From NCBI RefSeq assembly GCF_900113805.1, contig NZ_FOQT01000005.1, forward strand, positions 1-64,000: a stretch of DNA of 64,000 nt, written 5' to 3'. Below are positions 1-64,000 of this stretch, in pieces. The notes under the pieces are model-generated. The model was given only the letters and a program-made list of their open reading frames with translations, made no database searches and was not told the origin of the DNA. Made by a program: the position numbers and the translations under genes. Positions within the stretch are counted from its first letter, which is position 1, and the number at the start of each line of letters is the position of its first letter. Source of the DNA: Halpernia frigidisoli. GTDB lineage: Bacteria; Bacteroidota; Bacteroidia; Flavobacteriales; Weeksellaceae.

Positions 1-110
1 AAATCGCAAGTTTGACGATTTTAGATGTTCCGAACATTATTTTTAATAGAGAAAGTCCGCGTTAAGGCCGCACCATCGCCAATACGCAAAACGTTGCAAG
101 AAACCATATA
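1..110. repeat. Imperfect inverted-repeat intergenic element, copy 1 (left part outside window)
   Basis: The right half matches the element at 2661-2794 closely, sharing the tract around GCGTTAAGGCCGCACCATCG and the end CCAATACGCAAAACGTTG. The left arm would lie upstream of the window. It marks the left boundary of the SDP-like gene block. The function is unknown. It could be a recombination site, a miniature mobile element or a bidirectional terminator. Confidence 0.6.
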
Positions 111-180
111 ACAAACAACGGTTAAAAAAGAGGCTAACCTTCTCAGAAAATGCGAATATTAATAAACCTGCTAATTAATG

Positions 181-209
181 TTTGTATCAAAGCAGAAAAA
201 TTAATTTAT
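181..209 (+). promoter_or_regulatory. Candidate Bacteroidota promoter for the SDP-like operon
   Basis: TTTG at 181-184 is followed after 17 nt by TAATTTAT at 202-209, a partial match to the TAnnTTTG -7 box. The position, 13 nt upstream of the first start codon, fits a short leader. The match is imperfect in AT-rich DNA, so this is tentative. Confidence 0.3.
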
Positions 210-221
210 AAAATTTAAAAC

Positions 222-956
222 ATGAAAAAAATTAGAAGAATTTCACAAAACCCTTATTTCATTGTACTAATACTGTTCAATTTCCTATTTGTAAGTTGCA
301 ATAGGTCGAATGACGTGGATAATTTTGAAAAACCAGAGGAAGTTTCTGGAAAAGTACTTTTTAATGAAATTGTATTTGGTACTTCAAATAAATTAAATCT
401 TGACCATGTAAACGAAATGAATGCCATTACGGGTACTTTGGATAAAAAACAAAAAGATTTATATATTAAGACAATAAATAAAATAGATGATAAAATTTTG
501 GAGCAAAATCCCAAATATTTTGATGAATTTAAAAGTGATTTATATTCCAAAGATCACTATAGAATTTCGGCGTCAATTGAAGACTTAAAAACTGTAATCG
601 AAAAAGCTTTAATGGCAATTCCAGAATTGCGAGATAGCTATGTTCTTGGAATGAAAATAGCAAAAAATGTTGATGTAAAGGTTTTTACAAATGAGGATGG
701 AACTTTAAATCAACAAGCTTTCAAAGATTATATGCAAAAAGAATATGGAGATAAAGAAATTGAAAGTCTGATTGGACCAACATTTATCGGAGTTGCTGTT
801 TATATTGCTTTAGCCGTCTCGGTAGGTGTTGCAGTAAATATTGGTGCATTCGTCTTTTGCTATTATTATGTTAGAAATAATTGTAACAAAATGGATTTAA
901 GTAACAGCAAATTAAAAAATGAAATATTGGTTAATCAAATTTATGAGAAACTTTAA
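222..956 (+). CDS. sdpC: SdpC-like antimicrobial peptide precursor (lipoprotein-type signal)
   Basis: This is probably the toxin precursor of an SDP-type antimicrobial system. The 244-aa protein has an N-terminal signal ending in a lipobox, FVSC, with Cys26. From about residue 41 it follows the layout of Bacillus SdpC as I recall it: SG-x3-F followed by a ...FG motif, then a helical region with a stretch like NPKYFDEFKSDLYSKD, comparable to QPQYMDELKQSIDSKD in SdpC. The C-terminal part contains a strongly hydrophobic, Gly/Ala/Val-rich segment (about 187-216), the counterpart of the mature SDP peptide. Two cysteines, Cys213 and Cys221, flank its end. Bacillus SDP carries a disulfide near its N-terminus, so the geometry differs. 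The genes immediately downstream are sdpA-, sdpB- and sdpI-like, which strongly supports the call. A lipobox on such a toxin is unusual. Confidence 0.72.
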   Translation: MKKIRRISQNPYFIVLILFNFLFVSCNRSNDVDNFEKPEEVSGKVLFNEIVFGTSNKLNLDHVNEMNAITGTLDKKQKDLYIKTINKIDDKILEQNPKYFDEFKSDLYSKDHYRISASIEDLKTVIEKALMAIPELRDSYVLGMKIAKNVDVKVFTNEDGTLNQQAFKDYMQKEYGDKEIESLIGPTFIGVAVYIALAVSVGVAVNIGAFVFCYYYVRNNCNKMDLSNSKLKNEILVNQIYEKL

Positions 957-1464
957 AAAATTATGTTTATCTAATTTACATTTATTAATCACTATTGGTA
1001 TTGTTTTTATTGTTCTAACTTCATTTAATAATGAAAATGGATTTCATTTTAATGATAAAACAGTTATTATTAAAAACGCAATACCACAAGGGTGGGCATT
1101 TTTCACGAGAAATGCTCGTGAGAACGAAATAATGCTTTACAAATTTGATAAAAATAAACTTCGTTGTATCAATACCAGTTCATCTCTAAATTTATATTTA
1201 ATTTTCGGATTAAAAAGAAATAATAGGAGAGTAAGTTTTGCAATGGGGTCAGTTTTTAGCACGCCTGTAAAATGGAGGAAATTTACTAATAACGAAGAAG
1301 TTTTTGCTGATAAAAACTTCAATACATTCCGATTTGGTCATAATTCTGATTCGAAATTAAAGACAGGCAATTACGTCGCTGTAAGTGAAGAACGAATTCC
1401 TTGGGCATGGGCATCAAATTTTAAATCACCAAAAAAATATTATTATAAATTTACTATTAAATGA
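919..1464 (+). CDS. sdpA: SdpA family antimicrobial peptide system protein
   Basis: A 181-aa protein with one N-terminal membrane segment (about 19-36) and a soluble remainder. It carries the SdpA hallmark IPQGWAFFTRNARE (about residues 55-68) and a later conserved-looking IPWAWASNF stretch. In Bacillus, SdpA acts with SdpB to process and export pro-SDP. The same job is inferred here. The reading frame overlaps the end of the sdpC-like gene by 38 nt. An alternative ATG at 943 would shorten the overlap to 14 nt and is equally plausible. The stop overlaps the start of the sdpB-like gene, so translation is probably coupled. The identification rests on recalled motifs and gene order. Confidence 0.78.
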   Translation: MKYWLIKFMRNFKKLCLSNLHLLITIGIVFIVLTSFNNENGFHFNDKTVIIKNAIPQGWAFFTRNARENEIMLYKFDKNKLRCINTSSSLNLYLIFGLKRNNRRVSFAMGSVFSTPVKWRKFTNNEEVFADKNFNTFRFGHNSDSKLKTGNYVAVSEERIPWAWASNFKSPKKYYYKFTIK

Positions 1465-2321
1465 AAGTTTCATTAAATGCATATAACATTTGCAGAACTA
1501 GTTTAGCCATAGGAACTTTATTAACACTTATATCTAATTCAAATTACACGTTGTTTGGTAATAATCCGCCCGAAGTTAGTTTTACATATTATAATGCAAG
1601 TTTATTTTTTATTTTAGGTAATACCATTCTGGCGAAATTTTTTGCCATTATGGTATTACTATTTGTTATTTCAGGATTCTACCCAAAATTTTCTGGAATT
1701 CTACATTGGTATGTAACATATAGTTTTTTGATTTCTTGTGATGTCTTTGACGGAGGTGACCAAATTGCGTCAAATTTAACACTATTACTTTTACCGCTTA
1801 CAGTACTAGACAAAAGCCAAAATCACTGGAATTCAAATGGAATCACATTCAATAGCAACTATTTTTTAAAGTTAATTCAAAAAATTTTTTACAATTTAAT
1901 TTTGGTACAGATTTGTGTAATTTACTTACATGCTTTTGTTGGTAAACTAGCGATTGAAGAATGGTCTAATGGCACCGCGGCTTATTATTGGCTAACTCAT
2001 AAGTATTTTGGTATTGCAGAACCTTTCAGAAATTTTGCTCAACATTTTTTAGCAAATGAATATATAACTACAATAATTACATGGGGAACAATTTTATTAG
2101 AATTTATTTTGGCATCATTTATATTTGTTAGTCAGAATGATAAAAGAAGAATTGTACTTTTTATTGTTGCGACAATATTTCACTTCAACATTCTAATATT
2201 TCATGGTTTAGCATCATTTTTCTTTATGATGTTAGCAGCGTCCAGCATTTACTTAATTCCTTTAAACAAAAATTATAATTTAAACTTTACATTATGGCAG
2301 AAAATATCCAAAACATTTTAA
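1461..2321 (+). CDS. sdpB: SdpB family multi-pass membrane protein (HTTM-like)
   Basis: A 286-aa polytopic membrane protein with roughly six to eight hydrophobic helices. The central stretch VYLHAFVGKLAIEEWSNGTA (about 153-172), followed by a YYW...HKYFG segment, resembles the SdpB/HTTM family, relatives of the membrane part of vitamin K-dependent carboxylases. In Bacillus, SdpB is needed with SdpA to turn pro-SDP into active toxin. The start overlaps the sdpA-like stop by 4 nt (ATGA arrangement), and the end overlaps the next gene by 28 nt, so the four genes form a tight operon. Base composition is markedly AT-rich. The biochemical step performed by SdpB homologues is not established. Confidence 0.78.
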   Translation: MKVSLNAYNICRTSLAIGTLLTLISNSNYTLFGNNPPEVSFTYYNASLFFILGNTILAKFFAIMVLLFVISGFYPKFSGILHWYVTYSFLISCDVFDGGDQIASNLTLLLLPLTVLDKSQNHWNSNGITFNSNYFLKLIQKIFYNLILVQICVIYLHAFVGKLAIEEWSNGTAAYYWLTHKYFGIAEPFRNFAQHFLANEYITTIITWGTILLEFILASFIFVSQNDKRRIVLFIVATIFHFNILIFHGLASFFFMMLAASSIYLIPLNKNYNLNFTLWQKISKTF

Positions 2322-2623
2322 TTTTTGATTTATCAATTTTTAGTGTTATTCTACTATTCTATTTTTATAAACCAAAAGAAATTAATTATATGATAGGTTA
2401 TAGAACAAAATTGTCTATGAAAAATGAGAAAAATTGGGAATTTGCCCAATCATTTTTTACGAAGAAATGGATAATTACCATACCTATAATTTTAATTACC
2501 CAAATACCTGTTATTTTTGGTGTTTATCCAAAATCTATTTTAATTATTTCAGGAGTGCAGTTTACAATATTATCTGTCTATGCGATAATCATTACTGAAA
2601 AAGAATTAAAGAAACTAAACTAA
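2294..2623 (+). CDS. sdpI: SdpI family protein, probable self-immunity factor
   Basis: A small 109-aa protein with three predicted membrane helices (about 8-24, 55-74, 82-101). Between helices 1 and 2 lies the SdpI signature: MIGYRTKLSMKNEKNWEFAQ (about 33-52). Bacillus SdpI protects the producer from SDP and also sequesters the repressor SdpR. The protein here corresponds only to the C-terminal SdpI domain and lacks the extra N-terminal membrane region of the Bacillus protein. No SdpR-like regulator is visible downstream, and the upstream side lies outside the window. As last gene of the sdpCABI-like unit it is the natural immunity candidate. The immunity role is inferred. Confidence 0.82.
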   Translation: MAENIQNILIFDLSIFSVILLFYFYKPKEINYMIGYRTKLSMKNEKNWEFAQSFFTKKWIITIPIILITQIPVIFGVYPKSILIISGVQFTILSVYAIIITEKELKKLN

Positions 2624-2660
2624 ATATTCGTAACAAGTCGAAACACTTCGGAATATGGCA

Positions 2661-2794
2661 TCTTGCAACATCGTATTGGCAATAGTGCGGAGGAATCGTT
2701 AGTTTAACCACTTTAGATTTTCCGAAGATTAATTTATATTAAGAAAGTTTCCGCGTTAAAGCCGCACCATCGCCAATACGCAAACCGTTGGCAG
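2661..2794. repeat. Imperfect inverted-repeat intergenic element, copy 2
   Basis: The left arm CAACATCGTATTGGCAATAG, continuing into TGCGG, pairs with the right arm CCGCACCATCGCCAATACGC, continuing to AAACCGTTG. A few bases in the right arm are unpaired. The interior is about 80 nt. The right half is nearly identical to copy 1. It separates the SDP block from the GLPGLI block. The rest of the 2624-2975 gap is AT-rich with no further gene recognised. Confidence 0.75.
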
Positions 2795-2975
2795 AAAATT
2801 CATAAGAAAAGTTATCAAAAAATCGAAAGTGGAACTTTGATTCACGCTTTTAGATAATACTTGAAACGCTTTGATACCAAAGTACCTATTTGAATTGAAA
2901 ACCAGCGGTCGGACTAACCGAAACAGCGACCTTAAGAAACCTGAAAGTAGGTATATTTTAAATAAAAAATTTTAT

Positions 2976-3227
2976 ATGAAAAAATTATTTTTTTCTGTAG
3001 TTGCGACTACGCTTTTGTCAATGAATCTTTCTGCGGTTGAAAGTAATTCTACAGTTGTGACAAAAGATAATGTTACATTTTCGAAAGGAACTTGTACTAT
3101 GACTTTTACAGCTTATGGTAGTGATGGCTCAACTTATACTTGGACTGAAACTTATTGGGCATACAGTTACCAAAATTGTCAAGATTTAGGGAAATACAGA
3201 TTAGACGAACTTAATGAAGGTAATTAA
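2976..3227 (+). CDS. Small secreted protein with a cysteine pair, unknown function
   Basis: An 83-aa protein starting MKKLFFSVVATTLLSMNLSA, a clear Sec signal peptide of about 20 residues. The frame is open further upstream to 2871, but that extension has no signal-like character, so I chose the ATG at 2976. The mature part, about 60 residues, is rich in Thr, Tyr, Ser and Trp and has two cysteines about 29 residues apart (in GTCTMTF and YQNCQDLG). I do not recognise a family. It precedes two GLPGLI-family genes but is separated from them by a strong hairpin. The size and secretion are compatible with a structural or signalling peptide, but nothing proves this. Confidence 0.6.
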   Translation: MKKLFFSVVATTLLSMNLSAVESNSTVVTKDNVTFSKGTCTMTFTAYGSDGSTYTWTETYWAYSYQNCQDLGKYRLDELNEGN

Positions 3228-3253
3228 AACTTAATTAAAATCTAATTAAAATC

Positions 3254-3285
3254 TGTGGTAGTAATTATCTCTACCACATTTTTAT
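3254..3285 (+). terminator. Rho-independent terminator or attenuator
   Basis: An 8-bp perfect stem TGTGGTAG / CTACCACA with a 9-nt loop is followed by ATTTTTATA. It lies between the small secreted protein gene and the first GLPGLI gene, so it may end that transcript or reduce read-through. Confidence 0.7.
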
Positions 3286-3301
3286 ATCTAAATTTAATAA
3301 A

Positions 3302-4057
3302 ATGAGAAAATCAATTTTTATATTATTTTTAATATCAAATATAATCCTTGCTCAAAATTTACATGTCGAATATTTAAATCAGACGTCGAAATATACAAAT
3401 TTTAAAGAGGATTTATATATTTCTAATAATAAGGTGCTCAGCATTCGAGATTCAATCGTTAATAATAGTTTTGATGAAAAAAAAGCAATGAATTCAGGAA
3501 CCAACGAAGCAGCATTCTTTATAAAGGAGAAACTACATAAAATTATCTATTACAAAAACTTTGATAATAAAGTGATCTTTAACAACTATATTAATGGTAC
3601 TAACTATTACATAGAAGACCTGTTGCCAAAAATAAATTGGAATACGAGCTATAAGGAAACTAAAACAATTGCAGGATATCTTTGCAATAAAGCAACTTTA
3701 GAATTTCGCGGTTCAAACATTATTGCATTTTATTCTAAAAAATTGAATTATAATAGCGGTCCATATAAATTTCAAGGACTAAATGGTTTAATTTTAGAAA
3801 TTCGTGATAATGATAATCCTGAATTTAATTCATGGATAGCTATTTCAGTTGAAGAAAATAATCAAAGCAAAGTAGAAACCCCATCATTGCCAGAGAATGT
3901 AAAAACAATAAGCCTGAAAGATTTTTTAGAATTAAAAAATCAGGAAAATGAAAAAAAGTTTAATAAAATGATTGGAGGTGCACCTTCTGGAACGGTATTT
4001 ACCAATAAAAAAATTATTAGAGGAGGAATAGAAAAAAATTATGAGTGGGAAAAATAA
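3302..4057 (+). CDS. GLPGLI family secreted protein (first of pair)
   Basis: A 251-aa protein with an N-terminal signal peptide ending near ILAQN. The family-defining segment is seen as GPYKFQGLNGLILEIRD (about residues 155-171), where the usual GLPGLI reads GLNGLI. GLPGLI proteins (TIGR01200) are common, uncharacterised exported proteins of Bacteroidota. The stop overlaps the start of a second family member by 17 nt, so the two are probably co-transcribed. They share the typical layout: N-terminal beta-rich region, the GPxKFxGLxGLILEIxD motif, and a charged tail. The exact function is unknown. Confidence 0.85.
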   Translation: MRKSIFILFLISNIILAQNLHVEYLNQTSKYTNFKEDLYISNNKVLSIRDSIVNNSFDEKKAMNSGTNEAAFFIKEKLHKIIYYKNFDNKVIFNNYINGTNYYIEDLLPKINWNTSYKETKTIAGYLCNKATLEFRGSNIIAFYSKKLNYNSGPYKFQGLNGLILEIRDNDNPEFNSWIAISVEENNQSKVETPSLPENVKTISLKDFLELKNQENEKKFNKMIGGAPSGTVFTNKKIIRGGIEKNYEWEK

Positions 4058-4883
4058 ATTGCTCTTTGTGTTTTTAATTTTATTTTTAAATACAATAGTT
4101 GCAGCGCAAGAGTTTAGAGTAATGTATAATTACAGTTTCAAAAAAGATTCAACTAATAATTTTGTTGAAAGTGAAATGATGGTATTAGATACTGAAGATA
4201 AAGGTTCGGTCTTTTATAGTTATCCTAAATATAAATATGATTCTATTTCCATAGCAAAACATAAAAAAAATGAAAATGTTGTGGAGGCAGACAATTCTAA
4301 AATTCAATTTTTTGTAGAAAAAAAATATCCAAATTTCGAATTGGTATTTCATACAACTTTAGGTTCAACAAATTATGCAGTAAACGACAGCACAAAAATT
4401 AAATGGAAATTAGAACCAGAAAGAAAAATATTAAAAGGTTTTCCAGTTCAAAAAGCAATTGCAAATTTTGGAAATAGAGACTGGGTTGCTTGGTATTCAA
4501 AAGAAATTCCAATTAATGATGGACCATTTAAATTTTTTGGATTACCTGGATTAATTTTAGAAATTGAAGATTCAAAATCTAATCATAAATTTGAATTTTT
4601 AGGTATTGAAAAAAATTCATATGGGTATAACAATTTCTTCAAAATAAATAAGTTAAATGAAAAAGAATTAAGTAGTGAAGACTTTAATAAACAGTGGAAA
4701 ATTTATAAGAAAGACCCTGCCAAAGACACAAAATTTTCACTTTTGAATTCTAAACTTGGATATAGTATTAATTATGATGGAAAAGATTACTCAATTTCTG
4801 ATATGATTCGGATTGAGGAAGAAAGGCAAAAAGAAAAAATAAAACGTGATAACAATTTTATCGAACTTTCGCTATACAAATAA
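4041..4883 (+). CDS. GLPGLI family secreted protein (second of pair)
   Basis: A 280-aa protein with a signal peptide ending near VAAQE. It contains the canonical motif in the context GPFKFFGLPGLILEIED (about 163-179) and the preceding WVAWYSKEIPINDG element typical of this family. The C-terminus is lysine/glutamate-rich. It overlaps the upstream paralogue and ends just before an inverted-repeat element, completing the second cassette-like block. Family membership is secure. The biological role is not known. Confidence 0.9.
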   Translation: MSGKNKLLFVFLILFLNTIVAAQEFRVMYNYSFKKDSTNNFVESEMMVLDTEDKGSVFYSYPKYKYDSISIAKHKKNENVVEADNSKIQFFVEKKYPNFELVFHTTLGSTNYAVNDSTKIKWKLEPERKILKGFPVQKAIANFGNRDWVAWYSKEIPINDGPFKFFGLPGLILEIEDSKSNHKFEFLGIEKNSYGYNNFFKINKLNEKELSSEDFNKQWKIYKKDPAKDTKFSLLNSKLGYSINYDGKDYSISDMIRIEEERQKEKIKRDNNFIELSLYK

Positions 4884-4893
4884 AGAATCTTCT

Positions 4894-4977
4894 GCCAACA
4901 TGGTATTTGCAAAAGAAGCCCCAAATTTACTCTGTGAATAGGGGCTTTCTTCGCAAATACCCAACCGTTATGCGACA
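4894..4977. repeat. Imperfect inverted-repeat intergenic element, copy 3 (short form)
   Basis: GGTATTTGCAAAAGAAGCCCC pairs with GGGGCTTTCTTCGCAAATAC, and the element ends in CCAACCGTTATGCGAC. The outer ends (CCAACA... and ...ACCGTTATG) resemble copies 2 and 4, while the interior is shorter and different. The strong hairpin could also terminate the GLPGLI transcript. Confidence 0.7.
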
Positions 4978-4992
4978 TTTTAAATAAATACT

Positions 4993-5472
4993 ATGAAAAT
5001 TAAAATCTTTTACTCAATTTTAGTATTTCTCACCTTTTCGCCTTTATTATTCAGTCAGAAAAATATTGCTAAAAATTATAAAACAGAAAAATTTAATATT
5101 GCGATATTTCCTAAATCGTATGGAAAATTTTTGCCGAAAAATCGTTTTACACCTTCTAAAATAGAAATTGATAAAGCAGAATTAAAATTACTAACAGAAC
5201 TTAAAGTAATAAATAAAAATCACATAAATCAATCGTCAGGTCCCGTAATTGAGGAAAATCTAATTAAATATAAGCGACAGTATTTTGGATGTATTGATAA
5301 AGACGGAAAAAAGTATCTTTTAATCAATTCTTTTTTGAGTGACAATGAAAAACCAAAGATGTGGTTAAATACATTTTATTTGGTTAACGATGGTGGAAGT
5401 TATTATTGGCAAATAAAATATTACATTAACGATGATGAACTAAAAGATTTACATGTAAATGGTTTTGGTTAA
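4993..5472 (+). CDS. Secreted protein of unknown function
   Basis: A 159-aa protein with an N-terminal signal peptide (MKIKIFYSILVFLTFSPLLF, cleavage probably after residue 21). The mature region is basic and lacks cysteines apart from one in YFGCIDKDG. It shows a beta-rich pattern ending in SYYWQIKYYINDD. I recognise no family. It stands alone between inverted-repeat elements 3 and 4, in the same orientation as the other cassette-like genes, which suggests separate acquisition. Confidence 0.6.
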   Translation: MKIKIFYSILVFLTFSPLLFSQKNIAKNYKTEKFNIAIFPKSYGKFLPKNRFTPSKIEIDKAELKLLTELKVINKNHINQSSGPVIEENLIKYKRQYFGCIDKDGKKYLLINSFLSDNEKPKMWLNTFYLVNDGGSYYWQIKYYINDDELKDLHVNGFG

Positions 5473-5483
5473 AAAAACGAACG

Positions 5484-5612
5484 CACAACAGCGGTTTTGC
5501 AATAGTGCGGAATTTTCGCAAAGTTTAAAGATTTCAGATTTTCCGAAGTTTCGTTTATAATAGAAAAGTTTTGCATTTTTAGCCGCAACATCGCCAAACG
5601 CCAAAACGCTAA
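5484..5612. repeat. Imperfect inverted-repeat intergenic element, copy 4
   Basis: The left arm reads CACAACAGCGGTTTTGCAAT, then AGTGCGG. The right arm reads AGCCGCAACATCGCCAAACG, then CCAAAACGCT. The interior shares ATTTTCCGAAG with copy 2. It ends the accessory region. The first tyrosine catabolism gene starts about 130 nt later. Confidence 0.7.
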
Positions 5613-5740
5613 AATAGATTTTAGCATATAAATATCTTCTACCGAAATAAAAAAGCACATTTAAAAATCAAGAAAGCCTCAAAATCAGACCTTTCAATTC
5701 TTTATAAATTTTGTAAATTTCACTCATAAAATTAAACAAG

Positions 5741-6871
5741 ATGTCCACACTTACTTTCGCCGAAAAAATAGCACAAGCCGAGAATTTCTTGCCGATCAAC
5801 GGTACAGATTATTTAGAATTTTACGTCGGTAATGCGAAACAGGCGGCGCATTATTATAAAACGGCTTTTGGTTTTCAAAGTCTAGCTTACTCAGGTCCTG
5901 AAACCGGAAATCGCGAAAGTGTTTCATACGTTTTAAAACAAGGGAAAATAAAACTGGTTTTAACTTCAGGTTTAAATTCCAGTTCGCCAATTGTAGAACA
6001 TCAAAAAATTCACGGTGACGGCGTTAAAATTTTGGCACTCTGGGTAGATGATGCTTACAGCGCGTATGAAGAAACCACAAAACGTGGCGCAAAAATGTAC
6101 ATGGAACCAACCACTATTTCAGACGAAAACGGAGAAGTAAGAATGTCGGGAATATACACTTACGGCGAAACTGTCCACATGTTCATCGAAAGAAAAAACT
6201 ATTCTGGTGAATTTATGCCAGGTTTTGTAAAATGGGAAAGCGACTACAATCCTACTGATGTCGGACTTTTATACGTAGATCATTGTGTAGGAAATGTAGG
6301 TTGGAACAGAATGATTCCTGTGGTAAAATGGTATGAAGAAGTAATGGGATTTGTTAATATTTTATCCTTTGACGACAAACAGATCAATACAGAATATTCT
6401 GCTTTAATGTCAAAAGTAATGAGCAACGGGAACGGTTTTTCTAAATTCCCGATCAATGAACCAGCGGAAGGAAAGAAAAAATCCCAAATTGAAGAATATC
6501 TGGATTTTTATGAAGGCGAAGGCGTTCAACATATTGCTGTTGCAACAAAAGATATTATAAAAACTGTAACTGATTTAAAATCCAGAGGCGTAGAATTTCT
6601 TGGCGCACCGCCGGAAGCTTACTACAATATGATCCCGGAAAGAGTTGGCGTTATTGATGAAGATGTCAAAAAATTACAAGAACTGGGAATTTTAATTGAC
6701 CACGATGAAGAAGGTTATTTGCTTCAAATTTTTACAAAACCTGTAGAAGATCGCCCTACTCTTTTCTATGAAATCATCGAAAGACACGGCGCACAAAGTT
6801 TTGGCGCGGGTAACTTTAAAGCTCTATTTGAAGCGTTAGAAAAAGAACAGGAAAAAAGAGGTAATTTATAA
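5741..6871 (+). CDS. hpd: 4-hydroxyphenylpyruvate dioxygenase
   Basis: Converts 4-hydroxyphenylpyruvate to homogentisate with Fe(II) and O2, the second step of tyrosine breakdown. The 376-aa length fits. The two vicinal-oxygen-chelate halves are present, and the three iron ligands can be placed: His181 (VDHCVGNV), His264 (GVQHIAV) and Glu344 (FYEIIER), with the usual spacing of about 80 residues. The C-terminal region carries the expected GAQSFGAGNFKALFEA helix. It lies upstream of fahA, the last enzyme of the same route. The intervening enzyme, homogentisate dioxygenase, is not in the window. Confidence 0.96.
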   Translation: MSTLTFAEKIAQAENFLPINGTDYLEFYVGNAKQAAHYYKTAFGFQSLAYSGPETGNRESVSYVLKQGKIKLVLTSGLNSSSPIVEHQKIHGDGVKILALWVDDAYSAYEETTKRGAKMYMEPTTISDENGEVRMSGIYTYGETVHMFIERKNYSGEFMPGFVKWESDYNPTDVGLLYVDHCVGNVGWNRMIPVVKWYEEVMGFVNILSFDDKQINTEYSALMSKVMSNGNGFSKFPINEPAEGKKKSQIEEYLDFYEGEGVQHIAVATKDIIKTVTDLKSRGVEFLGAPPEAYYNMIPERVGVIDEDVKKLQELGILIDHDEEGYLLQIFTKPVEDRPTLFYEIIERHGAQSFGAGNFKALFEALEKEQEKRGNL

Positions 6872-6917
6872 TCAAATTTTTTGTTGGATATTTGCCGCTT
6901 AATTTTAAATAAAATTC

Positions 6918-7382
6918 ATGAAAAAAATATTGGTAACGGGTGTTCTCTTAATGGCCACTTTTAACCTGCAAGCACAAAATTTTGGCTCAATTTCCAAGAT
7001 TTTAGATAAACTGGAAGCAAACACTAAAACCCAGAAAGAATACGATAACTACAACATTGAAGGTAAAAAATTCTTTGTTCTAGTAAATGCAGATGATCAT
7101 TCTGAACGTCACATCATCGAATTTTTACCTGAAAATAAAGTTCAGATCATCGAGTTAATTGATGATAAAAAAACCGGCGATCAATTTTCTAATATTTTTA
7201 ATGGTGACATTGTCAGAAACCACAACAGTATTTCTGTTCGCGCTGATATTTTGGAAGGCGAAAAAATCGCAATGCCAAAAGTTTATAATTTACTTTTAAA
7301 TTTTTACAAAGGTTACTGGTATTTGATAGATATCAACACTAGAGAAAAATGGCTTGAAACCCACTATTTAGATAAAAAATAA
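6918..7382 (+). CDS. Small secreted protein of unknown function
   Basis: A 154-aa protein beginning with a Sec signal peptide (MKKILVTGVLLMATFNLQAQ). The mature part is a mixed charged domain with a WYLIDINTREKWLETHYL ending. No family is recognised. It follows hpd by 46 nt on the same strand and is followed by a hairpin terminator, so it probably shares the hpd transcript. A link to aromatic catabolism is suggested only by position. Confidence 0.6.
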   Translation: MKKILVTGVLLMATFNLQAQNFGSISKILDKLEANTKTQKEYDNYNIEGKKFFVLVNADDHSERHIIEFLPENKVQIIELIDDKKTGDQFSNIFNGDIVRNHNSISVRADILEGEKIAMPKVYNLLLNFYKGYWYLIDINTREKWLETHYLDKK

Positions 7383-7387
7383 CACAG

Positions 7388-7418
7388 ACTTTGCTTCTTC
7401 AACGGAGCAAAGTTTTTT
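7388..7418 (+). terminator. Rho-independent terminator
   Basis: The stem ACTTTGCT / AGCAAAGT encloses TCTTCAACGG and is followed by a T run. It ends the hpd transcript before fahA. Confidence 0.75.
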
Positions 7419-7534
7419 ATTTTCATAAATATTTCCTTTTTTTTTATGCTATCTCGCTATCTTCATTTGCTTGTTTGCAAGTTTTTTAATAGCGATTTCG
7501 TATCTTTTACACATTAATTTTAACATTAAATTTT

Positions 7535-8782
7535 ATGACTTCTTTTATTCAATACGACTCAAAATCAGATTTTTCAATTCATAATATTCCTTTTGGTGTA
7601 GCAGTTTTTAACAATGAATATATTGCCTGCTGTACGCGGATCGGCGATATGGTGGTAGATCTTGCCACGCTTTATGACTTTGGATTTTTAGATAATATTG
7701 AAGGTTTAGACGACAATCTTTTTGAAGCTTACACTTTAAATCTGTTTATAGAACTGGGAAAACCTGTCACAAATGCAGTTCGTTTAAGATTGCAGGAATT
7801 ATTTTCTGAAAATTCTTCTTTGTCTAAAGATGAAAAAAGTATAGCCGACTGTTTTTTTGATCTTGATCAGGTGCAGATGATGATGCCTGTTCACGTTCCA
7901 AATTATACCGATTTTTATTCTAGTATTGAACATGCAACAAATGTTGGCGCCATGTTTCGTGATCCTGAAAATGCATTGTTGCCAAACTGGAAACATATTC
8001 CCGTGGGATATCACGGCAGAGCATCCTCAATTGTAATTTCAGGCGTGGAAATTTTTCGCCCAAAAGGACAAACGAAACCAGTTGGCGCAGATTCACCAAT
8101 TTTCGGTCCATCACAACAACTGGATTTTGAACTTGAAATGGGTTTTATCGTTAATGAAAATACAGAAATGGGCGATTCAATTTCAGTAGAAAAAGCTGAA
8201 GATTCCATTTTTGGGATGGTTTTATTTAACGACTGGTCTGCAAGAGATATTCAATCCTGGGAATACGTGCCGCTCGGGCCATTTTTAGGGAAAAATTTCG
8301 GCTCATCGGTTTCTCCGTGGATCGTGACTTTGGAAGCGCTTGAACCATTCAGAACATCTTCACCAAAGCAGGAACCTGAAGTTTTAGATTATTTAAAATT
8401 TAATGGTGACAAAAACTTTGATATTAATTTAGAAGTTTATTTAAAACCTGAAAACGGCGATGAAAATTTAATTTCAGAAAGTAACTTCAAATATATGTAC
8501 TGGAATATGGCGCAGCAACTTGCGCATCACACGGTAAATGGCTGTAATGTTGAGGTTGGAGATCTTTACGCGTCAGGCACAATTTCCGGGAAAGACAAAT
8601 CTTCTTATGGTTCTATGTTGGAATTAACGTGGCGAGGAACGAATCCTTTAACTTTAAATGACGGCTCAGAAAGAAAATTCATCAATGATAATGACACAAT
8701 TACCATGAAAGGGTGGGCAGAAAAAGATGGAATTCGTGTTGGTTTTGGGGAAGTTTCGGGGAAGATTTTGCCTGCGAAATAA
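7535..8782 (+). CDS. fahA: Fumarylacetoacetase
   Basis: Hydrolyses fumarylacetoacetate to fumarate and acetoacetate, the last step of tyrosine/homogentisate catabolism. The 415-aa length matches the eukaryote-like FAH family. The region YTDFYSSIEHATNVG puts the metal ligand Asp126 and catalytic His133 at the same numbers as mouse FAH. ELEMGFIV supplies the Glu metal ligands and FNDWSARDIQSWEYVPLG the next Asp and substrate-binding loop. It has its own intergenic region, with TATCTTTT at 7501 as a possible -7 box. Confidence 0.96.
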   Translation: MTSFIQYDSKSDFSIHNIPFGVAVFNNEYIACCTRIGDMVVDLATLYDFGFLDNIEGLDDNLFEAYTLNLFIELGKPVTNAVRLRLQELFSENSSLSKDEKSIADCFFDLDQVQMMMPVHVPNYTDFYSSIEHATNVGAMFRDPENALLPNWKHIPVGYHGRASSIVISGVEIFRPKGQTKPVGADSPIFGPSQQLDFELEMGFIVNENTEMGDSISVEKAEDSIFGMVLFNDWSARDIQSWEYVPLGPFLGKNFGSSVSPWIVTLEALEPFRTSSPKQEPEVLDYLKFNGDKNFDINLEVYLKPENGDENLISESNFKYMYWNMAQQLAHHTVNGCNVEVGDLYASGTISGKDKSSYGSMLELTWRGTNPLTLNDGSERKFINDNDTITMKGWAEKDGIRVGFGEVSGKILPAK

Positions 8783-8883
8783 TTTATTAAAACACATAAG
8801 TTTTTTTTACTTATCCTTATTTTAGTTAACATTAGAACACATTAGTTTAGAAAATAGAAAATTCTTTTAACTAAAAAAAATTT

Positions 8884-9300
8884 ATGGAAATTACACAGAA
8901 ATTTATAAATGAATTAACATACAAAATTACGGGAGCATGTATCGAAGTTCATAAAATTGCTGGCGCTGGTTTATTTGAAAATTTTTATCACGAGTGTTTG
9001 AAAAAGGAGTTTGAAATAATTAGCATAAAATATAAATCTGAACTGTCAATTCCGTTTGATTATAAAGGAAAAATGATTGATTGCAAAGTAAAATGCGATT
9101 TCCTTATTGAAGATTTAATCGTTCTGGAAATAAAATCTGTAGCGGATATAAATAATGTTCACCGCGCTCAGACCATGAATTACATGAATTTATTAAAAGT
9201 TCCAAAATCAATTTTGGTGAATTTTAATGTTAACAATATCTATCACGAAGGTCATGAAACCTTCGTCAGCAAATATTTTAGTAATTTAAATAAAACATAA
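8884..9300 (+). CDS. GxxExxY protein
   Basis: A 138-aa soluble protein of the GxxExxY family (TIGR04256). The name motif is seen as GLFENFY around residue 30, preceded by ACIEVHKIAGA. The later core CDFLIEDLIVLEIKSV resembles a PD-(D/E)xK nuclease strand pair (D-x-E-x-K), which suggests a nuclease-like fold. The cellular function of the family is not established. It sits between fahA and a flavin reductase-like gene on the same strand, with modest gaps, and shows no clear functional link to either. Confidence 0.88.
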   Translation: MEITQKFINELTYKITGACIEVHKIAGAGLFENFYHECLKKEFEIISIKYKSELSIPFDYKGKMIDCKVKCDFLIEDLIVLEIKSVADINNVHRAQTMNYMNLLKVPKSILVNFNVNNIYHEGHETFVSKYFSNLNKT

Positions 9301-9432
9301 AACTTTTATATTGCTTCCAAACTAAAATCAAAGTTTTAAATACTAATAATCAAATTTGTTTATAAAACTTATGTGCTTTTATGTTCACTAAAATCGAAGC
9401 TGTCACTAATAAACTAATGTGTAAAATAAACT

Positions 9433-10254
9433 ATGAAATCAATCAACTTAAAAGACCTTAATAATCTCGAATTACAAACTTTATTGCAGACAGCGATCGC
9501 TCCTCGACCAATTGCGCTGGCTTCTACCGTTGATAAAAATGGAAATGTGAATTTGTCACCTTTCAGTTTTTTTAATATTTTTTCGTCAAATCCGCCGGTT
9601 GTTATTTTTTCGCCAGCCAGAAGAGTTCGCGATAATACGACAAAACATACATTAGAAAATCTTTTGGAAGTACCGGAAGTTGTGATTGGAAATGTAAATT
9701 TTGATATGGTGCAGCAGGTTTCTCTCTCTTCCACAGAATATGACGATGGTGTCAATGAATTTGTAAAAACAGGTTTAACCATGAAACCCGCCGATTTGGT
9801 TAAACCGCCATTAATTGTTGAAAGTCCGGTGAATATGGAGTGTAAAGTTTTAGAAATAAAAGCTTTAGGTAAAGAAGGTGGCGCAGGGAATTTGATCATT
9901 TGTGAAGTTTTAAAGGTTCACGTTCGGGAAGAATTTTTAGATGAAAATGAAAAATTAGACCAAAAGAAACTGAATCTCGTATCAAGATTGGGCGGAAACT
10001 GGTATGGAAAAACTTCCGCAGAAACCTTATTTGAAGTGCCAAAACCTTTGGTTAAAAAAGGAATTGGTTATGATCAATTGCCTGATGAAATTAAGAAATC
10101 ATCTGTTTTTACCGGAAATGATCTTGGAATGTTGGCTAATGTTGAAGAACTTCCAAGCGGAAATTTTTCATCTGATTTAGAAATACATAAAAAAGCACAG
10201 AATTTACTTTTAGAAAGTAAAATTTCTGAAGCCTGGACGATTTTAAGACAATAA
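9433..10254 (+). CDS. Flavin reductase family protein (FMN-binding split barrel)
   Basis: A 273-aa protein with the N-terminal flavin reductase-like split barrel: IAPRPIALASTVDKNGNVNL, SFFNIFSSNPPVVIFSPA and a later GNVNFDMVQQ segment. Such proteins bind FMN and either reduce flavin for partner monooxygenases or act as oxidoreductases themselves. The substrate cannot be deduced. The last 60 or so residues are an extra helical tail. It follows the tyrosine catabolism genes on the same strand and ends 3 nt before a convergent hydrolase gene. Confidence 0.85.
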   Translation: MKSINLKDLNNLELQTLLQTAIAPRPIALASTVDKNGNVNLSPFSFFNIFSSNPPVVIFSPARRVRDNTTKHTLENLLEVPEVVIGNVNFDMVQQVSLSSTEYDDGVNEFVKTGLTMKPADLVKPPLIVESPVNMECKVLEIKALGKEGGAGNLIICEVLKVHVREEFLDENEKLDQKKLNLVSRLGGNWYGKTSAETLFEVPKPLVKKGIGYDQLPDEIKKSSVFTGNDLGMLANVEELPSGNFSSDLEIHKKAQNLLLESKISEAWTILRQ

Positions 10255-10257
10255 AAT

Positions 10258-11097
10258 TTAAGCAATATTTTTAAGGAAATCAATCGTGGCATTTACCACA
10301 AAATTCATTGCGACCGGAAGTTTAAAATCCGTCCAGGGTTGTTTGGTATTAAAGGTGTGACCGGTATTTTCCACTAAAATTATTTTGGAATTTTTAATCC
10401 AGTTATTTAAATTCTTTGCATTTGAAGTTTTTACACTTTCGTCATTTTTCCCGTGAATAATTAAAGTTGGAATATTTAAAGATTTTGCGGCTTTTTCAAC
10501 ATCCAGCTTTTCTTTATTTTCCAGATAATTATTTAGAAACTGAATTTTGTGAGGCATTTGCTGCTTCGTTCTGCTGTTAAACGTATTATAAATCCCGGTA
10601 TTTTGCCAATTTTCCAATTGTTCACCGGTTACAAAACGGTTCATGGAATCTACACTTCCCAAAGTAATTAAAGAAGAAATTCTTGAATCTTCCGCCGCTT
10701 TTAAAACGCAAATTCCGCCACCACGAGAATGACCGAGTAAAGTTATTTTAGAAGAATCAACATTTTCGAACTTTGAAAAATGATCAATCACGACATTAAG
10801 ATCATCTAATTCCTGCGTGTAATTATTTTCAGAAAATGCTTCAATATCGCTAAATTCTGAGGTATTTTCTAGGCCAATTCCATTCATAGGAAAATTAAAA
10901 CTAACAAATAAAAAACCTGATTTCGCGAATTTTTCTGCCATTAAATTCCACGCGCCCCAATCTTTAAAACCTTTATAACCATGCGCAAAAATCACCAATG
11001 GTAATTTTTCCGACGTTTCCGGCGTGTAATTGTCCACTAAAAACTTTCTGCCTGTTTTGTTTTCTAAAACTATATTTTGTTCTGTTCTGAATTTCAT
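10258..11097 (-). CDS. Alpha/beta hydrolase (dienelactone hydrolase-like)
   Basis: A 279-aa cytosolic protein with no signal peptide. The serine nucleophile is in LLGHSRGGGICVL (GxSxG, about residues 122-134), the oxyanion region in VIFAHGYKGFKDWGAW, the probable Asp in IIHGKNDESV, and the catalytic His in VENTGHTF. This is the layout of the alpha/beta hydrolase fold, closest in style to prolyl-oligopeptidase or dienelactone-type hydrolases. The substrate is unknown. It is convergent with the flavin reductase-like gene. Confidence 0.85.
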   Translation of the reverse strand: MKFRTEQNIVLENKTGRKFLVDNYTPETSEKLPLVIFAHGYKGFKDWGAWNLMAEKFAKSGFLFVSFNFPMNGIGLENTSEFSDIEAFSENNYTQELDDLNVVIDHFSKFENVDSSKITLLGHSRGGGICVLKAAEDSRISSLITLGSVDSMNRFVTGEQLENWQNTGIYNTFNSRTKQQMPHKIQFLNNYLENKEKLDVEKAAKSLNIPTLIIHGKNDESVKTSNAKNLNNWIKNSKIILVENTGHTFNTKQPWTDFKLPVAMNFVVNATIDFLKNIA

Positions 11098-11132
11098 CTT
11101 TAGATTTTAATAAGCATTAAAGTTAAGAAATA

Positions 11133-11166
11133 AAAAAGCCTTTCAGAGAATATTCTGAAAGGCCTT
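11133..11166 (-). terminator. Rho-independent terminator of the M13 peptidase gene
   Basis: Read on the minus strand, GGCCTTTCAGAATATTCTCT continues into GAAAGGC and a T run. The stem GCCTTTCAGA / TCTGAAAGGC is nearly perfect. It lies directly after the peptidase stop codon. Confidence 0.8.
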
Positions 11167-11183
11167 AAAATTAAATATTAAGA

Positions 11184-13262
11184 TTACCAGATTCTGATTC
11201 TGTCTGCTGGCGCTTTATAAAGTTTGTCACCAGGTTTCAGATCAAACGCTTTTTGGAAAGCATCTAAGTTGATGATCGGACCAAATGCACGGTAATATCC
11301 CGGCGAGTGCGGATCTGTTTTCACCTGATTACTGGTCGCTTTATCCGTAGATTTTGTTCTCCAAACGGTTGCCCAACTCATAAAAAATCTTTGATCCTGA
11401 GTTAATCCAGAGATTTTTCCCGGATTTCCGTGGTCTTTTAAATACATTTGAAGTGCATCGTAGGCTACGGAAGAACCTCCTAAATCGCCAATATTTTCAC
11501 CCATTGTAAATTTACCGTTCACGAAAGTGCCTTTTACGGGTTCATAAGCGCTGTATTGCTCGCCCAATTTTGTAGTTGCTGCGTCAAAGTTTTTTCTGTC
11601 AGCGTCTGTCCACCAGTTATTTAAATTTCCATCTCCGTCAAATTTAGAACCACTGTCATCAAAACCATGAGAAATTTCGTGGCCTATTACGGCACCAATT
11701 CCACCAAAATTTACTGCAGGATCTGCTTTAAAATTAAAAAACGGTGGCTGTAAAATTGCAGCCGGAAAAACGATCTCATTATTTGAAGAACTATAATAAG
11801 CATTCACCGTTTGAGGCGTCATTCCCCACTCAGTTTTATCAACTGGTTTACCGATTTTTTCCAGTTTTTTCTGGTAATTCCAATCTGATACATTTTGTAA
11901 ATTGGAATATAGTGTTCCACCTTCTGATGGTGACTTTAAAGCTAATTTAGAATAATCTTTCCACTTATCCGGATAAGCCACTTTCACGGTAAATTTTGAT
12001 AATTTTTCCTGTGCTTTTTCCTTTGTTACAGGCGACATCCATTGCAAATTGGCAATATGTTCTTTAAATCCTTTTTTTATGTAGCTTATCATAGTTAACA
12101 TTTGCTCTTTCGCCTCAGCTGGAAAATACTTATCAACATATAATTTACCAAAAGCTTCGCCTAAAACGCCATTTACCAAGCCCAAGCCACGTTTATCTAT
12201 TGGTCTTTGCACTTCCTGTCCCTGTAAATATTTAGAATAAAAATCAAATTTCATCTGATCTAATTTTTGGGACAAACTGCCGGCGTTTCCTGAAAGCATA
12301 TTATATTTCATATACTCTTTGATTAACGGCAAATTGCTTTCCGTCATAAAAGAATCCATATTTTTATAATAATTTAGCTCACCGATAATTACTTTGTCAG
12401 TATTTACACCTACGCTTGTAAGATATGTTGGCAAATCAACATTTTTCACCAAACCTTTAAGCTGAGCCATCGTCTCTGGATTATATCTCAAAGTAGCATC
12501 TCTACCCTGCTCTAAAGTCAATAAGTAGGAAGCCAGTTTATTTTCAAATGAAACAATTCTTTCTGAACCTGCACTAGCATCTTTTTCACCTAAAACGTTT
12601 AGCATAGAAGCAACATATTTCTGATATTCTGCTAAAACTTTTGTGTTTGCTTCATTTTTTTTCTGATAGTAATCTTTACCTAAACCCAAACTTGGTCCGC
12701 CTAAGTAAATAGCATTCATATTAGAATTTTTCAAATCTGATGAAACGCCCCAATTATAAAATGGATTATCCCCGGTTTTTGTTGCTTCGATAAGATATTT
12801 TTGAAGATCTCCAATAGAATTTAAAGCATCAATTTTAGCTAAATCAGATTTAATAGGATTTATGCCCTGCTCATCTCTCGTTTTCAAATCAGAAAATGAT
12901 GCATATAGAGCCTGAATTTTTTGTCCTTCAGAACCTGCCGTATATTTTTCGCTTAAAATTTTATTTAAAATTTCCAAGGAAGAATTGTCCGTTTGCTCAC
13001 GCAATTCATTAAAAGAACCCCAACTTGGTTTATCTGATGGAATAACAGCAGTTTTCATCCATCCACCATTAACATAATTATAAAAATCATCCTGTGGTCT
13101 TACCGAAGAATCGCCGTAAGTTAAATTTAAACCAACATCTTTTACATTGGCTGATTTTGTCGTCATTAGTTTAGCATCCTTCATTGGCTTTTTTTGCGCA
13201 TTTGAAAGATTAAAAAATAGAACCGCGGAAAGTGAAAATACACTTATCGTAAATTTTTTCAT
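11184..13262 (-). CDS. M13 family zinc metallopeptidase (neprilysin/PepO-like)
   Basis: A 692-aa exported endopeptidase with a signal peptide ending near NAQKK. The zinc site HExxH is at His528-His532 (GHEISHGFDDSG). The third ligand is Glu589 in GENIGDLGG, and the C-terminal YRAFGPI, NLDAF and IRIW signature of M13 enzymes is intact. The N-terminal M13 domain begins with RPQDDFYNYVNGGW. These enzymes cut oligopeptides in the periplasm or at the cell surface. It is a single gene with its own terminator, divergent from the next gene. Confidence 0.95.
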   Translation of the reverse strand: MKKFTISVFSLSAVLFFNLSNAQKKPMKDAKLMTTKSANVKDVGLNLTYGDSSVRPQDDFYNYVNGGWMKTAVIPSDKPSWGSFNELREQTDNSSLEILNKILSEKYTAGSEGQKIQALYASFSDLKTRDEQGINPIKSDLAKIDALNSIGDLQKYLIEATKTGDNPFYNWGVSSDLKNSNMNAIYLGGPSLGLGKDYYQKKNEANTKVLAEYQKYVASMLNVLGEKDASAGSERIVSFENKLASYLLTLEQGRDATLRYNPETMAQLKGLVKNVDLPTYLTSVGVNTDKVIIGELNYYKNMDSFMTESNLPLIKEYMKYNMLSGNAGSLSQKLDQMKFDFYSKYLQGQEVQRPIDKRGLGLVNGVLGEAFGKLYVDKYFPAEAKEQMLTMISYIKKGFKEHIANLQWMSPVTKEKAQEKLSKFTVKVAYPDKWKDYSKLALKSPSEGGTLYSNLQNVSDWNYQKKLEKIGKPVDKTEWGMTPQTVNAYYSSSNNEIVFPAAILQPPFFNFKADPAVNFGGIGAVIGHEISHGFDDSGSKFDGDGNLNNWWTDADRKNFDAATTKLGEQYSAYEPVKGTFVNGKFTMGENIGDLGGSSVAYDALQMYLKDHGNPGKISGLTQDQRFFMSWATVWRTKSTDKATSNQVKTDPHSPGYYRAFGPIINLDAFQKAFDLKPGDKLYKAPADRIRIW

Positions 13263-13319
13263 TTAAAAAGTAAATTATAATATTAGTATTTGATATATAG
13301 TAAAGATAATTAAAAAATT

Positions 13320-13327
13320 TATATTTG
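13320..13327 (+). promoter_or_regulatory. Candidate -7 box (TATATTTG)
   Basis: An exact TAnnTTTG match 11 nt before the start of the NAD(P)-binding protein gene. No clear TTTG is seen at the ideal upstream distance. On the opposite strand the same spacer contains TATCTTTA, which may serve the peptidase gene. Confidence 0.45.
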
Positions 13328-13338
13328 AAGAAAACTTT

Positions 13339-13992
13339 ATGAAAGCATTAGTATTGGGCGCGACAGGCGCGACAGGTAAAGATTTAACAAAATTGTTACT
13401 GGAAGATCAGGATTTTTCTGAAGTTCATCTTTTCGTAAGAAATAACATAAAATCTGAAACTAAAAAATGTAAAATACACGTTGTTGACTTTGATCAACCA
13501 AAAAACTGGCAACATCTGGTGACTGGCGATGTCGCTTTTTCATGTATGGGAACGACTTTAAAAGACGCTGGAAGCAAGGAAGCACAGAGAAAAGTTGATT
13601 ATGATTATCAGTTAAATTTCGCAGAAGCAGCAAAAAATAATGGTGTAGAAGATTTTATCCTGGTTTCAGTTTATGGAGCAGATTCAGGATCGAAGTTATT
13701 TTACAATCGGATCAAAGGCGAACTGGAAGACGCAGTTAAAAAATTAAATTTTGAGAAAACTACCTATTTTCAACCGGGAATTCTGGAGCGTAAAAACAGT
13801 GAAAGATCGGTCGAAGTTTTAAGCATAAAAGCTTTGAATTTTGTGAATAAATTAGGCTTATTCAAAAGTCAAAAACCATTGCCAACATCAGTTTTAGCAA
13901 AAGCAATGGTCAACGCAGCAAAAATAAAATCAAAAGGTTTTTCTGAAATAAAACTTTCCGCTATCTTCAATTTTGCTGAAAAAATTAAATAA
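13339..13992 (+). CDS. NAD(P)H-binding short-chain oxidoreductase-like protein
   Basis: A 217-aa Rossmann-fold protein starting with the dinucleotide-binding motif LGATGATGKDL. It has a mid-region SCMGTTLKDAGSKEAQRKVDYD and FILVSVYGADSGSKLFYNRIKGELE, the pattern of HTATIP2/YwnB-like atypical SDR proteins, with a Y-x3-K pair. The reaction is unknown. It is divergent from the M13 peptidase gene and ends at a bidirectional terminator shared with the glutathione peroxidase gene. Confidence 0.85.
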   Translation: MKALVLGATGATGKDLTKLLLEDQDFSEVHLFVRNNIKSETKKCKIHVVDFDQPKNWQHLVTGDVAFSCMGTTLKDAGSKEAQRKVDYDYQLNFAEAAKNNGVEDFILVSVYGADSGSKLFYNRIKGELEDAVKKLNFEKTTYFQPGILERKNSERSVEVLSIKALNFVNKLGLFKSQKPLPTSVLAKAMVNAAKIKSKGFSEIKLSAIFNFAEKIK

Positions 13993-13997
13993 AAAAA

Positions 13998-14017
13998 ACC
14001 GGCTAAATCGCCGGTTA
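13998..14017. terminator. Bidirectional terminator
   Basis: The perfect stem AACCGGC / GCCGGTT has a 6-nt loop, A-rich DNA on its left and T-containing DNA on its right. It lies between two convergent genes. Confidence 0.7.
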
Positions 14018-14036
14018 CTATTTTGAAGACAAAATA

Positions 14037-14636
14037 TTATTGAAAATATTTGGTGATTTTTTCACTTGTTGGTTTTGTAGTGCTTATAAAACTGTCAACC
14101 AAATGTCCGTTTTCATCAACTAAGAATTTTGTGAAATTCCATAAAATAGTTGTGTTTTTTACGCCGTTTAAATCTTTATTAGTTAAATATTTAAAAATCG
14201 GCGCAATATCGTCACCTTTCACTGATACTTTTGACGCCATCGGAAAAGTTACACCATAATTTCTGGTGCAAAATGTACTGATTTCCTTATCACTTCCCGG
14301 TTCCTGACCTCCAAAATTATTCGCAGGAAAACCAATAACAACAACTTTATCTTTATATTGCTCAGCAACTTTTTCAAGATCAGCATATTGTGGTGTGAAT
14401 CCGCACTCCGAAGCTGTATTTACAATTAAAATTTTCTTGCCTTTATAATCAGCAAAATTTATTGTTTTTCCTTCTTCTAAACCTGAAACTTTAAAATCAT
14501 AGATTGATTCTGGTTTTACAACTGATTCAGATTTCGTCATCGTTTCATCTTTTGCCATTGGTTTATCTTTTTTTTGTCCCGTACAATTCTGTAGAAATGC
14601 ACCTGCACTTAGCAGTAAAATGAATATTTTTTTCAT
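14037..14636 (-). CDS. Glutathione peroxidase family protein (exported)
   Basis: A 199-aa thiol peroxidase. The core starts near residue 43 (SIYDFKVSGLEEGKTINFAD). The peroxidatic cysteine is Cys78 in NTASECGFTPQY, followed by the FPANNFGGQEPGS motif (Gln) and ILWNFTKFLVDENG (Trp-Asn) of the catalytic tetrad. A 17-residue hydrophobic N-terminus and a Cys at residue 18 (FLQNC) suggest a lipoprotein, though the lipobox is not ideal. A Lys/Glu linker follows. It probably reduces peroxides in the periplasm using thioredoxin-like donors. Confidence 0.9.
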   Translation of the reverse strand: MKKIFILLLSAGAFLQNCTGQKKDKPMAKDETMTKSESVVKPESIYDFKVSGLEEGKTINFADYKGKKILIVNTASECGFTPQYADLEKVAEQYKDKVVVIGFPANNFGGQEPGSDKEISTFCTRNYGVTFPMASKVSVKGDDIAPIFKYLTNKDLNGVKNTTILWNFTKFLVDENGHLVDSFISTTKPTSEKITKYFQ

Positions 14637-14654
14637 ATTATTTATTTTAAAAAT

Positions 14655-15320
14655 TTATTTAAATTTAAAAGTATTGTCAGGAAACTGCCTGTTGGTTTCA
14701 ATTTTATTTACCAGCATCACATAATCGCCATCTTTTTTAGGTGATGAAGATTCAATCCTGAAAGGCATTAAAAATGAACCAACTTTTCGATAATCGGAAT
14801 AACTTAGAGATTCATCTTTTTTAATTTCCTTTAAAAGCATCGAAGTTTTAACATCAAAATAATAAATGGTTTTATTTACATTTTTCGTTAGTTCTACTTT
14901 GTAGCAGACATTTTCACCAATTTTTTCTTTACCCTGAAATTCCGCAGTAAAACCTTTATTTTCATAATCAATAAAGTCATTATCAAAACTTTCCGGTTTA
15001 TAATTTTCATAAACCTGAATTTTATTCGTCGCGTAATTCATCGCATAACCTTTGTCACCGTCAAAACCCTCGATAGCTGTATCTTTCTTTCCCATTGTAA
15101 TAACAGTTTTGGTCAGATTTGGTCGCTGTTGGTAAATTTTGATCGGATAAATATCATTAATTCCCAATGACACTTTTCCTTGTAAAAGAATGGAATTTAA
15201 AAGCTTCCAGTTAGTAATACCGCCCGAAAGTTCTAAGTTTTGATCAATAATTTCTTTTGCAGACTGCGAAAATATTAATGCGCTAAATATAAGACTGAAT
15301 AAAATGGTTAACTTCTTCAT
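14655..15320 (-). CDS. Periplasmic LolA-like / lipoprotein-sorting-like protein, unknown role
   Basis: A 221-aa protein with a signal peptide (MKKLTILFSLIFSALIFSQS). The mature start AKEIIDQNLELSGGITNWKLL and the long antiparallel beta pattern, with KTSMLLKEIKKDES and SDYRKVGSFLMPFRIE, resemble the LolA/LppX-like lipid-binding fold that is abundant in Bacteroidota. It has a distant look-alike in this window at 56599-57303. It lies 18 nt upstream of the glutathione peroxidase gene, so co-transcription is likely. The assignment is by fold pattern only. Confidence 0.65.
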   Translation of the reverse strand: MKKLTILFSLIFSALIFSQSAKEIIDQNLELSGGITNWKLLNSILLQGKVSLGINDIYPIKIYQQRPNLTKTVITMGKKDTAIEGFDGDKGYAMNYATNKIQVYENYKPESFDNDFIDYENKGFTAEFQGKEKIGENVCYKVELTKNVNKTIYYFDVKTSMLLKEIKKDESLSYSDYRKVGSFLMPFRIESSSPKKDGDYVMLVNKIETNRQFPDNTFKFK

Positions 15321-15415
15321 TAAACTACTAAAAACGTTGAAAATAAATTTAAAGGTAAATCGTAATTGTCAAATATAGTTATTAAATAAAATACGAAAGT
15401 TGTTAAAAATCAGTT

Positions 15416-16150
15416 TTAAGATTTTTTTATGAGTAAAGCGCGCGCTTTTTCCAGATCTTCGGGAACATCAATTCCAATACCGACGAAATCGGTTTCTATC
15501 ATTTTGATTTTCATGCCGTATTCTAAATATCTGATGCATTCTATTTTTTCGGAAATTTCCAAGGGACGCATTTTTAATTCTGTAAATTTTAAAAGCGCAT
15601 CTTTTCGAAACGCATAGACACCAATATGTTTAAAATATTCTGTCGCTTTTGACATTTCTCTTGGATAAGGAATTACAGACCGGCTAAAATAAAGCGCAAA
15701 ACCATCTTGATCCGTAATAACTTTCACATTATTAGGATCAGAAATTTCCTTTACGTCAAACATTTTAGTTTTAAGTGAAGCTAAAGAAATCTCATTATTT
15801 TTATCAGATTTAAAAACTGAAATTAATTCTTTTAAGGGTTTTTTATTTAAAAAAGGTTCATCTCCCTGAACATTTACAACAATATCACAGTCGATATTTT
15901 TTACGGCTTCTGCAATTCGGTCGCTTCCAGTTTCATGTTTTTGGGTAAAGACTGCTTTGCCACCATTTTTTTCAATTTCCTTTAAAATAATCTGGGAATC
16001 AGTGGCTACAAAAACCTCATCGAATAATTTTGTCGCAACGACATTTTCGTAAGTGGTAGAAATAACTGTTTTATTACCAAGTATTTCCATTAACTTTCCA
16101 GGAAATCTTGTGGCTTCAAATCTTGCAGGAATGACGGCTATTATTTTCAT
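15416..16150 (-). CDS. kdsB: 3-deoxy-manno-octulosonate cytidylyltransferase
   Basis: Activates Kdo as CMP-Kdo for lipopolysaccharide inner core synthesis. The 244-aa length is typical. Visible signatures are [16 protein letters not shown] at the N-terminus (nucleotide-binding RxxSxRxPGK variant), [33 protein letters not shown] and [17 protein letters not shown]-terminal [13 protein letters not shown] closes the domain. It is a single gene on the minus strand, and its presence confirms a Gram-negative envelope. Confidence 0.96.
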
Positions 16151-16213
16151 TTGGAATATTTATGCTTTTAAAGATCAATAAAATTGACCAGCGCTTGTTC
16201 TAAGAATTTAAAT

Positions 16214-16678
16214 TTATGAGTATTTTTTTAGAATATTTTCCAGTCGTTCATCAGGTTCATAATCTAAAACGTCCACCAATTTTACTTTTTTAAAATCCGG
16301 ATGAATGGTATTTAAAATATAGTTGAAATTTTCCGGTAAAACAGAAGAGGGAACTTTTAGAATTAGATTTTTTTGAAGGTCATACCAAACATTTCCGATT
16401 TCTTGAAGTTCTGAATACGCATCTAATTCCCGCCAACTTTTAGGTAATTTTTTAATATCAACTTCTTCTATTTTTTTACTTAAAACTTCGATGATCATGA
16501 TTTTATAATCATTGTTAAAACCAGAACCGGCACGGTAAATCATGTTTTTTAAAAGAGCCAATGAAATATTTTCTGAAGTATATAAAACCATTTTTCCATC
16601 ACTATTCCACCTTCCTGAAAATCCACTTACAGATAGATTTTGAGTAAATTTTTTGTGAGCGATTCGGTATAACAGCAT
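16214..16678 (-). CDS. RES domain toxin (type II TA), altered catalytic residue
   Basis: A 154-aa RES-domain protein. The family consumes NAD+ and is toxic unless bound by an Xre-type antitoxin. Recognisable motifs are LLYRIAHKKF at the N-terminus, GRWNSDGKMVLYTSENISLA (Arg23, Tyr33) and VPSSVLPENFNYILN near residues 119-133 (the Ser/Asn motif). The position where family members usually have the conserved Glu (ALLE) reads ALLKN here, giving Lys44 from codon AAA, one base from GAA. Activity may therefore be reduced or lost. It lies 9 nt after its antitoxin gene. Confidence 0.85.
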   Translation of the reverse strand: MLLYRIAHKKFTQNLSVSGFSGRWNSDGKMVLYTSENISLALLKNMIYRAGSGFNNDYKIMIIEVLSKKIEEVDIKKLPKSWRELDAYSELQEIGNVWYDLQKNLILKVPSSVLPENFNYILNTIHPDFKKVKLVDVLDYEPDERLENILKKYS

Positions 16679-16687
16679 TTAAAAAAA

Positions 16688-17155
16688 TTATACGGGATAA
16701 CCTTGCGCCATTCTTTCTAAACGAACGCTCAATAAATCTACACCGCCAGAAGTGTTCAAAAAATCAAAAGGAATTTCGTCAGAATTCCAAAATGGTATTT
16801 TCAACCATCTATTAAATTCCGTGATATTTCCTAGATATTCTTTACCTTTTTCAAACAGTGAAATTAATTTTAATAAATGCTCACTGTGATGCGCTTCTAA
16901 GTTTTTATTAGCGTCTCTATAATTACTAATTGTTCTTGGCGATAAGTTGATCATTGCTGCAACAACCTTTTCCGATAAATTAATAGATTCTGTAAAAGTA
17001 TAAAACACATTTGTATTGATACCCGATTTTGCTTGTTTTACTAAAGAATAATCATTTTGAAACACAAAATTTCTAAAAGAATTATTTCCATATACAATTC
17101 CTGCTTCAGAAACGATGCCTGCTTTGTCAGTATTTTGTTCATTAGAATTCTTCAT
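16688..17155 (-). CDS. Xre/MbcA/ParS-type antitoxin
   Basis: A 155-aa partner of the RES toxin. The central part has a helix-turn-helix pattern (LSEKVVAAMINLSPRTISNYRD, about 62-83). The C-terminal part is the toxin-binding MbcA/ParS region: LLKLISLFEKGKEYLGNITEFNRWL, then DFLNTSGGVDLLSVRLERMAQGYPV. It precedes the toxin gene by 9 nt, the normal order for this module type, and probably autoregulates the pair. The N-terminal 50 residues are less conserved in character. Confidence 0.88.
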   Translation of the reverse strand: MKNSNEQNTDKAGIVSEAGIVYGNNSFRNFVFQNDYSLVKQAKSGINTNVFYTFTESINLSEKVVAAMINLSPRTISNYRDANKNLEAHHSEHLLKLISLFEKGKEYLGNITEFNRWLKIPFWNSDEIPFDFLNTSGGVDLLSVRLERMAQGYPV

Positions 17156-17214
17156 CTCATTTTATTTACTACAAATGTAGTATTTTTTCCACTGACAAAA
17201 CGAATTTTTTCCAA

Positions 17215-18468
17215 CTATTTTAAGTTTTCCAAAGCAGATTTTAATCTTGGGAGCATCTCTTTTATTTCTTCAAGACTTAATCCGCCAACAGAAGCCCTAA
17301 ACCAAGGTGTTTCAGTAGAATTTCCAAAAGCGGAAAAAGGCACGAGTGCGATTCCTGCCTCATTAATTAAATAGAAAACTAAATCTGTAGAATCATTTAT
17401 TTTAGTTCCGTCTGGCTGATTTTTTCCAATAAAATTTAATTTAATGGTCAAATACAATGCGCCCATCGGAACAATACTGTCAACCGCAAAATTTTGATTT
17501 TTTAAATCCTGAATTCCTGCGTGTAAAACCTTTAAACTTTCTTCGATTTTACCTTTAAAATCATCCACAAATTCATCAACATTTTCTTTATTTTCAAAGA
17601 AAATTCCCGTTGCTTCCTGCTCAGGTTTTGGTGCCCAAGCACCAACGTGAGTTAATAAAGCAGTCATCTTTTTAATGATCAATTCCGGGCCAAAAGCCCA
17701 ACCAACACGAACGCCGGTTGCTGCTAAACATTTAGAAATTCCATCAATAAAAACTGTATATTCAGCCATTTCGGGATACAAAGAAACTGGATTATAATGC
17801 GTTTCGCCAAAAGTAAGATTAGCATAAATCTGGTCGTACATTACGTAAAGCGGCTTTTCATCTTCACCACGGGATTTATTTTCTTCCAAAACCAACTCAC
17901 AAATTTCCGCTAATTGATCTTTAGTAAACATCGTTCCTGTAGGATTTAGAGGCGAACAAAGCGCCAATAAAACCGCACCTTTTAAATGTGGTTTTAAATC
18001 TTTTGCGGTTGGTAAAAAATTATTTTCAGGTGTCGTTTCAACTTCAATCTTATCTGCAGAAGTTAAATAAGCGTAATGGTTATTATTCCAGGAAGGAACT
18101 GGATAAACCACTTTTTCACCTTTGTCAACTATTGTTTTAAAAAAAGCATAAATCAAAGGGCGGGAACCGCCTGCAACTAAAATTTCATCTGTAGAATAGT
18201 CTAAATTCCACCGATTTTTAATATCATTCGAAACCGATTTTCGTAGAGAAAGTAAACCGCTTGCTGGTGGATAATTGGTCAAATTATTGTCGTAAGCCTT
18301 AGAAATTTCTTCTTTTAAAAGTTGTGGAATGGGATAAATATTTGAGTTTAAATCACCAATAGTTAAGTTGGCAATTTTTGCACCTTGAGATTTTAGATCA
18401 TTTACTTGATTTCCTATTTTTATAATTTCTGAACCTACTAAGTTTTCCGCGAGTTTTGATACTTTCAT
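17215..18468 (-). CDS. PLP-dependent aminotransferase, class I/II
   Basis: A 417-aa fold-type I aminotransferase. Key features are LTNYPPASGLLSLRKSV, the substrate-side CSPLNPTGTMF, YDQIYANLTF (Asp/Tyr contacts with PLP) and the Schiff-base Lys246 in GISKCLAATGVRVGWAFGPE. The closing Arg is in WFRASVGGLS. The family includes aspartate and aromatic aminotransferases. The exact substrate cannot be chosen from sequence alone. It stands between the TA module and the sugar phosphomutase, and the short spacing to the upstream gene allows co-transcription. Confidence 0.93.
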   Translation of the reverse strand: MKVSKLAENLVGSEIIKIGNQVNDLKSQGAKIANLTIGDLNSNIYPIPQLLKEEISKAYDNNLTNYPPASGLLSLRKSVSNDIKNRWNLDYSTDEILVAGGSRPLIYAFFKTIVDKGEKVVYPVPSWNNNHYAYLTSADKIEVETTPENNFLPTAKDLKPHLKGAVLLALCSPLNPTGTMFTKDQLAEICELVLEENKSRGEDEKPLYVMYDQIYANLTFGETHYNPVSLYPEMAEYTVFIDGISKCLAATGVRVGWAFGPELIIKKMTALLTHVGAWAPKPEQEATGIFFENKENVDEFVDDFKGKIEESLKVLHAGIQDLKNQNFAVDSIVPMGALYLTIKLNFIGKNQPDGTKINDSTDLVFYLINEAGIALVPFSAFGNSTETPWFRASVGGLSLEEIKEMLPRLKSALENLK

Positions 18469-18515
18469 TTTTTTTGAAATAATAATATTTTAAAATTGAT
18501 AGATAATTCTGATCT

Positions 18516-20228
18516 TTAAAGTTTCAGATCTTTCTTAATCAGTTCAATTTTTTCATCTAATGTTACTAATTTTGCTTTGAAATCTGCTTCCGATTCGATT
18601 TTATCTTTAACAGAGAAATAAAATTTAATTTTCGGTTCTGTTCCCGAAGGTCTGATGCAAATTTTAGAACCATCTTCCGTGTAATAAATCAACACATTAG
18701 ATTTCGGAATTTCATCCATCACTTCTCTCCTGTTTTCCTGCAAATAAAGACAATTTTGTTCCTGGTAATCTTTAACTTCAGTCACTTTTGAACCTGCTAA
18801 TTCTTTCTGTGGATTTTCTCTAAAATCAACCATCATTTGCTTAATTTCTTCTGCGCCGTCTCTTCCTTTTTTAGTAATCGAAGTCAAACTTTCAAAGTAC
18901 AGTCCAAGGTCGCGGTAAATTTCAATTAAATATTGATACATTGTTTTGCCGTGCGCTTTGCAGAATGCTGCAATTTCACAAGCCAGCAAAATACTGCCAC
19001 AAGAATCTTTATCACGAACGAAATCACCAGTCATAAAACCAAAACTTTCTTCGCCTCCACAAATAAATTTTTGTGTTCCTTCAGTATCGCGGATCATTTT
19101 TCCGATCCATTTAAAACCCGTCAAACCAGATTTACATTCTACACCAAAACGCTTTGCAATATCAAAGAAAATATCAGAAGTTACAATCGTAGAACCAATA
19201 AATTCATTTCCTTTCAATTTATCCCGACGTTTCCATTGGTCTAAAATATAGTAAGTTAAAATCGTATTACACTGATTTCCATTAAGAAGTTGCATTTCAT
19301 TTTCTAAATTCCGCACTGCAATTCCTAATCTGTCACCATCTGGATCTGTTCCAATTACGATATCTGCATTAACGATTTTTGCTAAATCCATCGCCATTTG
19401 TAAAGCGGCTGGTTCTTCAGGATTTGGACTTTCGACCGTTGGGAAATTTCCACTTGGCACCATTTGTTCCTGAACCAGATCGATTTTCTTAAAACCTGCT
19501 TTTCTCAAGGCTTTCGGAACCGTAGCATAAGTAGTCCCGTGAATTGAAGTGAAAACGATATTTAAATTGTCTTTTCCAATATTTTGATAAGTTGAATTTT
19601 CGATACAAGCATCAATGTAAATATCATCTTGTTTTTCGCCAATCCATTCAATTAAATCATCATTTCCGTTAAATTTAATCTGGTCAAATTTTGTATTCTG
19701 GACTTCATTTATAATTGCTGAATCGTGAGGCGGAACGATTTGTGCGCCGTCATTCCAATAGACTTTATAGCCATTATATTCTGGCGGATTGTGTGATGCT
19801 GTTAAAACAATTCCCGCGTTGCAATCTTTTTCTCGAACCGTAAAAGACAATTCCGGCGTTGGCCTGCATTCTTTAAAAAGTAAAACTTTAATACCATTTG
19901 CCGTTAATACATCGGCGCACATTTTACCAAATTCTTTAGAATTATGACGAACATCGTAAGCAATTGCGACTTTAATTTCTTCGCCAGCAAATTGCTGAAG
20001 TAAATAATTTGCCAAACCTTGCGTGGCTTGTCCAAGTGTATATTTGTTCAATCTATTCGTTCCAACACCCATTACACCGCGCATTCCACCAGTTCCAAAT
20101 TCTAAACTTTTATAAAAACTATCGTCAAGATCTGGAGATTTAGAATCAATTAATTTTTGTACTTGTTCCTGAGTTTCAGTATCGAAGGTATCATTTAGCC
20201 AAAGTTTTGCTTGTTCGGTGGATGTCAT
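18516..20228 (-). CDS. Phospho-sugar mutase (phosphoglucomutase/phosphomannomutase)
   Basis: A 570-aa alpha-D-phosphohexomutase that interconverts hexose 1- and 6-phosphates. All four signature loops are intact: catalytic Ser145 in TASHNPPEYNGYK, metal-binding DPDGDR (Asp295, 297, 299), sugar-binding GGEESFG, and phosphate-binding RPSGTEPKIKFY near the C-terminus. The length matches the long Bacteroidota/Firmicutes PgcA-like enzymes. It would supply precursors for cell-surface polysaccharides and connects to glycolysis, fitting the glucokinase gene elsewhere in the window. Confidence 0.95.
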   Translation of the reverse strand: MTSTEQAKLWLNDTFDTETQEQVQKLIDSKSPDLDDSFYKSLEFGTGGMRGVMGVGTNRLNKYTLGQATQGLANYLLQQFAGEEIKVAIAYDVRHNSKEFGKMCADVLTANGIKVLLFKECRPTPELSFTVREKDCNAGIVLTASHNPPEYNGYKVYWNDGAQIVPPHDSAIINEVQNTKFDQIKFNGNDDLIEWIGEKQDDIYIDACIENSTYQNIGKDNLNIVFTSIHGTTYATVPKALRKAGFKKIDLVQEQMVPSGNFPTVESPNPEEPAALQMAMDLAKIVNADIVIGTDPDGDRLGIAVRNLENEMQLLNGNQCNTILTYYILDQWKRRDKLKGNEFIGSTIVTSDIFFDIAKRFGVECKSGLTGFKWIGKMIRDTEGTQKFICGGEESFGFMTGDFVRDKDSCGSILLACEIAAFCKAHGKTMYQYLIEIYRDLGLYFESLTSITKKGRDGAEEIKQMMVDFRENPQKELAGSKVTEVKDYQEQNCLYLQENRREVMDEIPKSNVLIYYTEDGSKICIRPSGTEPKIKFYFSVKDKIESEADFKAKLVTLDEKIELIKKDLKL

Positions 20229-20238
20229 AGTCGTTTAT

Positions 20239-20270
20239 TTTGTTTGATGTTGTTTGATGTTGTTTGATTT
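20239..20270. repeat. Short tandem repeat upstream of the phosphomutase gene
   Basis: Three successive copies of a 10-nt unit (TGTTTGATGT, the third diverged), followed by looser TTTGTTTAAT-like repeats up to about 20310. It lies 10-80 nt upstream of the mutase start. Copy-number variation could shift promoter spacing, but this is speculative. Confidence 0.6.
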
Positions 20271-20358
20271 CAATCTAATTTGTTTAATGTCGTTCAAATT
20301 TGTTTAATAATATTAAAACTTTATAAAACAATTTGAAACTACATAAAACTTTGTAAAA

Positions 20359-21060
20359 CTAATTAAGTTTTTTGTTTTCTACGGTTGCCGTTTTTTCTAT
20401 TTTAAAAGCACTTATTGGCGAACCGTAATAAGTAAAAGACGCCGTATTTTTCACATCGCCGCTAATTTTATCTGACACACTTACTTCTGAATAATTTCCT
20501 TTATCAGAATTTATATTTAAATCATTCACATACCAATAAGGTGCAATTAAACTGGCTGTATCAGAAATCTTGATAAATGCATTTTCTGTTTTACCCAAAA
20601 GATTGGCACGCGATTTATCAATCATTTCCAAATCTAATTTTTTAGAGTTAACAGCACCAATAAATTTAGCATTATTTTTTATATTGAGTTTGAAATCCGG
20701 TGATTTTATTTCACCCGAAATATTAAATTCTACAGAATCTGCAAGTTTGACTTGGCTTAAATTATCTTTGGAATAAATGCTAATATTATAAAAATCAAGA
20801 CCTTGCGTTTGGTGTTTTTCTTCAATATTTAAAATATTATCATCAACATTAATGTCAAGATTTTTAAAAAATTTTGGATTGGTTTCTACCGCAACAAAAT
20901 TTTTCTGCGAATGAATATAAAAAACCCGAAATTTTCCCTTCAAATTTAATTGGTTAAAATCTGCAATTTTTATTTCGTGCGTTTCTATCGCGCCTTCTGG
21001 TTTCACCTTTGAGCAGGAAGAAATTGTGAAAATTGATAAGATTAAAAAAAGGTATTTCAT
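20359..21060 (-). CDS. GIN domain (DUF2807) lipoprotein
   Basis: A 233-aa lipoprotein with lipobox TISSC (Cys16). The mature part shows the head-GIN-domain pattern: FNQLNLKGKFRVFYIHSQKN, then a right-handed repetitive beta structure with alternating hydrophobic residues (LDLEMIDKSRANLLGKTENA, LNINSDKGNYSEVSVSD). DUF2807/GIN proteins are frequent exported proteins in Bacteroidota, often annotated as putative adhesin heads, without a proven function. Confidence 0.85.
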   Translation of the reverse strand: MKYLFLILSIFTISSCSKVKPEGAIETHEIKIADFNQLNLKGKFRVFYIHSQKNFVAVETNPKFFKNLDINVDDNILNIEEKHQTQGLDFYNISIYSKDNLSQVKLADSVEFNISGEIKSPDFKLNIKNNAKFIGAVNSKKLDLEMIDKSRANLLGKTENAFIKISDTASLIAPYWYVNDLNINSDKGNYSEVSVSDKISGDVKNTASFTYYGSPISAFKIEKTATVENKKLN

Positions 21061-21098
21061 AGTATTATTTACATTTTGAGACTAAAGTAACCACAAAA

Positions 21099-21500
21099 TT
21101 ACGTCCAAGATGTAGAATTTTGATCATCTGATATTAAATTAGGATTATATTTAGAATCTCCAAAGGCTAAAATGGGTTCAAAAATAAAATTAAGAAAAGT
21201 CAACAAAATTCCAAAAAGATCATCTTTCCCAAAACTTTTAGATAAACGAATATTTAATGTGATTGCTATGTAAAAATTATATATTGGAATTAATAATAAA
21301 AAAATCCACCAACTTGGTTTTTTAGTAATTTCAAGTAAAATAATAATATTGTAAATTGGAATTAAACTTTTCCAACCATCTTGACCTGCTTTTTCAAAAA
21401 TTTTCCAACGACAAACTAATAAAAAAATGGTAAATAAAATTGCAGTTAATGCAAAAATCAATATAATAAAAATGTTTATATTTTGCTGATTATTTTCCAT
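21099..21500 (-). CDS. Small multi-pass membrane protein, DUF5684-like
   Basis: A 133-aa protein with three to four hydrophobic helices. It has the characteristic KIFEKAGQDGWKSLIPIYN motif after helix 1, then KPSWWIFLLLIPIYN and GKDDLFGILLTFLNFIF. This pattern occurs in DUF5684 proteins and in N-terminal extensions of some Bacteroidota signal peptidases, but there is no peptidase domain here. The stop ends 3 nt from the glycosyltransferase gene region, so the genes may be linked. The function is unknown. Confidence 0.75.
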   Translation of the reverse strand: MENNQQNINIFIILIFALTAILFTIFLLVCRWKIFEKAGQDGWKSLIPIYNIIILLEITKKPSWWIFLLLIPIYNFYIAITLNIRLSKSFGKDDLFGILLTFLNFIFEPILAFGDSKYNPNLISDDQNSTSWT

Positions 21501-21502
21501 CG

Positions 21503-22453
21503 TTATAAAGTTTCCTCAACATAATAATTCTTATGATCGCGATTATTTCGGATCATCATTTCACCTAAAAAGCCTGCGATAAAAAGCAATGTTCCTAAAA
21601 TCATCATCGTCAAAGCAATAAAAAACCATGGATTATTTGCTAAAAGATGACCGTAAATTCCGCGGGAAACATCAATTAATTTAGATAAACCTAGCCAAAA
21701 TGCAGATAAAAAACCAAAAGCAAACATTATTGTTCCAACTGCCCCAAAAAAATGCATCGGTCTACCGCCAAAACGGCTCACAAACCAAAGTGTGACCAAA
21801 TCTAAAAATCCCCGAACGAAACGTTCCGTTCCGAATTTTGAAGTGCCGTACGGTCTTGCCTGATGTTGAACTTCCTTTTCTGTGATTTTTCTAAAACCCG
21901 CATTCGCTGCCAAAACCGGAATATAACGGTGCATATCGCCATAAACGTCGATCGATTTCACGACTTGCTTTTTGTAGGCTTTTAGACCACAATTAAAATC
22001 ATGAAGTTCGACGCCCGATAATTTTCTTGCGGCAGAATTAAATAACTTTGATGGTAGGTTTTTGGTCATCACATTATCAAACCGTTTCTTTTTCCAGCCG
22101 GAAACGATGTCGTAATTTTCTGAAATAATTTTATCGTAAAGTCCGGGAATTTCTTCCGGAAAATCCTGCAGATCAGCATCCATAGTAATAATCACATCGC
22201 CTTTCACTTTCTCAAAAGCCGCGTGCAAAGCCTGAGATTTGCCGTAATTTCTGGAAAATTTAATACCATGAATTTCAGGATATTGTAAGGAAAGATTCTG
22301 AATTATGGGCCATGACATATCTGTACTTCCATCGTCGATGAACCAAATTTCATAAGAAAGTTGACTATTTTCACAAACAGATTTTATACGGGAAAATAAT
22401 TCTTCCAAAGATTCTTCCTCGTTTAAAAGTGGGATAACTATTGATAAATTCAT
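21503..22453 (-). CDS. Family 2 glycosyltransferase with two C-terminal TM helices (DPM1/GtrB-like)
   Basis: A 316-aa protein. The GT-A domain begins LSIVIPLLNEEESLEELF, followed by IWFIDDGSTD, RNYGKSQALHAAF, the metal-binding TMDADLQDFPEEI and an acceptor-site region with RPYGTSKFG. Two C-terminal membrane helices (about 230-258 and 275-300) place it in the polyprenyl-phosphate sugar transferase group (DPM1, GtrB, ArnC). It probably loads undecaprenyl phosphate with a sugar for envelope glycans. The sugar is not identifiable. Confidence 0.92.
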   Translation of the reverse strand: MNLSIVIPLLNEEESLEELFSRIKSVCENSQLSYEIWFIDDGSTDMSWPIIQNLSLQYPEIHGIKFSRNYGKSQALHAAFEKVKGDVIITMDADLQDFPEEIPGLYDKIISENYDIVSGWKKKRFDNVMTKNLPSKLFNSAARKLSGVELHDFNCGLKAYKKQVVKSIDVYGDMHRYIPVLAANAGFRKITEKEVQHQARPYGTSKFGTERFVRGFLDLVTLWFVSRFGGRPMHFFGAVGTIMFAFGFLSAFWLGLSKLIDVSRGIYGHLLANNPWFFIALTMMILGTLLFIAGFLGEMMIRNNRDHKNYYVEETL

Positions 22454-22466
22454 TTATTGTAAATGA

Positions 22467-22889
22467 TTATTTTTTATTTTTAATGTAATCTAATGCATTT
22501 TCTGGTGCGAAAACTTGTATCTCAGAAGTTGAAAAATCTTTCAAATTCCTGGTAACAATCGCATCTAAATTTTCAATTTTATGAGCACAAAAAATTTGAA
22601 TAGCGTCTTCAAAATCTTTATGATGAGACTTTAGTGATTTTTTTAAAATTTCTTCATCAACGCTTATAATACTTATTAAATCTAACAATTTATATAAAGT
22701 TGTACGAATTTTTTCTTCACTAAAATTTTTTTTACCAAAATAATGACAAGTTGCAACAGCATGTGTAGAAGTGAAAAGCGAAATTTCTTTATTTTCAGCC
22801 AAATCAAATATTTCATTTGCGGCTTCGTCAAAAGGAATTCTTTCTAATAAAAAATCAAGAATAACATTAGTATCGAGAAAAAAAACCAT
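22467..22889 (-). CDS. PIN domain ribonuclease toxin (VapC-like)
   Basis: A 140-aa PIN-domain protein. It carries the acidic active-site residues in order: Asp6 (FFLDTNVILDFLL), Glu23 in IFDLAENKE or nearby acidic positions, Asp96 (KDFEDAIQIFCA) and a final Asp/Asn segment, IVTRNLKDFS. VapC toxins cut specific RNAs, often tRNA. It lies 2 nt downstream of its antitoxin gene. Some residue assignments are approximate, but the fold is clear. Confidence 0.88.
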   Translation of the reverse strand: MVFFLDTNVILDFLLERIPFDEAANEIFDLAENKEISLFTSTHAVATCHYFGKKNFSEEKIRTTLYKLLDLISIISVDEEILKKSLKSHHKDFEDAIQIFCAHKIENLDAIVTRNLKDFSTSEIQVFAPENALDYIKNKK

Positions 22890-22891
22890 AC

Positions 22892-23182
22892 TTATTTGTA
22901 TTTATTTTCAAGATAATCTCTTCTAAAATTATCCAATTCTTCATCTGTGAAATTCTTAGGCATTTTTAAACTTCCCGCTAATTCATTAACCAGAGATTTT
23001 TTTGGAATTTTATCTAATAGATTTTTCATTTGTGGCGATAGTTCTTCTTTATCTTCGACTTTTCCTAAATTTTCCAAATATTTTTGCACCATTTCCGAAA
23101 GACTTCTTTGCGTTCCTTTTGCATAGATTTTTGCCTTTTCTATGATGTCTTTCTCTATTGTTAAAGTTAATTTCGTTGTCAT
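22892..23182 (-). CDS. Antitoxin, ribbon-helix-helix type (DUF6364-like)
   Basis: The partner of the adjacent PIN toxin. The protein starting MTTKLTLTIEKDIIEKAKIY is about 96 aa. It has a ribbon-helix-helix type N-terminus (TKLTLTIEKDIIEKAKIYAK, RSLSEMVQKYL) and an acidic C-terminal tail that should bind the toxin. The frame stays open to 23200, but a good promoter -7 box covers that upstream codon, so the ATG at 23182 is chosen. The antitoxin-toxin order with a 2-nt gap is classic for vapBC. Confidence 0.85.
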   Translation of the reverse strand: MTTKLTLTIEKDIIEKAKIYAKGTQRSLSEMVQKYLENLGKVEDKEELSPQMKNLLDKIPKKSLVNELAGSLKMPKNFTDEELDNFRRDYLENKYK

Positions 23183-23197
23183 TACGTGTAATTTTGC

Positions 23198-23228
23198 CAA
23201 AGATACGTATTAAATTAAAACCGTCAAA
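23198..23228 (-). promoter_or_regulatory. Bacteroidota-type promoter of the PIN toxin-antitoxin module
   Basis: On the minus strand, TTTG (23225-23228) and TATCTTTG (23198-23205) are separated by exactly 19 nt, an excellent match to TTTG-N19-TAnnTTTG. Transcription would begin around 23190, giving a leader of only a few bases before the ATG at 23182. Confidence 0.7.
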
Positions 23229-23807
23229 TTATTTCGCACTTCTACTTCTAAAAAAAGCACCTATGAATAAAGAAAAAATTAAGTCATAAATTAAAATTGC
23301 AGCGAAATACAACATGAAAAATCTTGCAGTGAACATATCTTTATCTTTAACTCTTTCAGGTGCAAAACTTTGCAAACGTTCCTGATATTTTTGTTCGAGA
23401 TCTGCAATGTCTTCTTTTTTCGCCAGGATTTTCTTTGATTTTGAATATTCTTCATCCAATTGCGCTTTTTGGGTAGAAACATATTGGTAATTAAGGAGAT
23501 CTTTCGCCGGTGTATTTAAATAATTTAAAAAAATAAATATAGATAATATGGATAAAAAACCGCCTATAAACATTGGCAAAAATGCATTTTTAAAAGCCAG
23601 ACTAAAATTTATTGTATTTTCTTTTTTCCAGATATTTCTTACTGAGAAAAATGCGACTAAAGCATAAACTATTGGCATTACAAATGAATTTGCCATCATC
23701 GTATTGTCAAAATAATGAAGATCACCGAAGAAATAATAGACAAGGAAAAAAATTATCATGGTGATAATGAATAACATAAGTCCTTTCTGAATGATATTTA
23801 ATCTCAT
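23229..23807 (-). CDS. DUF4199 domain membrane protein
   Basis: A 192-aa integral membrane protein with four hydrophobic segments (about 9-30, 40-57, 72-93, 163-185) and a charged coiled-coil-like loop, roughly 110-150, rich in Lys/Glu. This arrangement matches the DUF4199 family common in Bacteroidota. It sits upstream of the glycosyltransferase cluster and divergent from the SRP RNA gene. The molecular role of DUF4199 proteins is not known. Confidence 0.85.
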   Translation of the reverse strand: MRLNIIQKGLMLFIITMIIFFLVYYFFGDLHYFDNTMMANSFVMPIVYALVAFFSVRNIWKKENTINFSLAFKNAFLPMFIGGFLSILSIFIFLNYLNTPAKDLLNYQYVSTQKAQLDEEYSKSKKILAKKEDIADLEQKYQERLQSFAPERVKDKDMFTARFFMLYFAAILIYDLIFSLFIGAFFRSRSAK

Positions 23808-23842
23808 TTTTACTTTTTATTTTCAAATTTTATTAAAATTTG

Positions 23843-23850
23843 TATATTTG
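23843..23850 (+). promoter_or_regulatory. -7 box of the SRP RNA gene (TATATTTG)
   Basis: A perfect TAnnTTTG box 4 nt before the 5' end of the SRP RNA, with a weaker TTTTC near 23820 as possible -33 element. The position fits transcription starting at the mature 5' end. Confidence 0.65.
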
Positions 23851-23854
23851 CACC

Positions 23855-23947
23855 GGCAAGTCCTACACAACCAGCTCCCGAAAATCCTCCAGGGTGGGAA
23901 CGCAGCAAAGGTAATTGGTTGTAGCGGTGTGATGTAGATCGCTTGCC
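23855..23947 (+). ncRNA. ffs: Signal recognition particle RNA, small bacterial type
   Basis: A 93-nt hairpin RNA. The ends GGCAAG and GCTTGCC pair, the arms CACAACCA and TGGTTGT pair, and the apical part carries the SRP domain IV pattern: CTCCAGGGTGGGAACGCAGC with AAAGG nearby, which forms the Ffh-binding asymmetric loop. A T-rich stretch follows immediately as terminator. It guides ribosomes making membrane proteins to the membrane with Ffh and FtsY. The ends are set from the terminal stem. Confidence 0.92.
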
Positions 23948-23994
23948 ATTTTTTTATTTTAAAATTTGAGAATGTTTATTCTCTTTTTTTTGCT

Positions 23995-24675
23995 TTAAAC
24001 TGTAAATTCCTCGCCTACCTCAGGCAAAATTAATTCGACATTTCTATCGCTAAATAAGTTTTTCGCCACATGATGATCGATCTCAATTGGTGGAAAAGTA
24101 TCGAAATGACAACCGATCACTTTCGGGCATTTTAATAATTCTGCAGCAGCAAAACTCGCTTGTTTTGCATCCATTGTGTAATGACCGCCAACTGGTAAAA
24201 TTGATAAACTAATTTCGCCAAATAATTTTGGGAAAAGCGCCATATCTGGAATCACGCCGGTATCTCCTGCTAAATAAATATTTTTCTCAGGTGATCTTAA
24301 AACGTAACCGGAAGGTTCTCCACCATAACTTCCATCCGGGAAAGAACTTGTGTGAGACGCCGGAACCATTGAAATTTTTAAATCTGAAATTTCTGCAGAA
24401 CCACCGAAATTAAGATCAATGTTATTTTTTGCTTTAAAATAGCCGCAAATTTCTGGCTGACCGATAACTGTTGCCTCTGGATAATGCTTCAAAACCTCTG
24501 CAACGTCTGCAATATGGTCTCCATGCGCATGAGTAATTAAGATATAATCGATTTTTTGTGCAGAAATATCAAAGCCCGATTTGTCTTTTGAGAAATTATA
24601 AAATGGATCTGCAAGTATTGTTTTTCCTTCATAAGTAAAAAGGAAACAGTTTTGTCCTAAGAATTTTATTTTCAT
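23995..24675 (-). CDS. UPF0173 metal-dependent hydrolase (beta-lactamase fold)
   Basis: A 226-aa MBL-fold protein of the YtkL/UPF0173 type. The metal-binding motif is THAHGDHIAD (HxHxDH, about residues 49-58). Further ligands are the His in PASHTSSFPDG, the Asp in YLAGDTGVIPDM and the His in VIGCHFDTFPPIEID. Such proteins are compact single-domain hydrolases of unknown substrate. It is probably co-transcribed with the downstream-oriented phytanoyl-CoA dioxygenase-like gene 13 nt away. Confidence 0.92.
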   Translation of the reverse strand: MKIKFLGQNCFLFTYEGKTILADPFYNFSKDKSGFDISAQKIDYILITHAHGDHIADVAEVLKHYPEATVIGQPEICGYFKAKNNIDLNFGGSAEISDLKISMVPASHTSSFPDGSYGGEPSGYVLRSPEKNIYLAGDTGVIPDMALFPKLFGEISLSILPVGGHYTMDAKQASFAAAELLKCPKVIGCHFDTFPPIEIDHHVAKNLFSDRNVELILPEVGEEFTV

Positions 24676-24688
24676 TTTAAATTAATTT

Positions 24689-25402
24689 TTAATTAATTTT
24701 TTCGCTCCAATTTATTCCGAAAGGCAAATTTTTATTTGCCATTTCTATATGTATAACTCTTCTCCTTTTTCCGTTAGTCGTTTTGCTTGAAGCGTGCAAA
24801 GTAAGAGGTTTCATTAACATTATTCCTCCTTTTTTCAAGTCACAACATTTCTCTACATTAACATCTATTTTTTCACACTTAACAATACCTTTTCTGAACG
24901 ATTCAGGAATTATTCTGAGAGCACCATTTTCAGAAGATGTGTCATCCAAATGAATTCTAAAAGTCACAATATTTTCTAAAAATTCGATTGGTGGTTGAAC
25001 TGAAAATTGATTTTGCTTGGTTGTGAAATTTTTAAAGCCATCTATTTCCTTTTTTTTATCAACTGAAATGGTCAAATCTTGATGATACGAAACAAACCAG
25101 TTAGATTTTTCGGGTTTATCAAAATAAATAGATTTTACAATAAAATAATCTTCGGCCGCAAATTCTTTAATAATTTTTTTAAAATTTTCATTAAAAATCA
25201 ATGGCAAGATTTCTGGCAGTTCTTTATGAAACTGTCTAATTGCAAATAAATCTTCTGTTTTGCGGAAAGTTTCTTTCTGAAGATTTTGAGTTTGCAAATC
25301 TTCAATCATATCAACTATAGAATTAATTTCTTCGTTGGAATACACATTTTCTATAATTCGATAGCCAAATTTTTCAAAAAAATCTCTGTTAGAATTTTCC
25401 AT
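24689..25402 (-). CDS. Phytanoyl-CoA dioxygenase (PhyH) family protein
   Basis: A 237-aa Fe(II)/2-oxoglutarate-dependent oxygenase-like protein. The iron ligands fit HxD in SYHQDLTISVD (His/Asp) and the distal His in MKPLTLHASSKTT, with the 2-oxoglutarate Arg in GKRRRVIHIEM. The start FFEKFGYRIIENVYSNEEIN is the usual PhyH opening. The substrate cannot be inferred. It lies 2 nt upstream of nothing obviously related: menA precedes it on the same strand with a 2-nt gap, suggesting a shared transcript. Confidence 0.88.
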   Translation of the reverse strand: MENSNRDFFEKFGYRIIENVYSNEEINSIVDMIEDLQTQNLQKETFRKTEDLFAIRQFHKELPEILPLIFNENFKKIIKEFAAEDYFIVKSIYFDKPEKSNWFVSYHQDLTISVDKKKEIDGFKNFTTKQNQFSVQPPIEFLENIVTFRIHLDDTSSENGALRIIPESFRKGIVKCEKIDVNVEKCCDLKKGGIMLMKPLTLHASSKTTNGKRRRVIHIEMANKNLPFGINWSEKIN

Positions 25403-25404
25403 TT

Positions 25405-26328
25405 TTAATTGAAAAAATTTAAGCCAATTGCTACTAAAACACTCATCATAAAAGTAATAATCCCGACTTGCTTTAAAAACTGATCAAGTTCCTGCGGTTC
25501 TTTAACTTCCATTATTTTTCTTCTGATCGCCATTAACGGCAACATCAAAATGAAGAATATGAAAGCATAATAGTGTCCGGATTCATGTAATTTATTGTAA
25601 AGCATAAAGGCGAGCATAATTATCAAAGGCAACTGCAATAAAATAACTTCGTAAACCATTGCCTTTTTAAATCCTAATTTTAAAGCAAAAGTATGTTTTC
25701 CGGTTAAAGCATCACTTTCAATATCACGCATGTTGTTTAAATTTAAAACTGCTGTGCTAAAAAGTCCAATAGCAGTTGCGGGCAATAAAATATCCCAGGA
25801 AAATGATTTTGTAAAAAGAAAATAACTCCCGCAAACGGAAACCAATCCGAAAAACACGAATACAAAAATATCACCTAAACCCATGTAGCCATAAGGTTTT
25901 TTTCCAATAGTATAGCCTACTGCCGCTAAAATACAGGCAATTCCTAAACCTATAAAAGTGTAAAAAGCGTTAATATAATCTGGTAAAAAAGCCACATATA
26001 AAAGTATAATTGTTGCAATCAAAGATAAAATTGCTAGAACAATTGTCCCGTTTTTCATTTGATTTGCCGTAATATGTCCCGCTGCAACGGCTCTTGCTTC
26101 ACCTTTTCTGTTTAAATCTGTCCCGCGGATTCCATCGCCATAATCATTGGCAAAATTTGAAAGAATTTGATATAAAAGGGTAACTAAAATCGCCAAAGCA
26201 AAAATTTTCCAATCCCAAGTTTTTCCATCTAAATTTAGGCGCCATTTTGCGATAAAAGAACCGAGGACAATTCCGCTCATCGAAAGGGGCAATGTGCGCA
26301 AACGTGCGGCTTTAATCCAATATTTCAT
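25405..26328 (-). CDS. menA: 1,4-dihydroxy-2-naphthoate polyprenyltransferase
   Basis: A UbiA-superfamily integral membrane enzyme of 307 aa that joins the polyprenyl chain to DHNA, giving demethylmenaquinone. The first Asp-rich motif is seen as NFANDYGDGIRGTD (about 60-73) and the second as NNMRDIESDALTGK (about 197-210). About eight hydrophobic helices span the protein. It lies close to menB, supporting the menaquinone assignment. Menaquinone is the respiratory quinone expected in this group and serves the oxidase encoded later in the window. Confidence 0.95.
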   Translation of the reverse strand: MKYWIKAARLRTLPLSMSGIVLGSFIAKWRLNLDGKTWDWKIFALAILVTLLYQILSNFANDYGDGIRGTDLNRKGEARAVAAGHITANQMKNGTIVLAILSLIATIILLYVAFLPDYINAFYTFIGLGIACILAAVGYTIGKKPYGYMGLGDIFVFVFFGLVSVCGSYFLFTKSFSWDILLPATAIGLFSTAVLNLNNMRDIESDALTGKHTFALKLGFKKAMVYEVILLQLPLIIMLAFMLYNKLHESGHYYAFIFFILMLPLMAIRRKIMEVKEPQELDQFLKQVGIITFMMSVLVAIGLNFFN

Positions 26329-26349
26329 ATTTATTAGTTGTCAGTCGAC

Positions 26350-26402
26350 AGTTGTTGGTTGTCGGGAATAATTCTAAAACTATCAACTGACAACCAACAA
26401 CT
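26350..26402. repeat. Long perfect inverted repeat between menB and menA
   Basis: The 14-bp perfect arms AGTTGTTGGTTGTC (26350-26363) and GACAACCAACAACT (26389-26402) enclose a 25-nt AT-rich loop. Partial extra copies of GTTGTCAGT occur beside the left arm. It may form a stable hairpin in the menB-menA transcript. There is no T run, so termination is uncertain. Confidence 0.7.
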
Positions 26403-26413
26403 ACCAACTAAAT

Positions 26414-27250
26414 TTAAGATATCCAGTTATTTTCCCCGAAATCAGGTTTTCTTTTTTCTAAAAACGCGTTTCTACCTTCTTTTGCTTCATCTGTCATGTA
26501 CGCCAAACGCGTTGCTTCACCTGCAAAAACCTGTTGGCCGACCATTCCGTCGTCCGTTAAATTCATGGCAAATTTTAGCATTCTGATAGACATTGGCGAT
26601 TTTCCTAAAATTTCCTGCGCCCATTCATAAGCCGTGTCTTCCAATTCTGCATGTGGAATTACAGCATTTACCATTCCCATATCTGCGGCTTCCTGCGCCG
26701 TATAATTTCGTCCTAAAAAGAAAATTTCTCTCGCTTTTTTTTGCCCGACCATTTTTGCCAGATAAGCTGAACCATAACCACCATCAAAACTGGTTACATC
26801 TGCATCAGTTTGTTTGAAAATCGCGTGTTCTTTACTGGCCAAAGTCAAATCGCAAACTACATGAAGTGAATGTCCGCCGCCAACTGCCCAACCTGGAACA
26901 ACCGCGATCACCACTTTTGGCATAAAACGAATTAATCTTTGAACTTCCAAAATATTTAATCTATGACGTCCGTCTTCGCCAACGTAACCTTTTTCACCGC
27001 GTGCATTTTGATCGCCGCCGCTGCAAAAAGCCCAGCCGCCGTCTTTTTTGCTCGGACCTTCGCCAGTTAGTAAAACGACGCCAATAGAAGAATCTTCTGA
27101 AACGTGGTAAAAAGCATCATATAATTCTGAAGTGGTTTTTGGGCGAAAAGCGTTGCGAACTTCCGGTCTGTTTATGGCAATTCTTGCGACGCCACCACAT
27201 TTTTTATAGGTAATATCTTCGTATTCTTTTACGGTTTTCCAGTCTATCAT
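26414..27250 (-). CDS. menB: 1,4-dihydroxy-2-naphthoyl-CoA synthase
   Basis: A crotonase-fold enzyme of menaquinone synthesis that cyclises o-succinylbenzoyl-CoA. From the chosen ATG at 27250 (MIDWKTVKEYEDITYKKC) it has about 278 aa, the usual length. The frame is open to 27286, but a TATCTTTA -7-like box overlaps that extension. Signatures are NRPEVRNAFRPKTT, FCSGGDQNARGE (oxyanion hole), AVVPGWAVGGGHSL, DADVTSFDGGYGSAYLAK and the C-terminal KRKPDF. It is probably transcribed with menA. Confidence 0.95.
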   Translation of the reverse strand: MIDWKTVKEYEDITYKKCGGVARIAINRPEVRNAFRPKTTSELYDAFYHVSEDSSIGVVLLTGEGPSKKDGGWAFCSGGDQNARGEKGYVGEDGRHRLNILEVQRLIRFMPKVVIAVVPGWAVGGGHSLHVVCDLTLASKEHAIFKQTDADVTSFDGGYGSAYLAKMVGQKKAREIFFLGRNYTAQEAADMGMVNAVIPHAELEDTAYEWAQEILGKSPMSIRMLKFAMNLTDDGMVGQQVFAGEATRLAYMTDEAKEGRNAFLEKRKPDFGENNWIS

Positions 27251-27413
27251 GCTTGAAAAAATTTTGCTGTAAAGATAGTGTTTCACACAAAAAGGTAAAA
27301 GTAAAAATGAGAAAGTTTAAGCCTGCTCAGATTAAGCTTTTTTTATTTTTTACAAAACAATTTAGCAGAACTAAAATGCTACTTTTACATCATTAATATT
27401 TAAAAAAATTAGA

Positions 27414-27785
27414 ATGATAATCGCGACCGCCAAAACATTTATAAGTAAAAAAAGTTACCGCTATTTAATCTATACGACATTCTTCATTTTAATATTGGGC
27501 GTCTTTGGATTTAGGTTTTTAGAACACTGGCGATGGATCGACTGTGTGAATTATGCCGTTTCTACTATGGTGACGACCGGAAATGCAGGAGTTTTACCTA
27601 AAAGTGACGCGGGCAAAATTTTCAATATCTTTTATATGTTTACAAGTGTGGTATTAATTTTACTTTTTGTCAATACTGTGACGCAGCATATTCGAGATCT
27701 TAAACAAAGCCAACTTGTAAAAAATGAAAGACATCAACGAATAGTAAAAAAACACATGGAAGAATCTGTTGATACTAAAAATTAA
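27414..27785 (+). CDS. Two-TM potassium-channel-like protein with unusual filter
   Basis: A 123-aa protein with two transmembrane helices (about 18-34 and 70-88) and a re-entrant pore-like loop between them, the layout of the ion-channel (Ion_trans_2) superfamily. The loop reads STMVTTGNAGVLPKSDAGKI. Aligned with the K+ filter TVGYGDIxP, the filter positions are Thr54-Thr55-Gly56-Asn57-Ala58, so the Tyr and second Gly are missing. It has no cytoplasmic RCK domain. It may be a non-selective or differently selective channel, or no channel at all. Confidence 0.7.
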   Translation: MIIATAKTFISKKSYRYLIYTTFFILILGVFGFRFLEHWRWIDCVNYAVSTMVTTGNAGVLPKSDAGKIFNIFYMFTSVVLILLFVNTVTQHIRDLKQSQLVKNERHQRIVKKHMEESVDTKN

Positions 27786-27787
27786 TT

Positions 27788-29275
27788 TTAATTTACAGTA
27801 AATTTTCTTTCTTTTATTAAATCTGAAATCGCTAAAATATCTTCGCCTATTAATCGATCGTTTGTTAATTTTGACACTTTTGTTCTGATTAAATCATAAG
27901 CATCTTCCACAAATTTCGCGCATTTTGCAGGTCTTCGAAATTCTAAACCTTGCGCGCCAAACATCAATTCTACGGCTAAAATATTTTCTAAATTTCCTAA
28001 AACCTGGTTAAATTTCCGTCCTGAAATACTTCCCATCGAAACATGATCTTCCTGTCCCAAACTCGTTGGAATCGAATCTGCGGAAGCCGGAAAACACAAG
28101 GATTTGTTTTCAGAAACCAAAGCCGCAGTTGTGTATTGTGGAATCATAAAACCGGAATTCAAGCCGCTGCTTTCTATTAATAATTTTGGCAAACCATATT
28201 TTCCTTCTAACAATAAATAACTTCTTCGGTCCGAAATATTTCCTAATTCTGCCGCCGCCAAAGTTGCGTAATCTAAAGGCATTGCTAAAAGTTGACCATG
28301 GAAATTTCCACCGGAAATGGCTTCTTCATCGGAAATTACAATTGGATTATCTGTAACAGAATTAAGTTCTGTTTCTGCTAAATTTTTTAAATGTTCGAAC
28401 GCATTTCTACTTGCGCCATGAACTTGTGGTACGCAACGCATTGAATATGGATCTTGTACACGATCGCAAAATTCGTGGGCATGAAGATTTTCAGAGTTTT
28501 TTAGAAATTTTCGCATTCTTGCAGCGACTTTTTTACTGCCTTCAAATGGGCGGATTTCGTGCAATTCTTTTTTGTACGGACTTGCAGAACCGCGGTAGGC
28601 TTCTAAACTCATCGCTGCCGTTAAATCTGCTAAATCCAATAAATATTCGAACTTTTGTAAACCTAAAATGGAATGCGCTAAGATAAATTGCGTTCCATTG
28701 ATTAAACCTAAACCTTCTTTTGATCCTAAAATTAAAGGTTCAATATTGTACTTTTCTAAAACTTCTTTTGTCGGAACCGGAAAATCATTTTTCCAGACTT
28801 TTCCCAAGCCTAAAAGTGGCAAAACCATGTGCGCCAAAGGTGCTAAATCTCCGGATGCGCCGACAGAACCTTGCTCAGGAATTACAGGAATAATGTCTTT
28901 TTCGACCATTAAAATTAAACGTTCTACTAATTCTAAGGAAACCCCCGAAAAACCTTTTGAAAGTGCATGAATTTTCGCGACCATCATTATTTTTGAGAGT
29001 TTTTTTGAGATCGGTTTTCCAACACCGACGGCGTGAGAAATAATTAAATTATGTTGTAATTGTTCAGTTTCTTCTTCTGAAATTTTGGTGTCGCACAAAG
29101 GTCCAAAACCTGTATTTATACCGTAAACCGTTTTATCTGAAGCAATTATTTTTTTTACATTTTGTTGCGAATCTGTAATTTGCTTTTTTGCTTTTGCGTT
29201 TAATTTTGCAATTTTTGGTCTTTCAATAATGTTTAAAAGGTCTTCAATTGTAAAATGGTCAATGCCATAATTCAT
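27788..29275 (-). CDS. hutH: Histidine ammonia-lyase
   Basis: A 495-aa MIO-dependent aromatic amino acid lyase. The self-cyclising triad is Ala140-Ser141-Gly142 in GSVGASGDLAPLAHM. YGINTGFGPL holds the catalytic Tyr region, and NLIISHAVGVGKP has the His typical of the histidine rather than the tyrosine/phenylalanine branch. TDNPIVISDEEAISGGNFHGQ and LGQEDHVSMGSISGRK complete the site. It deaminates histidine to urocanate. No other hut genes are nearby, and tyrosine lyase activity cannot be fully excluded. Confidence 0.9.
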   Translation of the reverse strand: MNYGIDHFTIEDLLNIIERPKIAKLNAKAKKQITDSQQNVKKIIASDKTVYGINTGFGPLCDTKISEEETEQLQHNLIISHAVGVGKPISKKLSKIMMVAKIHALSKGFSGVSLELVERLILMVEKDIIPVIPEQGSVGASGDLAPLAHMVLPLLGLGKVWKNDFPVPTKEVLEKYNIEPLILGSKEGLGLINGTQFILAHSILGLQKFEYLLDLADLTAAMSLEAYRGSASPYKKELHEIRPFEGSKKVAARMRKFLKNSENLHAHEFCDRVQDPYSMRCVPQVHGASRNAFEHLKNLAETELNSVTDNPIVISDEEAISGGNFHGQLLAMPLDYATLAAAELGNISDRRSYLLLEGKYGLPKLLIESSGLNSGFMIPQYTTAALVSENKSLCFPASADSIPTSLGQEDHVSMGSISGRKFNQVLGNLENILAVELMFGAQGLEFRRPAKCAKFVEDAYDLIRTKVSKLTNDRLIGEDILAISDLIKERKFTVN

Positions 29276-29412
29276 GATGGTAATTTTTTTTAAAAGTACG
29301 GAATATTATAATTTTAAAAACTGTTGCTCTTATTAGAATTTAAATGTTTTCAAATCAATACTAATTTAGGAATAAAATTTTATCTTTGAAATATGCGGGA
29401 AAAGTTAAGAAG

Positions 29413-29766
29413 ATGAAAAAAAATAATCGGGACTTATTTATGATTGTATTTATTATTTTGATAATGATTATTTACAAATTTATTTCTCCTTCTAAAAGTG
29501 AAAATTCTTACTTAGATCAATTACGAAAAAAAGATATTAAATCAACTATTTACAAGAAAACTATAGACTTTGAAAACCATGGAATTCCTTACATTATTTA
29601 TAACAAAAAAGATAGTATAATAATTTATAGAGAATGGGAAAATAAAATACAAGTAAATGATTCAATTATAAAACCTAAAGGATCTTTAAAATTAATTATA
29701 AAAAATTTAAATAACGTTAAACGATTTGATTATGAAAATCAAGATTTGAAATTACCTAATCCATAA
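29413..29766 (+). CDS. Small membrane-anchored protein of unknown function
   Basis: About 117 aa. It has one N-terminal hydrophobic helix (LFMIVFIILIMIIYKFI) followed by a lysine-rich extracytoplasmic domain. The open frame could start at a TTG at 29386, but that codon is part of a TATCTTTG -7 box (29381-29388), so the ATG at 29413 is preferred. I recognise no family. It stands alone between hutH (divergent) and tyrS. Confidence 0.55.
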   Translation: MKKNNRDLFMIVFIILIMIIYKFISPSKSENSYLDQLRKKDIKSTIYKKTIDFENHGIPYIIYNKKDSIIIYREWENKIQVNDSIIKPKGSLKLIIKNLNNVKRFDYENQDLKLPNP

Positions 29767-29848
29767 ATAAAATTAGAACTTAAACTATCAGTTTCCACAA
29801 AGAACTTTCCTTATTTTTTAATTTCATAAACTTATTATAAAACAAATT

Positions 29849-29924
29849 GCAGCCCGACTTGAGTGGAAATCCTTTTTTTGCATTTGAAAAAAAGATTGGG
29901 AACGGAAGGCGGAAATGTCTGCCC
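29849..29924 (+). repeat. Dispersed structured repeat, copy A
   Basis: The conserved flanks CCCGACTTGAGTGGAA and TGGGAACGGAAGGCGG surround an apical T-run/A-run hairpin (TTTTTTTGCATTTGAAAAAA). The closing pair is GCAG...CTGC. It is nearly identical to copy B (39031-39106) and shares the flanks with copies C (47761) and D (58964). Just after it, a second hairpin, AGACATT...AATGTCT (29941-29965), is followed by a repeated TGTCTGCCCAAAT. Confidence 0.85.
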
Positions 29925-30012
29925 AAATAAAATAGTAAATAGACATTCGACAAAGTCAAATGTCTGCCCAAATCAAGAATTTTACAACTTTTAAAACTCT
30001 GATTATTTTCCT

Positions 30013-30020
30013 TAATTTTG
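30013..30020 (+). promoter_or_regulatory. Candidate -7 box of tyrS (TAATTTTG)
   Basis: An exact TAnnTTTG match 19 nt before the tyrS start codon. The upstream TTTG element is not clear. Confidence 0.45.
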
Positions 30021-30039
30021 CGACTTAAAATTACGAACG

Positions 30040-31335
30040 ATGAACGCTTTTATTGAGGAACTAAAATGGCGCGGACTTTACGCCGATATGATGCCCGGAA
30101 CCGATAAACAACTGGATAAGGAAATGACGACAGGCTATATTGGGTTTGATCCGACGGCGGATTCTCTGCATATTGGAAGTTTGATCCAGATCAAAATTTT
30201 GGCGCATTTTCAGCAGCATGGTCATAAGCCAATTGCTTTGGTAGGCGGCGCAACGGGAATGATCGGCGATCCGAGTGGAAAATCTAACGAGAGAAATTTG
30301 CTAGATGAAGCGACTTTGAACCATTATGTTTCCTGTCTTAAAAAACAATTGTCGCAGTTTCTAAATTTTGAGGGAAATGAGGCGAATAAAGCGGAATTGG
30401 TGAACAATTTTGACTGGATGAAAAGTATTTCTTTCCTGGATTTTGTGCGTGATATCGGGAAAAATCTGACCGTGAATTACATGATGGCGAAGGAATCTGT
30501 GAAGAAAAGACTGACAGGCGAAAATGGCGCGGAAGGGATGAGTTTCACGGAATTTACTTACCAATTATTACAGGGTTTTGATTTCCTGCATTTGTATCAA
30601 AATAATAATGTGAAACTCCAGATGGGCGGAACTGACCAATGGGGAAATATCACGACCGGCACGGAATTGATCCGAAGAAAAGTGCAAGGTGAAGCATTTG
30701 CTTTGACAACAACTTTGATCACTAAATCTGACGGGTCGAAATTTGGGAAAAGTGAAGCGGGTGAAAATTACTGGCTGGATGCGAAGAAAACTTCGCCTTA
30801 TAAATTTTATCAGTTTTGGGTGAATTCTACGGATGAAGATGCGAAACGTTTTATTAAATTTTATACTTTCTTGTCGGAAGAAACGATAAATGATTTAATT
30901 AAATCTCATGAAGAAGCGCCACACGAAAGATTGTTGCAAAAAACTTTAGCGGAAGAAATTACGGTTTGGGTTCACGGAAAAGAAGAATTTGAAAAAGCGG
31001 TTAAAGCGTCAAATATTTTGTTTGGGAAATCGACTGCGGAAGATCTAGTAAATTTAGATGAAGCAACTTTTCTTGAAATTTTTAGCGGCGTTCCGCAAAA
31101 AGAAATTTCTAAAAGTGAGATTTTAGAAGGAAATATTGTTGATTTATTGTCTGAGCAAAGTGGATTTTTAAAATCTAAAGGTGAAGCAAGACGTGAATTT
31201 GCGGGAAATGCGATTTCATTAAATAAAGAAAAGATTAACGAAAATATTCAAATTACGGAAAAAGATTTTGTGGATGGAAAGTTTTTATTGCTTCAAAAAG
31301 GGAAGAAGAATTATTTTATTGTGAAAGGGATTTAG
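30040..31335 (+). CDS. tyrS: Tyrosyl-tRNA synthetase
   Basis: A class I aminoacyl-tRNA synthetase of 431 aa that charges tRNA-Tyr. The ATP-binding HIGH-type motif is HIGS at residues 44-47 ([12 protein letters not shown]) and the KMSKS counterpart is KFGKS at 234-238. The tyrosine-binding segment is [12 protein letters not shown] followed by [10 protein letters not shown]. The C-terminal region (about 360-431) is an S4-like RNA-binding domain, including [17 protein letters not shown]. It is a monocistronic gene with its own terminator. Confidence 0.97.
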
Positions 31336-31343
31336 ACTTGAGA

Positions 31344-31378
31344 TTTTTAGATTTTAGATTTTAGATTTTAGATTTTAT
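31344..31378. repeat. Heptanucleotide tandem repeat (ATTTTAG)
   Basis: At least three perfect copies of ATTTTAG (31351-31371), with degenerate copies on both sides, follow the tyrS stop. A shorter run of the same unit lies at about 42487-42512 between the two ABC permease genes. Confidence 0.75.
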
Positions 31379-31385
31379 ACAGAAA

Positions 31386-31415
31386 AGCAGATTTCAAACT
31401 GAAATCTGCTTTTTT
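31386..31415. terminator. Bidirectional rho-independent terminator
   Basis: The perfect 11-bp stem AGCAGATTTCA / TGAAATCTGCT has loop AAC and is followed by TTTTT. It serves tyrS and, in the other direction, the end of the oxidase operon. Confidence 0.9.
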
Positions 31416-31434
31416 ATATTTTGATAAAATTTAT

Positions 31435-31848
31435 TTAAAAAATCCCGTTAGAATATTCAGTTATTAAATAATAAGCTGACCACGCTAAAATGATCATGAT
31501 CATCACCCAAACCCACACAGGAACTGTTTGTGGCGTTTCACTACCTTCAATTACGAAACTTTTAGGCAAACCTTTGTCATAAGCATTGATCATTAAAGGC
31601 AAACTTCCTTCTACAATATCGTTTTCACTTAGACCTTCCACACTAATCGTTGGTCCGTTTTTAACCTGAAAATTAATTAAGCGAATACCTTCACGACCAG
31701 TCATAGATTTGCTGACAATTTTTAAAATATGTTCGCCATCCGGAATTTTATTGGTGTCAAAATTAAAAACAATAGGCGTCTCAAGTTCTGCTATTGGTTG
31801 CTTTTCATCATCTAAAAAGAGAAAAACTTTGCTGTGATCTTTAGTCAT
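31435..31848 (-). CDS. Membrane-anchored protein of the cbb3 oxidase operon
   Basis: A 137-aa protein with a soluble beta-rich N-terminal part (VFLFLDDEKQPIAELETP, then a PDGEHILKIVSKSM stretch) and one C-terminal membrane helix (about 110-128: VPVWVWVMIMIILAWSAYYL). It is the last gene after the oxidase subunits, with a 12-nt gap to the preceding small gene. It resembles proteins annotated only as hypothetical or cytochrome-associated in related operons. It is possibly an accessory or assembly subunit. This is inferred from context. Confidence 0.6.
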   Translation of the reverse strand: MTKDHSKVFLFLDDEKQPIAELETPIVFNFDTNKIPDGEHILKIVSKSMTGREGIRLINFQVKNGPTISVEGLSENDIVEGSLPLMINAYDKGLPKSFVIEGSETPQTVPVWVWVMIMIILAWSAYYLITEYSNGIF

Positions 31849-31860
31849 TTTCTTTAAAAT

Positions 31861-32124
31861 TTAATCCTGCAAAATGGAATATTTAATATGATTGCTCTTT
31901 TTTTCGCCTGGTTTTGCTAAATATTTTACAGAGAAAATTAAAGTATAAATGATGATCGCTGTCACCACTGCGACAATGACCCAATCCAAATTCCCCTGCG
32001 GACCTGCGCCATGCGTATAACTTCTGGTAACGGGCGGTTGAGCCAGTTTACAGGCTTCGCAAGCCCAACTAAAATTAATGATCAGTAAAAAAATCAGAGT
32101 CAATTTTTGTTTTAAATTTTTCAT
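31861..32124 (-). CDS. Small secreted/membrane protein of the cbb3 oxidase operon
   Basis: An 87-aa protein with a signal peptide or first membrane helix (residues 8-20), a short segment with a cysteine pair (CEACK, Cys22 and Cys25) and a second helix at about 49-68. The CxxC is not a haem motif, as no His follows. A copper or redox role can be imagined, and so can an assembly role, but neither is shown. It lies 7 nt after the cytochrome c subunit gene, so it is certainly in the oxidase operon. Confidence 0.6.
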   Translation of the reverse strand: MKNLKQKLTLIFLLIINFSWACEACKLAQPPVTRSYTHGAGPQGNLDWVIVAVVTAIIIYTLIFSVKYLAKPGEKKSNHIKYSILQD

Positions 32125-32131
32125 TTTTCTC

Positions 32132-33127
32132 TTATTTAATTTTATCGTAGGCTGCTTTCACGTCTTCCAAACTTACCGGTTTTGCTTTATTTCCCCAGGC
32201 TCCCCTTTCATAATTCATTATTGCATGTACGATTTCGGGTGTGAAGTTTGCCGTTGTACCAACCGCAGGCATTGGCCCATAGCCCGGTCTGCCGTTGTAA
32301 CCTTTCATCATAATTGTGACAAACATTTCTATATCATCACCTATTACGACCGGACTTCCTTTTAAAGGCGGAAATGCTCCCGGTAAACCTTCGCCAGTTG
32401 CCTGGTGACAAGACGCGCAGTGCGTCGTATAAAGTTCCTCGCCGTTTGGTCCACCTGCAACAGCGCCCGCTGCTCCATTTTCTTTTTTAAAATCCTGTTT
32501 ATAAATAAATTCAACAGGTGCTGTTCCTTTTGGTAAAGGGGTTTGTTTTAAAGATAATAAATAGGCTATAAGCTGCTGAGCCTTTTTGGTAGCAACAATG
32601 TATTTTGATTTGTGCTTTTTATATTCGTCAGGCACTTTTACTTCAAGATCACCTTTTTGCAAAAAATCTTTCTCCTCGAAAAGCCATTGAAATGCCGGCA
32701 TTATGGATTGTTTCACCAATGCTCGCGGCTGATAAAGATGGACATAATGCCAATCTGTACTTGGTTGACGTTCGCCAATTGAAGTAAGGTCCGGTCCGGT
32801 GCGTTCCGTTCCCATTAAAGTGGCTGTATTCTGCCAAACATTTAATCTTTTGTTACCCGCATAATCTGCAGATATGCTAGGTCTTGAGCCATAAACTTTG
32901 TCCATATCCGCCTCGCGAACCTGCTGCGTATGACAGGCAACACAACCATTCTCAATATAAATTAATTTTCCAGCTGCCGCATCTTTACTTAAAGGTTTGG
33001 CGTCCGGAAGCGGCTGATAAATATCCTGATTTGTAAGTGCCGGAAGAATACAAACATTTAAAGTTAAAAAAGCGAAAAATAATAATGCCGTCCAAAAAAG
33101 CAGTTTATGATTACTGTACATTTTCAT
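32132..33127 (-). CDS. ccoO: Fused CcoO-CcoP-type dihaem cytochrome c subunit of cbb3 oxidase
   Basis: A 331-aa protein with one N-terminal membrane anchor (about 9-31). The first part is CcoO-like: haem site CVACH (Cys62-His66) followed by TQQVR, and later GPDLTSIG, YQPRALVKQSIMPAF. The second part is a small class I cytochrome c domain with CASCH (Cys237-His241), HQATGEGLPGAFPPLKGSP and a likely Met ligand in GPMPAVG. Standard cbb3 oxidases have separate CcoO and CcoP chains, so this is a fusion. It delivers electrons to the CcoN subunit encoded just upstream. Confidence 0.9.
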   Translation of the reverse strand: MKMYSNHKLLFWTALLFFAFLTLNVCILPALTNQDIYQPLPDAKPLSKDAAAGKLIYIENGCVACHTQQVREADMDKVYGSRPSISADYAGNKRLNVWQNTATLMGTERTGPDLTSIGERQPSTDWHYVHLYQPRALVKQSIMPAFQWLFEEKDFLQKGDLEVKVPDEYKKHKSKYIVATKKAQQLIAYLLSLKQTPLPKGTAPVEFIYKQDFKKENGAAGAVAGGPNGEELYTTHCASCHQATGEGLPGAFPPLKGSPVVIGDDIEMFVTIMMKGYNGRPGYGPMPAVGTTANFTPEIVHAIMNYERGAWGNKAKPVSLEDVKAAYDKIK

Positions 33128-33214
33128 AAGTAGATTTTAATTGTTTTAAATAGTCTTGCGGTTTCTCTACTTTTCTTATTTATGTTAAATCCTGTCAAAA
33201 AAGATTTCATAGTA

Positions 33215-34969
33215 TTAATTTTTTGTAGTATTAAATTCCTGATTGGTCATCATTTTTTTTGCATTTAAAATCTCTGCAGGCGACTTTGGAATCAAAATTC
33301 TTGGTTTTCGGTTGATCATTGTATAAAAATTGTAGGCAAAAACAAGATGCGAAATCCACATCATCGTACCACCGATCGCGCGCCAAAGCCAAAAAGGCGC
33401 CATTAAAGTTAATCCTTCCACAAAAGGTTTTCCTGCCATCCACAACATTCCTTTTTCTGTTGCACCAATCATTAATGAAACTGTGTAAAACATTAACCCA
33501 ACTAAAGCCAGCCAAAAATGAATTCCGACCCAAACTTTTTTTGGTTCTCTACCCGTTAATCTAGGAACTAACGTATAAATAAAGCCCCAAAGCATAAACG
33601 TAATGATTCCATACATCGTTAAATGCGAGTGCGCAACCGTAAAATCAGTAAAATGCCAGATCAAATTTGTGAACCGAAATGCTTCAACGGTTCCCTGCAT
33701 TGAGCCGGTAAAATAAAATATAATTCCTATTAAATAAAATGGTAAAGTATAACTGGTTCTCAATTTATACCACGCACCATTAAAGGTTAAAAGAAAATTA
33801 GTCGTTCCGGAAACAACAGGAATGATCATCCCAACACTACAAACGATCGCTACAGTTTGCAACCACCAGGGAATCGCACTAAAAATAAAATGGTGACTTC
33901 CTAAAGCCGTGTAAAATAATATCTGTGTCCAAAAAGCTAAAATCCCTAAGCTGTAAGAGTAGATTGGTTTATTTAATTGTTGCGGAAGAAAATAGTACAT
34001 TAAGCCTAAAACCAAAAACATAAACCACATTCCTACGCCCTGGTGCATATAATATCCTTGTGTTATAGTTTCGCCCAGACCATTTTGCCAAAAAGGAAGA
34101 TAACCAGTCAATGAAATAACGATCACGTACATCATTGCCGAAACTATATACCAGTTTGAAACATAGATCTCGTGAGTGGTACGGCTCGCGATAGTTTTCA
34201 AAAAATTATAAAGTGAAAGCGCAATACCAACTGCAAAAAGTAACATTACCGGCCAAATATATTCCCGATATTCACCGCCGGAATTATTAATGCCCGCCAT
34301 CAGAGAAATACTACCCAGCGCAACTGCAGAATTCATAAACCACAAAGAATAATATCCAATTTTTAGGCTAAAAATTCGCACATTACTTACGCGCGGGATC
34401 ACATAGTAAGCCAAACCAACCATCGCGGTAGATGCCCAACCCCAAAAAACCATATTGGTATGAACGGGTCTTAATCTGCCAAAACTCAACCAGCTTTGAT
34501 GATCAACGTCCGGTGCAACGAATTTTATACCTAAATATTCTCCAACTGATGTCGCAATAATTAGCCAGGCGACGGCACTTCCAATAAAATAAATGATGAG
34601 TTTAGATAAATGTTTGGAAACATATTGTTGCGATTGAAAACTTTGTTTCTCCGGAATAACGCGGATATTTTCTATCGTATTAATGTTGGAAATAATTCCC
34701 GTTTTGTCCGAAACAGGTAAATCTCCGGAAAGGATATTTCCCGGCAATTTGTAATCCAGTTCGTCCTGTCTTTTTTTAAAATTTTCCAGCTCATCCGGTG
34801 TAAGATTTCCAAGATTTTTTGTAAAATCTGAAAGTTCTTTTCTTCTTTTTAAATTTAAATAAGAATTATAAAGCTTTACAACACCAATAATTAAAGCGAC
34901 AATTATAGGTAAAAGAATAAGCAGTAATGTGATCTGGATGCCAGATTCTCCAAATAGACCGTTGTTCAT
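33215..34969 (-). CDS. ccoN: cbb3-type cytochrome c oxidase subunit I
   Basis: The catalytic haem-copper oxidase subunit of 584 aa. Visible ligands are the low-spin haem His in RPVHTNMVFWGW, the CuB His in GYYMHQGVGMW, the His pair in FYTALGSHHF with Tyr six residues before (the cbb3-type Tyr position), and the haem His residues in WHFTDFTVAHSHLTMYG. About twelve core helices are present, plus an extra N-terminal helix and a charged linker (about residues 1-125) not typical of simple CcoN. It reduces O2 with high affinity and pumps protons. Confidence 0.93.
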   Translation of the reverse strand: MNNGLFGESGIQITLLLILLPIIVALIIGVVKLYNSYLNLKRRKELSDFTKNLGNLTPDELENFKKRQDELDYKLPGNILSGDLPVSDKTGIISNINTIENIRVIPEKQSFQSQQYVSKHLSKLIIYFIGSAVAWLIIATSVGEYLGIKFVAPDVDHQSWLSFGRLRPVHTNMVFWGWASTAMVGLAYYVIPRVSNVRIFSLKIGYYSLWFMNSAVALGSISLMAGINNSGGEYREYIWPVMLLFAVGIALSLYNFLKTIASRTTHEIYVSNWYIVSAMMYVIVISLTGYLPFWQNGLGETITQGYYMHQGVGMWFMFLVLGLMYYFLPQQLNKPIYSYSLGILAFWTQILFYTALGSHHFIFSAIPWWLQTVAIVCSVGMIIPVVSGTTNFLLTFNGAWYKLRTSYTLPFYLIGIIFYFTGSMQGTVEAFRFTNLIWHFTDFTVAHSHLTMYGIITFMLWGFIYTLVPRLTGREPKKVWVGIHFWLALVGLMFYTVSLMIGATEKGMLWMAGKPFVEGLTLMAPFWLWRAIGGTMMWISHLVFAYNFYTMINRKPRILIPKSPAEILNAKKMMTNQEFNTTKN

Positions 34970-35124
34970 AAAAGTGAAAAATTAAAGCCTGCGAAGGTTT
35001 TGTTAATAAAATATAACAATTTGGTTGTCACACCCTCTTAAATTTATCTTAAAAACAAGGATGTAATTCTCTAACGAAATTAAAGATTTATTGCGAGAAA
35101 AAAATATTTTTTTGCCTTAAATAT

Positions 35125-36012
35125 TTAAAAAAGTATATGATTTTCATCCGCCATTTTTGGAATATGAAGTTCAGTTCCAATTTCTTTGTTTAATTTTTCA
35201 ACAAAGTAAGCAGAAAGTAGCGGCGAAGCTTTCTCAATATTCTGATGCACAAAGAAATAAAAATTTTCCAAACCTTCTTTTTTCCAGATTTTTACCCGTT
35301 CGATCCAGTCGTCCAAACGCTGATAATCACTGTCATCATTTGCGCCAACATATCTTATAAAAGCAGTTTTCGTCGTTAATCTCATATGCAGAATATCGCG
35401 TCTTCCGGCTGTATCTACAATAATATTGGTGACGTTATTTTCCTCGAAAACTTCACAGATTTGGTTAAAAATTTCTTCGTCTGCAAACCATTCTTCATTT
35501 CTTAATTCTATCGCGAGTGGTACTTCCTTTGGCCAGTCGTTTACAAATTTCTCAAGCCTGTCATAATCTTTTGGTTTAAAATTATCATGAAGTTGCAAAA
35601 AAACCATTCCCAGTTTTTCATCAAAATTTAAAACCGATGTTGCAAAATTTGTAACAACGTCCGTGATATTCAATAATCTTCGGTAATGAGAAACTGTATT
35701 TGGAATTTTTGGGAAAAATTTAAAATCTTTCGGTGTTTTGTCTTTCCAGGTTAAAACCCGATCCGGCGTTGGCAAACTGTAAAAAGTAGCATTTAATTCA
35801 ATGGAATTAAACTGCGTAGAATAATAACTCAATTCATCTTTTGTCCCTTTCGGGTAAAATCCTTTCAGATCTATTTTGTTCCATTTTGCGCAACCCACAA
35901 AAGCCTGAAATTTTTTGGACTTCTTTTCCTTTAAAATTTCCCTCGTTCTTAGATGATCTTTTGGCAGCGTAAAATCAATTTCCGAAGGATTTGGGACTTG
36001 TCCGAATTTCAT
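35125..36012 (-). CDS. DUF72 domain-containing protein (YecE-like)
   Basis: A 295-aa protein of the DUF72 family, a TIM-barrel-like fold of unknown activity. Characteristic segments are FVGCAKWNKIDLKGFYPKGT at the start, ELSYYSTQFNSIELNATFYS, then KDFKFFPKIPNTVSHYRRL, LQLHDNFKP, AIELRNEEWF and the final FFVHQNIEKASPLLSAYF. It is a single minus-strand gene whose neighbours on either side are unrelated. Confidence 0.92.
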   Translation of the reverse strand: MKFGQVPNPSEIDFTLPKDHLRTREILKEKKSKKFQAFVGCAKWNKIDLKGFYPKGTKDELSYYSTQFNSIELNATFYSLPTPDRVLTWKDKTPKDFKFFPKIPNTVSHYRRLLNITDVVTNFATSVLNFDEKLGMVFLQLHDNFKPKDYDRLEKFVNDWPKEVPLAIELRNEEWFADEEIFNQICEVFEENNVTNIIVDTAGRRDILHMRLTTKTAFIRYVGANDDSDYQRLDDWIERVKIWKKEGLENFYFFVHQNIEKASPLLSAYFVEKLNKEIGTELHIPKMADENHILF

Positions 36013-36097
36013 TTTTTTAGGTTTTAGGTGTTAGAAATTAGGTTTTGGTTTTAACAAAGATAAAGAACGAATCAAAATCTACTTATTCTTAATTTTT

Positions 36098-36697
36098 CTA
36101 TTTGAAGGCAATGTTAAAAACCCATTCCCATTTATGTTCACCTCTAAATAAGACGAAATTTCCGTCTGGCGATATTACGATTGCAGAATCGCAGGGATAA
36201 TGAAAATTAAAAAATATTTCTTCTATTATCTTAGCTTTATCATAAATCCATTCAAACTTTTGAAGTCTATTTGTTAAGCCTTTTTCATCAGCATAAACGA
36301 GGAATAATGGTGAGTTTATTTTTTCAAATTTTTTAATATATTCTTTTAAATCAGAAAAAACATATTCATTTTGATCTGAATTTTTATTACAATCATCAAT
36401 TCCCTGATAATAATTTATTGTAAATTTTTTGTTGAAATTTTGTTGAAGATTAAAAAAGTCTTTAATTTTTTTTAATTGAACTTCATCTAATTTTCCTTCT
36501 GCGATTCTCTGAACTCTGATGTTGTAAGTTATAGAATCTTGATTATCAGACCAAGAATAAAACATTTTATCATTGTTGCGCAGAAATTCTTTTTTACTTA
36601 TTTCACTAAAATTATCATCAACATAAACTTCCTTTTTCTGTGCATTTAGTTTTAAACCGAACAACAAAGTAAAAAATAAGAAACTAATTTTTTCCAT
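36098..36697 (-). CDS. Exported protein of unknown function
   Basis: About 199 aa from the ATG at 36697. The N-terminus MEKISFLFFTLLFGLKLNAQ is a standard signal peptide. The longer frame to 36787 would overlap nrdA and has no signal, so it is rejected. The mature part is mixed alpha/beta with a conserved-looking ILFRGEHKWEW-type ending (seen as VLFRGEHKWEWVF). No family is recognised. A terminator hairpin separates it from nrdA. Confidence 0.65.
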   Translation of the reverse strand: MEKISFLFFTLLFGLKLNAQKKEVYVDDNFSEISKKEFLRNNDKMFYSWSDNQDSITYNIRVQRIAEGKLDEVQLKKIKDFFNLQQNFNKKFTINYYQGIDDCNKNSDQNEYVFSDLKEYIKKFEKINSPLFLVYADEKGLTNRLQKFEWIYDKAKIIEEIFFNFHYPCDSAIVISPDGNFVLFRGEHKWEWVFNIAFK

Positions 36698-36715
36698 AAT
36701 AATCAAAGATAAAAA

Positions 36716-36740
36716 AAACCGCAGAAAAATTCTACGGTTT
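36716..36740 (-). terminator. Terminator after nrdA
   Basis: Read on the minus strand, AAACCGTAGAATTTTTCTGC continues into GGTTTTTTTT. The stem has one mismatch. It lies about 30 nt after the nrdA stop. Confidence 0.75.
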
Positions 36741-36770
36741 ACCTTATACTTTTGCCTTTTTATTTCAATG

Positions 36771-38426
36771 TTACGCCTCACACGCACTACAACTTACAAA
36801 ATTCACCATCATTTCCTTAGAAACTGACGAACTTCTTTGGTAATACAAGGTTTTCACGCCTTTTTTCCAGGCTTCGATGTAAAGATAATTGACATCTTTT
36901 ATCGGCATCGTTGCAGGAATATTTAAATTCAAACTTTGCGCCTGATCGATGTATTGCTGTCTTTGTGCTGCTTGAGAAATCACTTCCATCGGCGAGATTT
37001 CTTTAAAGGTTTTAAAAACCAATTTTTCTTCCTCCGTCAATTCATTCAAATGCTGTACAGAACCGTGGTTCAACATAATTGCACGCCACGTTTCTTCATT
37101 ATCCAGACCTTTTTCCTGAAGTAATTTTGCCAGATATTTATTCTTACGCATAAAATTACCTTTCGCCAAACCGGCTTTATAGTAATTCGATGCAAAAGGC
37201 TCAATTCCCGGAGAAGTTTGTCCTAAAATTGCCGAACTTGAAGTCGTTGGTGCAATCGCCATTACCGTCGTATTACGCATTCCGTAACCTTTTAAGATTT
37301 CCGGTTCGCCGTAGATATTTGCTAATTCTCTGCTTGCAATATCGGCTTCAGAACGGATATGTTTGAAGGCTCTTGCGTTAAATTGTGTCGCTTCAAAACT
37401 CTCAAACGGAATGTTATTTTTCTGCAGATAAGAATGGTAACCCAAAACGCCCAAACCTAAAGCACGGTGACGCAAAGCAAAAGTCCGCGCACCATTTAAG
37501 TAATAATTCCCTTCCGTTTTTTCAATAAATTCTGATAAAACTGCGTCTAAGAAATAGATCGCCAATTGTACCGCGTTTGTGTCTTTCCATTCATCATATA
37601 ATTCCAGATTCATGGAAGACAAACAGCAGATAAAAGATTCTTTTTCCGTGGAAGGCAACATAATTTCCGAGCAAAGATTACTCGCGTTCACCATTAAACC
37701 TAAGTCTTTATAAACCTGCGGTTTATTTCTGTTCACATTATCGGTGAATAAAATATACGGCAAACCTTTCTGTTGGCGACTTTCCAGCACGCGCGCCCAG
37801 ATTTTTCTTTTCTCTGTATCGCCTTCTATCATGTCGTTCATCCAATAATCCGGCACACAAATTCCGGTAAAAAGGTTCTGAATCGGACTTCCAATATCTT
37901 TTATCGACAAAAATTCTTCAATATCGCCGTGGTCAATATCCAGATACGCCGCAAAAGCACCTCTGCGAACGCCACCTTGAGAAACCACATCCATCGCAGT
38001 GTCATATAATTTCATAAAAGAAACCGCGCCGGAAGATTTTCCGTTGTCAGTAACTGCAGTTCCACGATTTCTCAATTCGCCAAAATAGCCCGAAGTTCCG
38101 CCGCCAATTTTGGTCTGCATGATTACTTCGCCCAATTTATGCGTAATTCCTTCAATATTATCCGGAACATGAACATTAAAACACGAGATCGGCAAACCGC
38201 GTTCAGTTCCCATATTGGCCCAAACCGGTGAAGAAAAACTGATCCAGCCTTTTCTGATCATCTCTTCGAAAGCCGGTTGCAATTCCGGTTTGTAAAGTCT
38301 TTTTGCCGCTGCGCCCGTAATTCTTAAAATTGCGCCGTCCACCGTTTCGCCTTTCAGCAGATAACCGCGGTTCAGCATTTGCTCAGACTCTTCGTTCAGC
38401 CACCAGATTTCTTTTTTTTCTTCCAT
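36771..38426 (-). CDS. nrdA: Ribonucleoside-diphosphate reductase, alpha subunit
   Basis: The class I ribonucleotide reductase catalytic chain, 551 aa. It reduces NDPs to dNDPs. Core signatures are SCFNVHVPDN, GGTSGYFGELRNRG, the catalytic loop around SNLCSEIMLP (Asn-x-Cys-x-Glu), CCLSSMNLELYDEW, the nucleotide-site loop MAIAPTTSSSAILGQTSPGIEP and a C-terminal CSAC pair for re-reduction. It is much shorter than the E. coli protein because the N-terminal ATP-cone is absent. It lies upstream of a small gene, with nrdB further along the strand. Confidence 0.95.
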   Translation of the reverse strand: MEEKKEIWWLNEESEQMLNRGYLLKGETVDGAILRITGAAAKRLYKPELQPAFEEMIRKGWISFSSPVWANMGTERGLPISCFNVHVPDNIEGITHKLGEVIMQTKIGGGTSGYFGELRNRGTAVTDNGKSSGAVSFMKLYDTAMDVVSQGGVRRGAFAAYLDIDHGDIEEFLSIKDIGSPIQNLFTGICVPDYWMNDMIEGDTEKRKIWARVLESRQQKGLPYILFTDNVNRNKPQVYKDLGLMVNASNLCSEIMLPSTEKESFICCLSSMNLELYDEWKDTNAVQLAIYFLDAVLSEFIEKTEGNYYLNGARTFALRHRALGLGVLGYHSYLQKNNIPFESFEATQFNARAFKHIRSEADIASRELANIYGEPEILKGYGMRNTTVMAIAPTTSSSAILGQTSPGIEPFASNYYKAGLAKGNFMRKNKYLAKLLQEKGLDNEETWRAIMLNHGSVQHLNELTEEEKLVFKTFKEISPMEVISQAAQRQQYIDQAQSLNLNIPATMPIKDVNYLYIEAWKKGVKTLYYQRSSSVSKEMMVNFVSCSACEA

Positions 38427-38446
38427 TTTCTTTATTTTGTAGTTGC

Positions 38447-38472
38447 TGTCATTGCGAGGAACGAAGCAATCT
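38447..38472. repeat. Short palindromic repeat (ATTGCGAGGAACGAAGCAAT type)
   Basis: TGTC, then ATTGCGAGGAACGAAGCAAT, then CT. The ends ATTGC and GCAAT pair around a purine-rich loop. I recall this motif as a repeat found in many bacterial genomes. One copy is seen here, between nrdA and the type E repeat. Confidence 0.55.
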
Positions 38473-38527
38473 TTTATTTTTATTTTTACCTTTTTTGGGA
38501 GCAGAAAGTTTCCGCTTCTTTTTAAAT

Positions 38528-38601
38528 GTCTTCCCGCTTTCCACTATATCTTTTTATTTTTTTCAAAAAAAAATAAAAAGGATGCCGTTTCAATCGGGGC
38601 T
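38528..38601 (-). repeat. Dispersed structured repeat, type E
   Basis: Read on the minus strand, CCCCGATTGAAACGGCATCC is followed by a T-rich/A-rich hairpin and then AGATATAGTGGAAAGCGGGA. The architecture (conserved flanks, ATCC before the T run, GAT after the A run) is like the A-D family, but the flank sequences differ. The gap 38427-38676 holds this element and the short palindrome and no gene. Confidence 0.65.
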
Positions 38602-38676
38602 ATTAAAATCGTTTTTTTCTCTTTCGTAAGATTTTTTCACCTCGATGAAATAGGAAATATTCTTTAAAGCAATTTT

Positions 38677-38994
38677 CTAATCAGTAATTTTTTCTAGCTC
38701 TCTCAAATCTAATCCTGCAGCATCTAAATACATTTCATCAAACTCTTTTGAATCAAGCAATGTAATTCCGCCAATTGGATTTAATTCTATATTTTTTATT
38801 AAAATTTCAAAATTAAAATCCGCTGAATTTGCATTTCCATTTTTTTCTGTGAAATTTTGAACTTTGCTCTTAAATTTATCATAATTGTGAATTGATAAAA
38901 AATCTCCGCCAATTACGCCCATATTTTCATCAATAATTTTGAAATCCACATTTCCGATTTCATAGACGTCAATGAATATTTTTCCCTCCATCAT
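38677..38994 (-). CDS. Small hypothetical protein between nrdA and nrdB
   Basis: About 105 aa from the ATG at 38994 (a second ATG follows directly). The upstream part of the open frame runs through repeat copy B and is not coding. The protein is acidic and soluble, without signal peptide, for example IDVYEIGNVDFKIIDENMG and a C-terminal DAAGLDLRELEKITD. I recognise no family. Its location between the two ribonucleotide reductase genes is probably incidental, since repeats lie on both sides. Confidence 0.5.
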   Translation of the reverse strand: MMEGKIFIDVYEIGNVDFKIIDENMGVIGGDFLSIHNYDKFKSKVQNFTEKNGNANSADFNFEILIKNIELNPIGGITLLDSKEFDEMYLDAAGLDLRELEKITD

Positions 38995-39030
38995 TTTGAG
39001 TTCTAATTTAAAATTCGCCTTTTTGGATTT

Positions 39031-39106
39031 GCGCCCCGACTTGAGTGGAAATCCTTTTTTTGCATTTGAAAAAAAGATTGGGAACGGAAGGCGGAAACTG
39101 GCGCCC
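39031..39106 (+). repeat. Dispersed structured repeat, copy B
   Basis: Almost identical to copy A, but the closing stem is GCGCC...GGCGC in place of GCAG...CTGC, a compensated difference. It lies between the small hypothetical gene and nrdB, in plus orientation. Confidence 0.85.
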
Positions 39107-39164
39107 AAATAATTCTAAAAATTTTCATTTTCTTGGTTATTGGCTCTTTAATCTTGCTTCTCAA

Positions 39165-40139
39165 TTAAAACAAATCGTTCGCAGTAATACTTTTATCGTG
39201 TTTTGTATAGTCAGTAGGTCTTTTGGCGAAGAAATCATCCATAGAGTTGGCGAAAACTTCTTCCTCAAACCACATCATTGGCCGGTATTGTTCCGGCGAA
39301 ATATTGTAACGCGGTTTCATGCCGATTTTTTTCAAACTGTCATCCACTCTGTATTTCATGAAGTTGTAAAGATCTTCTTTTGAAATATTGTCAATTTCGC
39401 CCATTTCAAAGATCCAGTCTAATAATTTTGCTTCAAGTTCCACGGACTGATCTACCAAAGTGTAAATATCTTCAATATCAGATTCTGTTAAAAGATCCGG
39501 TTGCTCTTTGCGAATGGTATTAATCAAATAAATTCCTGCGTTGGCGTGAATCTGCTCATCAACGGAAGTCCAGCCAATTACGTTGGATACATTTTTAAGA
39601 TAACCTTTAAATCTTGTAAACGATAAAATAATCGCAAACTGACTGAAAAGCGACACATTTTCTATTAAAATACTGAAAAGCAACAATGAAGAAACGTATT
39701 CTTTTGGCGTCGTAGAATTAGCAAATTTCAAAACATTTCCAAGGAAATCGATGCGTTCTTTTACGGCAGGAACTTCTACGACAGAAGTAAAATCTTCATT
39801 GTAACCCAAAACTTCCAACAGTCTTGAATAGGCTTCACTGTGGCGAAATTCGCATTCGGCGAACGTAGAACCAAGTCCATTAAATTCTGGTTTTGGCAAA
39901 TGCGTGTAAAGATTTCCCCAAAAAGTTTTCACAGAAACTTCAATTTGTGCGATCGCTAAAAGTGAATTTTTGATCGCGTTTCTTTCTTTAGGCTCCAGTT
40001 GAGAATGGAAATCCTGAATATCCGCGGTAAAATCTACTTCAGAATGAACCCAAAATGATTTATTGATGGCATCCGTGAACTGTGTAACTTCAGGATATTC
40101 AAATGGTTTGTAACTTACTCTTTTGTCGAAAATGCCCAT
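39165..40139 (-). CDS. nrdB: Ribonucleoside-diphosphate reductase, beta subunit
   Basis: The radical-generating subunit of class I ribonucleotide reductase, 324 aa. Diiron ligand motifs are visible: the Asp/Glu region DFHSQLEPKERNAIKNSLL, ECEFRHSEAYSRLLEVLGY (Glu and His ligands, Tyr radical region), ILIENVSLFSQFA (Glu) and DEQIHANAGIYL (Glu-x2-His). The C-terminus ends ITANDLF, the tail expected to dock into the alpha subunit. Its upstream region contains palindromes and DnaA-box-like sites. Confidence 0.96.
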   Translation of the reverse strand: MGIFDKRVSYKPFEYPEVTQFTDAINKSFWVHSEVDFTADIQDFHSQLEPKERNAIKNSLLAIAQIEVSVKTFWGNLYTHLPKPEFNGLGSTFAECEFRHSEAYSRLLEVLGYNEDFTSVVEVPAVKERIDFLGNVLKFANSTTPKEYVSSLLLFSILIENVSLFSQFAIILSFTRFKGYLKNVSNVIGWTSVDEQIHANAGIYLINTIRKEQPDLLTESDIEDIYTLVDQSVELEAKLLDWIFEMGEIDNISKEDLYNFMKYRVDDSLKKIGMKPRYNISPEQYRPMMWFEEEVFANSMDDFFAKRPTDYTKHDKSITANDLF

Positions 40140-40564
40140 ATTTAAAATAGTTGTTAGGTGATGAAAAACGAGACAGAAACTTTTCGTTGAAATTTAAATA
40201 TTTGATAATCAATAATTTATCAATTGTACCGAATAATATTTAAAAATACGCACTTATTTTTGTCGTGTTTACAAAAGTAGAACTTGAAAGCCGAAATTAA
40301 AAATGAAAACGCCGTCAAAATGTTAAATTTTTGATTTTTAAGTCCAAAAGTTTTCCACAATCACACAGACTCTTTGCTATCAACTGATTATGACAAAAAG
40401 TTGTTGATAAAGGCTTTTAGAAGTAATAATTTATTAAACAAAATTTTAAAATTTAATCTATAACTGGATTTAAAAACTAAACAATACAAAGAAAAATTCA
40501 GTTTTTAAAACATGTAACAAATTCTGAAAATCTTCTACCAATTAGAAAACTAAAACCGCACTTA
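40140..40564. promoter_or_regulatory. Divergent control region between nrdB and ABC efflux operon
   Basis: There is no gene in this 425-nt gap. The minus strand has TACTTTTG (40272-40279), an exact TAnnTTTG box for nrdB. A palindrome TTGATAATCAA lies at 40202-40212, with TTATCAA repeated at 40217-40223. Two DnaA-box-like nonamers, each one mismatch from TTATCCACA, are at 40351-40359 (TTTTCCACA) and 40402-40410 (complement TTATCAACA). nrd genes are DnaA-regulated in some bacteria, so this could be meaningful, but AT-rich DNA makes chance matches common. Confidence 0.4.
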
Positions 40565-41257
40565 ATGTTAGTAATTAAAGACCTCAACAAATCTTACGAC
40601 ACAGGCAAAAGTAAACTGCACGTGCTGAAAGGAATTGATCTTAGCATCGACGAAGGTGAATTTGTGTCTATCATGGGTTCTTCCGGAAGTGGAAAATCGA
40701 CGCTTCTTAATATTATCGGGATTTTAGATGAAAAAGATGATGGTATTTATAATCTAGATGGTTTTCCCATTGAAGATCTTACAGAAATAAAAGCCGCCGA
40801 ATACCGAAGTAAATTCCTGGGATTTATTTTTCAATCCTTTAATTTAATTGGCTACAAAAATGCTCTGGAAAATGTAGCACTTCCACTCTATTATCAAAAT
40901 GTACCAAGAAAAGAGAGAAATATCCGCGCGATGGAATATCTTGAAAAAGTAGGTTTAGCGCAATGGGCGACACATTTACCCAACGAACTTTCTGGTGGAC
41001 AAAAACAAAGGGTTGCGATCGCAAGAGCTTTGGTGACAGATCCGAAAGTGATCCTCGCGGATGAGCCAACCGGCGCGCTTGATTCCCAAACTACTTATGA
41101 GATCATGAAATTACTTCAGGAAATCAACAACAGCGGGAAAACGATAATTGTTGTAACGCATGAAAACGATGTTGCAGCGCAAACCAAAAGAAATGTGATT
41201 TTAAAAGATGGAATTATAGAAAGTGATTCATTTATTAACCAAAAAGTTTTAGTCTAA
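40565..41257 (+). CDS. ABC transporter ATP-binding protein (MacB/LolD type)
   Basis: A 230-aa ATPase. Walker A is GSSGSGKST (about 38-46), the Q-loop is FIFQSFNLI, the signature is [15 protein letters not shown], and Walker B is [13 protein letters not shown] followed by the switch His in VVTHEND. The type is that of MacB/LolD/FtsE-like mechanotransmission transporters. It is the first gene of a four-gene operon with two FtsX-like permeases and a MacA-like adaptor, and there are 0 nt between it and the next gene. Confidence 0.95.
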
Positions 41258-42487
41258 ATGTTTGATATAGACAGATGGCGGGAAATTTTTGAATCTATTC
41301 GCAGTAATGTATTGCGGACGATACTTTCAGGCTTTACCGTGGCTTTAGGATTATTTATTTTTATTGTTCTTTTTGGTATTGGAAATGGTTTAAAAAACGC
41401 TTTTACTGAAGGTTTTGCACGAGATGCCACCAATTTAATTTCAATTTCAACCGGTAAAACAAGTATAGCTTTTGATGGGTTGCAAACCAATCGACTGGTC
41501 GTTTTGCAAAACAGTGATTTTGAAAATATTAAAAAAGAAGATCCTGCAAGTATTGAATATTCCTCGCCAAGATACACGGCAAGTATGGTCGTAAAATATG
41601 GCAGAGAAAGCGGTTCTTATCAGGTAAATGGCGCTGATAAAAATGAAACATATATTGAAAACAGAAAGGTTTTAGACGGAAGATACATTAATGATGCAGA
41701 TATTAGCGCCAAACAAAATGTGGCAGTTATCGGCAGAATGGTTCAGCGCGATCTTATAAAAAATGGTTCACCGGTTGGAAAAGATATTAGTTTAAACGGA
41801 ACAATGTTTAAAGTAGTGGGCGTTTTTTCTGATGATGGTGGTGATAATGATGAAAGAATGATTAGTGTACCGATTTCTACGCTTCAACAATTAAAAAAAG
41901 GTTCTGATACATTAAGTACGGTTTATCTTACCTATAATCCAAATATGTCGCCAGCGGAAGCGATAAAATACAGCGATAAACTACAAAAAAATCTAAAGAA
42001 AAGTTTAAAAGTTTCGCCTGATGATGAGAATGCAGTCCGCGTAAATAATAATGCCAAAAACATGGAAAATACTTTTCAGTTTTTGTTAATTATTACCATT
42101 ATTGTTGGCTTTATAGGATTGGGAACATTACTGGCGGGAATTATCGGGATCAGTAACATTATGGTTTATATCGTGAAAGAGCGCACAAAAGAAATTGGTG
42201 TCCGAAAAGCGATCGGTGCAAAACCAAGTGCGATCGTGGGTTTAATTATTCAGGAAAGTGTTGTGATCACAGTAATTTCCGGAATTATCGGCGTTGGTTT
42301 AGGAATTTTAACCTTATTTCTCGTCGGTGACAGTTTAGAAAAATATTTTATAAAAGATCCGTCCGTTGGTTGGGGTTTAATAATTGTGGCTTTTGTCTGT
42401 CTTGTTTTTGCAGGATTGATCGCAGGATTTGTGCCGGCATTTCGGGCAAGTAGAATTAAACCGATTGAAGCGTTACGCACCGAGTAA
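41258..42487 (+). CDS. MacB/FtsX-type ABC transporter permease (first)
   Basis: A 409-aa permease with the MacB-PCD/FtsX layout: one N-terminal helix (about 17-40), a large periplasmic domain (about 45-270), then three C-terminal helices (about 272-300, 325-350, 365-390). The segment IVKERTKEIGVRKAIGAKPSAI is the coupling motif between transporter and ATPase, and the protein ends FRASRIKPIEALRTE. It probably pairs with the second permease to form a heterodimer. It is translated directly after the ATPase gene. Confidence 0.94.
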   Translation: MFDIDRWREIFESIRSNVLRTILSGFTVALGLFIFIVLFGIGNGLKNAFTEGFARDATNLISISTGKTSIAFDGLQTNRLVVLQNSDFENIKKEDPASIEYSSPRYTASMVVKYGRESGSYQVNGADKNETYIENRKVLDGRYINDADISAKQNVAVIGRMVQRDLIKNGSPVGKDISLNGTMFKVVGVFSDDGGDNDERMISVPISTLQQLKKGSDTLSTVYLTYNPNMSPAEAIKYSDKLQKNLKKSLKVSPDDENAVRVNNNAKNMENTFQFLLIITIIVGFIGLGTLLAGIIGISNIMVYIVKERTKEIGVRKAIGAKPSAIVGLIIQESVVITVISGIIGVGLGILTLFLVGDSLEKYFIKDPSVGWGLIIVAFVCLVFAGLIAGFVPAFRASRIKPIEALRTE

Positions 42488-42590
42488 AGATTTTAGATTT
42501 TAGATTTTAGATGAAAATTAAAAAATATTGTAATATAAATTCGGTTTTGATAAAAAAGATAAGCCGAAAACCATCAACTAAAAACCAAAT

Positions 42591-43859
42591 ATGAACATCA
42601 TATTTAAAATAGACACGTGGCAAGAGATTTATTATTCCTTACGGGAAAATAAACTTCGAACTTTCCTCACCATGATCGGTGTGGGTTGGGGAATGTTTCT
42701 CTTCGTTGCACTTTTGGGTGCGGCAAAAGGTATGGAAAATGGTTTTGACAAAGCTTTTGCGGGAACAGCAACCAACTCTATTTTTCTTTGGGCACAAAAC
42801 ACAAACATTCCTTATAATGGATTTCCGAAGGGAAGACAAATGGCCTTGCATTTACCCGATATTCAGGTTTTAGAGAAAAAAATTCCGGAAATATCCTTTA
42901 TTTCGCCACAAACTTCACAAGGGAATTTTGGCAGCGGTGGAGTCGTTTTTTCAAAAGATGGCAAAAACGAAACCTATACTTTAAATGGAGATTATCCTAT
43001 TGGAAACAAAATTTCGCAGAAAACCTTAATTTTCGGTCGATATTTAAATGATGCAGATATCACCGGAAATAAAAATGTAATTGTTCTAGGTGAAGAGATT
43101 TATAAGAATTTTTTCGATGCAAAAAAGAATGAAAACCCAATTGGTAAATCAGTTACAGTAAAGGGCATTTTTTTCAATGTAATTGGCGTTTTTCGTGTAC
43201 AAAGACAAGGCGGCATCAGCAGTGATCGTTCAGCGTATATTCCATTTACCACTTTTACTAAAATGTATAATGACGGTGACAAAGCAGGATATTTTGCTAT
43301 TGTTGGGAAAGATAATGCAGATATCGGCGTTTTGGAAGATGAAGTAAAAAATGAACTTAAGAAAAAATATAACGTTTCACCCGACGATACCAATGCGTTT
43401 GGCAGTTTTAATTTTGCAAAATTATTCGGGAAATTAACCGGATTTCTAACAGGAATGCAACTTTTGACTATCACCGTAGGAACTTTAACCATTTTAGCGG
43501 GAGTCATTGCGATCTCAAATATCTTATTAATTACCGTAAAAGAAAGAACTAAAGAAATCGGCATTCGTCGTGCTTTAGGCGCAAAACCTGCAGAAGTACG
43601 AAATCAGATCTTGCTTGAAAGTGTAGTCATCACGATAACTTCCGGACTTTTGGGATTTATTTTCGGCATACTGCTTTTGATGGGTTTAGATGCTATGACA
43701 AAAGGTCAGGATAAATTCCCGTTTTATAATCCGACCGTCAATTACGGCGAAGTTTTGGCAGCAATGGCCGTCATGGTTTTTCTGGGTTTAGTAATAGGAA
43801 TGATTCCTGCGCAAAGAGCCGTTAAGATCCGACCAATAGAAGCTTTAAGAACAGAATAA
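42591..43859 (+). CDS. MacB/FtsX-type ABC transporter permease (second)
   Basis: A 422-aa paralogue of the preceding permease with the same topology: an N-terminal helix, a periplasmic domain from about 45 to 275, and three C-terminal helices. The matching coupling motif is TVKERTKEIGIRRALGAKPAEV and the ending is QRAVKIRPIEALRTE. A 100-nt gap with ATTTTAG repeats separates the two permease genes. Together with the ATPase and adaptor it forms a tripartite-type efflux pump. The substrate is not known, and macrolides, peptides or lipids are possible. Confidence 0.94.
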   Translation: MNIIFKIDTWQEIYYSLRENKLRTFLTMIGVGWGMFLFVALLGAAKGMENGFDKAFAGTATNSIFLWAQNTNIPYNGFPKGRQMALHLPDIQVLEKKIPEISFISPQTSQGNFGSGGVVFSKDGKNETYTLNGDYPIGNKISQKTLIFGRYLNDADITGNKNVIVLGEEIYKNFFDAKKNENPIGKSVTVKGIFFNVIGVFRVQRQGGISSDRSAYIPFTTFTKMYNDGDKAGYFAIVGKDNADIGVLEDEVKNELKKKYNVSPDDTNAFGSFNFAKLFGKLTGFLTGMQLLTITVGTLTILAGVIAISNILLITVKERTKEIGIRRALGAKPAEVRNQILLESVVITITSGLLGFIFGILLLMGLDAMTKGQDKFPFYNPTVNYGEVLAAMAVMVFLGLVIGMIPAQRAVKIRPIEALRTE

Positions 43860-43889
43860 AAAATTAAAAAAACTATAGAACTAACCAAT

Positions 43890-45086
43890 ATGGAAAAGAA
43901 AAAATTTACCGCAAAAAAGATTATTTACTGGATCATCGGGATCTTATTTTTGTTATTGCTAATAATGGGAATCCGTTATCTCGTGAACTCAAACTCTAAA
44001 AAAAGTGATGAATTTCTTACCAAAACCGCAATCGTGCAAAATATGGACGACAAAGTTTTGGCAACAGGAACAATTGTTCCGCGTGAAGAAATTGAGATAA
44101 AACCAAATATTGCAGGAATTATCAATACAATTTTAGTGAAAGAAGGCGATCACGTAACTGCCGGTCAATTGATTGCAACAATAAAAATTATCCCAAATTT
44201 ATCTCAGGTAAATGATGCCACGCAACAGATTCAAAATTCACAATTGCAGATCAGTAATGCAAAAATGAATATAGATAATCAACAGAAACAGTTTGCAATG
44301 CAGCAAAAATTATTTTCCCAAGGTGTGATCTCTAAACAGGAATACATTACGTCTCAACAGCAATTGACGTCCACGCAACAGGCTTACAAAAATGCGGTTC
44401 AGCAGTTAAATACCGCACAAAAACAATTGCAAATTGTTAGAACCGGCGCAACACCAGAATTGCAAGGTTTGGCAAGCACACAGGTTCGTTCAAAAGTAGC
44501 GGGAACAGTTTTAGAAGTTCCTGTAAAAGTAGGAAGTCAGGTAATTGAAGCGAATTCATTTAACGCCGGGACAACAATTTGCTCTATTGCTGACCTTAAT
44601 TCTTTGCAGTTTAAAGGAACAATTGATGAAGCCCAAGCCGGAAAATTAAAAGAAGGAATGCCGATGAATATAGTAATTGGCGCACTTCAAAGCAAAACTT
44701 TCCCCGGAAAAGTAACGATGATCGCTCCGAAAGGAACGGAAGAAAACGGAACGATAAAATTCCCGATTGAAGGTGATGTTTTTAATGAATCTGATGAATA
44801 TATCCGTGCAGGATTTTCTGCAAACGGTGAAATTATTTTAAGTTCTGTAAAAAACGCCTTGCTTTTAGACGAAGCCTTAGTTCAATATGAAAAAGTAAAA
44901 GGCAACGATAAACCTTTTGTAGAAGTAAAACAAGCGGACGGAACTTTTAAAAAAGTTTATGTAAAACTGGGCGCTTCTGATGGCATAAATGTTCAGGTAC
45001 TTTCCGGAATTACCAAAAATGACCAGATCAAAGTCTGGAATCCTTCCGATAAAGACAAGGAAGCGTTAAAGGATAAATCAAACTAA
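43890..45086 (+). CDS. MacA-like periplasmic adaptor (membrane fusion protein)
   Basis: A 398-aa HlyD-family protein with an N-terminal anchor (about 12-31), a lipoyl half-motif IEIKPNIAGIINTILVKEGD HVTAGQ (about 67-92), a Gln-rich alpha-helical hairpin (about 105-190) and the second lipoyl half RSKVAGTVLEVPVKVG. Beta-barrel and membrane-proximal domains follow. It would link the MacB-like transporter to an outer membrane channel, which is not encoded here. It is the last gene of the operon, followed by a strong terminator. Confidence 0.94.
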   Translation: MEKKKFTAKKIIYWIIGILFLLLLIMGIRYLVNSNSKKSDEFLTKTAIVQNMDDKVLATGTIVPREEIEIKPNIAGIINTILVKEGDHVTAGQLIATIKIIPNLSQVNDATQQIQNSQLQISNAKMNIDNQQKQFAMQQKLFSQGVISKQEYITSQQQLTSTQQAYKNAVQQLNTAQKQLQIVRTGATPELQGLASTQVRSKVAGTVLEVPVKVGSQVIEANSFNAGTTICSIADLNSLQFKGTIDEAQAGKLKEGMPMNIVIGALQSKTFPGKVTMIAPKGTEENGTIKFPIEGDVFNESDEYIRAGFSANGEIILSSVKNALLLDEALVQYEKVKGNDKPFVEVKQADGTFKKVYVKLGASDGINVQVLSGITKNDQIKVWNPSDKDKEALKDKSN

Positions 45087-45106
45087 TTTATTTTTCTCTA
45101 AAACTT

Positions 45107-45132
45107 AAAAGGCGGACTTCGGTTCGCCTTTT
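45107..45132 (+). terminator. Terminator of the ABC efflux operon
   Basis: AAAAGGCGGAC and GTTCGCCTTTT pair around a TTCG tetraloop, a very stable hairpin with one G-T pair, followed by TTTTGC. Confidence 0.85.
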
Positions 45133-45195
45133 GCAGTTGGAGGTTTCGGATATTTAAATTAAAATTTATTTAAATAGCTTTAAAGAAAGAATATT

Positions 45196-45870
45196 ATGAA
45201 ATTCAACGTAAAATTAAACAGTGCTTCAACAATTGAAGAAATAGAAAATTACTGGAAGGATGAAGATTTCGTCAAACTTTTAGAACTATACAGTTTTCCC
45301 GAAGCAGACACCATAAAACCGGAAAATCTACGCGAAATGCTTTTCATGGCAATCACTGATTTTGAACCAAACGAAGCCGCAAAAATTATTTTGACTTATA
45401 AATTATCGGAAAATTTAAATGAAGGACAAATAGATCAGATATCCAACGAAATGTTACTCGATAAAATTTCAGAAGAATATCCCGAAATTGGTTTGCATTA
45501 CGACCTTTTCAATATAAACCAACTTTTATTTAAAGCATTTAATGGAAAATTTCCAAACGCAAAAGCCACAAAAGTTGAATTTGAATTAACTTCCGCAGAT
45601 AATTCTAAAGAAGAAATTACCAAAGAAATCGTTTTAAAATCTTTAAATAACGGACTTTCTGAGAGTAATTTAATTAAGAGATTATTTTCTGACCAAATGT
45701 CGACTGAAAAAAGATTTGATGAAGCTGAAGATATTATCTGGAAACTTGATAAAAAAGATGAATCAAATTACACCATTTTAACATCTGATTATTGGCTGAA
45801 CAAAGACGAGTTAATTGCTGAAGAATTTGATGCAGATTTTGAGCTTGCTGAAAAAGACGAGGAAGAATAA
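45196..45870 (+). CDS. Acidic soluble protein of unknown function
   Basis: A 224-aa protein with no signal peptide or membrane segment. It is strongly acidic, especially at the end (LAEKDEEE), and mainly helical at the N-terminus (STIEEIENYWKDEDFVKLLE). I recognise no family. The gene lies alone between two terminators, so it is independently transcribed. Confidence 0.65.
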   Translation: MKFNVKLNSASTIEEIENYWKDEDFVKLLELYSFPEADTIKPENLREMLFMAITDFEPNEAAKIILTYKLSENLNEGQIDQISNEMLLDKISEEYPEIGLHYDLFNINQLLFKAFNGKFPNAKATKVEFELTSADNSKEEITKEIVLKSLNNGLSESNLIKRLFSDQMSTEKRFDEAEDIIWKLDKKDESNYTILTSDYWLNKDELIAEEFDADFELAEKDEEE

Positions 45871-45897
45871 AACTATTCTAAAAAAAATCATAAAAAA

Positions 45898-45926
45898 AAC
45901 CGGCTTCAGTTAAGAAGCCGGTTTTT
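45898..45926. terminator. Bidirectional terminator
   Basis: The perfect stem AACCGGCTTC / GAAGCCGGTT has an A run on the left and a T run on the right. It separates the convergent acidic-protein and rhodopsin genes. Confidence 0.9.
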
Positions 45927-45942
45927 AAATTTGTACTTAAAT

Positions 45943-46665
45943 CTAAGTGGTTTGTTTTGTTGCCAAAGTATAAACTACTAATCCGAAACCAATCTTATTG
46001 ATCGCATCAGCAATGTTATAAGCAACATCTACGCTTCCAGAACCCAAAAGGCTTGTGTACCAGCCGTTTGTCCCAAGCATATAACCTAGCGGATAAATTG
46101 CCCAGCCAACAAGAACGAACCAGCATAAAATTTTATGTGATGCCAAGACATTTCCACCAGCTGCTTTTGCTAATTTCGCTGCACTACCGAACCAAATTAT
46201 ATAAACAATTACGAAGTAAAATGCACCGGAAATCGCACCCCAAAGTGCAGCTTGTCCGCTGAAAACAGTTTCTCCAAGATATCCAGTAACTAACATCCCT
46301 AAAGAAAGCAAAATCATTTGTACAAGTAAATCGGTTTTTGCACCGGCTACTTTTAAGATCAAATAGAACTCAACACACATCAATGGAACGGTTAAAACCC
46401 AATCCACATAACGGAAAAAAGTTGGCGACTCATGAACGTCTACCCAATATTGCTTCATGTAGAAGTAATGGACCGCAGCAATAAACGTGATTAACCCGGA
46501 AATCAGAACTGATGTACGCCATTTCTTATCAAACTGATTCAGCGATAAGAAAAAGAAAGCTGATGCTGCCATCATTGCCATACAACCAACAAAGAATGTA
46601 AATCCAACATAATCGTCAGAAGCCATTTTGACCATTGTGGTCGAAAGTAAAGTTAAAGTTTGCAT
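45943..46665 (-). CDS. Proteorhodopsin, light-driven proton pump (green type)
   Basis: A 240-aa seven-helix microbial rhodopsin. Helix C reads RYVDWVLTVPLMCVEFYLIL, giving proton acceptor Asp88, Thr92 and donor Glu99, the DTE motif of proton pumps rather than NDQ sodium pumps. His66 corresponds to the conserved His near the acceptor. The spectral-tuning position holds Met96, which predicts green absorption. The retinal-binding Schiff-base lysine is Lys224 in NIADAINKIGFG. It is divergent from the Blh gene that would make retinal. The start could be the first Met or one of two Mets within 14 residues. Confidence 0.95.
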   Translation of the reverse strand: MQTLTLLSTTMVKMASDDYVGFTFFVGCMAMMAASAFFFLSLNQFDKKWRTSVLISGLITFIAAVHYFYMKQYWVDVHESPTFFRYVDWVLTVPLMCVEFYLILKVAGAKTDLLVQMILLSLGMLVTGYLGETVFSGQAALWGAISGAFYFVIVYIIWFGSAAKLAKAAGGNVLASHKILCWFVLVGWAIYPLGYMLGTNGWYTSLLGSGSVDVAYNIADAINKIGFGLVVYTLATKQTT

Positions 46666-46804
46666 AAAGTTTTAAGTTTTAAGTTTTAATTAAATTAATT
46701 ACATCAAATTTAGACAATTATTTTAATAAATTACACATTTTAGTAAATTATTTTACCTTAAATTATGATAACTTTTTATAAATTTTGTTTTTATCTTTAC
46801 GTTC
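46666..46804. promoter_or_regulatory. Divergent promoter region, rhodopsin/blh
   Basis: On the minus strand TAAATTTG (46705-46712) is an exact TAnnTTTG box about 40 nt before the rhodopsin start. On the plus strand TATCTTTA (46792-46799) lies just before blh. The upstream TTTG elements are weak. A shared region would allow coordinate light or nutrient control, which is not shown by the sequence. Confidence 0.45.
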
Positions 46805-47698
46805 ATGAAGAATCAAAACTTTAAAGTCGTTATCAGTTTTTTCTGTATTTGGTTAACTAATTTTTTTTCTAAAGAAGTTCAATTTGTAAGTTCATTCATT
46901 TTGATCTTAAGTTTCGGGATTTTGCACGGTGCAAATGATCTTTTTTTGCTAAATAAAATTAAAAATAAAAAAAAGCAATCAGTTATTGTTCTTTTAATTA
47001 AATATGTAAGCGTTGTATTATCAGTCGTTATTTTATTTTATTTCATACCTAAGTTAGCTCTTTTATCATTTATTTTGATCAGCGCATTTCACTTTGGTGA
47101 ACAACACTGGACGAATAAATTACATATCAAAAGTGACTTTATTAAAAAAACTTTTGTCTTTTTTTATGGTTTTTTTATCCTTTTTCTGCTCTTTTTCTTT
47201 CACCAAAATGACGTCAGAGATATTGTCTTTACGATAATTGATTATAAAATTTCAAAGTCAGTTATAGAAATCCCTTTCTACATTTCAACTCTTATGCTAT
47301 TTTTAACGGGCACTTACATGTTTTTTAAAAATTCTACATTTAAAGCAAAATTAGTTTTAGAATTGTTTTTTTTAATAGTTTTTGCCGTAATTTTTAAAAC
47401 CGCCGCACTACTTTGGGGCTTCGCCATTTATTTTATTTTCTGGCACAGCATTCCTTCTATGATTGATCAGGTTCAGTATTTGTACGGAAGCTGGAACAAA
47501 AATAATTTTATTAAATACTGTAAATCTGCACTTTGGTTTTGGTTAATTTCAATAGTTGGAATCGCCATTTTATATTTTGTTTTTAAAGATGAAAAACTTT
47601 TTGAAGCTATGTTTTTTGCCTTTTTAGCGGCGATAACAGTTCCGCATGTTTGGGTCATAATTTCAATGTTTGGAACTAAAAAAGAAATAGAAGATTGA
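46805..47698 (+). CDS. blh: Beta-carotene 15,15'-dioxygenase, Brp/Blh family
   Basis: A 297-aa integral membrane enzyme that cleaves beta-carotene into two retinals. It has seven to eight hydrophobic helices. Conserved histidine motifs of the family are in ILHGANDLFLL, SAFHFGEQHW, IFWHSIPSMIDQV and VPHVWVIISMF, which would hold the iron. It is divergently placed from the proteorhodopsin gene, the classic retinal supply arrangement. Carotenoid synthesis genes (crtE, B, I, Y) are not in the window. Confidence 0.93.
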   Translation: MKNQNFKVVISFFCIWLTNFFSKEVQFVSSFILILSFGILHGANDLFLLNKIKNKKKQSVIVLLIKYVSVVLSVVILFYFIPKLALLSFILISAFHFGEQHWTNKLHIKSDFIKKTFVFFYGFFILFLLFFFHQNDVRDIVFTIIDYKISKSVIEIPFYISTLMLFLTGTYMFFKNSTFKAKLVLELFFLIVFAVIFKTAALLWGFAIYFIFWHSIPSMIDQVQYLYGSWNKNNFIKYCKSALWFWLISIVGIAILYFVFKDEKLFEAMFFAFLAAITVPHVWVIISMFGTKKEIED

Positions 47699-47760
47699 TA
47701 ATTTTACTTTATTTAAAATTTGTTTCTACGTGAAAAACCTTTGATTTTTTAAAACAATCT

Positions 47761-47842
47761 GCGCCCCGACTTGAGTGGAACTCTTTTTTGTGCAGCGCAG
47801 CGAAACAAAAAAAGTGGGAACGGAAGGCGGATAAAGGCGCCC
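47761..47842 (+). repeat. Dispersed structured repeat, copy C
   Basis: It has the same flanks as copies A and B (CCCGACTTGAGTGGAA, TGGGAACGGAAGGCGG) and closing pair GCGCC/GGCGC. The apical hairpin is longer and different, CTTTTTTGTGCAGCGCAGCG, then AAACAAAAAAAG, yet remains self-complementary. It lies between blh and dnaG. Confidence 0.8.
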
Positions 47843-47894
47843 AAAAAATTGAAATAAAATAATATTTCAAAATCTAAATTCTTATTTTTACAAA

Positions 47895-49856
47895 ATGATC
47901 TCAAAAAGCACAATTGACAAGATATTTTCAACAATCAGAGTTGAAGAAATTATTGGTGAATATGTGCAATTGAAACGCGCAGGTTCTAATTTTAAAGGTT
48001 TAAGTCCTTTTCACGACGAGAAAACAGCGAGTTTCGTTGTTTCTCCAAGCAAGCAGATCTGGAAAGATTTTTCGTCAGGAAAAGGCGGCACGGCGATTTC
48101 TTTTTTAATGGAAATTGAGCAATTTACTTATCCTGAAGCACTTAAACATGCCGCAAAAAAATACGGAATCGAAGTTGAGGAAGATATCCGGGAATATTCT
48201 GAAGAAGAAAAACAGTCGCAAACTGATCGTGAATTACTTTATAAAATTCATGAAGTTGCCAATAATTTCTACCAGGAACAGATGCGCGAAACCGAAGAAG
48301 GACAAATTATTGGTTTTGCGTACTTTAAAGAAAGGGAATTGCGTGATGATATTATTAAAAAATTTCAACTGGGTTATTCGCCGGAACAACGCGATGCTTT
48401 TACGGAATATGCTTTAGAGAAAGGTTATAATAAAGAAATTTTAGAAAAATCCGGACTTTCTATTTTCCCGGAATACGCTGAAAAAGGCGTTGACAGATTT
48501 CGGGAACGCGTCATGTTTCCTATTTTAAGTTTTTCCGGAAGAGTTTTGGGTTTTGGTGCCAGAATTTTAAAAAACAATGTAAAAGCCGCCAAATATCTCA
48601 ATTCGCCGGAAACGGAAATTTATCATAAATCGAAAGTTCTTTATGGTTTAAGCCAAAGTAAACAAGCGATTTCAAAGGAAAATCTTTGTCTTTTGACGGA
48701 AGGTTACATGGACGTGATCGCATTGCACCAGGTTGGAATTGAAAATGTAGTTGCCAGTTCGGGAACGGCTTTAACAAACGATCAAATTAAATTAATAAAA
48801 AGACTCACCGAAAATGTCACGATTTTATTTGATGGCGATGCAGCGGGAATAAAGGCGAGTTTTAGAAGCATCGATCTGCTTTTAGCGGAAGGTATGAATA
48901 TTCGTATTTTACTATTTCCAGATGGCGATGATCCGGATTCTTTTAGCAGAAAACATCCGAAAGATTTTGTTGAAAATTTTATAAAAACCGAAGCACAAGA
49001 TTTTGTTGAGTTTAAAGCAGATATACTTTTAGAGGAAGCGGGTAACGATTTAACTAAACAGATTGCGGCTATTAAAAGTATTGTAGAATCATTATCTTAC
49101 TATAGTGAGTTGAAAAAAGATTTTTACTTTACTCGAATCTCGAAGAGATTTGGCATTTCAGAAAAAAGTCTATTTAATGAGATGGCGCTTTTAAAACAAA
49201 AAAAAGTACTTAAAGAAGAATCTGAATTAAATAGAAAACTTCATATACCAACAAAATTAGAAAAAGTTGCAGACGTCATTGCAATAAATCCGCTTTTGAT
49301 TTTAGAGGAAAAATTGGTTGAATTAATGCTAAAATATGGCGATCAGATTTTAGAAAAAGAAAGAGATTTAGAGGAAACCGAAGATGAAAATTCCGAAGAA
49401 AATAAAACTGAAAAATACCAAATAACAGTTATTGAGGAAATTATAAATCACTTAGAGGAAGATAATTATGAAATACAAATTGCTTTAAACCAAAAAATTG
49501 TAGATGATATTAAATCAGGACTTCAAAATAAAGAAATCAGAAATGGTGATTTTTTTCTGACTTTAATGGACGAAGAAGTGACTTCAAAAGTGGCAAATTC
49601 GTTAATGACCGTTCATGAACTAAGCAACTGGGAACAACACAATATTTATTTTAAAAGAGAAGATGAATTGGTCCAAAATATAGTTCAGGACGTTATTTTT
49701 AGGCACAAAAGGGAATTTGTTTTAACATTAATAAACGAAACGCGAAAAAAATTAGAAAATCCGGATAGCGATTTTAGCCAGGAAGATTTAAAAAAAATAA
49801 TGCTTTTGACACAATTAAAAAACCAGATAGACAAAGAACTGAATAGAATTGTCTGA
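47895..49856 (+). CDS. dnaG: DNA primase (CHC2 domain without zinc ligands)
   Basis: Makes RNA primers for replication, 653 aa. The N-terminal domain is recognisable (VQLKRAGSNFKGLSPFHDEKTASFVV), but the zinc ligands of the usual CPFH...CFGCGxGG are replaced: Ser for Cys before PFH, and DFSSGKGG for CFGCGKGG. The TOPRIM catalytic core is intact: LTEGYMDVIALHQVG (Glu) and ILFDGDAAGIKA (DxD), with RERVMFPI and VLGFGAR before it. The C-terminal 200 residues are the helicase-binding part. Zinc loss seems normal in this clade, from memory. Confidence 0.95.
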   Translation: MISKSTIDKIFSTIRVEEIIGEYVQLKRAGSNFKGLSPFHDEKTASFVVSPSKQIWKDFSSGKGGTAISFLMEIEQFTYPEALKHAAKKYGIEVEEDIREYSEEEKQSQTDRELLYKIHEVANNFYQEQMRETEEGQIIGFAYFKERELRDDIIKKFQLGYSPEQRDAFTEYALEKGYNKEILEKSGLSIFPEYAEKGVDRFRERVMFPILSFSGRVLGFGARILKNNVKAAKYLNSPETEIYHKSKVLYGLSQSKQAISKENLCLLTEGYMDVIALHQVGIENVVASSGTALTNDQIKLIKRLTENVTILFDGDAAGIKASFRSIDLLLAEGMNIRILLFPDGDDPDSFSRKHPKDFVENFIKTEAQDFVEFKADILLEEAGNDLTKQIAAIKSIVESLSYYSELKKDFYFTRISKRFGISEKSLFNEMALLKQKKVLKEESELNRKLHIPTKLEKVADVIAINPLLILEEKLVELMLKYGDQILEKERDLEETEDENSEENKTEKYQITVIEEIINHLEEDNYEIQIALNQKIVDDIKSGLQNKEIRNGDFFLTLMDEEVTSKVANSLMTVHELSNWEQHNIYFKREDELVQNIVQDVIFRHKREFVLTLINETRKKLENPDSDFSQEDLKKIMLLTQLKNQIDKELNRIV

Positions 49857-49871
49857 CAAAATGGCTAAATT
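49854..49871 (+). repeat. Direct repeat, left copy (18 bp) flanking a TA module
   Basis: TGACAAAATGGCTAAATT, beginning exactly at the dnaG stop codon. It is identical to 50416-50433, which begins at the toxin stop codon. The pair brackets the antitoxin-toxin genes. Confidence 0.85.
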
Positions 49872-49909
49872 ATTTCAATAAAATTTCTAAATTTGATAAA
49901 AATAAAACA

Positions 49910-50125
49910 ATGGAAATATCTGTAAATCTTCCGTTTGAGGAACTTTTAAAAATTATAAATAAACTTGCACCTAAAGAAAAAGGTGAGATTGCAAAACTGT
50001 TAATTAAAGAAAACGAAATTTCAGAAAAGCAATGGGCCGAGGCAATTAAACGTAAAAAAGATTTTGAAGCAGGGAAAATCAATACAGAAAATTGGAAATC
50101 TGTGAAAAACAGAATCTTAAATTGA
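49910..50125 (+). CDS. Antitoxin of RelE/ParE-type module
   Basis: A 71-aa protein. The N-terminal half is helical and resembles addiction-module antitoxins (VNLPFEELLKIINKLAPKEK, then GEIAKLLIKE). The C-terminal half, with RKKDFEAGKINTENW, should wrap the toxin. The stop overlaps the toxin reading frame. The module sits between dnaG and clpP, bounded by 18-bp direct repeats. Confidence 0.75.
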   Translation: MEISVNLPFEELLKIINKLAPKEKGEIAKLLIKENEISEKQWAEAIKRKKDFEAGKINTENWKSVKNRILN

Positions 50126-50418
50126 ATTACGAAATTGAATTTCTTATTCCTGCTGCCGAAGAATTTGAAGAAGCAATTTCTTGGTATGAAGATAAGAAAA
50201 TAGGTTTAGGATTTGAGTTTGCACATGAAATCGAAGAGTATTTAAGTTTAATAGAAAACAACCCTTATCTTTTTGAAAAGCATCAAGATAAATATAATCT
50301 GCATAAAGTTCCTTTGGTTCGTTTTCCCTATTCGATTATCTATTGGATTGACGATGACAAAAAAATAATTTACATTGACGCCATATTACATGCTAAAAGA
50401 AAACCTAAATTTGAATGA
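50092..50418 (+). CDS. RelE/ParE family toxin
   Basis: A 108-aa protein (98 aa if translated from the TTG at 50122, which overlaps the antitoxin stop as TTGA). It shows the RelE/ParE fold: IEFLIPAAEEFEEAISWYED, then GLGFEFAHEIEEYLSLIENNP, VPLVRFPYSIIYWID (the strand with Arg and Phe-Pro) and the final IDAILHAKRKP. The target, gyrase or ribosome-bound mRNA, cannot be told from sequence. The TTG start with a 4-nt overlap is typical for coupled TA pairs. Confidence 0.82.
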   Translation: MEICEKQNLKLNYEIEFLIPAAEEFEEAISWYEDKKIGLGFEFAHEIEEYLSLIENNPYLFEKHQDKYNLHKVPLVRFPYSIIYWIDDDKKIIYIDAILHAKRKPKFE

Positions 50419-50433
50419 CAAAATGGCTAAATT
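50416..50433 (+). repeat. Direct repeat, right copy (18 bp) flanking a TA module
   Basis: Identical to 49854-49871. The repeat separation is 562 nt. It contains ATGGCTAAAT, which in this copy opens a 12-codon mini-frame that is probably not translated. Confidence 0.85.
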
Positions 50434-50480
50434 TACAATTGGAACAGACTTTGAGAATTAAAAAATATTAAAAAATTAAA

Positions 50481-51173
50481 ATGGATATATATAAAGAATT
50501 TAGAGATTTCTCTGTGAAACACATGGGAAACAGCGGCACGGCGACGGATAAATATATGGGAATGTATGGCGGTTTCGGACCAACGAATCTAACTCCTTAC
50601 ATTATGGAAGAACGAAGAATGAATGTGGCGCAAATGGATGTTTTTTCCCGTTTAATGATGGATAGAATTATTTTCCTTGGAACAGGAATCGACGATCAGG
50701 TTGCGAATATTGTGACTGCTCAATTGTTATTTCTAGAAAGTTCTGATGCTTCAAAAGACATTCAGATCTATATTAATTCACCTGGTGGAAGTGTTTACGC
50801 AGGATTGGGAATTTATGACACGATGCAAATCATCAAGCCAGATGTTGCGACAATTTGTACAGGAATGGCGGCTTCAATGGGCGCAGTTCTTTTGGTGGCA
50901 GGTGAAAAAGGAAAACGTTCTGCTTTGAAACACTCAAGAGTGATGATTCACCAACCAAGTGGTGGCTCACAAGGCGTTGCGACAGATATGGAAATTAATT
51001 TACGCGAAATGTTGAAGTTGAAAAAAGAACTTTACGATATTATCGCACAACATTCTGGGCAAGATTACGATTGGGTTGAGAAAAATTCTGAACGTGATTA
51101 CTGGATGACTTCCGGTGAAGCCGTGGAATACGGCATGATCGATGAGGTTTTGCTTCGTAAAACTGAGAAATAA
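50481..51173 (+). CDS. clpP: ATP-dependent Clp protease proteolytic subunit
   Basis: A serine protease that forms tetradecameric barrels with ClpX or ClpA/C ATPases. 230 aa. The catalytic Ser132 is in GMAASMGAVLL and His157 in MIHQPSGGSQG, 25 residues apart as in E. coli ClpP. The catalytic Asp is expected in the RDYWMTSGEAVEYGMID region. The glycine-rich IYINSPGGSVYAGLGIYDTM substrate-binding strand is present. The N-terminal 30 residues are longer than in E. coli and presumably a propeptide or axial loop. Confidence 0.97.
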   Translation: MDIYKEFRDFSVKHMGNSGTATDKYMGMYGGFGPTNLTPYIMEERRMNVAQMDVFSRLMMDRIIFLGTGIDDQVANIVTAQLLFLESSDASKDIQIYINSPGGSVYAGLGIYDTMQIIKPDVATICTGMAASMGAVLLVAGEKGKRSALKHSRVMIHQPSGGSQGVATDMEINLREMLKLKKELYDIIAQHSGQDYDWVEKNSERDYWMTSGEAVEYGMIDEVLLRKTEK

Positions 51174-51193
51174 ATTTTTCTAAATACTTGATA

Positions 51194-51217
51194 AAAGACG
51201 TTTTTTAAACGTCTTTT
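51194..51217. terminator. Bidirectional terminator after clpP
   Basis: AAAGACGTT and AACGTCTTT pair around TTTTA and are followed by T residues. clpP and gmk converge here. Confidence 0.85.
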
Positions 51218-51218
51218 T

Positions 51219-51779
51219 TTATTTGATAAACTCAGAAATTATTTTGTCGAGTTCAGATTTTGCCTTATTGAGATCATCATTGATAATAATTTTATCAAAT
51301 TTATCTTCAAAAGTTAATTCCTCTGTTGCCTTTTCTACACGTATTTTCACGGTTTCTACATCGTCAGTTCCGCGTAATGTTAAACGTCTTTGCAACTCTT
51401 CCACAGAAGGTGGTTTTATGAAAATTGAAAGCGCTTTTTCGCCAAAATATTTTTTTAAAGCAACGCCGCCTTTCACGTCGACATCAAAAATAACGACTTT
51501 ACTATTTTTCCAATTTTTTTTAACCTCAGATTTTAAAGTGCCGTAAAATTTATCTTTATAAACTTCCTCAAATTCTACAAATTCTTCGGTAGAAATTCTG
51601 GATTTAAATTCATCAGGCGAAATAAAAAAATAATCTATTTCATGAATTTCTTCGCCGCGTGGCGCTCTCGTAGTACAAGAAACAGAAAATGCAAGATTTT
51701 CAAATTTGCTTATGGCGTATTTTACCAAAGTGGTTTTTCCGCTTCCCGAAGGCGCTGAAAAGATGATGACTTTTTCCAT
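51219..51779 (-). CDS. gmk: Guanylate kinase
   Basis: Phosphorylates GMP to GDP. 186 aa. The P-loop is FSAPSGSGKTTLVK (about 7-20). The GMP-binding segment is FSVSCTTRAPRGEEIHEIDY with FVEFEEVYKDKFYGTL. The Walker B-like strand is VVIFDVDVKGGVALK, followed by SIFIKPPSVEELQRRLTLRG. It is next to yicC on the same strand, a pairing common across bacteria, though 120 nt separate them here. Confidence 0.97.
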   Translation of the reverse strand: MEKVIIFSAPSGSGKTTLVKYAISKFENLAFSVSCTTRAPRGEEIHEIDYFFISPDEFKSRISTEEFVEFEEVYKDKFYGTLKSEVKKNWKNSKVVIFDVDVKGGVALKKYFGEKALSIFIKPPSVEELQRRLTLRGTDDVETVKIRVEKATEELTFEDKFDKIIINDDLNKAKSELDKIISEFIK

Positions 51780-51902
51780 GATAGGGCAAAAATAATCTTT
51801 TTAAATAAAATTGCTGAAGATTTCCATGCAAAGGCGCAAAGAAATTTTACCTAAGAACGCTAAGATTTCTATTAGTCTTAAAATAAATTTTTTACTTCTT
51901 AC

Positions 51903-52757
51903 TTATAAAACATTCAAAGTCTGTTCTTTTATTTTCTCTAAATCATCTTTCATTTCCACAACCAATCTTTGGATCTCACTATGGTTGGCTTTTGAGCCTA
52001 AAGTATTAATTTCCCGACCAATTTCCTGACCGATAAAACCTAGTTTTTTTCCGTTTGCGTCTTCCTTCATTACTTCAATATAATATTTTAGGTGTTGCGC
52101 CAAACGTACTTTTTCCTCTGCAATATCCAGTTTCTCAGAATAATAGGCCATTTCCTGATAAAATCTGGTTTCATCAATATTTTGGAATTCTGACAAGGTT
52201 TTTTTGTAACGCTCTTTTACCGCATCAAGTCTTTCATCTTCAAAAGGAATCACTTTCGCTAGATTTTTTTCAATGCTGAGAATATTTTTTGTCAATTCTT
52301 CTTCTAAAATTTTACCTTCCGTGGAACGAAATTCCTGAAAATTAAAGATTGCTTTGCGGATAAGTTCAAATAAAAATGCGATTTCACTTTCCTCCAGTTC
52401 ATCATTTTTGGCAGAAATTGCTTCCGGCATTCTAACCGCCATTTTCAAATATTCGAAATGCGGCGCATCAGGCGAAGCTTCTGCAAGTTGTAATATATAA
52501 TTTTGAACTAATTCCTGATTAATTTTTACGGCAGAATTTTCAGAATGAGATTCACAATTGATGTAGCAGTCCACTTTTCCACGAATCAATTGATCATTTA
52601 AAACCTTTCTGATCTCAAATTCCTTTTCCTTATAACGTAATGGAACTCTGATATTTAAATCAAATGTTTTACTGTTTAAGGATTTTATTTCTACAGTAAT
52701 TTTCTTACCATCAAAATTTTCTTCCGCCCGACCGAAGCCTGTCATCGATAATATCAT
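51903..52757 (-). CDS. yicC: YicC family endoribonuclease
   Basis: A 284-aa protein with the typical N-terminus MILSMTGFGRAEENFDGKKI and the conserved KSLNSKTFDLNIRVP region. The C-terminal domain ends DANGKKLGFIGQEIGREINT, then LGSKANHSEIQRLVVEMKDDLEKIKEQ. E. coli YicC was reported as an endoribonuclease acting on small RNAs. The gene neighbours gmk as in many bacteria. The spacer between them contains only AT-rich repeats. Confidence 0.95.
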   Translation of the reverse strand: MILSMTGFGRAEENFDGKKITVEIKSLNSKTFDLNIRVPLRYKEKEFEIRKVLNDQLIRGKVDCYINCESHSENSAVKINQELVQNYILQLAEASPDAPHFEYLKMAVRMPEAISAKNDELEESEIAFLFELIRKAIFNFQEFRSTEGKILEEELTKNILSIEKNLAKVIPFEDERLDAVKERYKKTLSEFQNIDETRFYQEMAYYSEKLDIAEEKVRLAQHLKYYIEVMKEDANGKKLGFIGQEIGREINTLGSKANHSEIQRLVVEMKDDLEKIKEQTLNVL

Positions 52758-52926
52758 ATAGTGATTTAGAAAACAAATATAATTATTTATATGAATTAAT
52801 GCACAATATTTACTGAATAATAGTCATTTAAGGAAATAAAAATATAAAAATCACATAATTTTATAAATTTAAAAATTAGTCTAAACAACCTTAAGTAATA
52901 TCATCCATTAATTTTAAATTTGTACA

Positions 52927-53589
52927 ATGGAAAATTCGATAATTACAGAAACAGTAAATTTTGTTAAAATAAAATTGAAAAATGCAGAAGCTGGCCACGA
53001 TTGGTTTCATATCGAACGCGTCTGGAAATTAAGTAAAAAAATATCTCAAAAAGAAGGTGGCGAAATTGAAATTATTGAATTAGGCGCGCTTTTACATGAT
53101 ATCGCTGATCCAAAATTTCACGATGGCGATGAAGAACTGGCTTTAAAAATATCCCGTGAATTTCTTGAAAGTCAAAATTTAGAAGAAGAAAAAATTGTAA
53201 AAGTTCTATTTATTATTAAAAACATTTCTTTTAAAAATAGAAATGAGAAGACAGAAATTTCAGAATTAAATCCTGTTAAAGAATTGCATATTGTGCAAGA
53301 TGCAGACAGATTGGACGCAATTGGCGCAATCGGAATTGCTAGAACTTTCAACTTTGGTGGATTTAAAAATAATCTGATGTACGACCCTGAAATTTTGCCT
53401 AAACTAAAGATGTCAAAAGAGGAATACAAAAAATCTAACGGGACGACGATCAATCATTTTTATGAAAAACTATTACTTCTAAAAGATTTAATGAACACTG
53501 AAACTGCAAAAAAAATGGCTGAAAAAAGACACGATTTTATGCAAACTTTCTTAGATGAATTTCTCGGGGAATGGGAAGTGAAATTTTAA
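52927..53589 (+). CDS. HD domain phosphohydrolase
   Basis: A 220-aa HD-superfamily protein. The metal-binding residues are His in GHDWFHIERV, the HD pair in GALLHDIADPKFHDGD, and the distal Asp in VQDADRLDAIGAIGIART. The pattern resembles the YpgQ/YedJ group, which hydrolyses nucleoside triphosphates or pyrophosphates. The precise substrate is unknown. It is followed closely by tsaE, with 34 nt between them. Confidence 0.92.
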   Translation: MENSIITETVNFVKIKLKNAEAGHDWFHIERVWKLSKKISQKEGGEIEIIELGALLHDIADPKFHDGDEELALKISREFLESQNLEEEKIVKVLFIIKNISFKNRNEKTEISELNPVKELHIVQDADRLDAIGAIGIARTFNFGGFKNNLMYDPEILPKLKMSKEEYKKSNGTTINHFYEKLLLLKDLMNTETAKKMAEKRHDFMQTFLDEFLGEWEVKF

Positions 53590-53623
53590 AATGCAATAAA
53601 TTAGCAAAGTAATTATTTAAACA

Positions 53624-54031
53624 ATGACATTTAAAATAGATAAATTAGAAGATTGGGAAAACGTAGTTTCATCAATTTTACCACAATTAAAACTTTCTGT
53701 TCTAACTTTAAAAGGAAATCTTGGCGCCGGAAAAACTACTTTTACGCAATATTTATTAAAAAGTTTAGGAAGTAGCGATGAAGTAAATTCACCCACCTAT
53801 TCTATTGTAAATGAATACGATACGCCAAAAGGAAAGGTTTTTCATTTTGACTTATACCGCTTAAAAAATTTAGACGAAGTTTACGATATTGGTATTGAAG
53901 AATATCTGGAAAGCGCCTATTTATCAATAATAGAGTGGCCGGAGATTTACTCCGAAGATCTTGCCGATTTCCCACATCATGAAATGAGCATAGAAACTAA
54001 GGGTTTAACAAGGGAGATAATTTTTAAATGA
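53624..54031 (+). CDS. tsaE: tRNA threonylcarbamoyladenosine biosynthesis ATPase TsaE
   Basis: A 135-aa P-loop ATPase needed with TsaB, TsaC and TsaD for t6A37 modification of tRNA. Walker A is LKGNLGAGKTTFTQYLL (about 28-44). The family's SPTYSIVNEY motif, FHFDLYRLKNLDEVYDIGIEEYL and the IIEWPEIYSEDL Trp motif are all visible. The length is standard. It lies just upstream of the alanine dehydrogenase gene and probably has a separate transcript, since that gene has its own -7 box. Confidence 0.96.
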   Translation: MTFKIDKLEDWENVVSSILPQLKLSVLTLKGNLGAGKTTFTQYLLKSLGSSDEVNSPTYSIVNEYDTPKGKVFHFDLYRLKNLDEVYDIGIEEYLESAYLSIIEWPEIYSEDLADFPHHEMSIETKGLTREIIFK

Positions 54032-54033
54032 TA

Positions 54034-54041
54034 TATCTTTG
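54034..54041 (+). promoter_or_regulatory. -7 box of the alanine dehydrogenase gene (TATCTTTG)
   Basis: An exact TAnnTTTG match that overlaps the most upstream possible start (TTG at 54039) and so argues for the ATG at 54069. The -33 element is unclear. Confidence 0.55.
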
Positions 54042-54068
54042 TACGTTATTAAAAACAGAAAAAAAAGT

Positions 54069-55265
54069 ATGAGTAATCCCGGTAATATATTTACACCGTT
54101 TACAGAGGAAGATCTGATGCCACAGGAAGAAAAACTGGAAGTGGTAAAAAAAGGAAAAAAATTCAGCATCGGTATTCCGAAAGAAACTTGTCTTAATGAA
54201 CGCAGAACGTGTATTACGCCGGATGCTGTGCAGGTTTTGATAAATAATGGGCATCATATTACTATTGAAGCAGGCGCGGGACAAGGTTCATTTTTTACGG
54301 ATCTTCAATATTCAGATTCTGGTGCTAAAATTACAGAAAGTGCTGAAGAAGCTTTTGGACAGGATCTTGTTTTAAAAATAAATCCGCCAACTACAGAAGA
54401 AATTGAATATTTAAAGTGCGGCAGTTATCTTATTTCTGCTTTGCAAATTAATCTTCGGGATCAGCATTATTTTAAAAAATTAGGAGAGAAAAAAATAAAT
54501 GCAATTGCTTTTGAATTCATTTCTGATGAATACAAGCAACTTTCACTTGTTCGTTTGATCGGTGAAATTGCGGGAAATATCGCAATACTCTACTCTTCTG
54601 AACTTTTAGCGTTGTCGAATGGTTTAATGTTAGGCGGAATTACAGGCGTTCGTCCTACAGAAGTTGTTATCATTGGCGCCGGAATTGTGGGCGAATTTGC
54701 GACAAAAGCAGCAGTGGGTTTGGGCGCGAGTGTGAAAATATTTGATAATTCTTTATCCAAACTTCGCAGAATTCACTCTTTGGTTGACAGCCGCGTTCCA
54801 ACTTCAATAATAGATCCTAAGGAATTATCTAAAAGTTTACGTCGCGCAGACGTTGTGATCGGTGCTTTTTCAAAATGGAGTGCTCAGCCAATTGTGACCG
54901 AAGAAATGGTGCAAAACATGAAAAAAGGCAGCGTCATAATTGACGTGACGATCGATAATGGAAAAGTAATTGAAACTTCGGAACTTACCGACATGGAAGA
55001 TCCGTATATTATAAAACACGGCGTTATACACTGTGGTTTGCCAAATTTAACTTCAAAAATGCCACGCACGACAAGTAAGGCAATCAGTAATTTCTTCCTG
55101 AGTTATCTTTTAACTTACGACGATGAAGGCGGTTTTGAAAATATGCTTGTAAGAAGAAACGAAATGAAAGACAGCCTTTATATGTACAAAGGCCGTCACA
55201 CAAAGAAAATGATCTGCGACCGTTTTAATTTAACTTATCACGACATCAATCTTTTAATTTTCTAA
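54069..55265 (+). CDS. ald: Alanine dehydrogenase
   Basis: About 398 aa from ATG 54069 (MSNPGNIFTPFTEEDLMPQE). It interconverts alanine and pyruvate with NAD. The N-terminal catalytic half has IGIPKETCLNERRTCITPDA (substrate Arg/Lys) and the NAD half has VVIIGAGIVGEFATKAAVGLG with Asp in VKIFDNS. IDVTIDNGKVIETSE and HCGLPNLTSKMPRTTS match the Bacteroidota version of the AlaDH/PNT family. The upstream start was rejected because of the promoter element. It ends at the next small gene with 0 nt between. Confidence 0.92.
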   Translation: MSNPGNIFTPFTEEDLMPQEEKLEVVKKGKKFSIGIPKETCLNERRTCITPDAVQVLINNGHHITIEAGAGQGSFFTDLQYSDSGAKITESAEEAFGQDLVLKINPPTTEEIEYLKCGSYLISALQINLRDQHYFKKLGEKKINAIAFEFISDEYKQLSLVRLIGEIAGNIAILYSSELLALSNGLMLGGITGVRPTEVVIIGAGIVGEFATKAAVGLGASVKIFDNSLSKLRRIHSLVDSRVPTSIIDPKELSKSLRRADVVIGAFSKWSAQPIVTEEMVQNMKKGSVIIDVTIDNGKVIETSELTDMEDPYIIKHGVIHCGLPNLTSKMPRTTSKAISNFFLSYLLTYDDEGGFENMLVRRNEMKDSLYMYKGRHTKKMICDRFNLTYHDINLLIF

Positions 55266-55634
55266 ATGAAGAAATTAAAATTTTATTTGATAGGTCTAGT
55301 TCCGGGAATTTTATTTGTGCTTTTTATTTTTGGTAAAAAAGATGCAAGTTGCTCCTATTTTCCAAGCGCACGCGTAAAAGCAGAAACTTTAACGGAAATT
55401 TTTAAATATTCTCCCGATTTTAAGCAGGAAACTGACGCTCAAAAAATAACAGAAAAATTTTTGCGTGACAGTATATTTGAAAATGGAAAAATAGATTTTG
55501 ATCGAAGCAATGCGCAGGAAAAACCCTTTCCTAAATATTTAATAATGTATCCGGCAAAAAATCCAAAGTTTGAAATAGAATTTCAAAAGGCAAAGGATAC
55601 TGCGACTTTCATGAGTTTAAAAACACTTAGATAA
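55266..55634 (+). CDS. Small membrane-anchored protein of unknown function
   Basis: A 122-aa protein with an N-terminal hydrophobic helix (about 6-23) and a small soluble domain with one cysteine (ASCSYF). Conserved-looking features are EKFLRDSIFENGKIDFDRSN and a charged C-terminus. The start codon directly follows the alanine dehydrogenase stop (55265/55266), so the two are co-translated. I recall similar proteins next to alanine dehydrogenase in related genomes, without a known role. Confidence 0.7.
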   Translation: MKKLKFYLIGLVPGILFVLFIFGKKDASCSYFPSARVKAETLTEIFKYSPDFKQETDAQKITEKFLRDSIFENGKIDFDRSNAQEKPFPKYLIMYPAKNPKFEIEFQKAKDTATFMSLKTLR

Positions 55635-55737
55635 ATTTGTTGGGTTGTAAAGTCGTGAAAATATTATTTTTGATTTAAATTTTTATTTTTAAAATTGGTG
55701 AACTGTTAGATTTTTACATTGGTAAATTAATTAAAAT

Positions 55738-56580
55738 ATGAATTTAGCGTTAATTGGTGTTGGTTTAATTGGCGGTTCAATGGCGTTGAAATTGAAACAA
55801 AAGCATTTTGTAAGCAAAGTTTTTGGTGTTGATTTTAATGAAAATCATTTAGCGGAAGCCAAAAAGTTGAACATTATAGATGAGATTTCTGATCTAGAAA
55901 ACGCGGTAAAGAATTCTGATATCATCATTATTGCCGTTCCTGTGGATGCAACGAAAAACATTTTACCTGAAATTTTAAATTTAATTTCCGATAAACAAAC
56001 TGTTTTGGACGTTGGTTCCACAAAATCCGGTATTGCAAAATCTATCGAAAATAATCCAAAAAGAAATCGTTTTGTGGCAACTCATCCAATGTGGGGAACA
56101 GAAAATTCGGGTCCACAAGCTGCAACAGCAGACGCTTTTGCTGAAAGAGCAGCGGTGATTTGTGACGAAGAAAATTCTGCAAAAGATGCTTTAGATCTAG
56201 TTAAAAAATTATACGAAAATCTGGAAATGAATTTATTATTCATGAATTCTGAAGACCACGATATTCATACGGCTTATATTTCTCATATTTCTCATATTAC
56301 GTCTTATGCTTTAGCAAATACAGTTTTAGAGAAAGAACGGGAAGAAGATACTATTTTTCAACTCGCGAGTTCTGGTTTTAGCAGCACTGTTCGTTTGGCA
56401 AAATCTCATCCGGAAATGTGGGTGCCGATTTTTAGACAAAATAAAGAAAATGTTCTTGATGTTTTAAATGAACACATCACACAACTCCGCAAATTTAAAT
56501 CGGCTTTAGAAAAGGATAATTTTGAGTATCTGGAAGAACTGATTACGAACGCAAATAAAATTCGGGGAATTCTGAAGTAG
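55738..56580 (+). CDS. tyrA: Prephenate dehydrogenase
   Basis: A tyrosine biosynthesis enzyme that converts prephenate to 4-hydroxyphenylpyruvate with NAD(P). 280 aa. The Rossmann motif is ALIGVGLIGGSMALKL (about 3-18), followed by VFGVDFNENHL, IIIAVPVDAT, VLDVGSTKSGI and the catalytic HPMWGTENSGPQAA (His). SHISHITSYALAN holds further substrate residues. No fused chorismate mutase or ACT domain is present. It is a standalone gene, and its product is the substrate of the hpd enzyme encoded earlier. Confidence 0.94.
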   Translation: MNLALIGVGLIGGSMALKLKQKHFVSKVFGVDFNENHLAEAKKLNIIDEISDLENAVKNSDIIIIAVPVDATKNILPEILNLISDKQTVLDVGSTKSGIAKSIENNPKRNRFVATHPMWGTENSGPQAATADAFAERAAVICDEENSAKDALDLVKKLYENLEMNLLFMNSEDHDIHTAYISHISHITSYALANTVLEKEREEDTIFQLASSGFSSTVRLAKSHPEMWVPIFRQNKENVLDVLNEHITQLRKFKSALEKDNFEYLEELITNANKIRGILK

Positions 56581-56598
56581 ATTTTTAACAATTTTATT

Positions 56599-57303
56599 CT
56601 ATTGAAAATCTTTATCCGTTATATTTTTATTGTAGTATAATTCAACAATTTTTGAAATTTGATTACCATCTTCGGATACAAAAGTATTTTTAGTATCATA
56701 AATTAAATCACCAAATTTTTTATAATCATCGTAAAGTATAGTTGAAAATGAATTTTTTTCACCATTCTTTATGACTTCTCTTTCCGCTAAAAGATTTGTT
56801 TTTTTATCGTAATATAGATAAGTTACTTTACCATTAATAAGAGTTGCTTTTATCTTCTCACAGTCTTTTTTGTTGGCTTTTTCTTCACCGATATATTCCA
56901 GCTTATATAATGTTGGATCAATATAATCTAATTCATTGATAATATGCTTTCTGTAATCTTTGTCTTTAAATTCTTCCGGATCTGCTAGTTTTTTTTCACC
57001 CCGAACATATTCATAACCAACTTTTCCGTCATAGAAAGACTTGTAAACAACTCTACCTTCGTATATAATCTCAAAACTTCCTTTGTTTGGCGCCATTTCT
57101 TTTGTAACCCAATTTACATTTCTCCCATCCATTACAGTTTCAGATTTGGAATACATCGTTTTTATACTTTCTAATAAATCTTTGCCGCCCTGTGCCGTTA
57201 TAGCTTTTTCTATAATTATGTTTGCTTTATTGACAGCAGAAGTTTGTGAAAAAATTGTTGTTGTAGAAATTGCAATGGTAAATACAGTTAAGAATGATTT
57301 CAT
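56599..57303 (-). CDS. LolA-like exported protein, unknown role
   Basis: A 234-aa protein with a signal peptide (MKSFLTVFTIAISTTTIFSQ). The mature start NKANIIIEKAITAQGGKDLLESIK is the usual opening of Bacteroidota outer-membrane-lipoprotein-sorting-like proteins. Further features are TKEMAPNKGSFEIIYEGRVV and DKKTNLLAEREVIKNGEK. It is distantly similar in layout to the protein at 14655-15320. The substrate may be a lipid or lipoprotein, but this is not demonstrated. Confidence 0.7.
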   Translation of the reverse strand: MKSFLTVFTIAISTTTIFSQTSAVNKANIIIEKAITAQGGKDLLESIKTMYSKSETVMDGRNVNWVTKEMAPNKGSFEIIYEGRVVYKSFYDGKVGYEYVRGEKKLADPEEFKDKDYRKHIINELDYIDPTLYKLEYIGEEKANKKDCEKIKATLINGKVTYLYYDKKTNLLAEREVIKNGEKNSFSTILYDDYKKFGDLIYDTKNTFVSEDGNQISKIVELYYNKNITDKDFQ

Positions 57304-57424
57304 TAAAAGAATTGTTTTAATTTTTGCTAATTTAATTAATAATTTTGAATTTTATATCTAAAGGATTGTTTTTAAAATTAACTAAATGATTTTAGAATTT
57401 ATCGAATAAATATTCATTGTTTAT

Positions 57425-58843
57425 CTAACATTCCGCTACATTCACCGCGATCGCCAAACCACCTTCCGAAGTCTCTTTAAAACGTTCGTTCATTCCCTGC
57501 GCAGTTTCCCACATCGTTTGTATCACTTGATCTAGAGAAACTTTTGCTTTTTCAGGATCACTTTCCAAAGCGATATTTGACGCCGTAATTGCTTTTATCG
57601 CGCCCATTGAATTTCGTTCTATACATGGGATTTGTACCAAGCCACCAATTGGATCGCAGGTTAAACCAAGATGATGCTCCATCGCAATTTCTGCCGCCAT
57701 TAAAACCTGTCCGGGAGTTCCACCCATAATTTCTGTCAAACCTGCAGCTGCCATCGCCGAAGAAACACCAATTTCTGCCTGACAACCGCCCATCGCAGCA
57801 GAAATAGTTGCATTTTTCTTAAATAAAGTGCCAATTTCACCTGCCACTAAAATAAATCTGATAATATAATCATCACTCGTAAATTCTGTAAAAGCCTGCG
57901 CAAACATCAAAACTGCCGGAATTACACCACTTGCACCGTTTGTTGGGGCAGTAATAATTCTACCAAAACTGGCATTTTCTTCATTAACGGCCAAAGCAAA
58001 ACAAGACACCCATTTATTAATTGTGGTAAAAGTTTCTTCGGCATCAACCACGAGCTGAAACCATTCATCGATATTTTTATAAATTTTATCGCCTAAAAGC
58101 TTTCGGTTCAAATTCGCAGCACGGCGCGTCACATTTAATCCGCCGGGCAAACTTCCTTCCGCATTGACGCCTTTGTAAATACATTCTTTTATTTGTTTCC
58201 AGATATAAAGAGCCTCTGCTTGAGTTTCCTCTTTTGTGCGCCAGGATTCTTCATTAAGATAAATAAGATCTGAAATTTTATCTAAGTTTAATTTATTACA
58301 ATATGTTCGTAGATCTGCGGCTTTATGACACGGATAAAGAGTTCTGATGCAGGTTTCTTCTAATGAATTTTCTTCTTTTGTAGCGACAAAACCACCGCCA
58401 ACAGAATAATAATCTTGTGTTAGAATTTTTCCATCTTCAAAATATGCCGTGAAGATCATTCCGTTTGGATGAAAGTCGAGGGATTTTTCTTTATTTAAAA
58501 TTAAATTTTTGCCATAAATGAAAGGCAATAATTTTTCACCTCCAAGATTTAAAGTATTTGTAGTTCTGATAATTGCTACTTTCTCATCGATTTTTTTGGT
58601 ATCAATTGTTTTAAAATTTTCACCACTTAAACCCAGCATTCCCGCAATGTCAGTTCCATGACCAACACCAGTTTTTGCCAAAGAGCCGAAAAACTCTACA
58701 GATATTTCGTTTACATTTTGTAGAACATCTTCTCTTCTTATTTTATCTAAAAAAAACTCAGCCGCATTCCACGGACCCATCGTGTGCGAACTTGAGGGAC
58801 CAATACCAACTTTTATAATTTCGAATATACTGATGGACTGCAT
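57425..58843 (-). CDS. sdaA: L-serine ammonia-lyase (iron-sulfur type)
   Basis: A single-chain serine dehydratase of 472 aa, converting serine to pyruvate and ammonia. N-terminal beta part: GPSSSHTMGPWNAAEFF and SLAKTGVGHGTD. C-terminal alpha part: PTNGASGVIPAVLMF, NATISAAMGGCQAEIGVSSA, HHLGLTCDPIGGLVQIPCIE. The cysteines in GGCQ, TCDP and PCIE would bind the [4Fe-4S] cluster. Both domains are fused as in most Bacteria outside Firmicutes. Confidence 0.96.
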   Translation of the reverse strand: MQSISIFEIIKVGIGPSSSHTMGPWNAAEFFLDKIRREDVLQNVNEISVEFFGSLAKTGVGHGTDIAGMLGLSGENFKTIDTKKIDEKVAIIRTTNTLNLGGEKLLPFIYGKNLILNKEKSLDFHPNGMIFTAYFEDGKILTQDYYSVGGGFVATKEENSLEETCIRTLYPCHKAADLRTYCNKLNLDKISDLIYLNEESWRTKEETQAEALYIWKQIKECIYKGVNAEGSLPGGLNVTRRAANLNRKLLGDKIYKNIDEWFQLVVDAEETFTTINKWVSCFALAVNEENASFGRIITAPTNGASGVIPAVLMFAQAFTEFTSDDYIIRFILVAGEIGTLFKKNATISAAMGGCQAEIGVSSAMAAAGLTEIMGGTPGQVLMAAEIAMEHHLGLTCDPIGGLVQIPCIERNSMGAIKAITASNIALESDPEKAKVSLDQVIQTMWETAQGMNERFKETSEGGLAIAVNVAEC

Positions 58844-58963
58844 GCTTTAAAATATTTTTTGCTTGTGCGACAAAGATAAAAATTTGAAACAAACATTAAT
58901 TGAATTAAAAGAAAAGAAAAAAATTAGATAAAGAATAAAATATCTTCGAAAAATGGCAGTGAT

Positions 58964-59059
58964 GCAGCCCGGCCTGAGTGGAACTCTTTTTTTCTGCTGG
59001 CTGAGCGAAGCCGAAGCTAGCAGAAAAAAAAGTGGGAACGGAGGACGGAAATGTCTGCC
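58964..59059 (+). repeat. Dispersed structured repeat, copy D
   Basis: Flanks CCCGGCCTGAGTGGAA and TGGGAACGGAGGACGG, with closing pair GCAG/CTGC as in copy A. The apical hairpin is the longest: CTGCTGGCTGAGCGAAGCCG, then AAGCTAGCAG, an almost self-complementary stem. GACTTGA/GGAAGGC has become GGCCTGA/GGAGGAC. The remaining 58844-59239 gap holds a possible 27-codon gene at 59144. Confidence 0.8.
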
Positions 59060-59143
59060 ATAAAAAAATTAAAAAACAAATATTCGAAGCAGTCAAATAG
59101 CTGATAACTGGAAATTCCAAATCTACATTTGCGATTATAAATT

Positions 59144-59227
59144 ATGACTTTCGAAATGGTAATTACGGCGTTTTTTATTTTTCTATCACCACTGATTACG
59201 CCTTCCGGGAAAATGGATGGGAATTAA
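59144..59227 (+). CDS. Possible 27-aa membrane peptide
   Basis: A 28-codon frame (with stop) encoding MTFEMVITAFFIFLSPLITP and a short hydrophilic tail. The hydrophobic stretch would form one membrane helix. An exact -7 box, TACATTTG (59124-59131), lies 12 nt before the ATG, at the distance seen for other genes in this window. A TTTG at -33 is missing. No homologue is recognised, and this may be chance. Confidence 0.3.
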   Translation: MTFEMVITAFFIFLSPLITPSGKMDGN

Positions 59228-59239
59228 GTTAATTCAATA

Positions 59240-59881
59240 TTACTTAAAAACTTCCCCTAAAATCGCTGAAACTTCTTTGTATTTAGTTAATGGAAAAAGG
59301 TGTGTTCCGCCTTTTATAATGTAATCCGGCTGGCTGTTTTTTAAAGGAAAAACAAGGTCTTTGTCTGCGAGAATCTGAATAACTTCAGGAAGTTTTTCCA
59401 TCTTCCAGTCAAGGATTTGTTGGATAGACCACTTCAAATAGTACGGATCGCGAACTTTAAAATAAGTTAGAATATTTGAATTTTTAGAATCAAAAAACTT
59501 TCGAATAAATGCAAAAGAATCAACAGAAACTCCACTGTAAAACTTTAAAGGTAAAATTTTCGGAATTCTGGATATTTTCCCGGCTTTCATGACCAATGAT
59601 TTTTCGCCATCCGTTTTAATACTTCCAAGAATTACTACTTTTTTTGCAGGTTTTATTTTGTGAATTTCCTGCACTAAAATGCCACCAAAAGAATATCCTA
59701 AAAGATAGAAATCTTCTTCGGCAGTAATTGGTTCAGCCATTCGGAAAACATAATTTTCGAATGTTTCATTTAATTCCGGGATCAACCAGTTTATAAAAAT
59801 AATCTGCAGATTTGGGTTAAATTTTAATTTATTTAAAACCGTAAAATCCGCACCCAAACCGCTAATTATATAAAGTTTCAT
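59240..59881 (-). CDS. Alpha/beta hydrolase family protein
   Basis: A 213-aa small alpha/beta hydrolase without signal peptide. The nucleophile is in LLGYSFGGILVQEI (about residues 63-76), a second acid in QILADKDLVFPL and the His in IKGGTHLFPLTKY. The N-terminal strand is KLYIISGLGADFTVLNKL. The substrate is unknown. It follows a YceI gene on the same strand but is preceded by that gene's terminator, so it probably has its own promoter. Confidence 0.82.
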   Translation of the reverse strand: MKLYIISGLGADFTVLNKLKFNPNLQIIFINWLIPELNETFENYVFRMAEPITAEEDFYLLGYSFGGILVQEIHKIKPAKKVVILGSIKTDGEKSLVMKAGKISRIPKILPLKFYSGVSVDSFAFIRKFFDSKNSNILTYFKVRDPYYLKWSIQQILDWKMEKLPEVIQILADKDLVFPLKNSQPDYIIKGGTHLFPLTKYKEVSAILGEVFK

Positions 59882-59898
59882 ACTTTACAAAAATAAAA

Positions 59899-59922
59899 AA
59901 AGCAGTCCGAAAACTGCTTTTT
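59899..59922 (-). terminator. Terminator of the YceI gene
   Basis: AAAGCAGT / ACTGCTTT, loop TTTTCGG read on the minus strand, followed by a T run. It lies between the YceI stop and the downstream hydrolase start. Confidence 0.85.
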
Positions 59923-59940
59923 AATTATAAAATTCTGTAT

Positions 59941-60507
59941 TTATTTTGCTTGTAAATTGATCTGTAAATCTACATCATCTTTTACAAAAACGTCTTTCAT
60001 AGTTGACTGGTAAGCAATGCCAAAATCCTGACGGTTGAAAGAAAATTTATTAGACTTTAAAGTTAATAAACCTTTATTTAAACCTATAGATGCTGGAAAA
60101 TTCACCGCTTTTGTCACACCTTTCGCTGTTAAATTACCTTTAACTAAAAAAGGATACATCTTATCATTGTTTTTAGTAACAGATGTAATTTTGTAAGTCG
60201 CCGTTGGGAATTTTTCTGATTCGAAAAAATCACCGGTTTTTAAGTGACCGTTTAATTTTCCCTGCATTTCACCGCTAAGATCTTCACTGTTGATTGTTGT
60301 CATATCAAGTAAAAAAGTACCGCCAACGATATTATTACCTTTCATTATCACATTTCCAGAAGTCATTTTTAATGATCCGTTGTGAGAAGAAGCTTCAGTT
60401 TTTGCTACTTTATAGCCCCACCAATGAATGTCAGAAGAAATGACTTTTTTTGTTTGCGCTGAAATCATGCTTCCTACTAAAACGAAGCCCAAGATTAATT
60501 TTTTCAT
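59941..60507 (-). CDS. YceI family periplasmic protein
   Basis: A 188-aa exported lipocalin-like protein with a signal peptide MKKLILGFVLVGSMISAQTK. Typical motifs are WWGYKVAKTEASSHNGSLKM (usual W.G....SHxG start), VGGTFLLDMTTINSED, LKTGDFFESEKFPTATYKI and VKGNLTAKGVTKAVNFPASI. Members bind isoprenoid chains or polyisoprenoids in an 8-stranded barrel. The role here is unknown. Confidence 0.95.
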   Translation of the reverse strand: MKKLILGFVLVGSMISAQTKKVISSDIHWWGYKVAKTEASSHNGSLKMTSGNVIMKGNNIVGGTFLLDMTTINSEDLSGEMQGKLNGHLKTGDFFESEKFPTATYKITSVTKNNDKMYPFLVKGNLTAKGVTKAVNFPASIGLNKGLLTLKSNKFSFNRQDFGIAYQSTMKDVFVKDDVDLQINLQAK

Positions 60508-60576
60508 TTTTTAAAATTTATTTTGGCAAAGATATATCTAATGTGGGCACGCCAAATTACCCTATGATAATTAATT

Positions 60577-61629
60577 TTAATTGACGTGAAAAGCGCCATA
60601 ATAAGCTGCACCAGAAACGATTGTTTTGTCATTTAAAAGAAAATAAATATTGACGTCTTTGAGGAGCGATTCCATTTTATCACTGATAATGAATTTTTTG
60701 TAAAATTTATCATTGTCAATATAATTTTTAATAGTCAAAGGTATTTCACCACCAATGATCAAACCGCCGGTTGCTTTTAATTTTAAAACCAAACTGTTTG
60801 CTTCTCTCGCAAGAAAATCAATAAAAGTATCCATAGTCAAGACGCATATCATTTCTTTCTCATTCGTAGCCGCTTCGCAGATCACTTTAACGAAATCTTC
60901 CTCACTTTGGATTTTTGCTGTCAACCATTCCGGTTCTTTATGTCTTTGCACATCCCGTAAAAATCTGTAAATATTAAATAAGCCATCTTTAGATAAAACT
61001 GATTCCCAACTTACGATTCCATAAATTGCCTTTAAATATTGATAAAATTCTACCTCAACGTCAGTTCTTGGGGAAAATTCTGAATGACCGCCTTCTGTAG
61101 CAAAAGGTCTTAAATATTTGCCATCCCAAAACATTCCGGCTTCGCCCAAACCATTTCCTGGTGCTAAAATTGCAACGTTTCCGTCAGAAATACCACCATG
61201 TTCATAAATCGGTGAAAGACAGTGCGACGTCAGATTTCCCATAAAATAGGCCGTTGCTTCCATGTCATTAATTAAATAAACATGCTCAATGCCACTTTCA
61301 CTTTTTATTTCAGAAGCAACTAAAGACCACGGAAGTCTTTCAGCCACGCATTTTTCATTAATTACAGGTCCGGGAACACCAACCGACAAGCGATTAGGTT
61401 TCTCTAATTTTTGATCATTAATAAATTGACTGACCATTTCAGAAAATGAAGAAAAATCAAAAGTATTATAGACATCTTCTCCTTTGTTAATTAAATTTCC
61501 GTCTTTTACCTGAAAATAATTAAAAGATGTTTTTTCTGCGCGGATGTCGGCAGAGACGATATTTAAGTTTTCATTTTGCGGATTTTTTAGACCTGGCAAA
61601 TAGAGATTAAATTTTGCAGTTTCGCTCAT
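60577..61629 (-). CDS. glk: Glucokinase (Glk family), altered N-terminal phosphate loop
   Basis: A 350-aa Glk-family sugar kinase. Clear matches are VGVPGPVI, VYLINDMEATAYF (Asn-Asp catalytic), ILAPGNGLGEAGMF, PFATEGGHSEFSPR and the C-terminal LIIGGEIP...GAAYYGAFHV. The first phosphate loop, normally ADIGGTNxR, reads SADIRAEKTSF: the Gly-Gly-Thr is replaced by Arg-Ala-Glu. ATP binding may therefore differ. It would phosphorylate glucose, feeding the phosphohexomutase elsewhere in the window. Confidence 0.88.
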   Translation of the reverse strand: MSETAKFNLYLPGLKNPQNENLNIVSADIRAEKTSFNYFQVKDGNLINKGEDVYNTFDFSSFSEMVSQFINDQKLEKPNRLSVGVPGPVINEKCVAERLPWSLVASEIKSESGIEHVYLINDMEATAYFMGNLTSHCLSPIYEHGGISDGNVAILAPGNGLGEAGMFWDGKYLRPFATEGGHSEFSPRTDVEVEFYQYLKAIYGIVSWESVLSKDGLFNIYRFLRDVQRHKEPEWLTAKIQSEEDFVKVICEAATNEKEMICVLTMDTFIDFLAREANSLVLKLKATGGLIIGGEIPLTIKNYIDNDKFYKKFIISDKMESLLKDVNIYFLLNDKTIVSGAAYYGAFHVN

Positions 61630-61696
61630 AATGTTACTTTTCTCAAAGATATAAATTAATTGAGGTTTTCAAAACAATTCAAAAAAATAAATAAAA

Positions 61697-61727
61697 AAAA
61701 CCTTCTCAATCAAATTGAAAAGGTTTT
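61697..61727. terminator. Bidirectional terminator
   Basis: AAACCTT and AAGGTTT pair with an AT-rich inner stem (CTCAAT / ATTGAA) and are flanked by an A run and a T run. It ends the outer-membrane protein gene on the minus strand. Confidence 0.75.
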
Positions 61728-61742
61728 TTAAAAAATACTTAA

Positions 61743-62300
61743 TTAAAGTTTTTTTCCTAATGGAATGTTGTAAGCAACTCCGGCTCCTATTGTTCCGGCG
61801 TTGTATTTCTGAGATCCGATCTGTCCTTTATCACCCGTGAAAACTTTCGTGTAGTGAACAAAGAAATTCCAGTCTGTATTGTGATATCCAAGTTCTGGTT
61901 TTAAATAAAAACCACCATCCGGTCTTTGGACTGTTGAATTTGAATTTACAAAATCATTTCCTGTTATAAAACCATAACCGACATCAGCACCTGCATAAAA
62001 ACCAGTTTGCATTGGATAATATCTTAAAAGTAAAGCTGCAGGAATAACTGCAAAATCATTGTTATTATCCTTACCAAAAAACTGATTATAACCAGTTGCA
62101 ACACCTAAACCAAAACCTGGCGTTACCAAATACTGGTAAGAAAGATCTGCACCTACACTTGCTGAGGCATTTCCATTCGGTACCGTTACACCTGCATTAA
62201 CACCTACTTTTAGAATATTTGTCATTTTTGCACTTTGTGCTGTTGCAATACCTGCAGTCAATAATCCTAAACCTAAAATTGTTTGTTTGATCATTTTCAT
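61743..62300 (-). CDS. Outer membrane beta-barrel protein
   Basis: 185 aa from the ATG at 62300 (MKMIKQTILGLGLLTAGIATAQ, a signal peptide). The frame extends upstream to 62408 but without signal features. The mature part is made of alternating amphipathic strands (LKVGVNAGVTVPNGNAS, GADLSYQYLVTPGFGLGVATGYNQFF, GFYAGADVGYGFITGN) with aromatic girdle residues and ends in VAYNIPLGKKL. It is typical of 8-stranded OmpA/OmpW-like porin-type proteins. The exact function is unknown. Confidence 0.85.
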   Translation of the reverse strand: MKMIKQTILGLGLLTAGIATAQSAKMTNILKVGVNAGVTVPNGNASASVGADLSYQYLVTPGFGLGVATGYNQFFGKDNNNDFAVIPAALLLRYYPMQTGFYAGADVGYGFITGNDFVNSNSTVQRPDGGFYLKPELGYHNTDWNFFVHYTKVFTGDKGQIGSQKYNAGTIGAGVAYNIPLGKKL

Positions 62301-62552
62301 AATTATTATTTTAAATTTTAAAAACAAAACTTTAGAAATAATTATGCCAAAAAACCTTCTAAAATTCCATAAAAATTCCTTAAATAATTTTATAGTATTG
62401 AATATCATATATTTATAAAAAACATCTATTTTAAAAAGTTAAATACCTGTTTAATTTCATGACAATTATTCTCTTTTCTTTATTTAACGATTATTATAAT
62501 CTTTTGATTTTAACTTTTTCCATAAACTTCTATCAAAAAGCGAACGATACTT

Positions 62553-63929
62553 ATGGCAGTTTCCACTTTTGAAAAAAACAAACACTTGCTTTCGCGTGCA
62601 GGTTTTGGAATACAATTTCACCAGATTGCAGATCTCAGTAAAAAAAGTACTGAAGAATTTTGGTCGCAGATGAATTCAAAAAAATCCTTAAAACCGATTT
62701 CCATTGTTTCGCCCGAGGATAATTTAGATTATACAACACTTGCAAAAATGGACGCTAATTCTAAAAAAGAAAAATTGCACAAGAACCGTGAACAAAATAT
62801 CGGTTTGAACTTGAAATTTTTTAATGAAATGGTCAATTCTGAAAACCAGCTTCAGGAAAAAATGGCGTTCTTCTGGAACGGACATTTTGCGACTCGTGTA
62901 ATCAATTCTCAATTTAATCAGGATCTTCTAAATATTGTCCGGGAAAATGCGTTGGGAAATTTTGGAGATTTACTTAAAGCGGTTTCAAAATCTCCGGCGA
63001 TGCTTCAGTTTTTAAATAATCAACAAAATAAAAAAGACCATCCTAATGAAAATTTTGCGCGTGAAGTGATGGAACTTTTCACAATGGGACGCGGAAATTA
63101 TACAGAAAAAGATGTAAAAGAAGGTGCGCGTGCTTTTACCGGATGGGGATTTCAAAAAAACGGGGTTTTCTTCGCAAGACCATTTTTACATGATTCCGGA
63201 AGTAAAACATTTTTAGGCAAAACAGGAAATTTTAATGGCGATGAAGCTTTAGATATAATTCTTTCCCAAAAAGCAACTGCAAAATTTATCACCAGAAAGA
63301 TTTACAAATTTTTTGTTAATGAATCAATTGATGAGTCAATAGTCGCAGATTTAAGTGAAAAATTTTATGCTTCCAATTATGATATTAAAAAACTGATGAC
63401 CAATATTTTTACCTCGACCTGGTTTTACGATCAAAAAAATATTGGGGCAAAAATAAAATCACCGATTGAACTGATGGCTGGAATTATACGCATTCTTCCA
63501 ACAAAAATCGAAAATGCTAAAGGCTTAATTGTTTACCAAAAATTATTGGGGCAAATGTTACTTTACCCACCAAATGTGGCCGGTTGGCCTTCCGGTGAAG
63601 CCTGGATAGACAGTTCTACCTTATTTTTAAGAATGCAATTGCCACAAATCTGGAGCGGACTTCGGCCTTTGGACGTTCAGCCAAAAGCTGATGACGATCT
63701 GGAAATGGGTATGGGAAATATCGTCCAGAAAAATAAAAATACAGTGAACGATAATTTCACGATCGACTGGCCAAAAGTGGAAGCCGAATTTAAAGGCAGA
63801 AATGTCGCCGATATTCTTTTACAGAAAAAAATGAATGGCGACGGTAAATATATCGACCAGTTTTCTGACGGCAGCATTAAAATGACGATCATTAATATAA
63901 TGAGCGTTCCTGAATTTCAACTTTGTTAA
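62553..63929 (+). CDS. DUF1800 domain-containing protein
   Basis: A 458-aa protein with the full DUF1800 pattern: HLLSRAGFGIQFHQI, MAFFWNGHFATRV, the motif FAREVMELFTMGRGNYTEKDVKEGARAFTGWG, TFLGKTGNFNGDEALDIIL and YPPNVAGWPSGEAWIDSSTL. No signal peptide is visible, so it is either cytoplasmic or exported by another route. DUF1800 genes are usually followed by a DUF1501 gene, and the sequence after the stop (63930-64000) is too short to show it. The function is unknown. Confidence 0.93.
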   Translation: MAVSTFEKNKHLLSRAGFGIQFHQIADLSKKSTEEFWSQMNSKKSLKPISIVSPEDNLDYTTLAKMDANSKKEKLHKNREQNIGLNLKFFNEMVNSENQLQEKMAFFWNGHFATRVINSQFNQDLLNIVRENALGNFGDLLKAVSKSPAMLQFLNNQQNKKDHPNENFAREVMELFTMGRGNYTEKDVKEGARAFTGWGFQKNGVFFARPFLHDSGSKTFLGKTGNFNGDEALDIILSQKATAKFITRKIYKFFVNESIDESIVADLSEKFYASNYDIKKLMTNIFTSTWFYDQKNIGAKIKSPIELMAGIIRILPTKIENAKGLIVYQKLLGQMLLYPPNVAGWPSGEAWIDSSTLFLRMQLPQIWSGLRPLDVQPKADDDLEMGMGNIVQKNKNTVNDNFTIDWPKVEAEFKGRNVADILLQKKMNGDGKYIDQFSDGSIKMTIINIMSVPEFQLC

Positions 63930-64000
63930 TAATTGTGATTTAAAAGATTTTGGTAAAAAACACTCTAAAATCCATCATTTAAAATTTAAAATCCTTTCCC

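Follow-up and report, generated by a model that had tools for sequence, protein, structure and literature searches.

The window (the whole stretch of DNA that was analysed, 64,000 nucleotides from Halpernia frigidisoli) carries five copies of a hairpin element beside genes that include nrdA, nrdB (39165-40139, minus strand), dnaG and a BCD gene. The sequence-only reading had described four of these, copies A to D, as a four-copy set with common flanks; the fifth belongs to a canonical form of the same family. The features are as follows, with scores from the Rfam model and from R2, a model built from the variant form (26 sequences, A-D among these).

29846..29922, plus strand: copy A, variant Flavo-1 (R2 96.5 bits; Rfam 42.7 bits)
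29849-29852 and 29919-29922: closing stem of copy A, GCAG with CTGC, enclosing arms with purine internal loops and the tip T7-GCATTTG-A7
29941..29969, plus strand: predicted tail hairpin of copy A (AGACATTCGACAAAGTCAAATGTCTGCCC), in which the closing strand is repeated
38526..38605, minus strand: canonical Flavo-1, the fifth member in the window (Rfam 75.9 bits)
39028..39104, plus strand: copy B, variant (R2 95.6 bits; Rfam 49.8 bits)
47758..47840, plus strand: copy C, variant (R2 90.4 bits; Rfam 38.6 bits, under the cut-off)
58961..59058, plus strand: copy D, variant (R2 81.5 bits; Rfam 33.8 bits, E 1.1e-5 over 301 bases)
59078..59103, plus strand: predicted degenerate tail hairpin of copy D, of the same kind as that of copy A

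The places of the four copies and their common flanks were confirmed by matches to GAGTGGAA and TGGGAACGGA, which are common to A-D, and to GCCCGACTTGAGTGGAA, which occurs four times with up to three mismatches allowed, compared with 0.03 expected from shuffles. The reported compensated switch of the closing pair was also found, from GCAG/CTGC to GCGC/GCGC: copy B has the closing stem GCGC, with core and tip as in copy A. The apical hairpins do differ in copies C and D, as had been claimed, but not between A and B, which have the same tip. Copy D has the longest tip of the four, folding into a 16-pair stem. RNA folds of A-D give the same arms and a hairpin tip in all four, while as DNA, C and D fold differently in mid-arm. 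Copy B lies behind nrdB and antisense to it; the canonical element lies upstream of nrdA and in the sense direction, and Halpernia humi has a counterpart of it with a different tip. Copy C is flanked by the BCD gene and dnaG. A similar tail hairpin also trails other variant copies.

The element had been taken as one not known. By sequence, A-D are predicted to be members of a new sub-family of a known hairpin, Flavo-1 (RF01705), and all four fall in one sub-family by R2; against the RF01705 gathering score of 42 bits, A (42.7) and B (49.8) lie above and C (38.6) and D (33.8) below. Flavo-1 stems from Weinberg et al. 2010, which, in the available text (PMC2864571), is the source of the family; it is catalogued among the Bacteroidetes sRNA families, and its Rfam type is sRNA according to the entry as available. 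The arms follow the RF01705 consensus secondary structure, both in the cmscan alignments and in alignments of variant with canonical copies. Both forms share, from the outside inwards, CCG/CGG, an A.G mismatch, two pairs, a 3x3 purine loop, two further pairs, a purine loop, AAUC/GAUU, and a variable tip. The variant differs from RF01705 in its own arm consensus (GACTTGAGTGGAA / TGGGAACGGAAGGCGG), in a closing stem of GCAGC or GCGCC, and in one added G in a loop.

Far from a set of four, the copies in the 3.02 Mb genome (G000) number at least 179 (83 variant, 96 canonical), each about 65-130 bp long. They lie on both strands, so that the plus-strand location of A-D, correct as stated, is accidental. 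The variant set comprises 83 of 114 R2 matches of at least 50 bits, the remaining matches being mostly canonical, and for 40 of the 83 the genome-wide Rfam search gave no overlapping match. The canonical set comes from the first pass of the Rfam search, with 150 candidates scored; one match present on both strands (C7:101088) was counted once, and two weak partial matches among 141 were dropped. Flavo-1 matches were found in 31 of the 59 genomes searched within the order. The copies are multi-copy, intergenic, palindromic and dispersed, with 9/179 overlapping a called ORF of at least 80 aa by more than 40 bp.

The genome-wide collection bears out the expected covariation, with strong compensatory change across the copies. 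In the variant alignment, pairing is kept in 98.4% of 1835 pair cells, both sides have changed at 17 of 23 pairs, and 269 double-changed cells were observed vs 80.3 in shuffles; the covariation score is 0.403, compared with 0.04-0.08 in slid controls. Fitting of the model alignments to the structure affects the tip, but the arms little. At the purine mismatch, the variant has A.G in 60 and G.A in 18 of 80 rows and a Watson-Crick pair in none, and the canonical form has A.G in 83 and G.A in 9 of 93 rows. The two arms are thus under selection to pair while keeping defined purine-purine mismatches, and covariation, together with the conserved mismatch, gives strong support to the proposal that a folded nucleic acid is being selected. 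The sequence-only reading had named recent duplication with neutral drift as the competing account. In this account, pairing would be a by-product of palindrome correction via template switching, and such correction does seem to happen, since C7:101088 is now a perfect palindrome. Correction should, however, turn A.G into Watson-Crick pairs, and 78/80 variant rows are A.G or G.A and none is Watson-Crick. Palindrome correction is therefore ruled out as the source of covariation in the arms, where the mismatch is conserved by exchange; the low covariation of the slid controls also speaks against this account. Neutral drift after duplication is refuted for the arms, and the account as a whole is very improbable.

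G-T cells are rare in the arms (5/1519 in the variant and 9/1013 in the canonical form), a rarity relative to ordinary RNAs in general, as the tRNA control gave only 8 tRNAs from 60 sources. G-T nevertheless exceeds A-C in the arms (14 vs 5), which shows that one strand folds; RNA and single-stranded DNA fit equally. Taken alone, the RNA folding energies of copies A, B and C are ordinary (z of 0.10, -1.16 and -0.68, with -3.12 for D); it is the covariation that provides evidence of structure.

Copies are gained and lost among related genomes. In a congener (G001), the element is kept at 12 of 29 syntenic sites, i.e., the 13 counted as present minus C6:181187, which only shares an interval with its neighbour's orthologue; absence means no R1 or R2 match at E 1e-4, and some gaps are wide (up to 702 bases). 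The site of copy C is empty in H. humi, with a short gap there and in G001, although a precise empty site could not be defined at the junction, the flanks being too diverged. Likewise, no target-site duplication of the MITE kind was seen, the flanks of filled and empty sites being too diverged to place the junction.

Tips are replaced in place and are common, within a species, to both sub-families. A CCGCC..GGCGG hairpin stands in place of the tip at 6 of the 12 orthologous sites, as judged by eye together with the arm state there. This tip occurs in 9 of 22 copies in G001 (5 variant, 4 canonical) vs 1 of 179 in G000, tip classes being assigned by a regular expression that misses near variants. 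The H. humi orthologue of copy A has identical arms and CCGCCGCGGCGG as its tip; exact CCGCCGCGGCGG occurs six times in 800 kb, each time within an element.

Taken together, Flavo-1 is probably (at a probability of about 0.6) an interspersed DNA hairpin repeat whose copies appear and disappear from genome to genome, and does not act as an sRNA in trans. In favour of gain and loss, a site is filled in two Kaistella loci, while at most 40 extra bases are found there in 44 of the 75 nrdB loci with both flanks. In 7/80 nrdB loci, a variant element lies antisense in the gap of copy B, 13-97 bp behind nrdB. A point against the DNA repeat is that some sites, such as nrdB-nrdA, are kept across genera, so that copies can be long-lived.

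The position of the copies relative to genes also bears on function. With genes taken as ORFs that start with ATG and reach at least 80 aa, a simple rule in place of a gene caller, and with 3/179 elements left out of the context count, the 176 copies in G000 comprise 87 antisense, 43 sense, 30 divergent and 16 convergent ones; antisense copies fill 87/130 co-directional gaps (p 1.4e-4), and 13/16 in G001. Divergent gaps, which have no stop codon, hold 30/176 copies. The 3' end of the variant is within 40 bp of a stop codon in 28/49 cases, with a cluster at 6-16 nt past stop codons; this might reflect a role in 3' UTRs and is a point against the DNA repeat. Overall, copies are mostly antisense and behind genes, frequently at 10-16 bp from the stop codon. 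In another genome (G008), copies are unequally divided between arcs (33+/14- vs 16+/43-, permutation p 0.0008); no inference on replication was drawn from this, because sampled GC skew gave no clear origin or terminus.

Rather unlikely, but to be weighed, is that Flavo-1 acts as RNA, either in cis at the 3' ends of mRNAs, for protection, processing or termination, or as an sRNA. Copies adjoin stop codons, copy A gives a good RNA fold on its minus strand (z -2.40), and copies A and C carry a T-rich stretch past the stem on the minus strand. In the Flavobacterium psychrophilum transcriptome study, as far as its available text goes (PMC9723704), Flavo-1 also coincides with several of the 5' transcribed regions. 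However, no stop codon faces the T-rich end in copies A and C, the orientation is mixed (the counts given above), and the commoner orientation gives an mRNA with the complement of the purine-loop strand, yet it is on the plus strand that G-T exceeds A-C. In the available text of the same study, matches occur in both senses, many of them fall outside transcripts, and the function of Flavo-1 could not be told; the suggested regulatory RNA is disfavoured by this remark together with the mixed orientation. An intrinsic terminator, another suggestion, is unsupported. A plus-strand T-rich tail directly after the stem was found in 0/83 variant and 17/96 canonical copies. Minus-strand T-rich tails are no commoner where a gene ends (variant, 10/49 facing a stop vs 15/33 elsewhere; canonical, 7/54 vs 4/40; background rates 0.20-0.39), which counts against RNA function in 3' ends as well, and no terminator-like site was found in 46500-48500.

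The guess of a REP-like element holds for distribution, position, and gain and loss, but not for the GTAG/CGTC tag or for a RAYT flanked by the repeat. In the available text of PMC3733652 and PMC6006769, REP, BIME and REPIN elements are, like Flavo-1, short, palindromic, intergenic and multi-copy, partly located behind genes and in opposed pairs, and close pairs of Flavo-1 (less than 1 kb) are minus-plus in 7/7 cases. Y1_Tnp and Flavo-1 counts also correlate over the 59 genomes (rho 0.71, falling to 0.46 when genome size is controlled for), where Flavo-1 counts of 66 stand for at least 66. The same correlation was noted as a point against the DNA hairpin repeat. That Flavo-1 is a classic REP, mobilised by a RAYT (Y1) transposase that its own genome encodes, is nevertheless improbable. 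GTAG and CGTC occur at 5/179 and 4/179 of the 5' feet and, as reverse complements, at 1/179 and 11/179 of the 3' feet. The sole Y1 match of G000 lies beside hairpins of a different sequence (by eye; too short for a repeat search), none of five Y1 genes in G000, G008 and G037 has a listed Flavo-1 match nearer than 1 kb (listed with the Rfam model only in the latter two), and 4 of the 25 genomes holding at least five copies have no Y1 match. The RAYT search proposed earlier thus found no cognate RAYT; no transposase or nuclease for Flavo-1 and no RAYT partner was identified in the genomes checked, which also counts against the DNA hairpin repeat, as does the failure to see a target duplication. 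Compared with REP, BIME and REPIN elements as described in that text, Flavo-1 mostly is without GTAG/CGTC, has no repeat-flanked RAYT in the genomes checked, and has a longer stem, fixed purine loops and an exchangeable tip. The atypical structures beside the Bacteroidetes TnpA-Y1 subclass 2.6, by their description in PMC6006769, are dispersed unusual hairpins in the same phylum, but in G000, G008 and G037 no Y1 gene is nearer than 1 kb to any of the Flavo-1 matches listed.

Integron attC sites are, like Flavo-1, folded single strands with conserved ends and a variable terminal structure; they lie in cassette arrays beside an integrase, whereas Flavo-1 is dispersed singly among ordinary genes. 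No paper on flavobacterial hairpin or MITE repeats, or on REP concerted evolution, was found to name Flavo-1.

For an interspersed DNA hairpin repeat, the folded molecule would be single-stranded DNA of the plus strand, exposed during replication or repair. A single-strand nuclease, a transposase or a replication template switch may move the repeat, and the same agent may swap the inner hairpin as a nested unit, so that outer pairs would stay matched. Placement beside stop codons may then be the least harmful insertion spot, or reflect an A/T-tract target. More tentatively, Flavo-1 may possibly represent a class of mobile single-stranded DNA hairpins distinct from REP/RAYT, with the inner hairpin as a cassette swapped in place between dispersed copies, even across sub-families sharing few adjacent bases. 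The swap would be a nested exchange at the level of the hairpin, unlike ordinary recombination, and the paired arms, not the linear sequence, would then be what concerted evolution follows. Should Flavo-1 prove to be a DNA repeat, many of the sRNAs annotated in these genomes would be misannotated, and the family would exemplify hairpin exchange as well as insertion beside stop codons.

The four dispersed copies (A-D) proposed by the sequence-only reading are present as described, with four found vs. 0.03 expected by chance. They had been proposed as a REP-like element, a terminator, or a regulatory RNA that the reading did not recognise; an Rfam search places A and B in the Flavo-1 hairpin family (RF01705) at 42.7 and 49.8 bits (cut-off 42); C and D match at 38.6 and 33.8 bits, under the cut-off. 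It is nearly certain that all four belong to Flavo-1, namely, to a variant as opposed to the canonical sub-family. The elements in the window, and one other RNA, are:

29846-29922, plus strand, copy A (variant Flavo-1)
39028-39104, plus strand, copy B (variant Flavo-1)
47758-47840, plus strand, copy C (variant Flavo-1)
58961-59058, plus strand, copy D (variant Flavo-1)
38526-38605, minus strand, canonical Flavo-1 (Rfam, 75.9 bits)
23847-23952, Bacteroidales small SRP RNA (Rfam, 96.9 bits)

R2, a covariance model trained on 26 variant copies including A-D, scores these four at 96.5, 95.6, 90.4, and 81.5 bits, respectively. Run on the own genome, 3.02 Mb in 11 contigs, R2 identifies 83 variant copies at 50 bits or more; 40 of them have no overlap with the 141 matches that the Rfam model listed there (E up to 1). 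With 96 canonical copies, the total comes to 179 elements. The Rfam family search, in which no more than 66 matches were counted per genome, gave Flavo-1 matches in 31 of 59 genomes, this one among the 59. The closest named relative among the genomes compared is Halpernia humi (NrdB identity 95%), and the congeneric genome G001 is probably of that same species.

Selection for a folded structure, previously claimed from covariation, is supported by copies gathered genome-wide, with paired changes counted in 80 variant rows. Standard pairs make up 98.4% of 1835 pair cells, both sides have changed at 17 of 23 pairs, and 269 double-changed cells were observed vs. a shuffled mean of 80.3; in slid control alignments the signal collapses. 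Single-change intermediates are almost missing from the arms (the paired stem strands) of both sub-families, i.e., 5 G-T, 4 A-C, and 5 other mismatches in 1519 variant cells, and 9, 1, and 20, respectively, in 1013 canonical cells. The mismatch adjoining the CCG stem itself covaries, since A.G (60/80 variant and 83/93 canonical rows) is swapped for G.A (18/80 and 9/93). Given the near-complete pairing, double changes, few intermediates, and covarying mismatch, the arms are under selection as a shape; arm covariation and the A.G/G.A exchange rule out drift and palindrome correction as sources of the pairing. A 5'-GNA/5'-GNA loop occurs in 89 of 93 canonical rows. In the arms, G-T cells outnumber A-C cells (14 vs. 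5), which weakly suggests that the plus strand is the one that folds, as DNA or RNA. One copy (C7:101088-101166) is now a perfect palindrome, its left arm being the reverse complement of its right arm.

Elements are gained and lost between genomes. Copy C is absent from the corresponding place in both H. humi and G001, and at 12 of 29 syntenic sites in an 800-kb part of G001 the element is retained, with orientation and sub-family unchanged. At a second such site, in nrdB loci, an element is present in L117 and L115, both from Kaistella; among 75 nrdB loci with both flanks, the extra bases there number at most 40 in 44, 41-60 in 21, and more in 10, including L115. Single copies can also be old, as elements recur in the nrdB-nrdA gap across several genera.

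Six of the 12 orthologous sites differ in the tip (the variable inner hairpin), G001 having CCGCC..GGCGG there; read by eye, two of these (C7:114137 and C7:1025163) have the same paired arm letters in both genomes, and the other four show arm changes that are mostly compensated. At site A, H. humi has a swapped tip on identical arms. The CCGCC..GGCGG tip occurs in 9 of 22 G001 copies, in both sub-families, vs. 1 of 179 in the own genome, and its exact occurrences in the 800 kb of G001 all lie inside elements (6/6). Tips are thus shared among copies with just a few bases in common beside the tip. Other repeats were also seen. In 41 of 80 nrdB loci (L058-L137), a GAGCGAAGCGAGCG-type repeat directly follows the nrdB stop, within the first 150 bases, and its core is a Flavo-1 tip class of the own genome (12/179 copies). 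The palindromic repeat TGTCATTGCGAGG..CGAAGCAATC is free-standing at window 38447-38471, and a close form is the tip of the copy at C3:461088. A different insert, about 50 bp long and apparently another small mobile repeat, lies inside copies at C7:374224, C2:163240, and C5:256073, and at C2:259146 of G001; its ends resemble ATTCAATTTATT...CGAAAC..CGTTCCTCGTT, with an apparent TTG or TTGA duplication.

By simple ORF calls, 176 of the 179 elements could be placed: co-directional gaps hold 87 antisense and 43 sense elements (p 1.4e-4), divergent gaps 30, and convergent gaps 16. The 22 G001 elements follow the same pattern (13 antisense vs. 3 sense). Where a stop codon faces the 3' end, the two are no more than 40 bp apart in 28/49 variant and 22/54 canonical cases, as against 5/33 and 1/40 where a start faces it; for a stop at the 5' end the counts are 6/28 and 6/31. 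Six of nine G001 variant copies sit 10-16 nt after a stop. With stop codons so near, the element may have a function at mRNA 3' ends. The suggested terminator was not borne out: none of the 83 variant copies has a plus-strand T-rich tail after the stem, and on the minus strand, which a gene ending at the element 3' end would transcribe, such tails are no commoner than in the flank background (variant, 10/49 facing a stop vs. 15/33 not; canonical, 7/54 vs. 4/40). Copies A and C have a minus-strand tail, yet no gene ends there. Adjacent pairs at most 1 kb apart are all minus-plus, 5' ends facing (7/7), vs. 23 of 129 pairs more than 5 kb apart; the sole close pair in each of two other genomes (G008, G037) is also minus-plus. 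On the G008 chromosome, Flavo-1 strands form two arcs, mostly plus at 0.78-2.77 Mb and mostly minus elsewhere (permutation p 0.0008).

The likeness to REP elements holds in part: Flavo-1 is a multi-copy, gap-dwelling hairpin that is gained and lost, but a REP tag at the 5' foot (GTAG 5/179, CGTC 4/179) and an adjoining Y1 tyrosine transposase are absent, with none of the five Y1 genes in three genomes lying within 1 kb of a Flavo-1 match among those listed. The own genome's sole Y1 match (within C7:17546-20779) is a small transposase-like ORF (118 aa, TTG start) adjoined by hairpins of other kinds, read by eye and missed by a repeat search limited to 9-base arms. Several copies of one, like GACCACACGA..TCGTGCGGCAGCG, flank it on both sides, giving a REPtron-like layout of another family. 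A Y1 role in Flavo-1 is possible, because copy number (among matches listed) correlates with Y1 count (rho 0.71; 0.46 with genome size held), partly via genome size.

Published sources report that Flavo-1 matches can have either orientation within transcribed regions and frequently fall beyond them, with function not inferable (PMC9723704), tabulate Flavo-1 as a probable RNA that is not cis-regulatory (PMC2864571), group it with sRNA families (PMC9029176), or use it merely as a test set (PMC3765529). The literature searched, which took in few subscription journals, gave no report of Flavo-1 as mobile DNA or of tip exchange. The orientation bias, divergent-gap copies, gain and loss, and tip exchange fit DNA, and DNA is therefore the better reading of the working molecule of Flavo-1, with a probability of roughly 60%.
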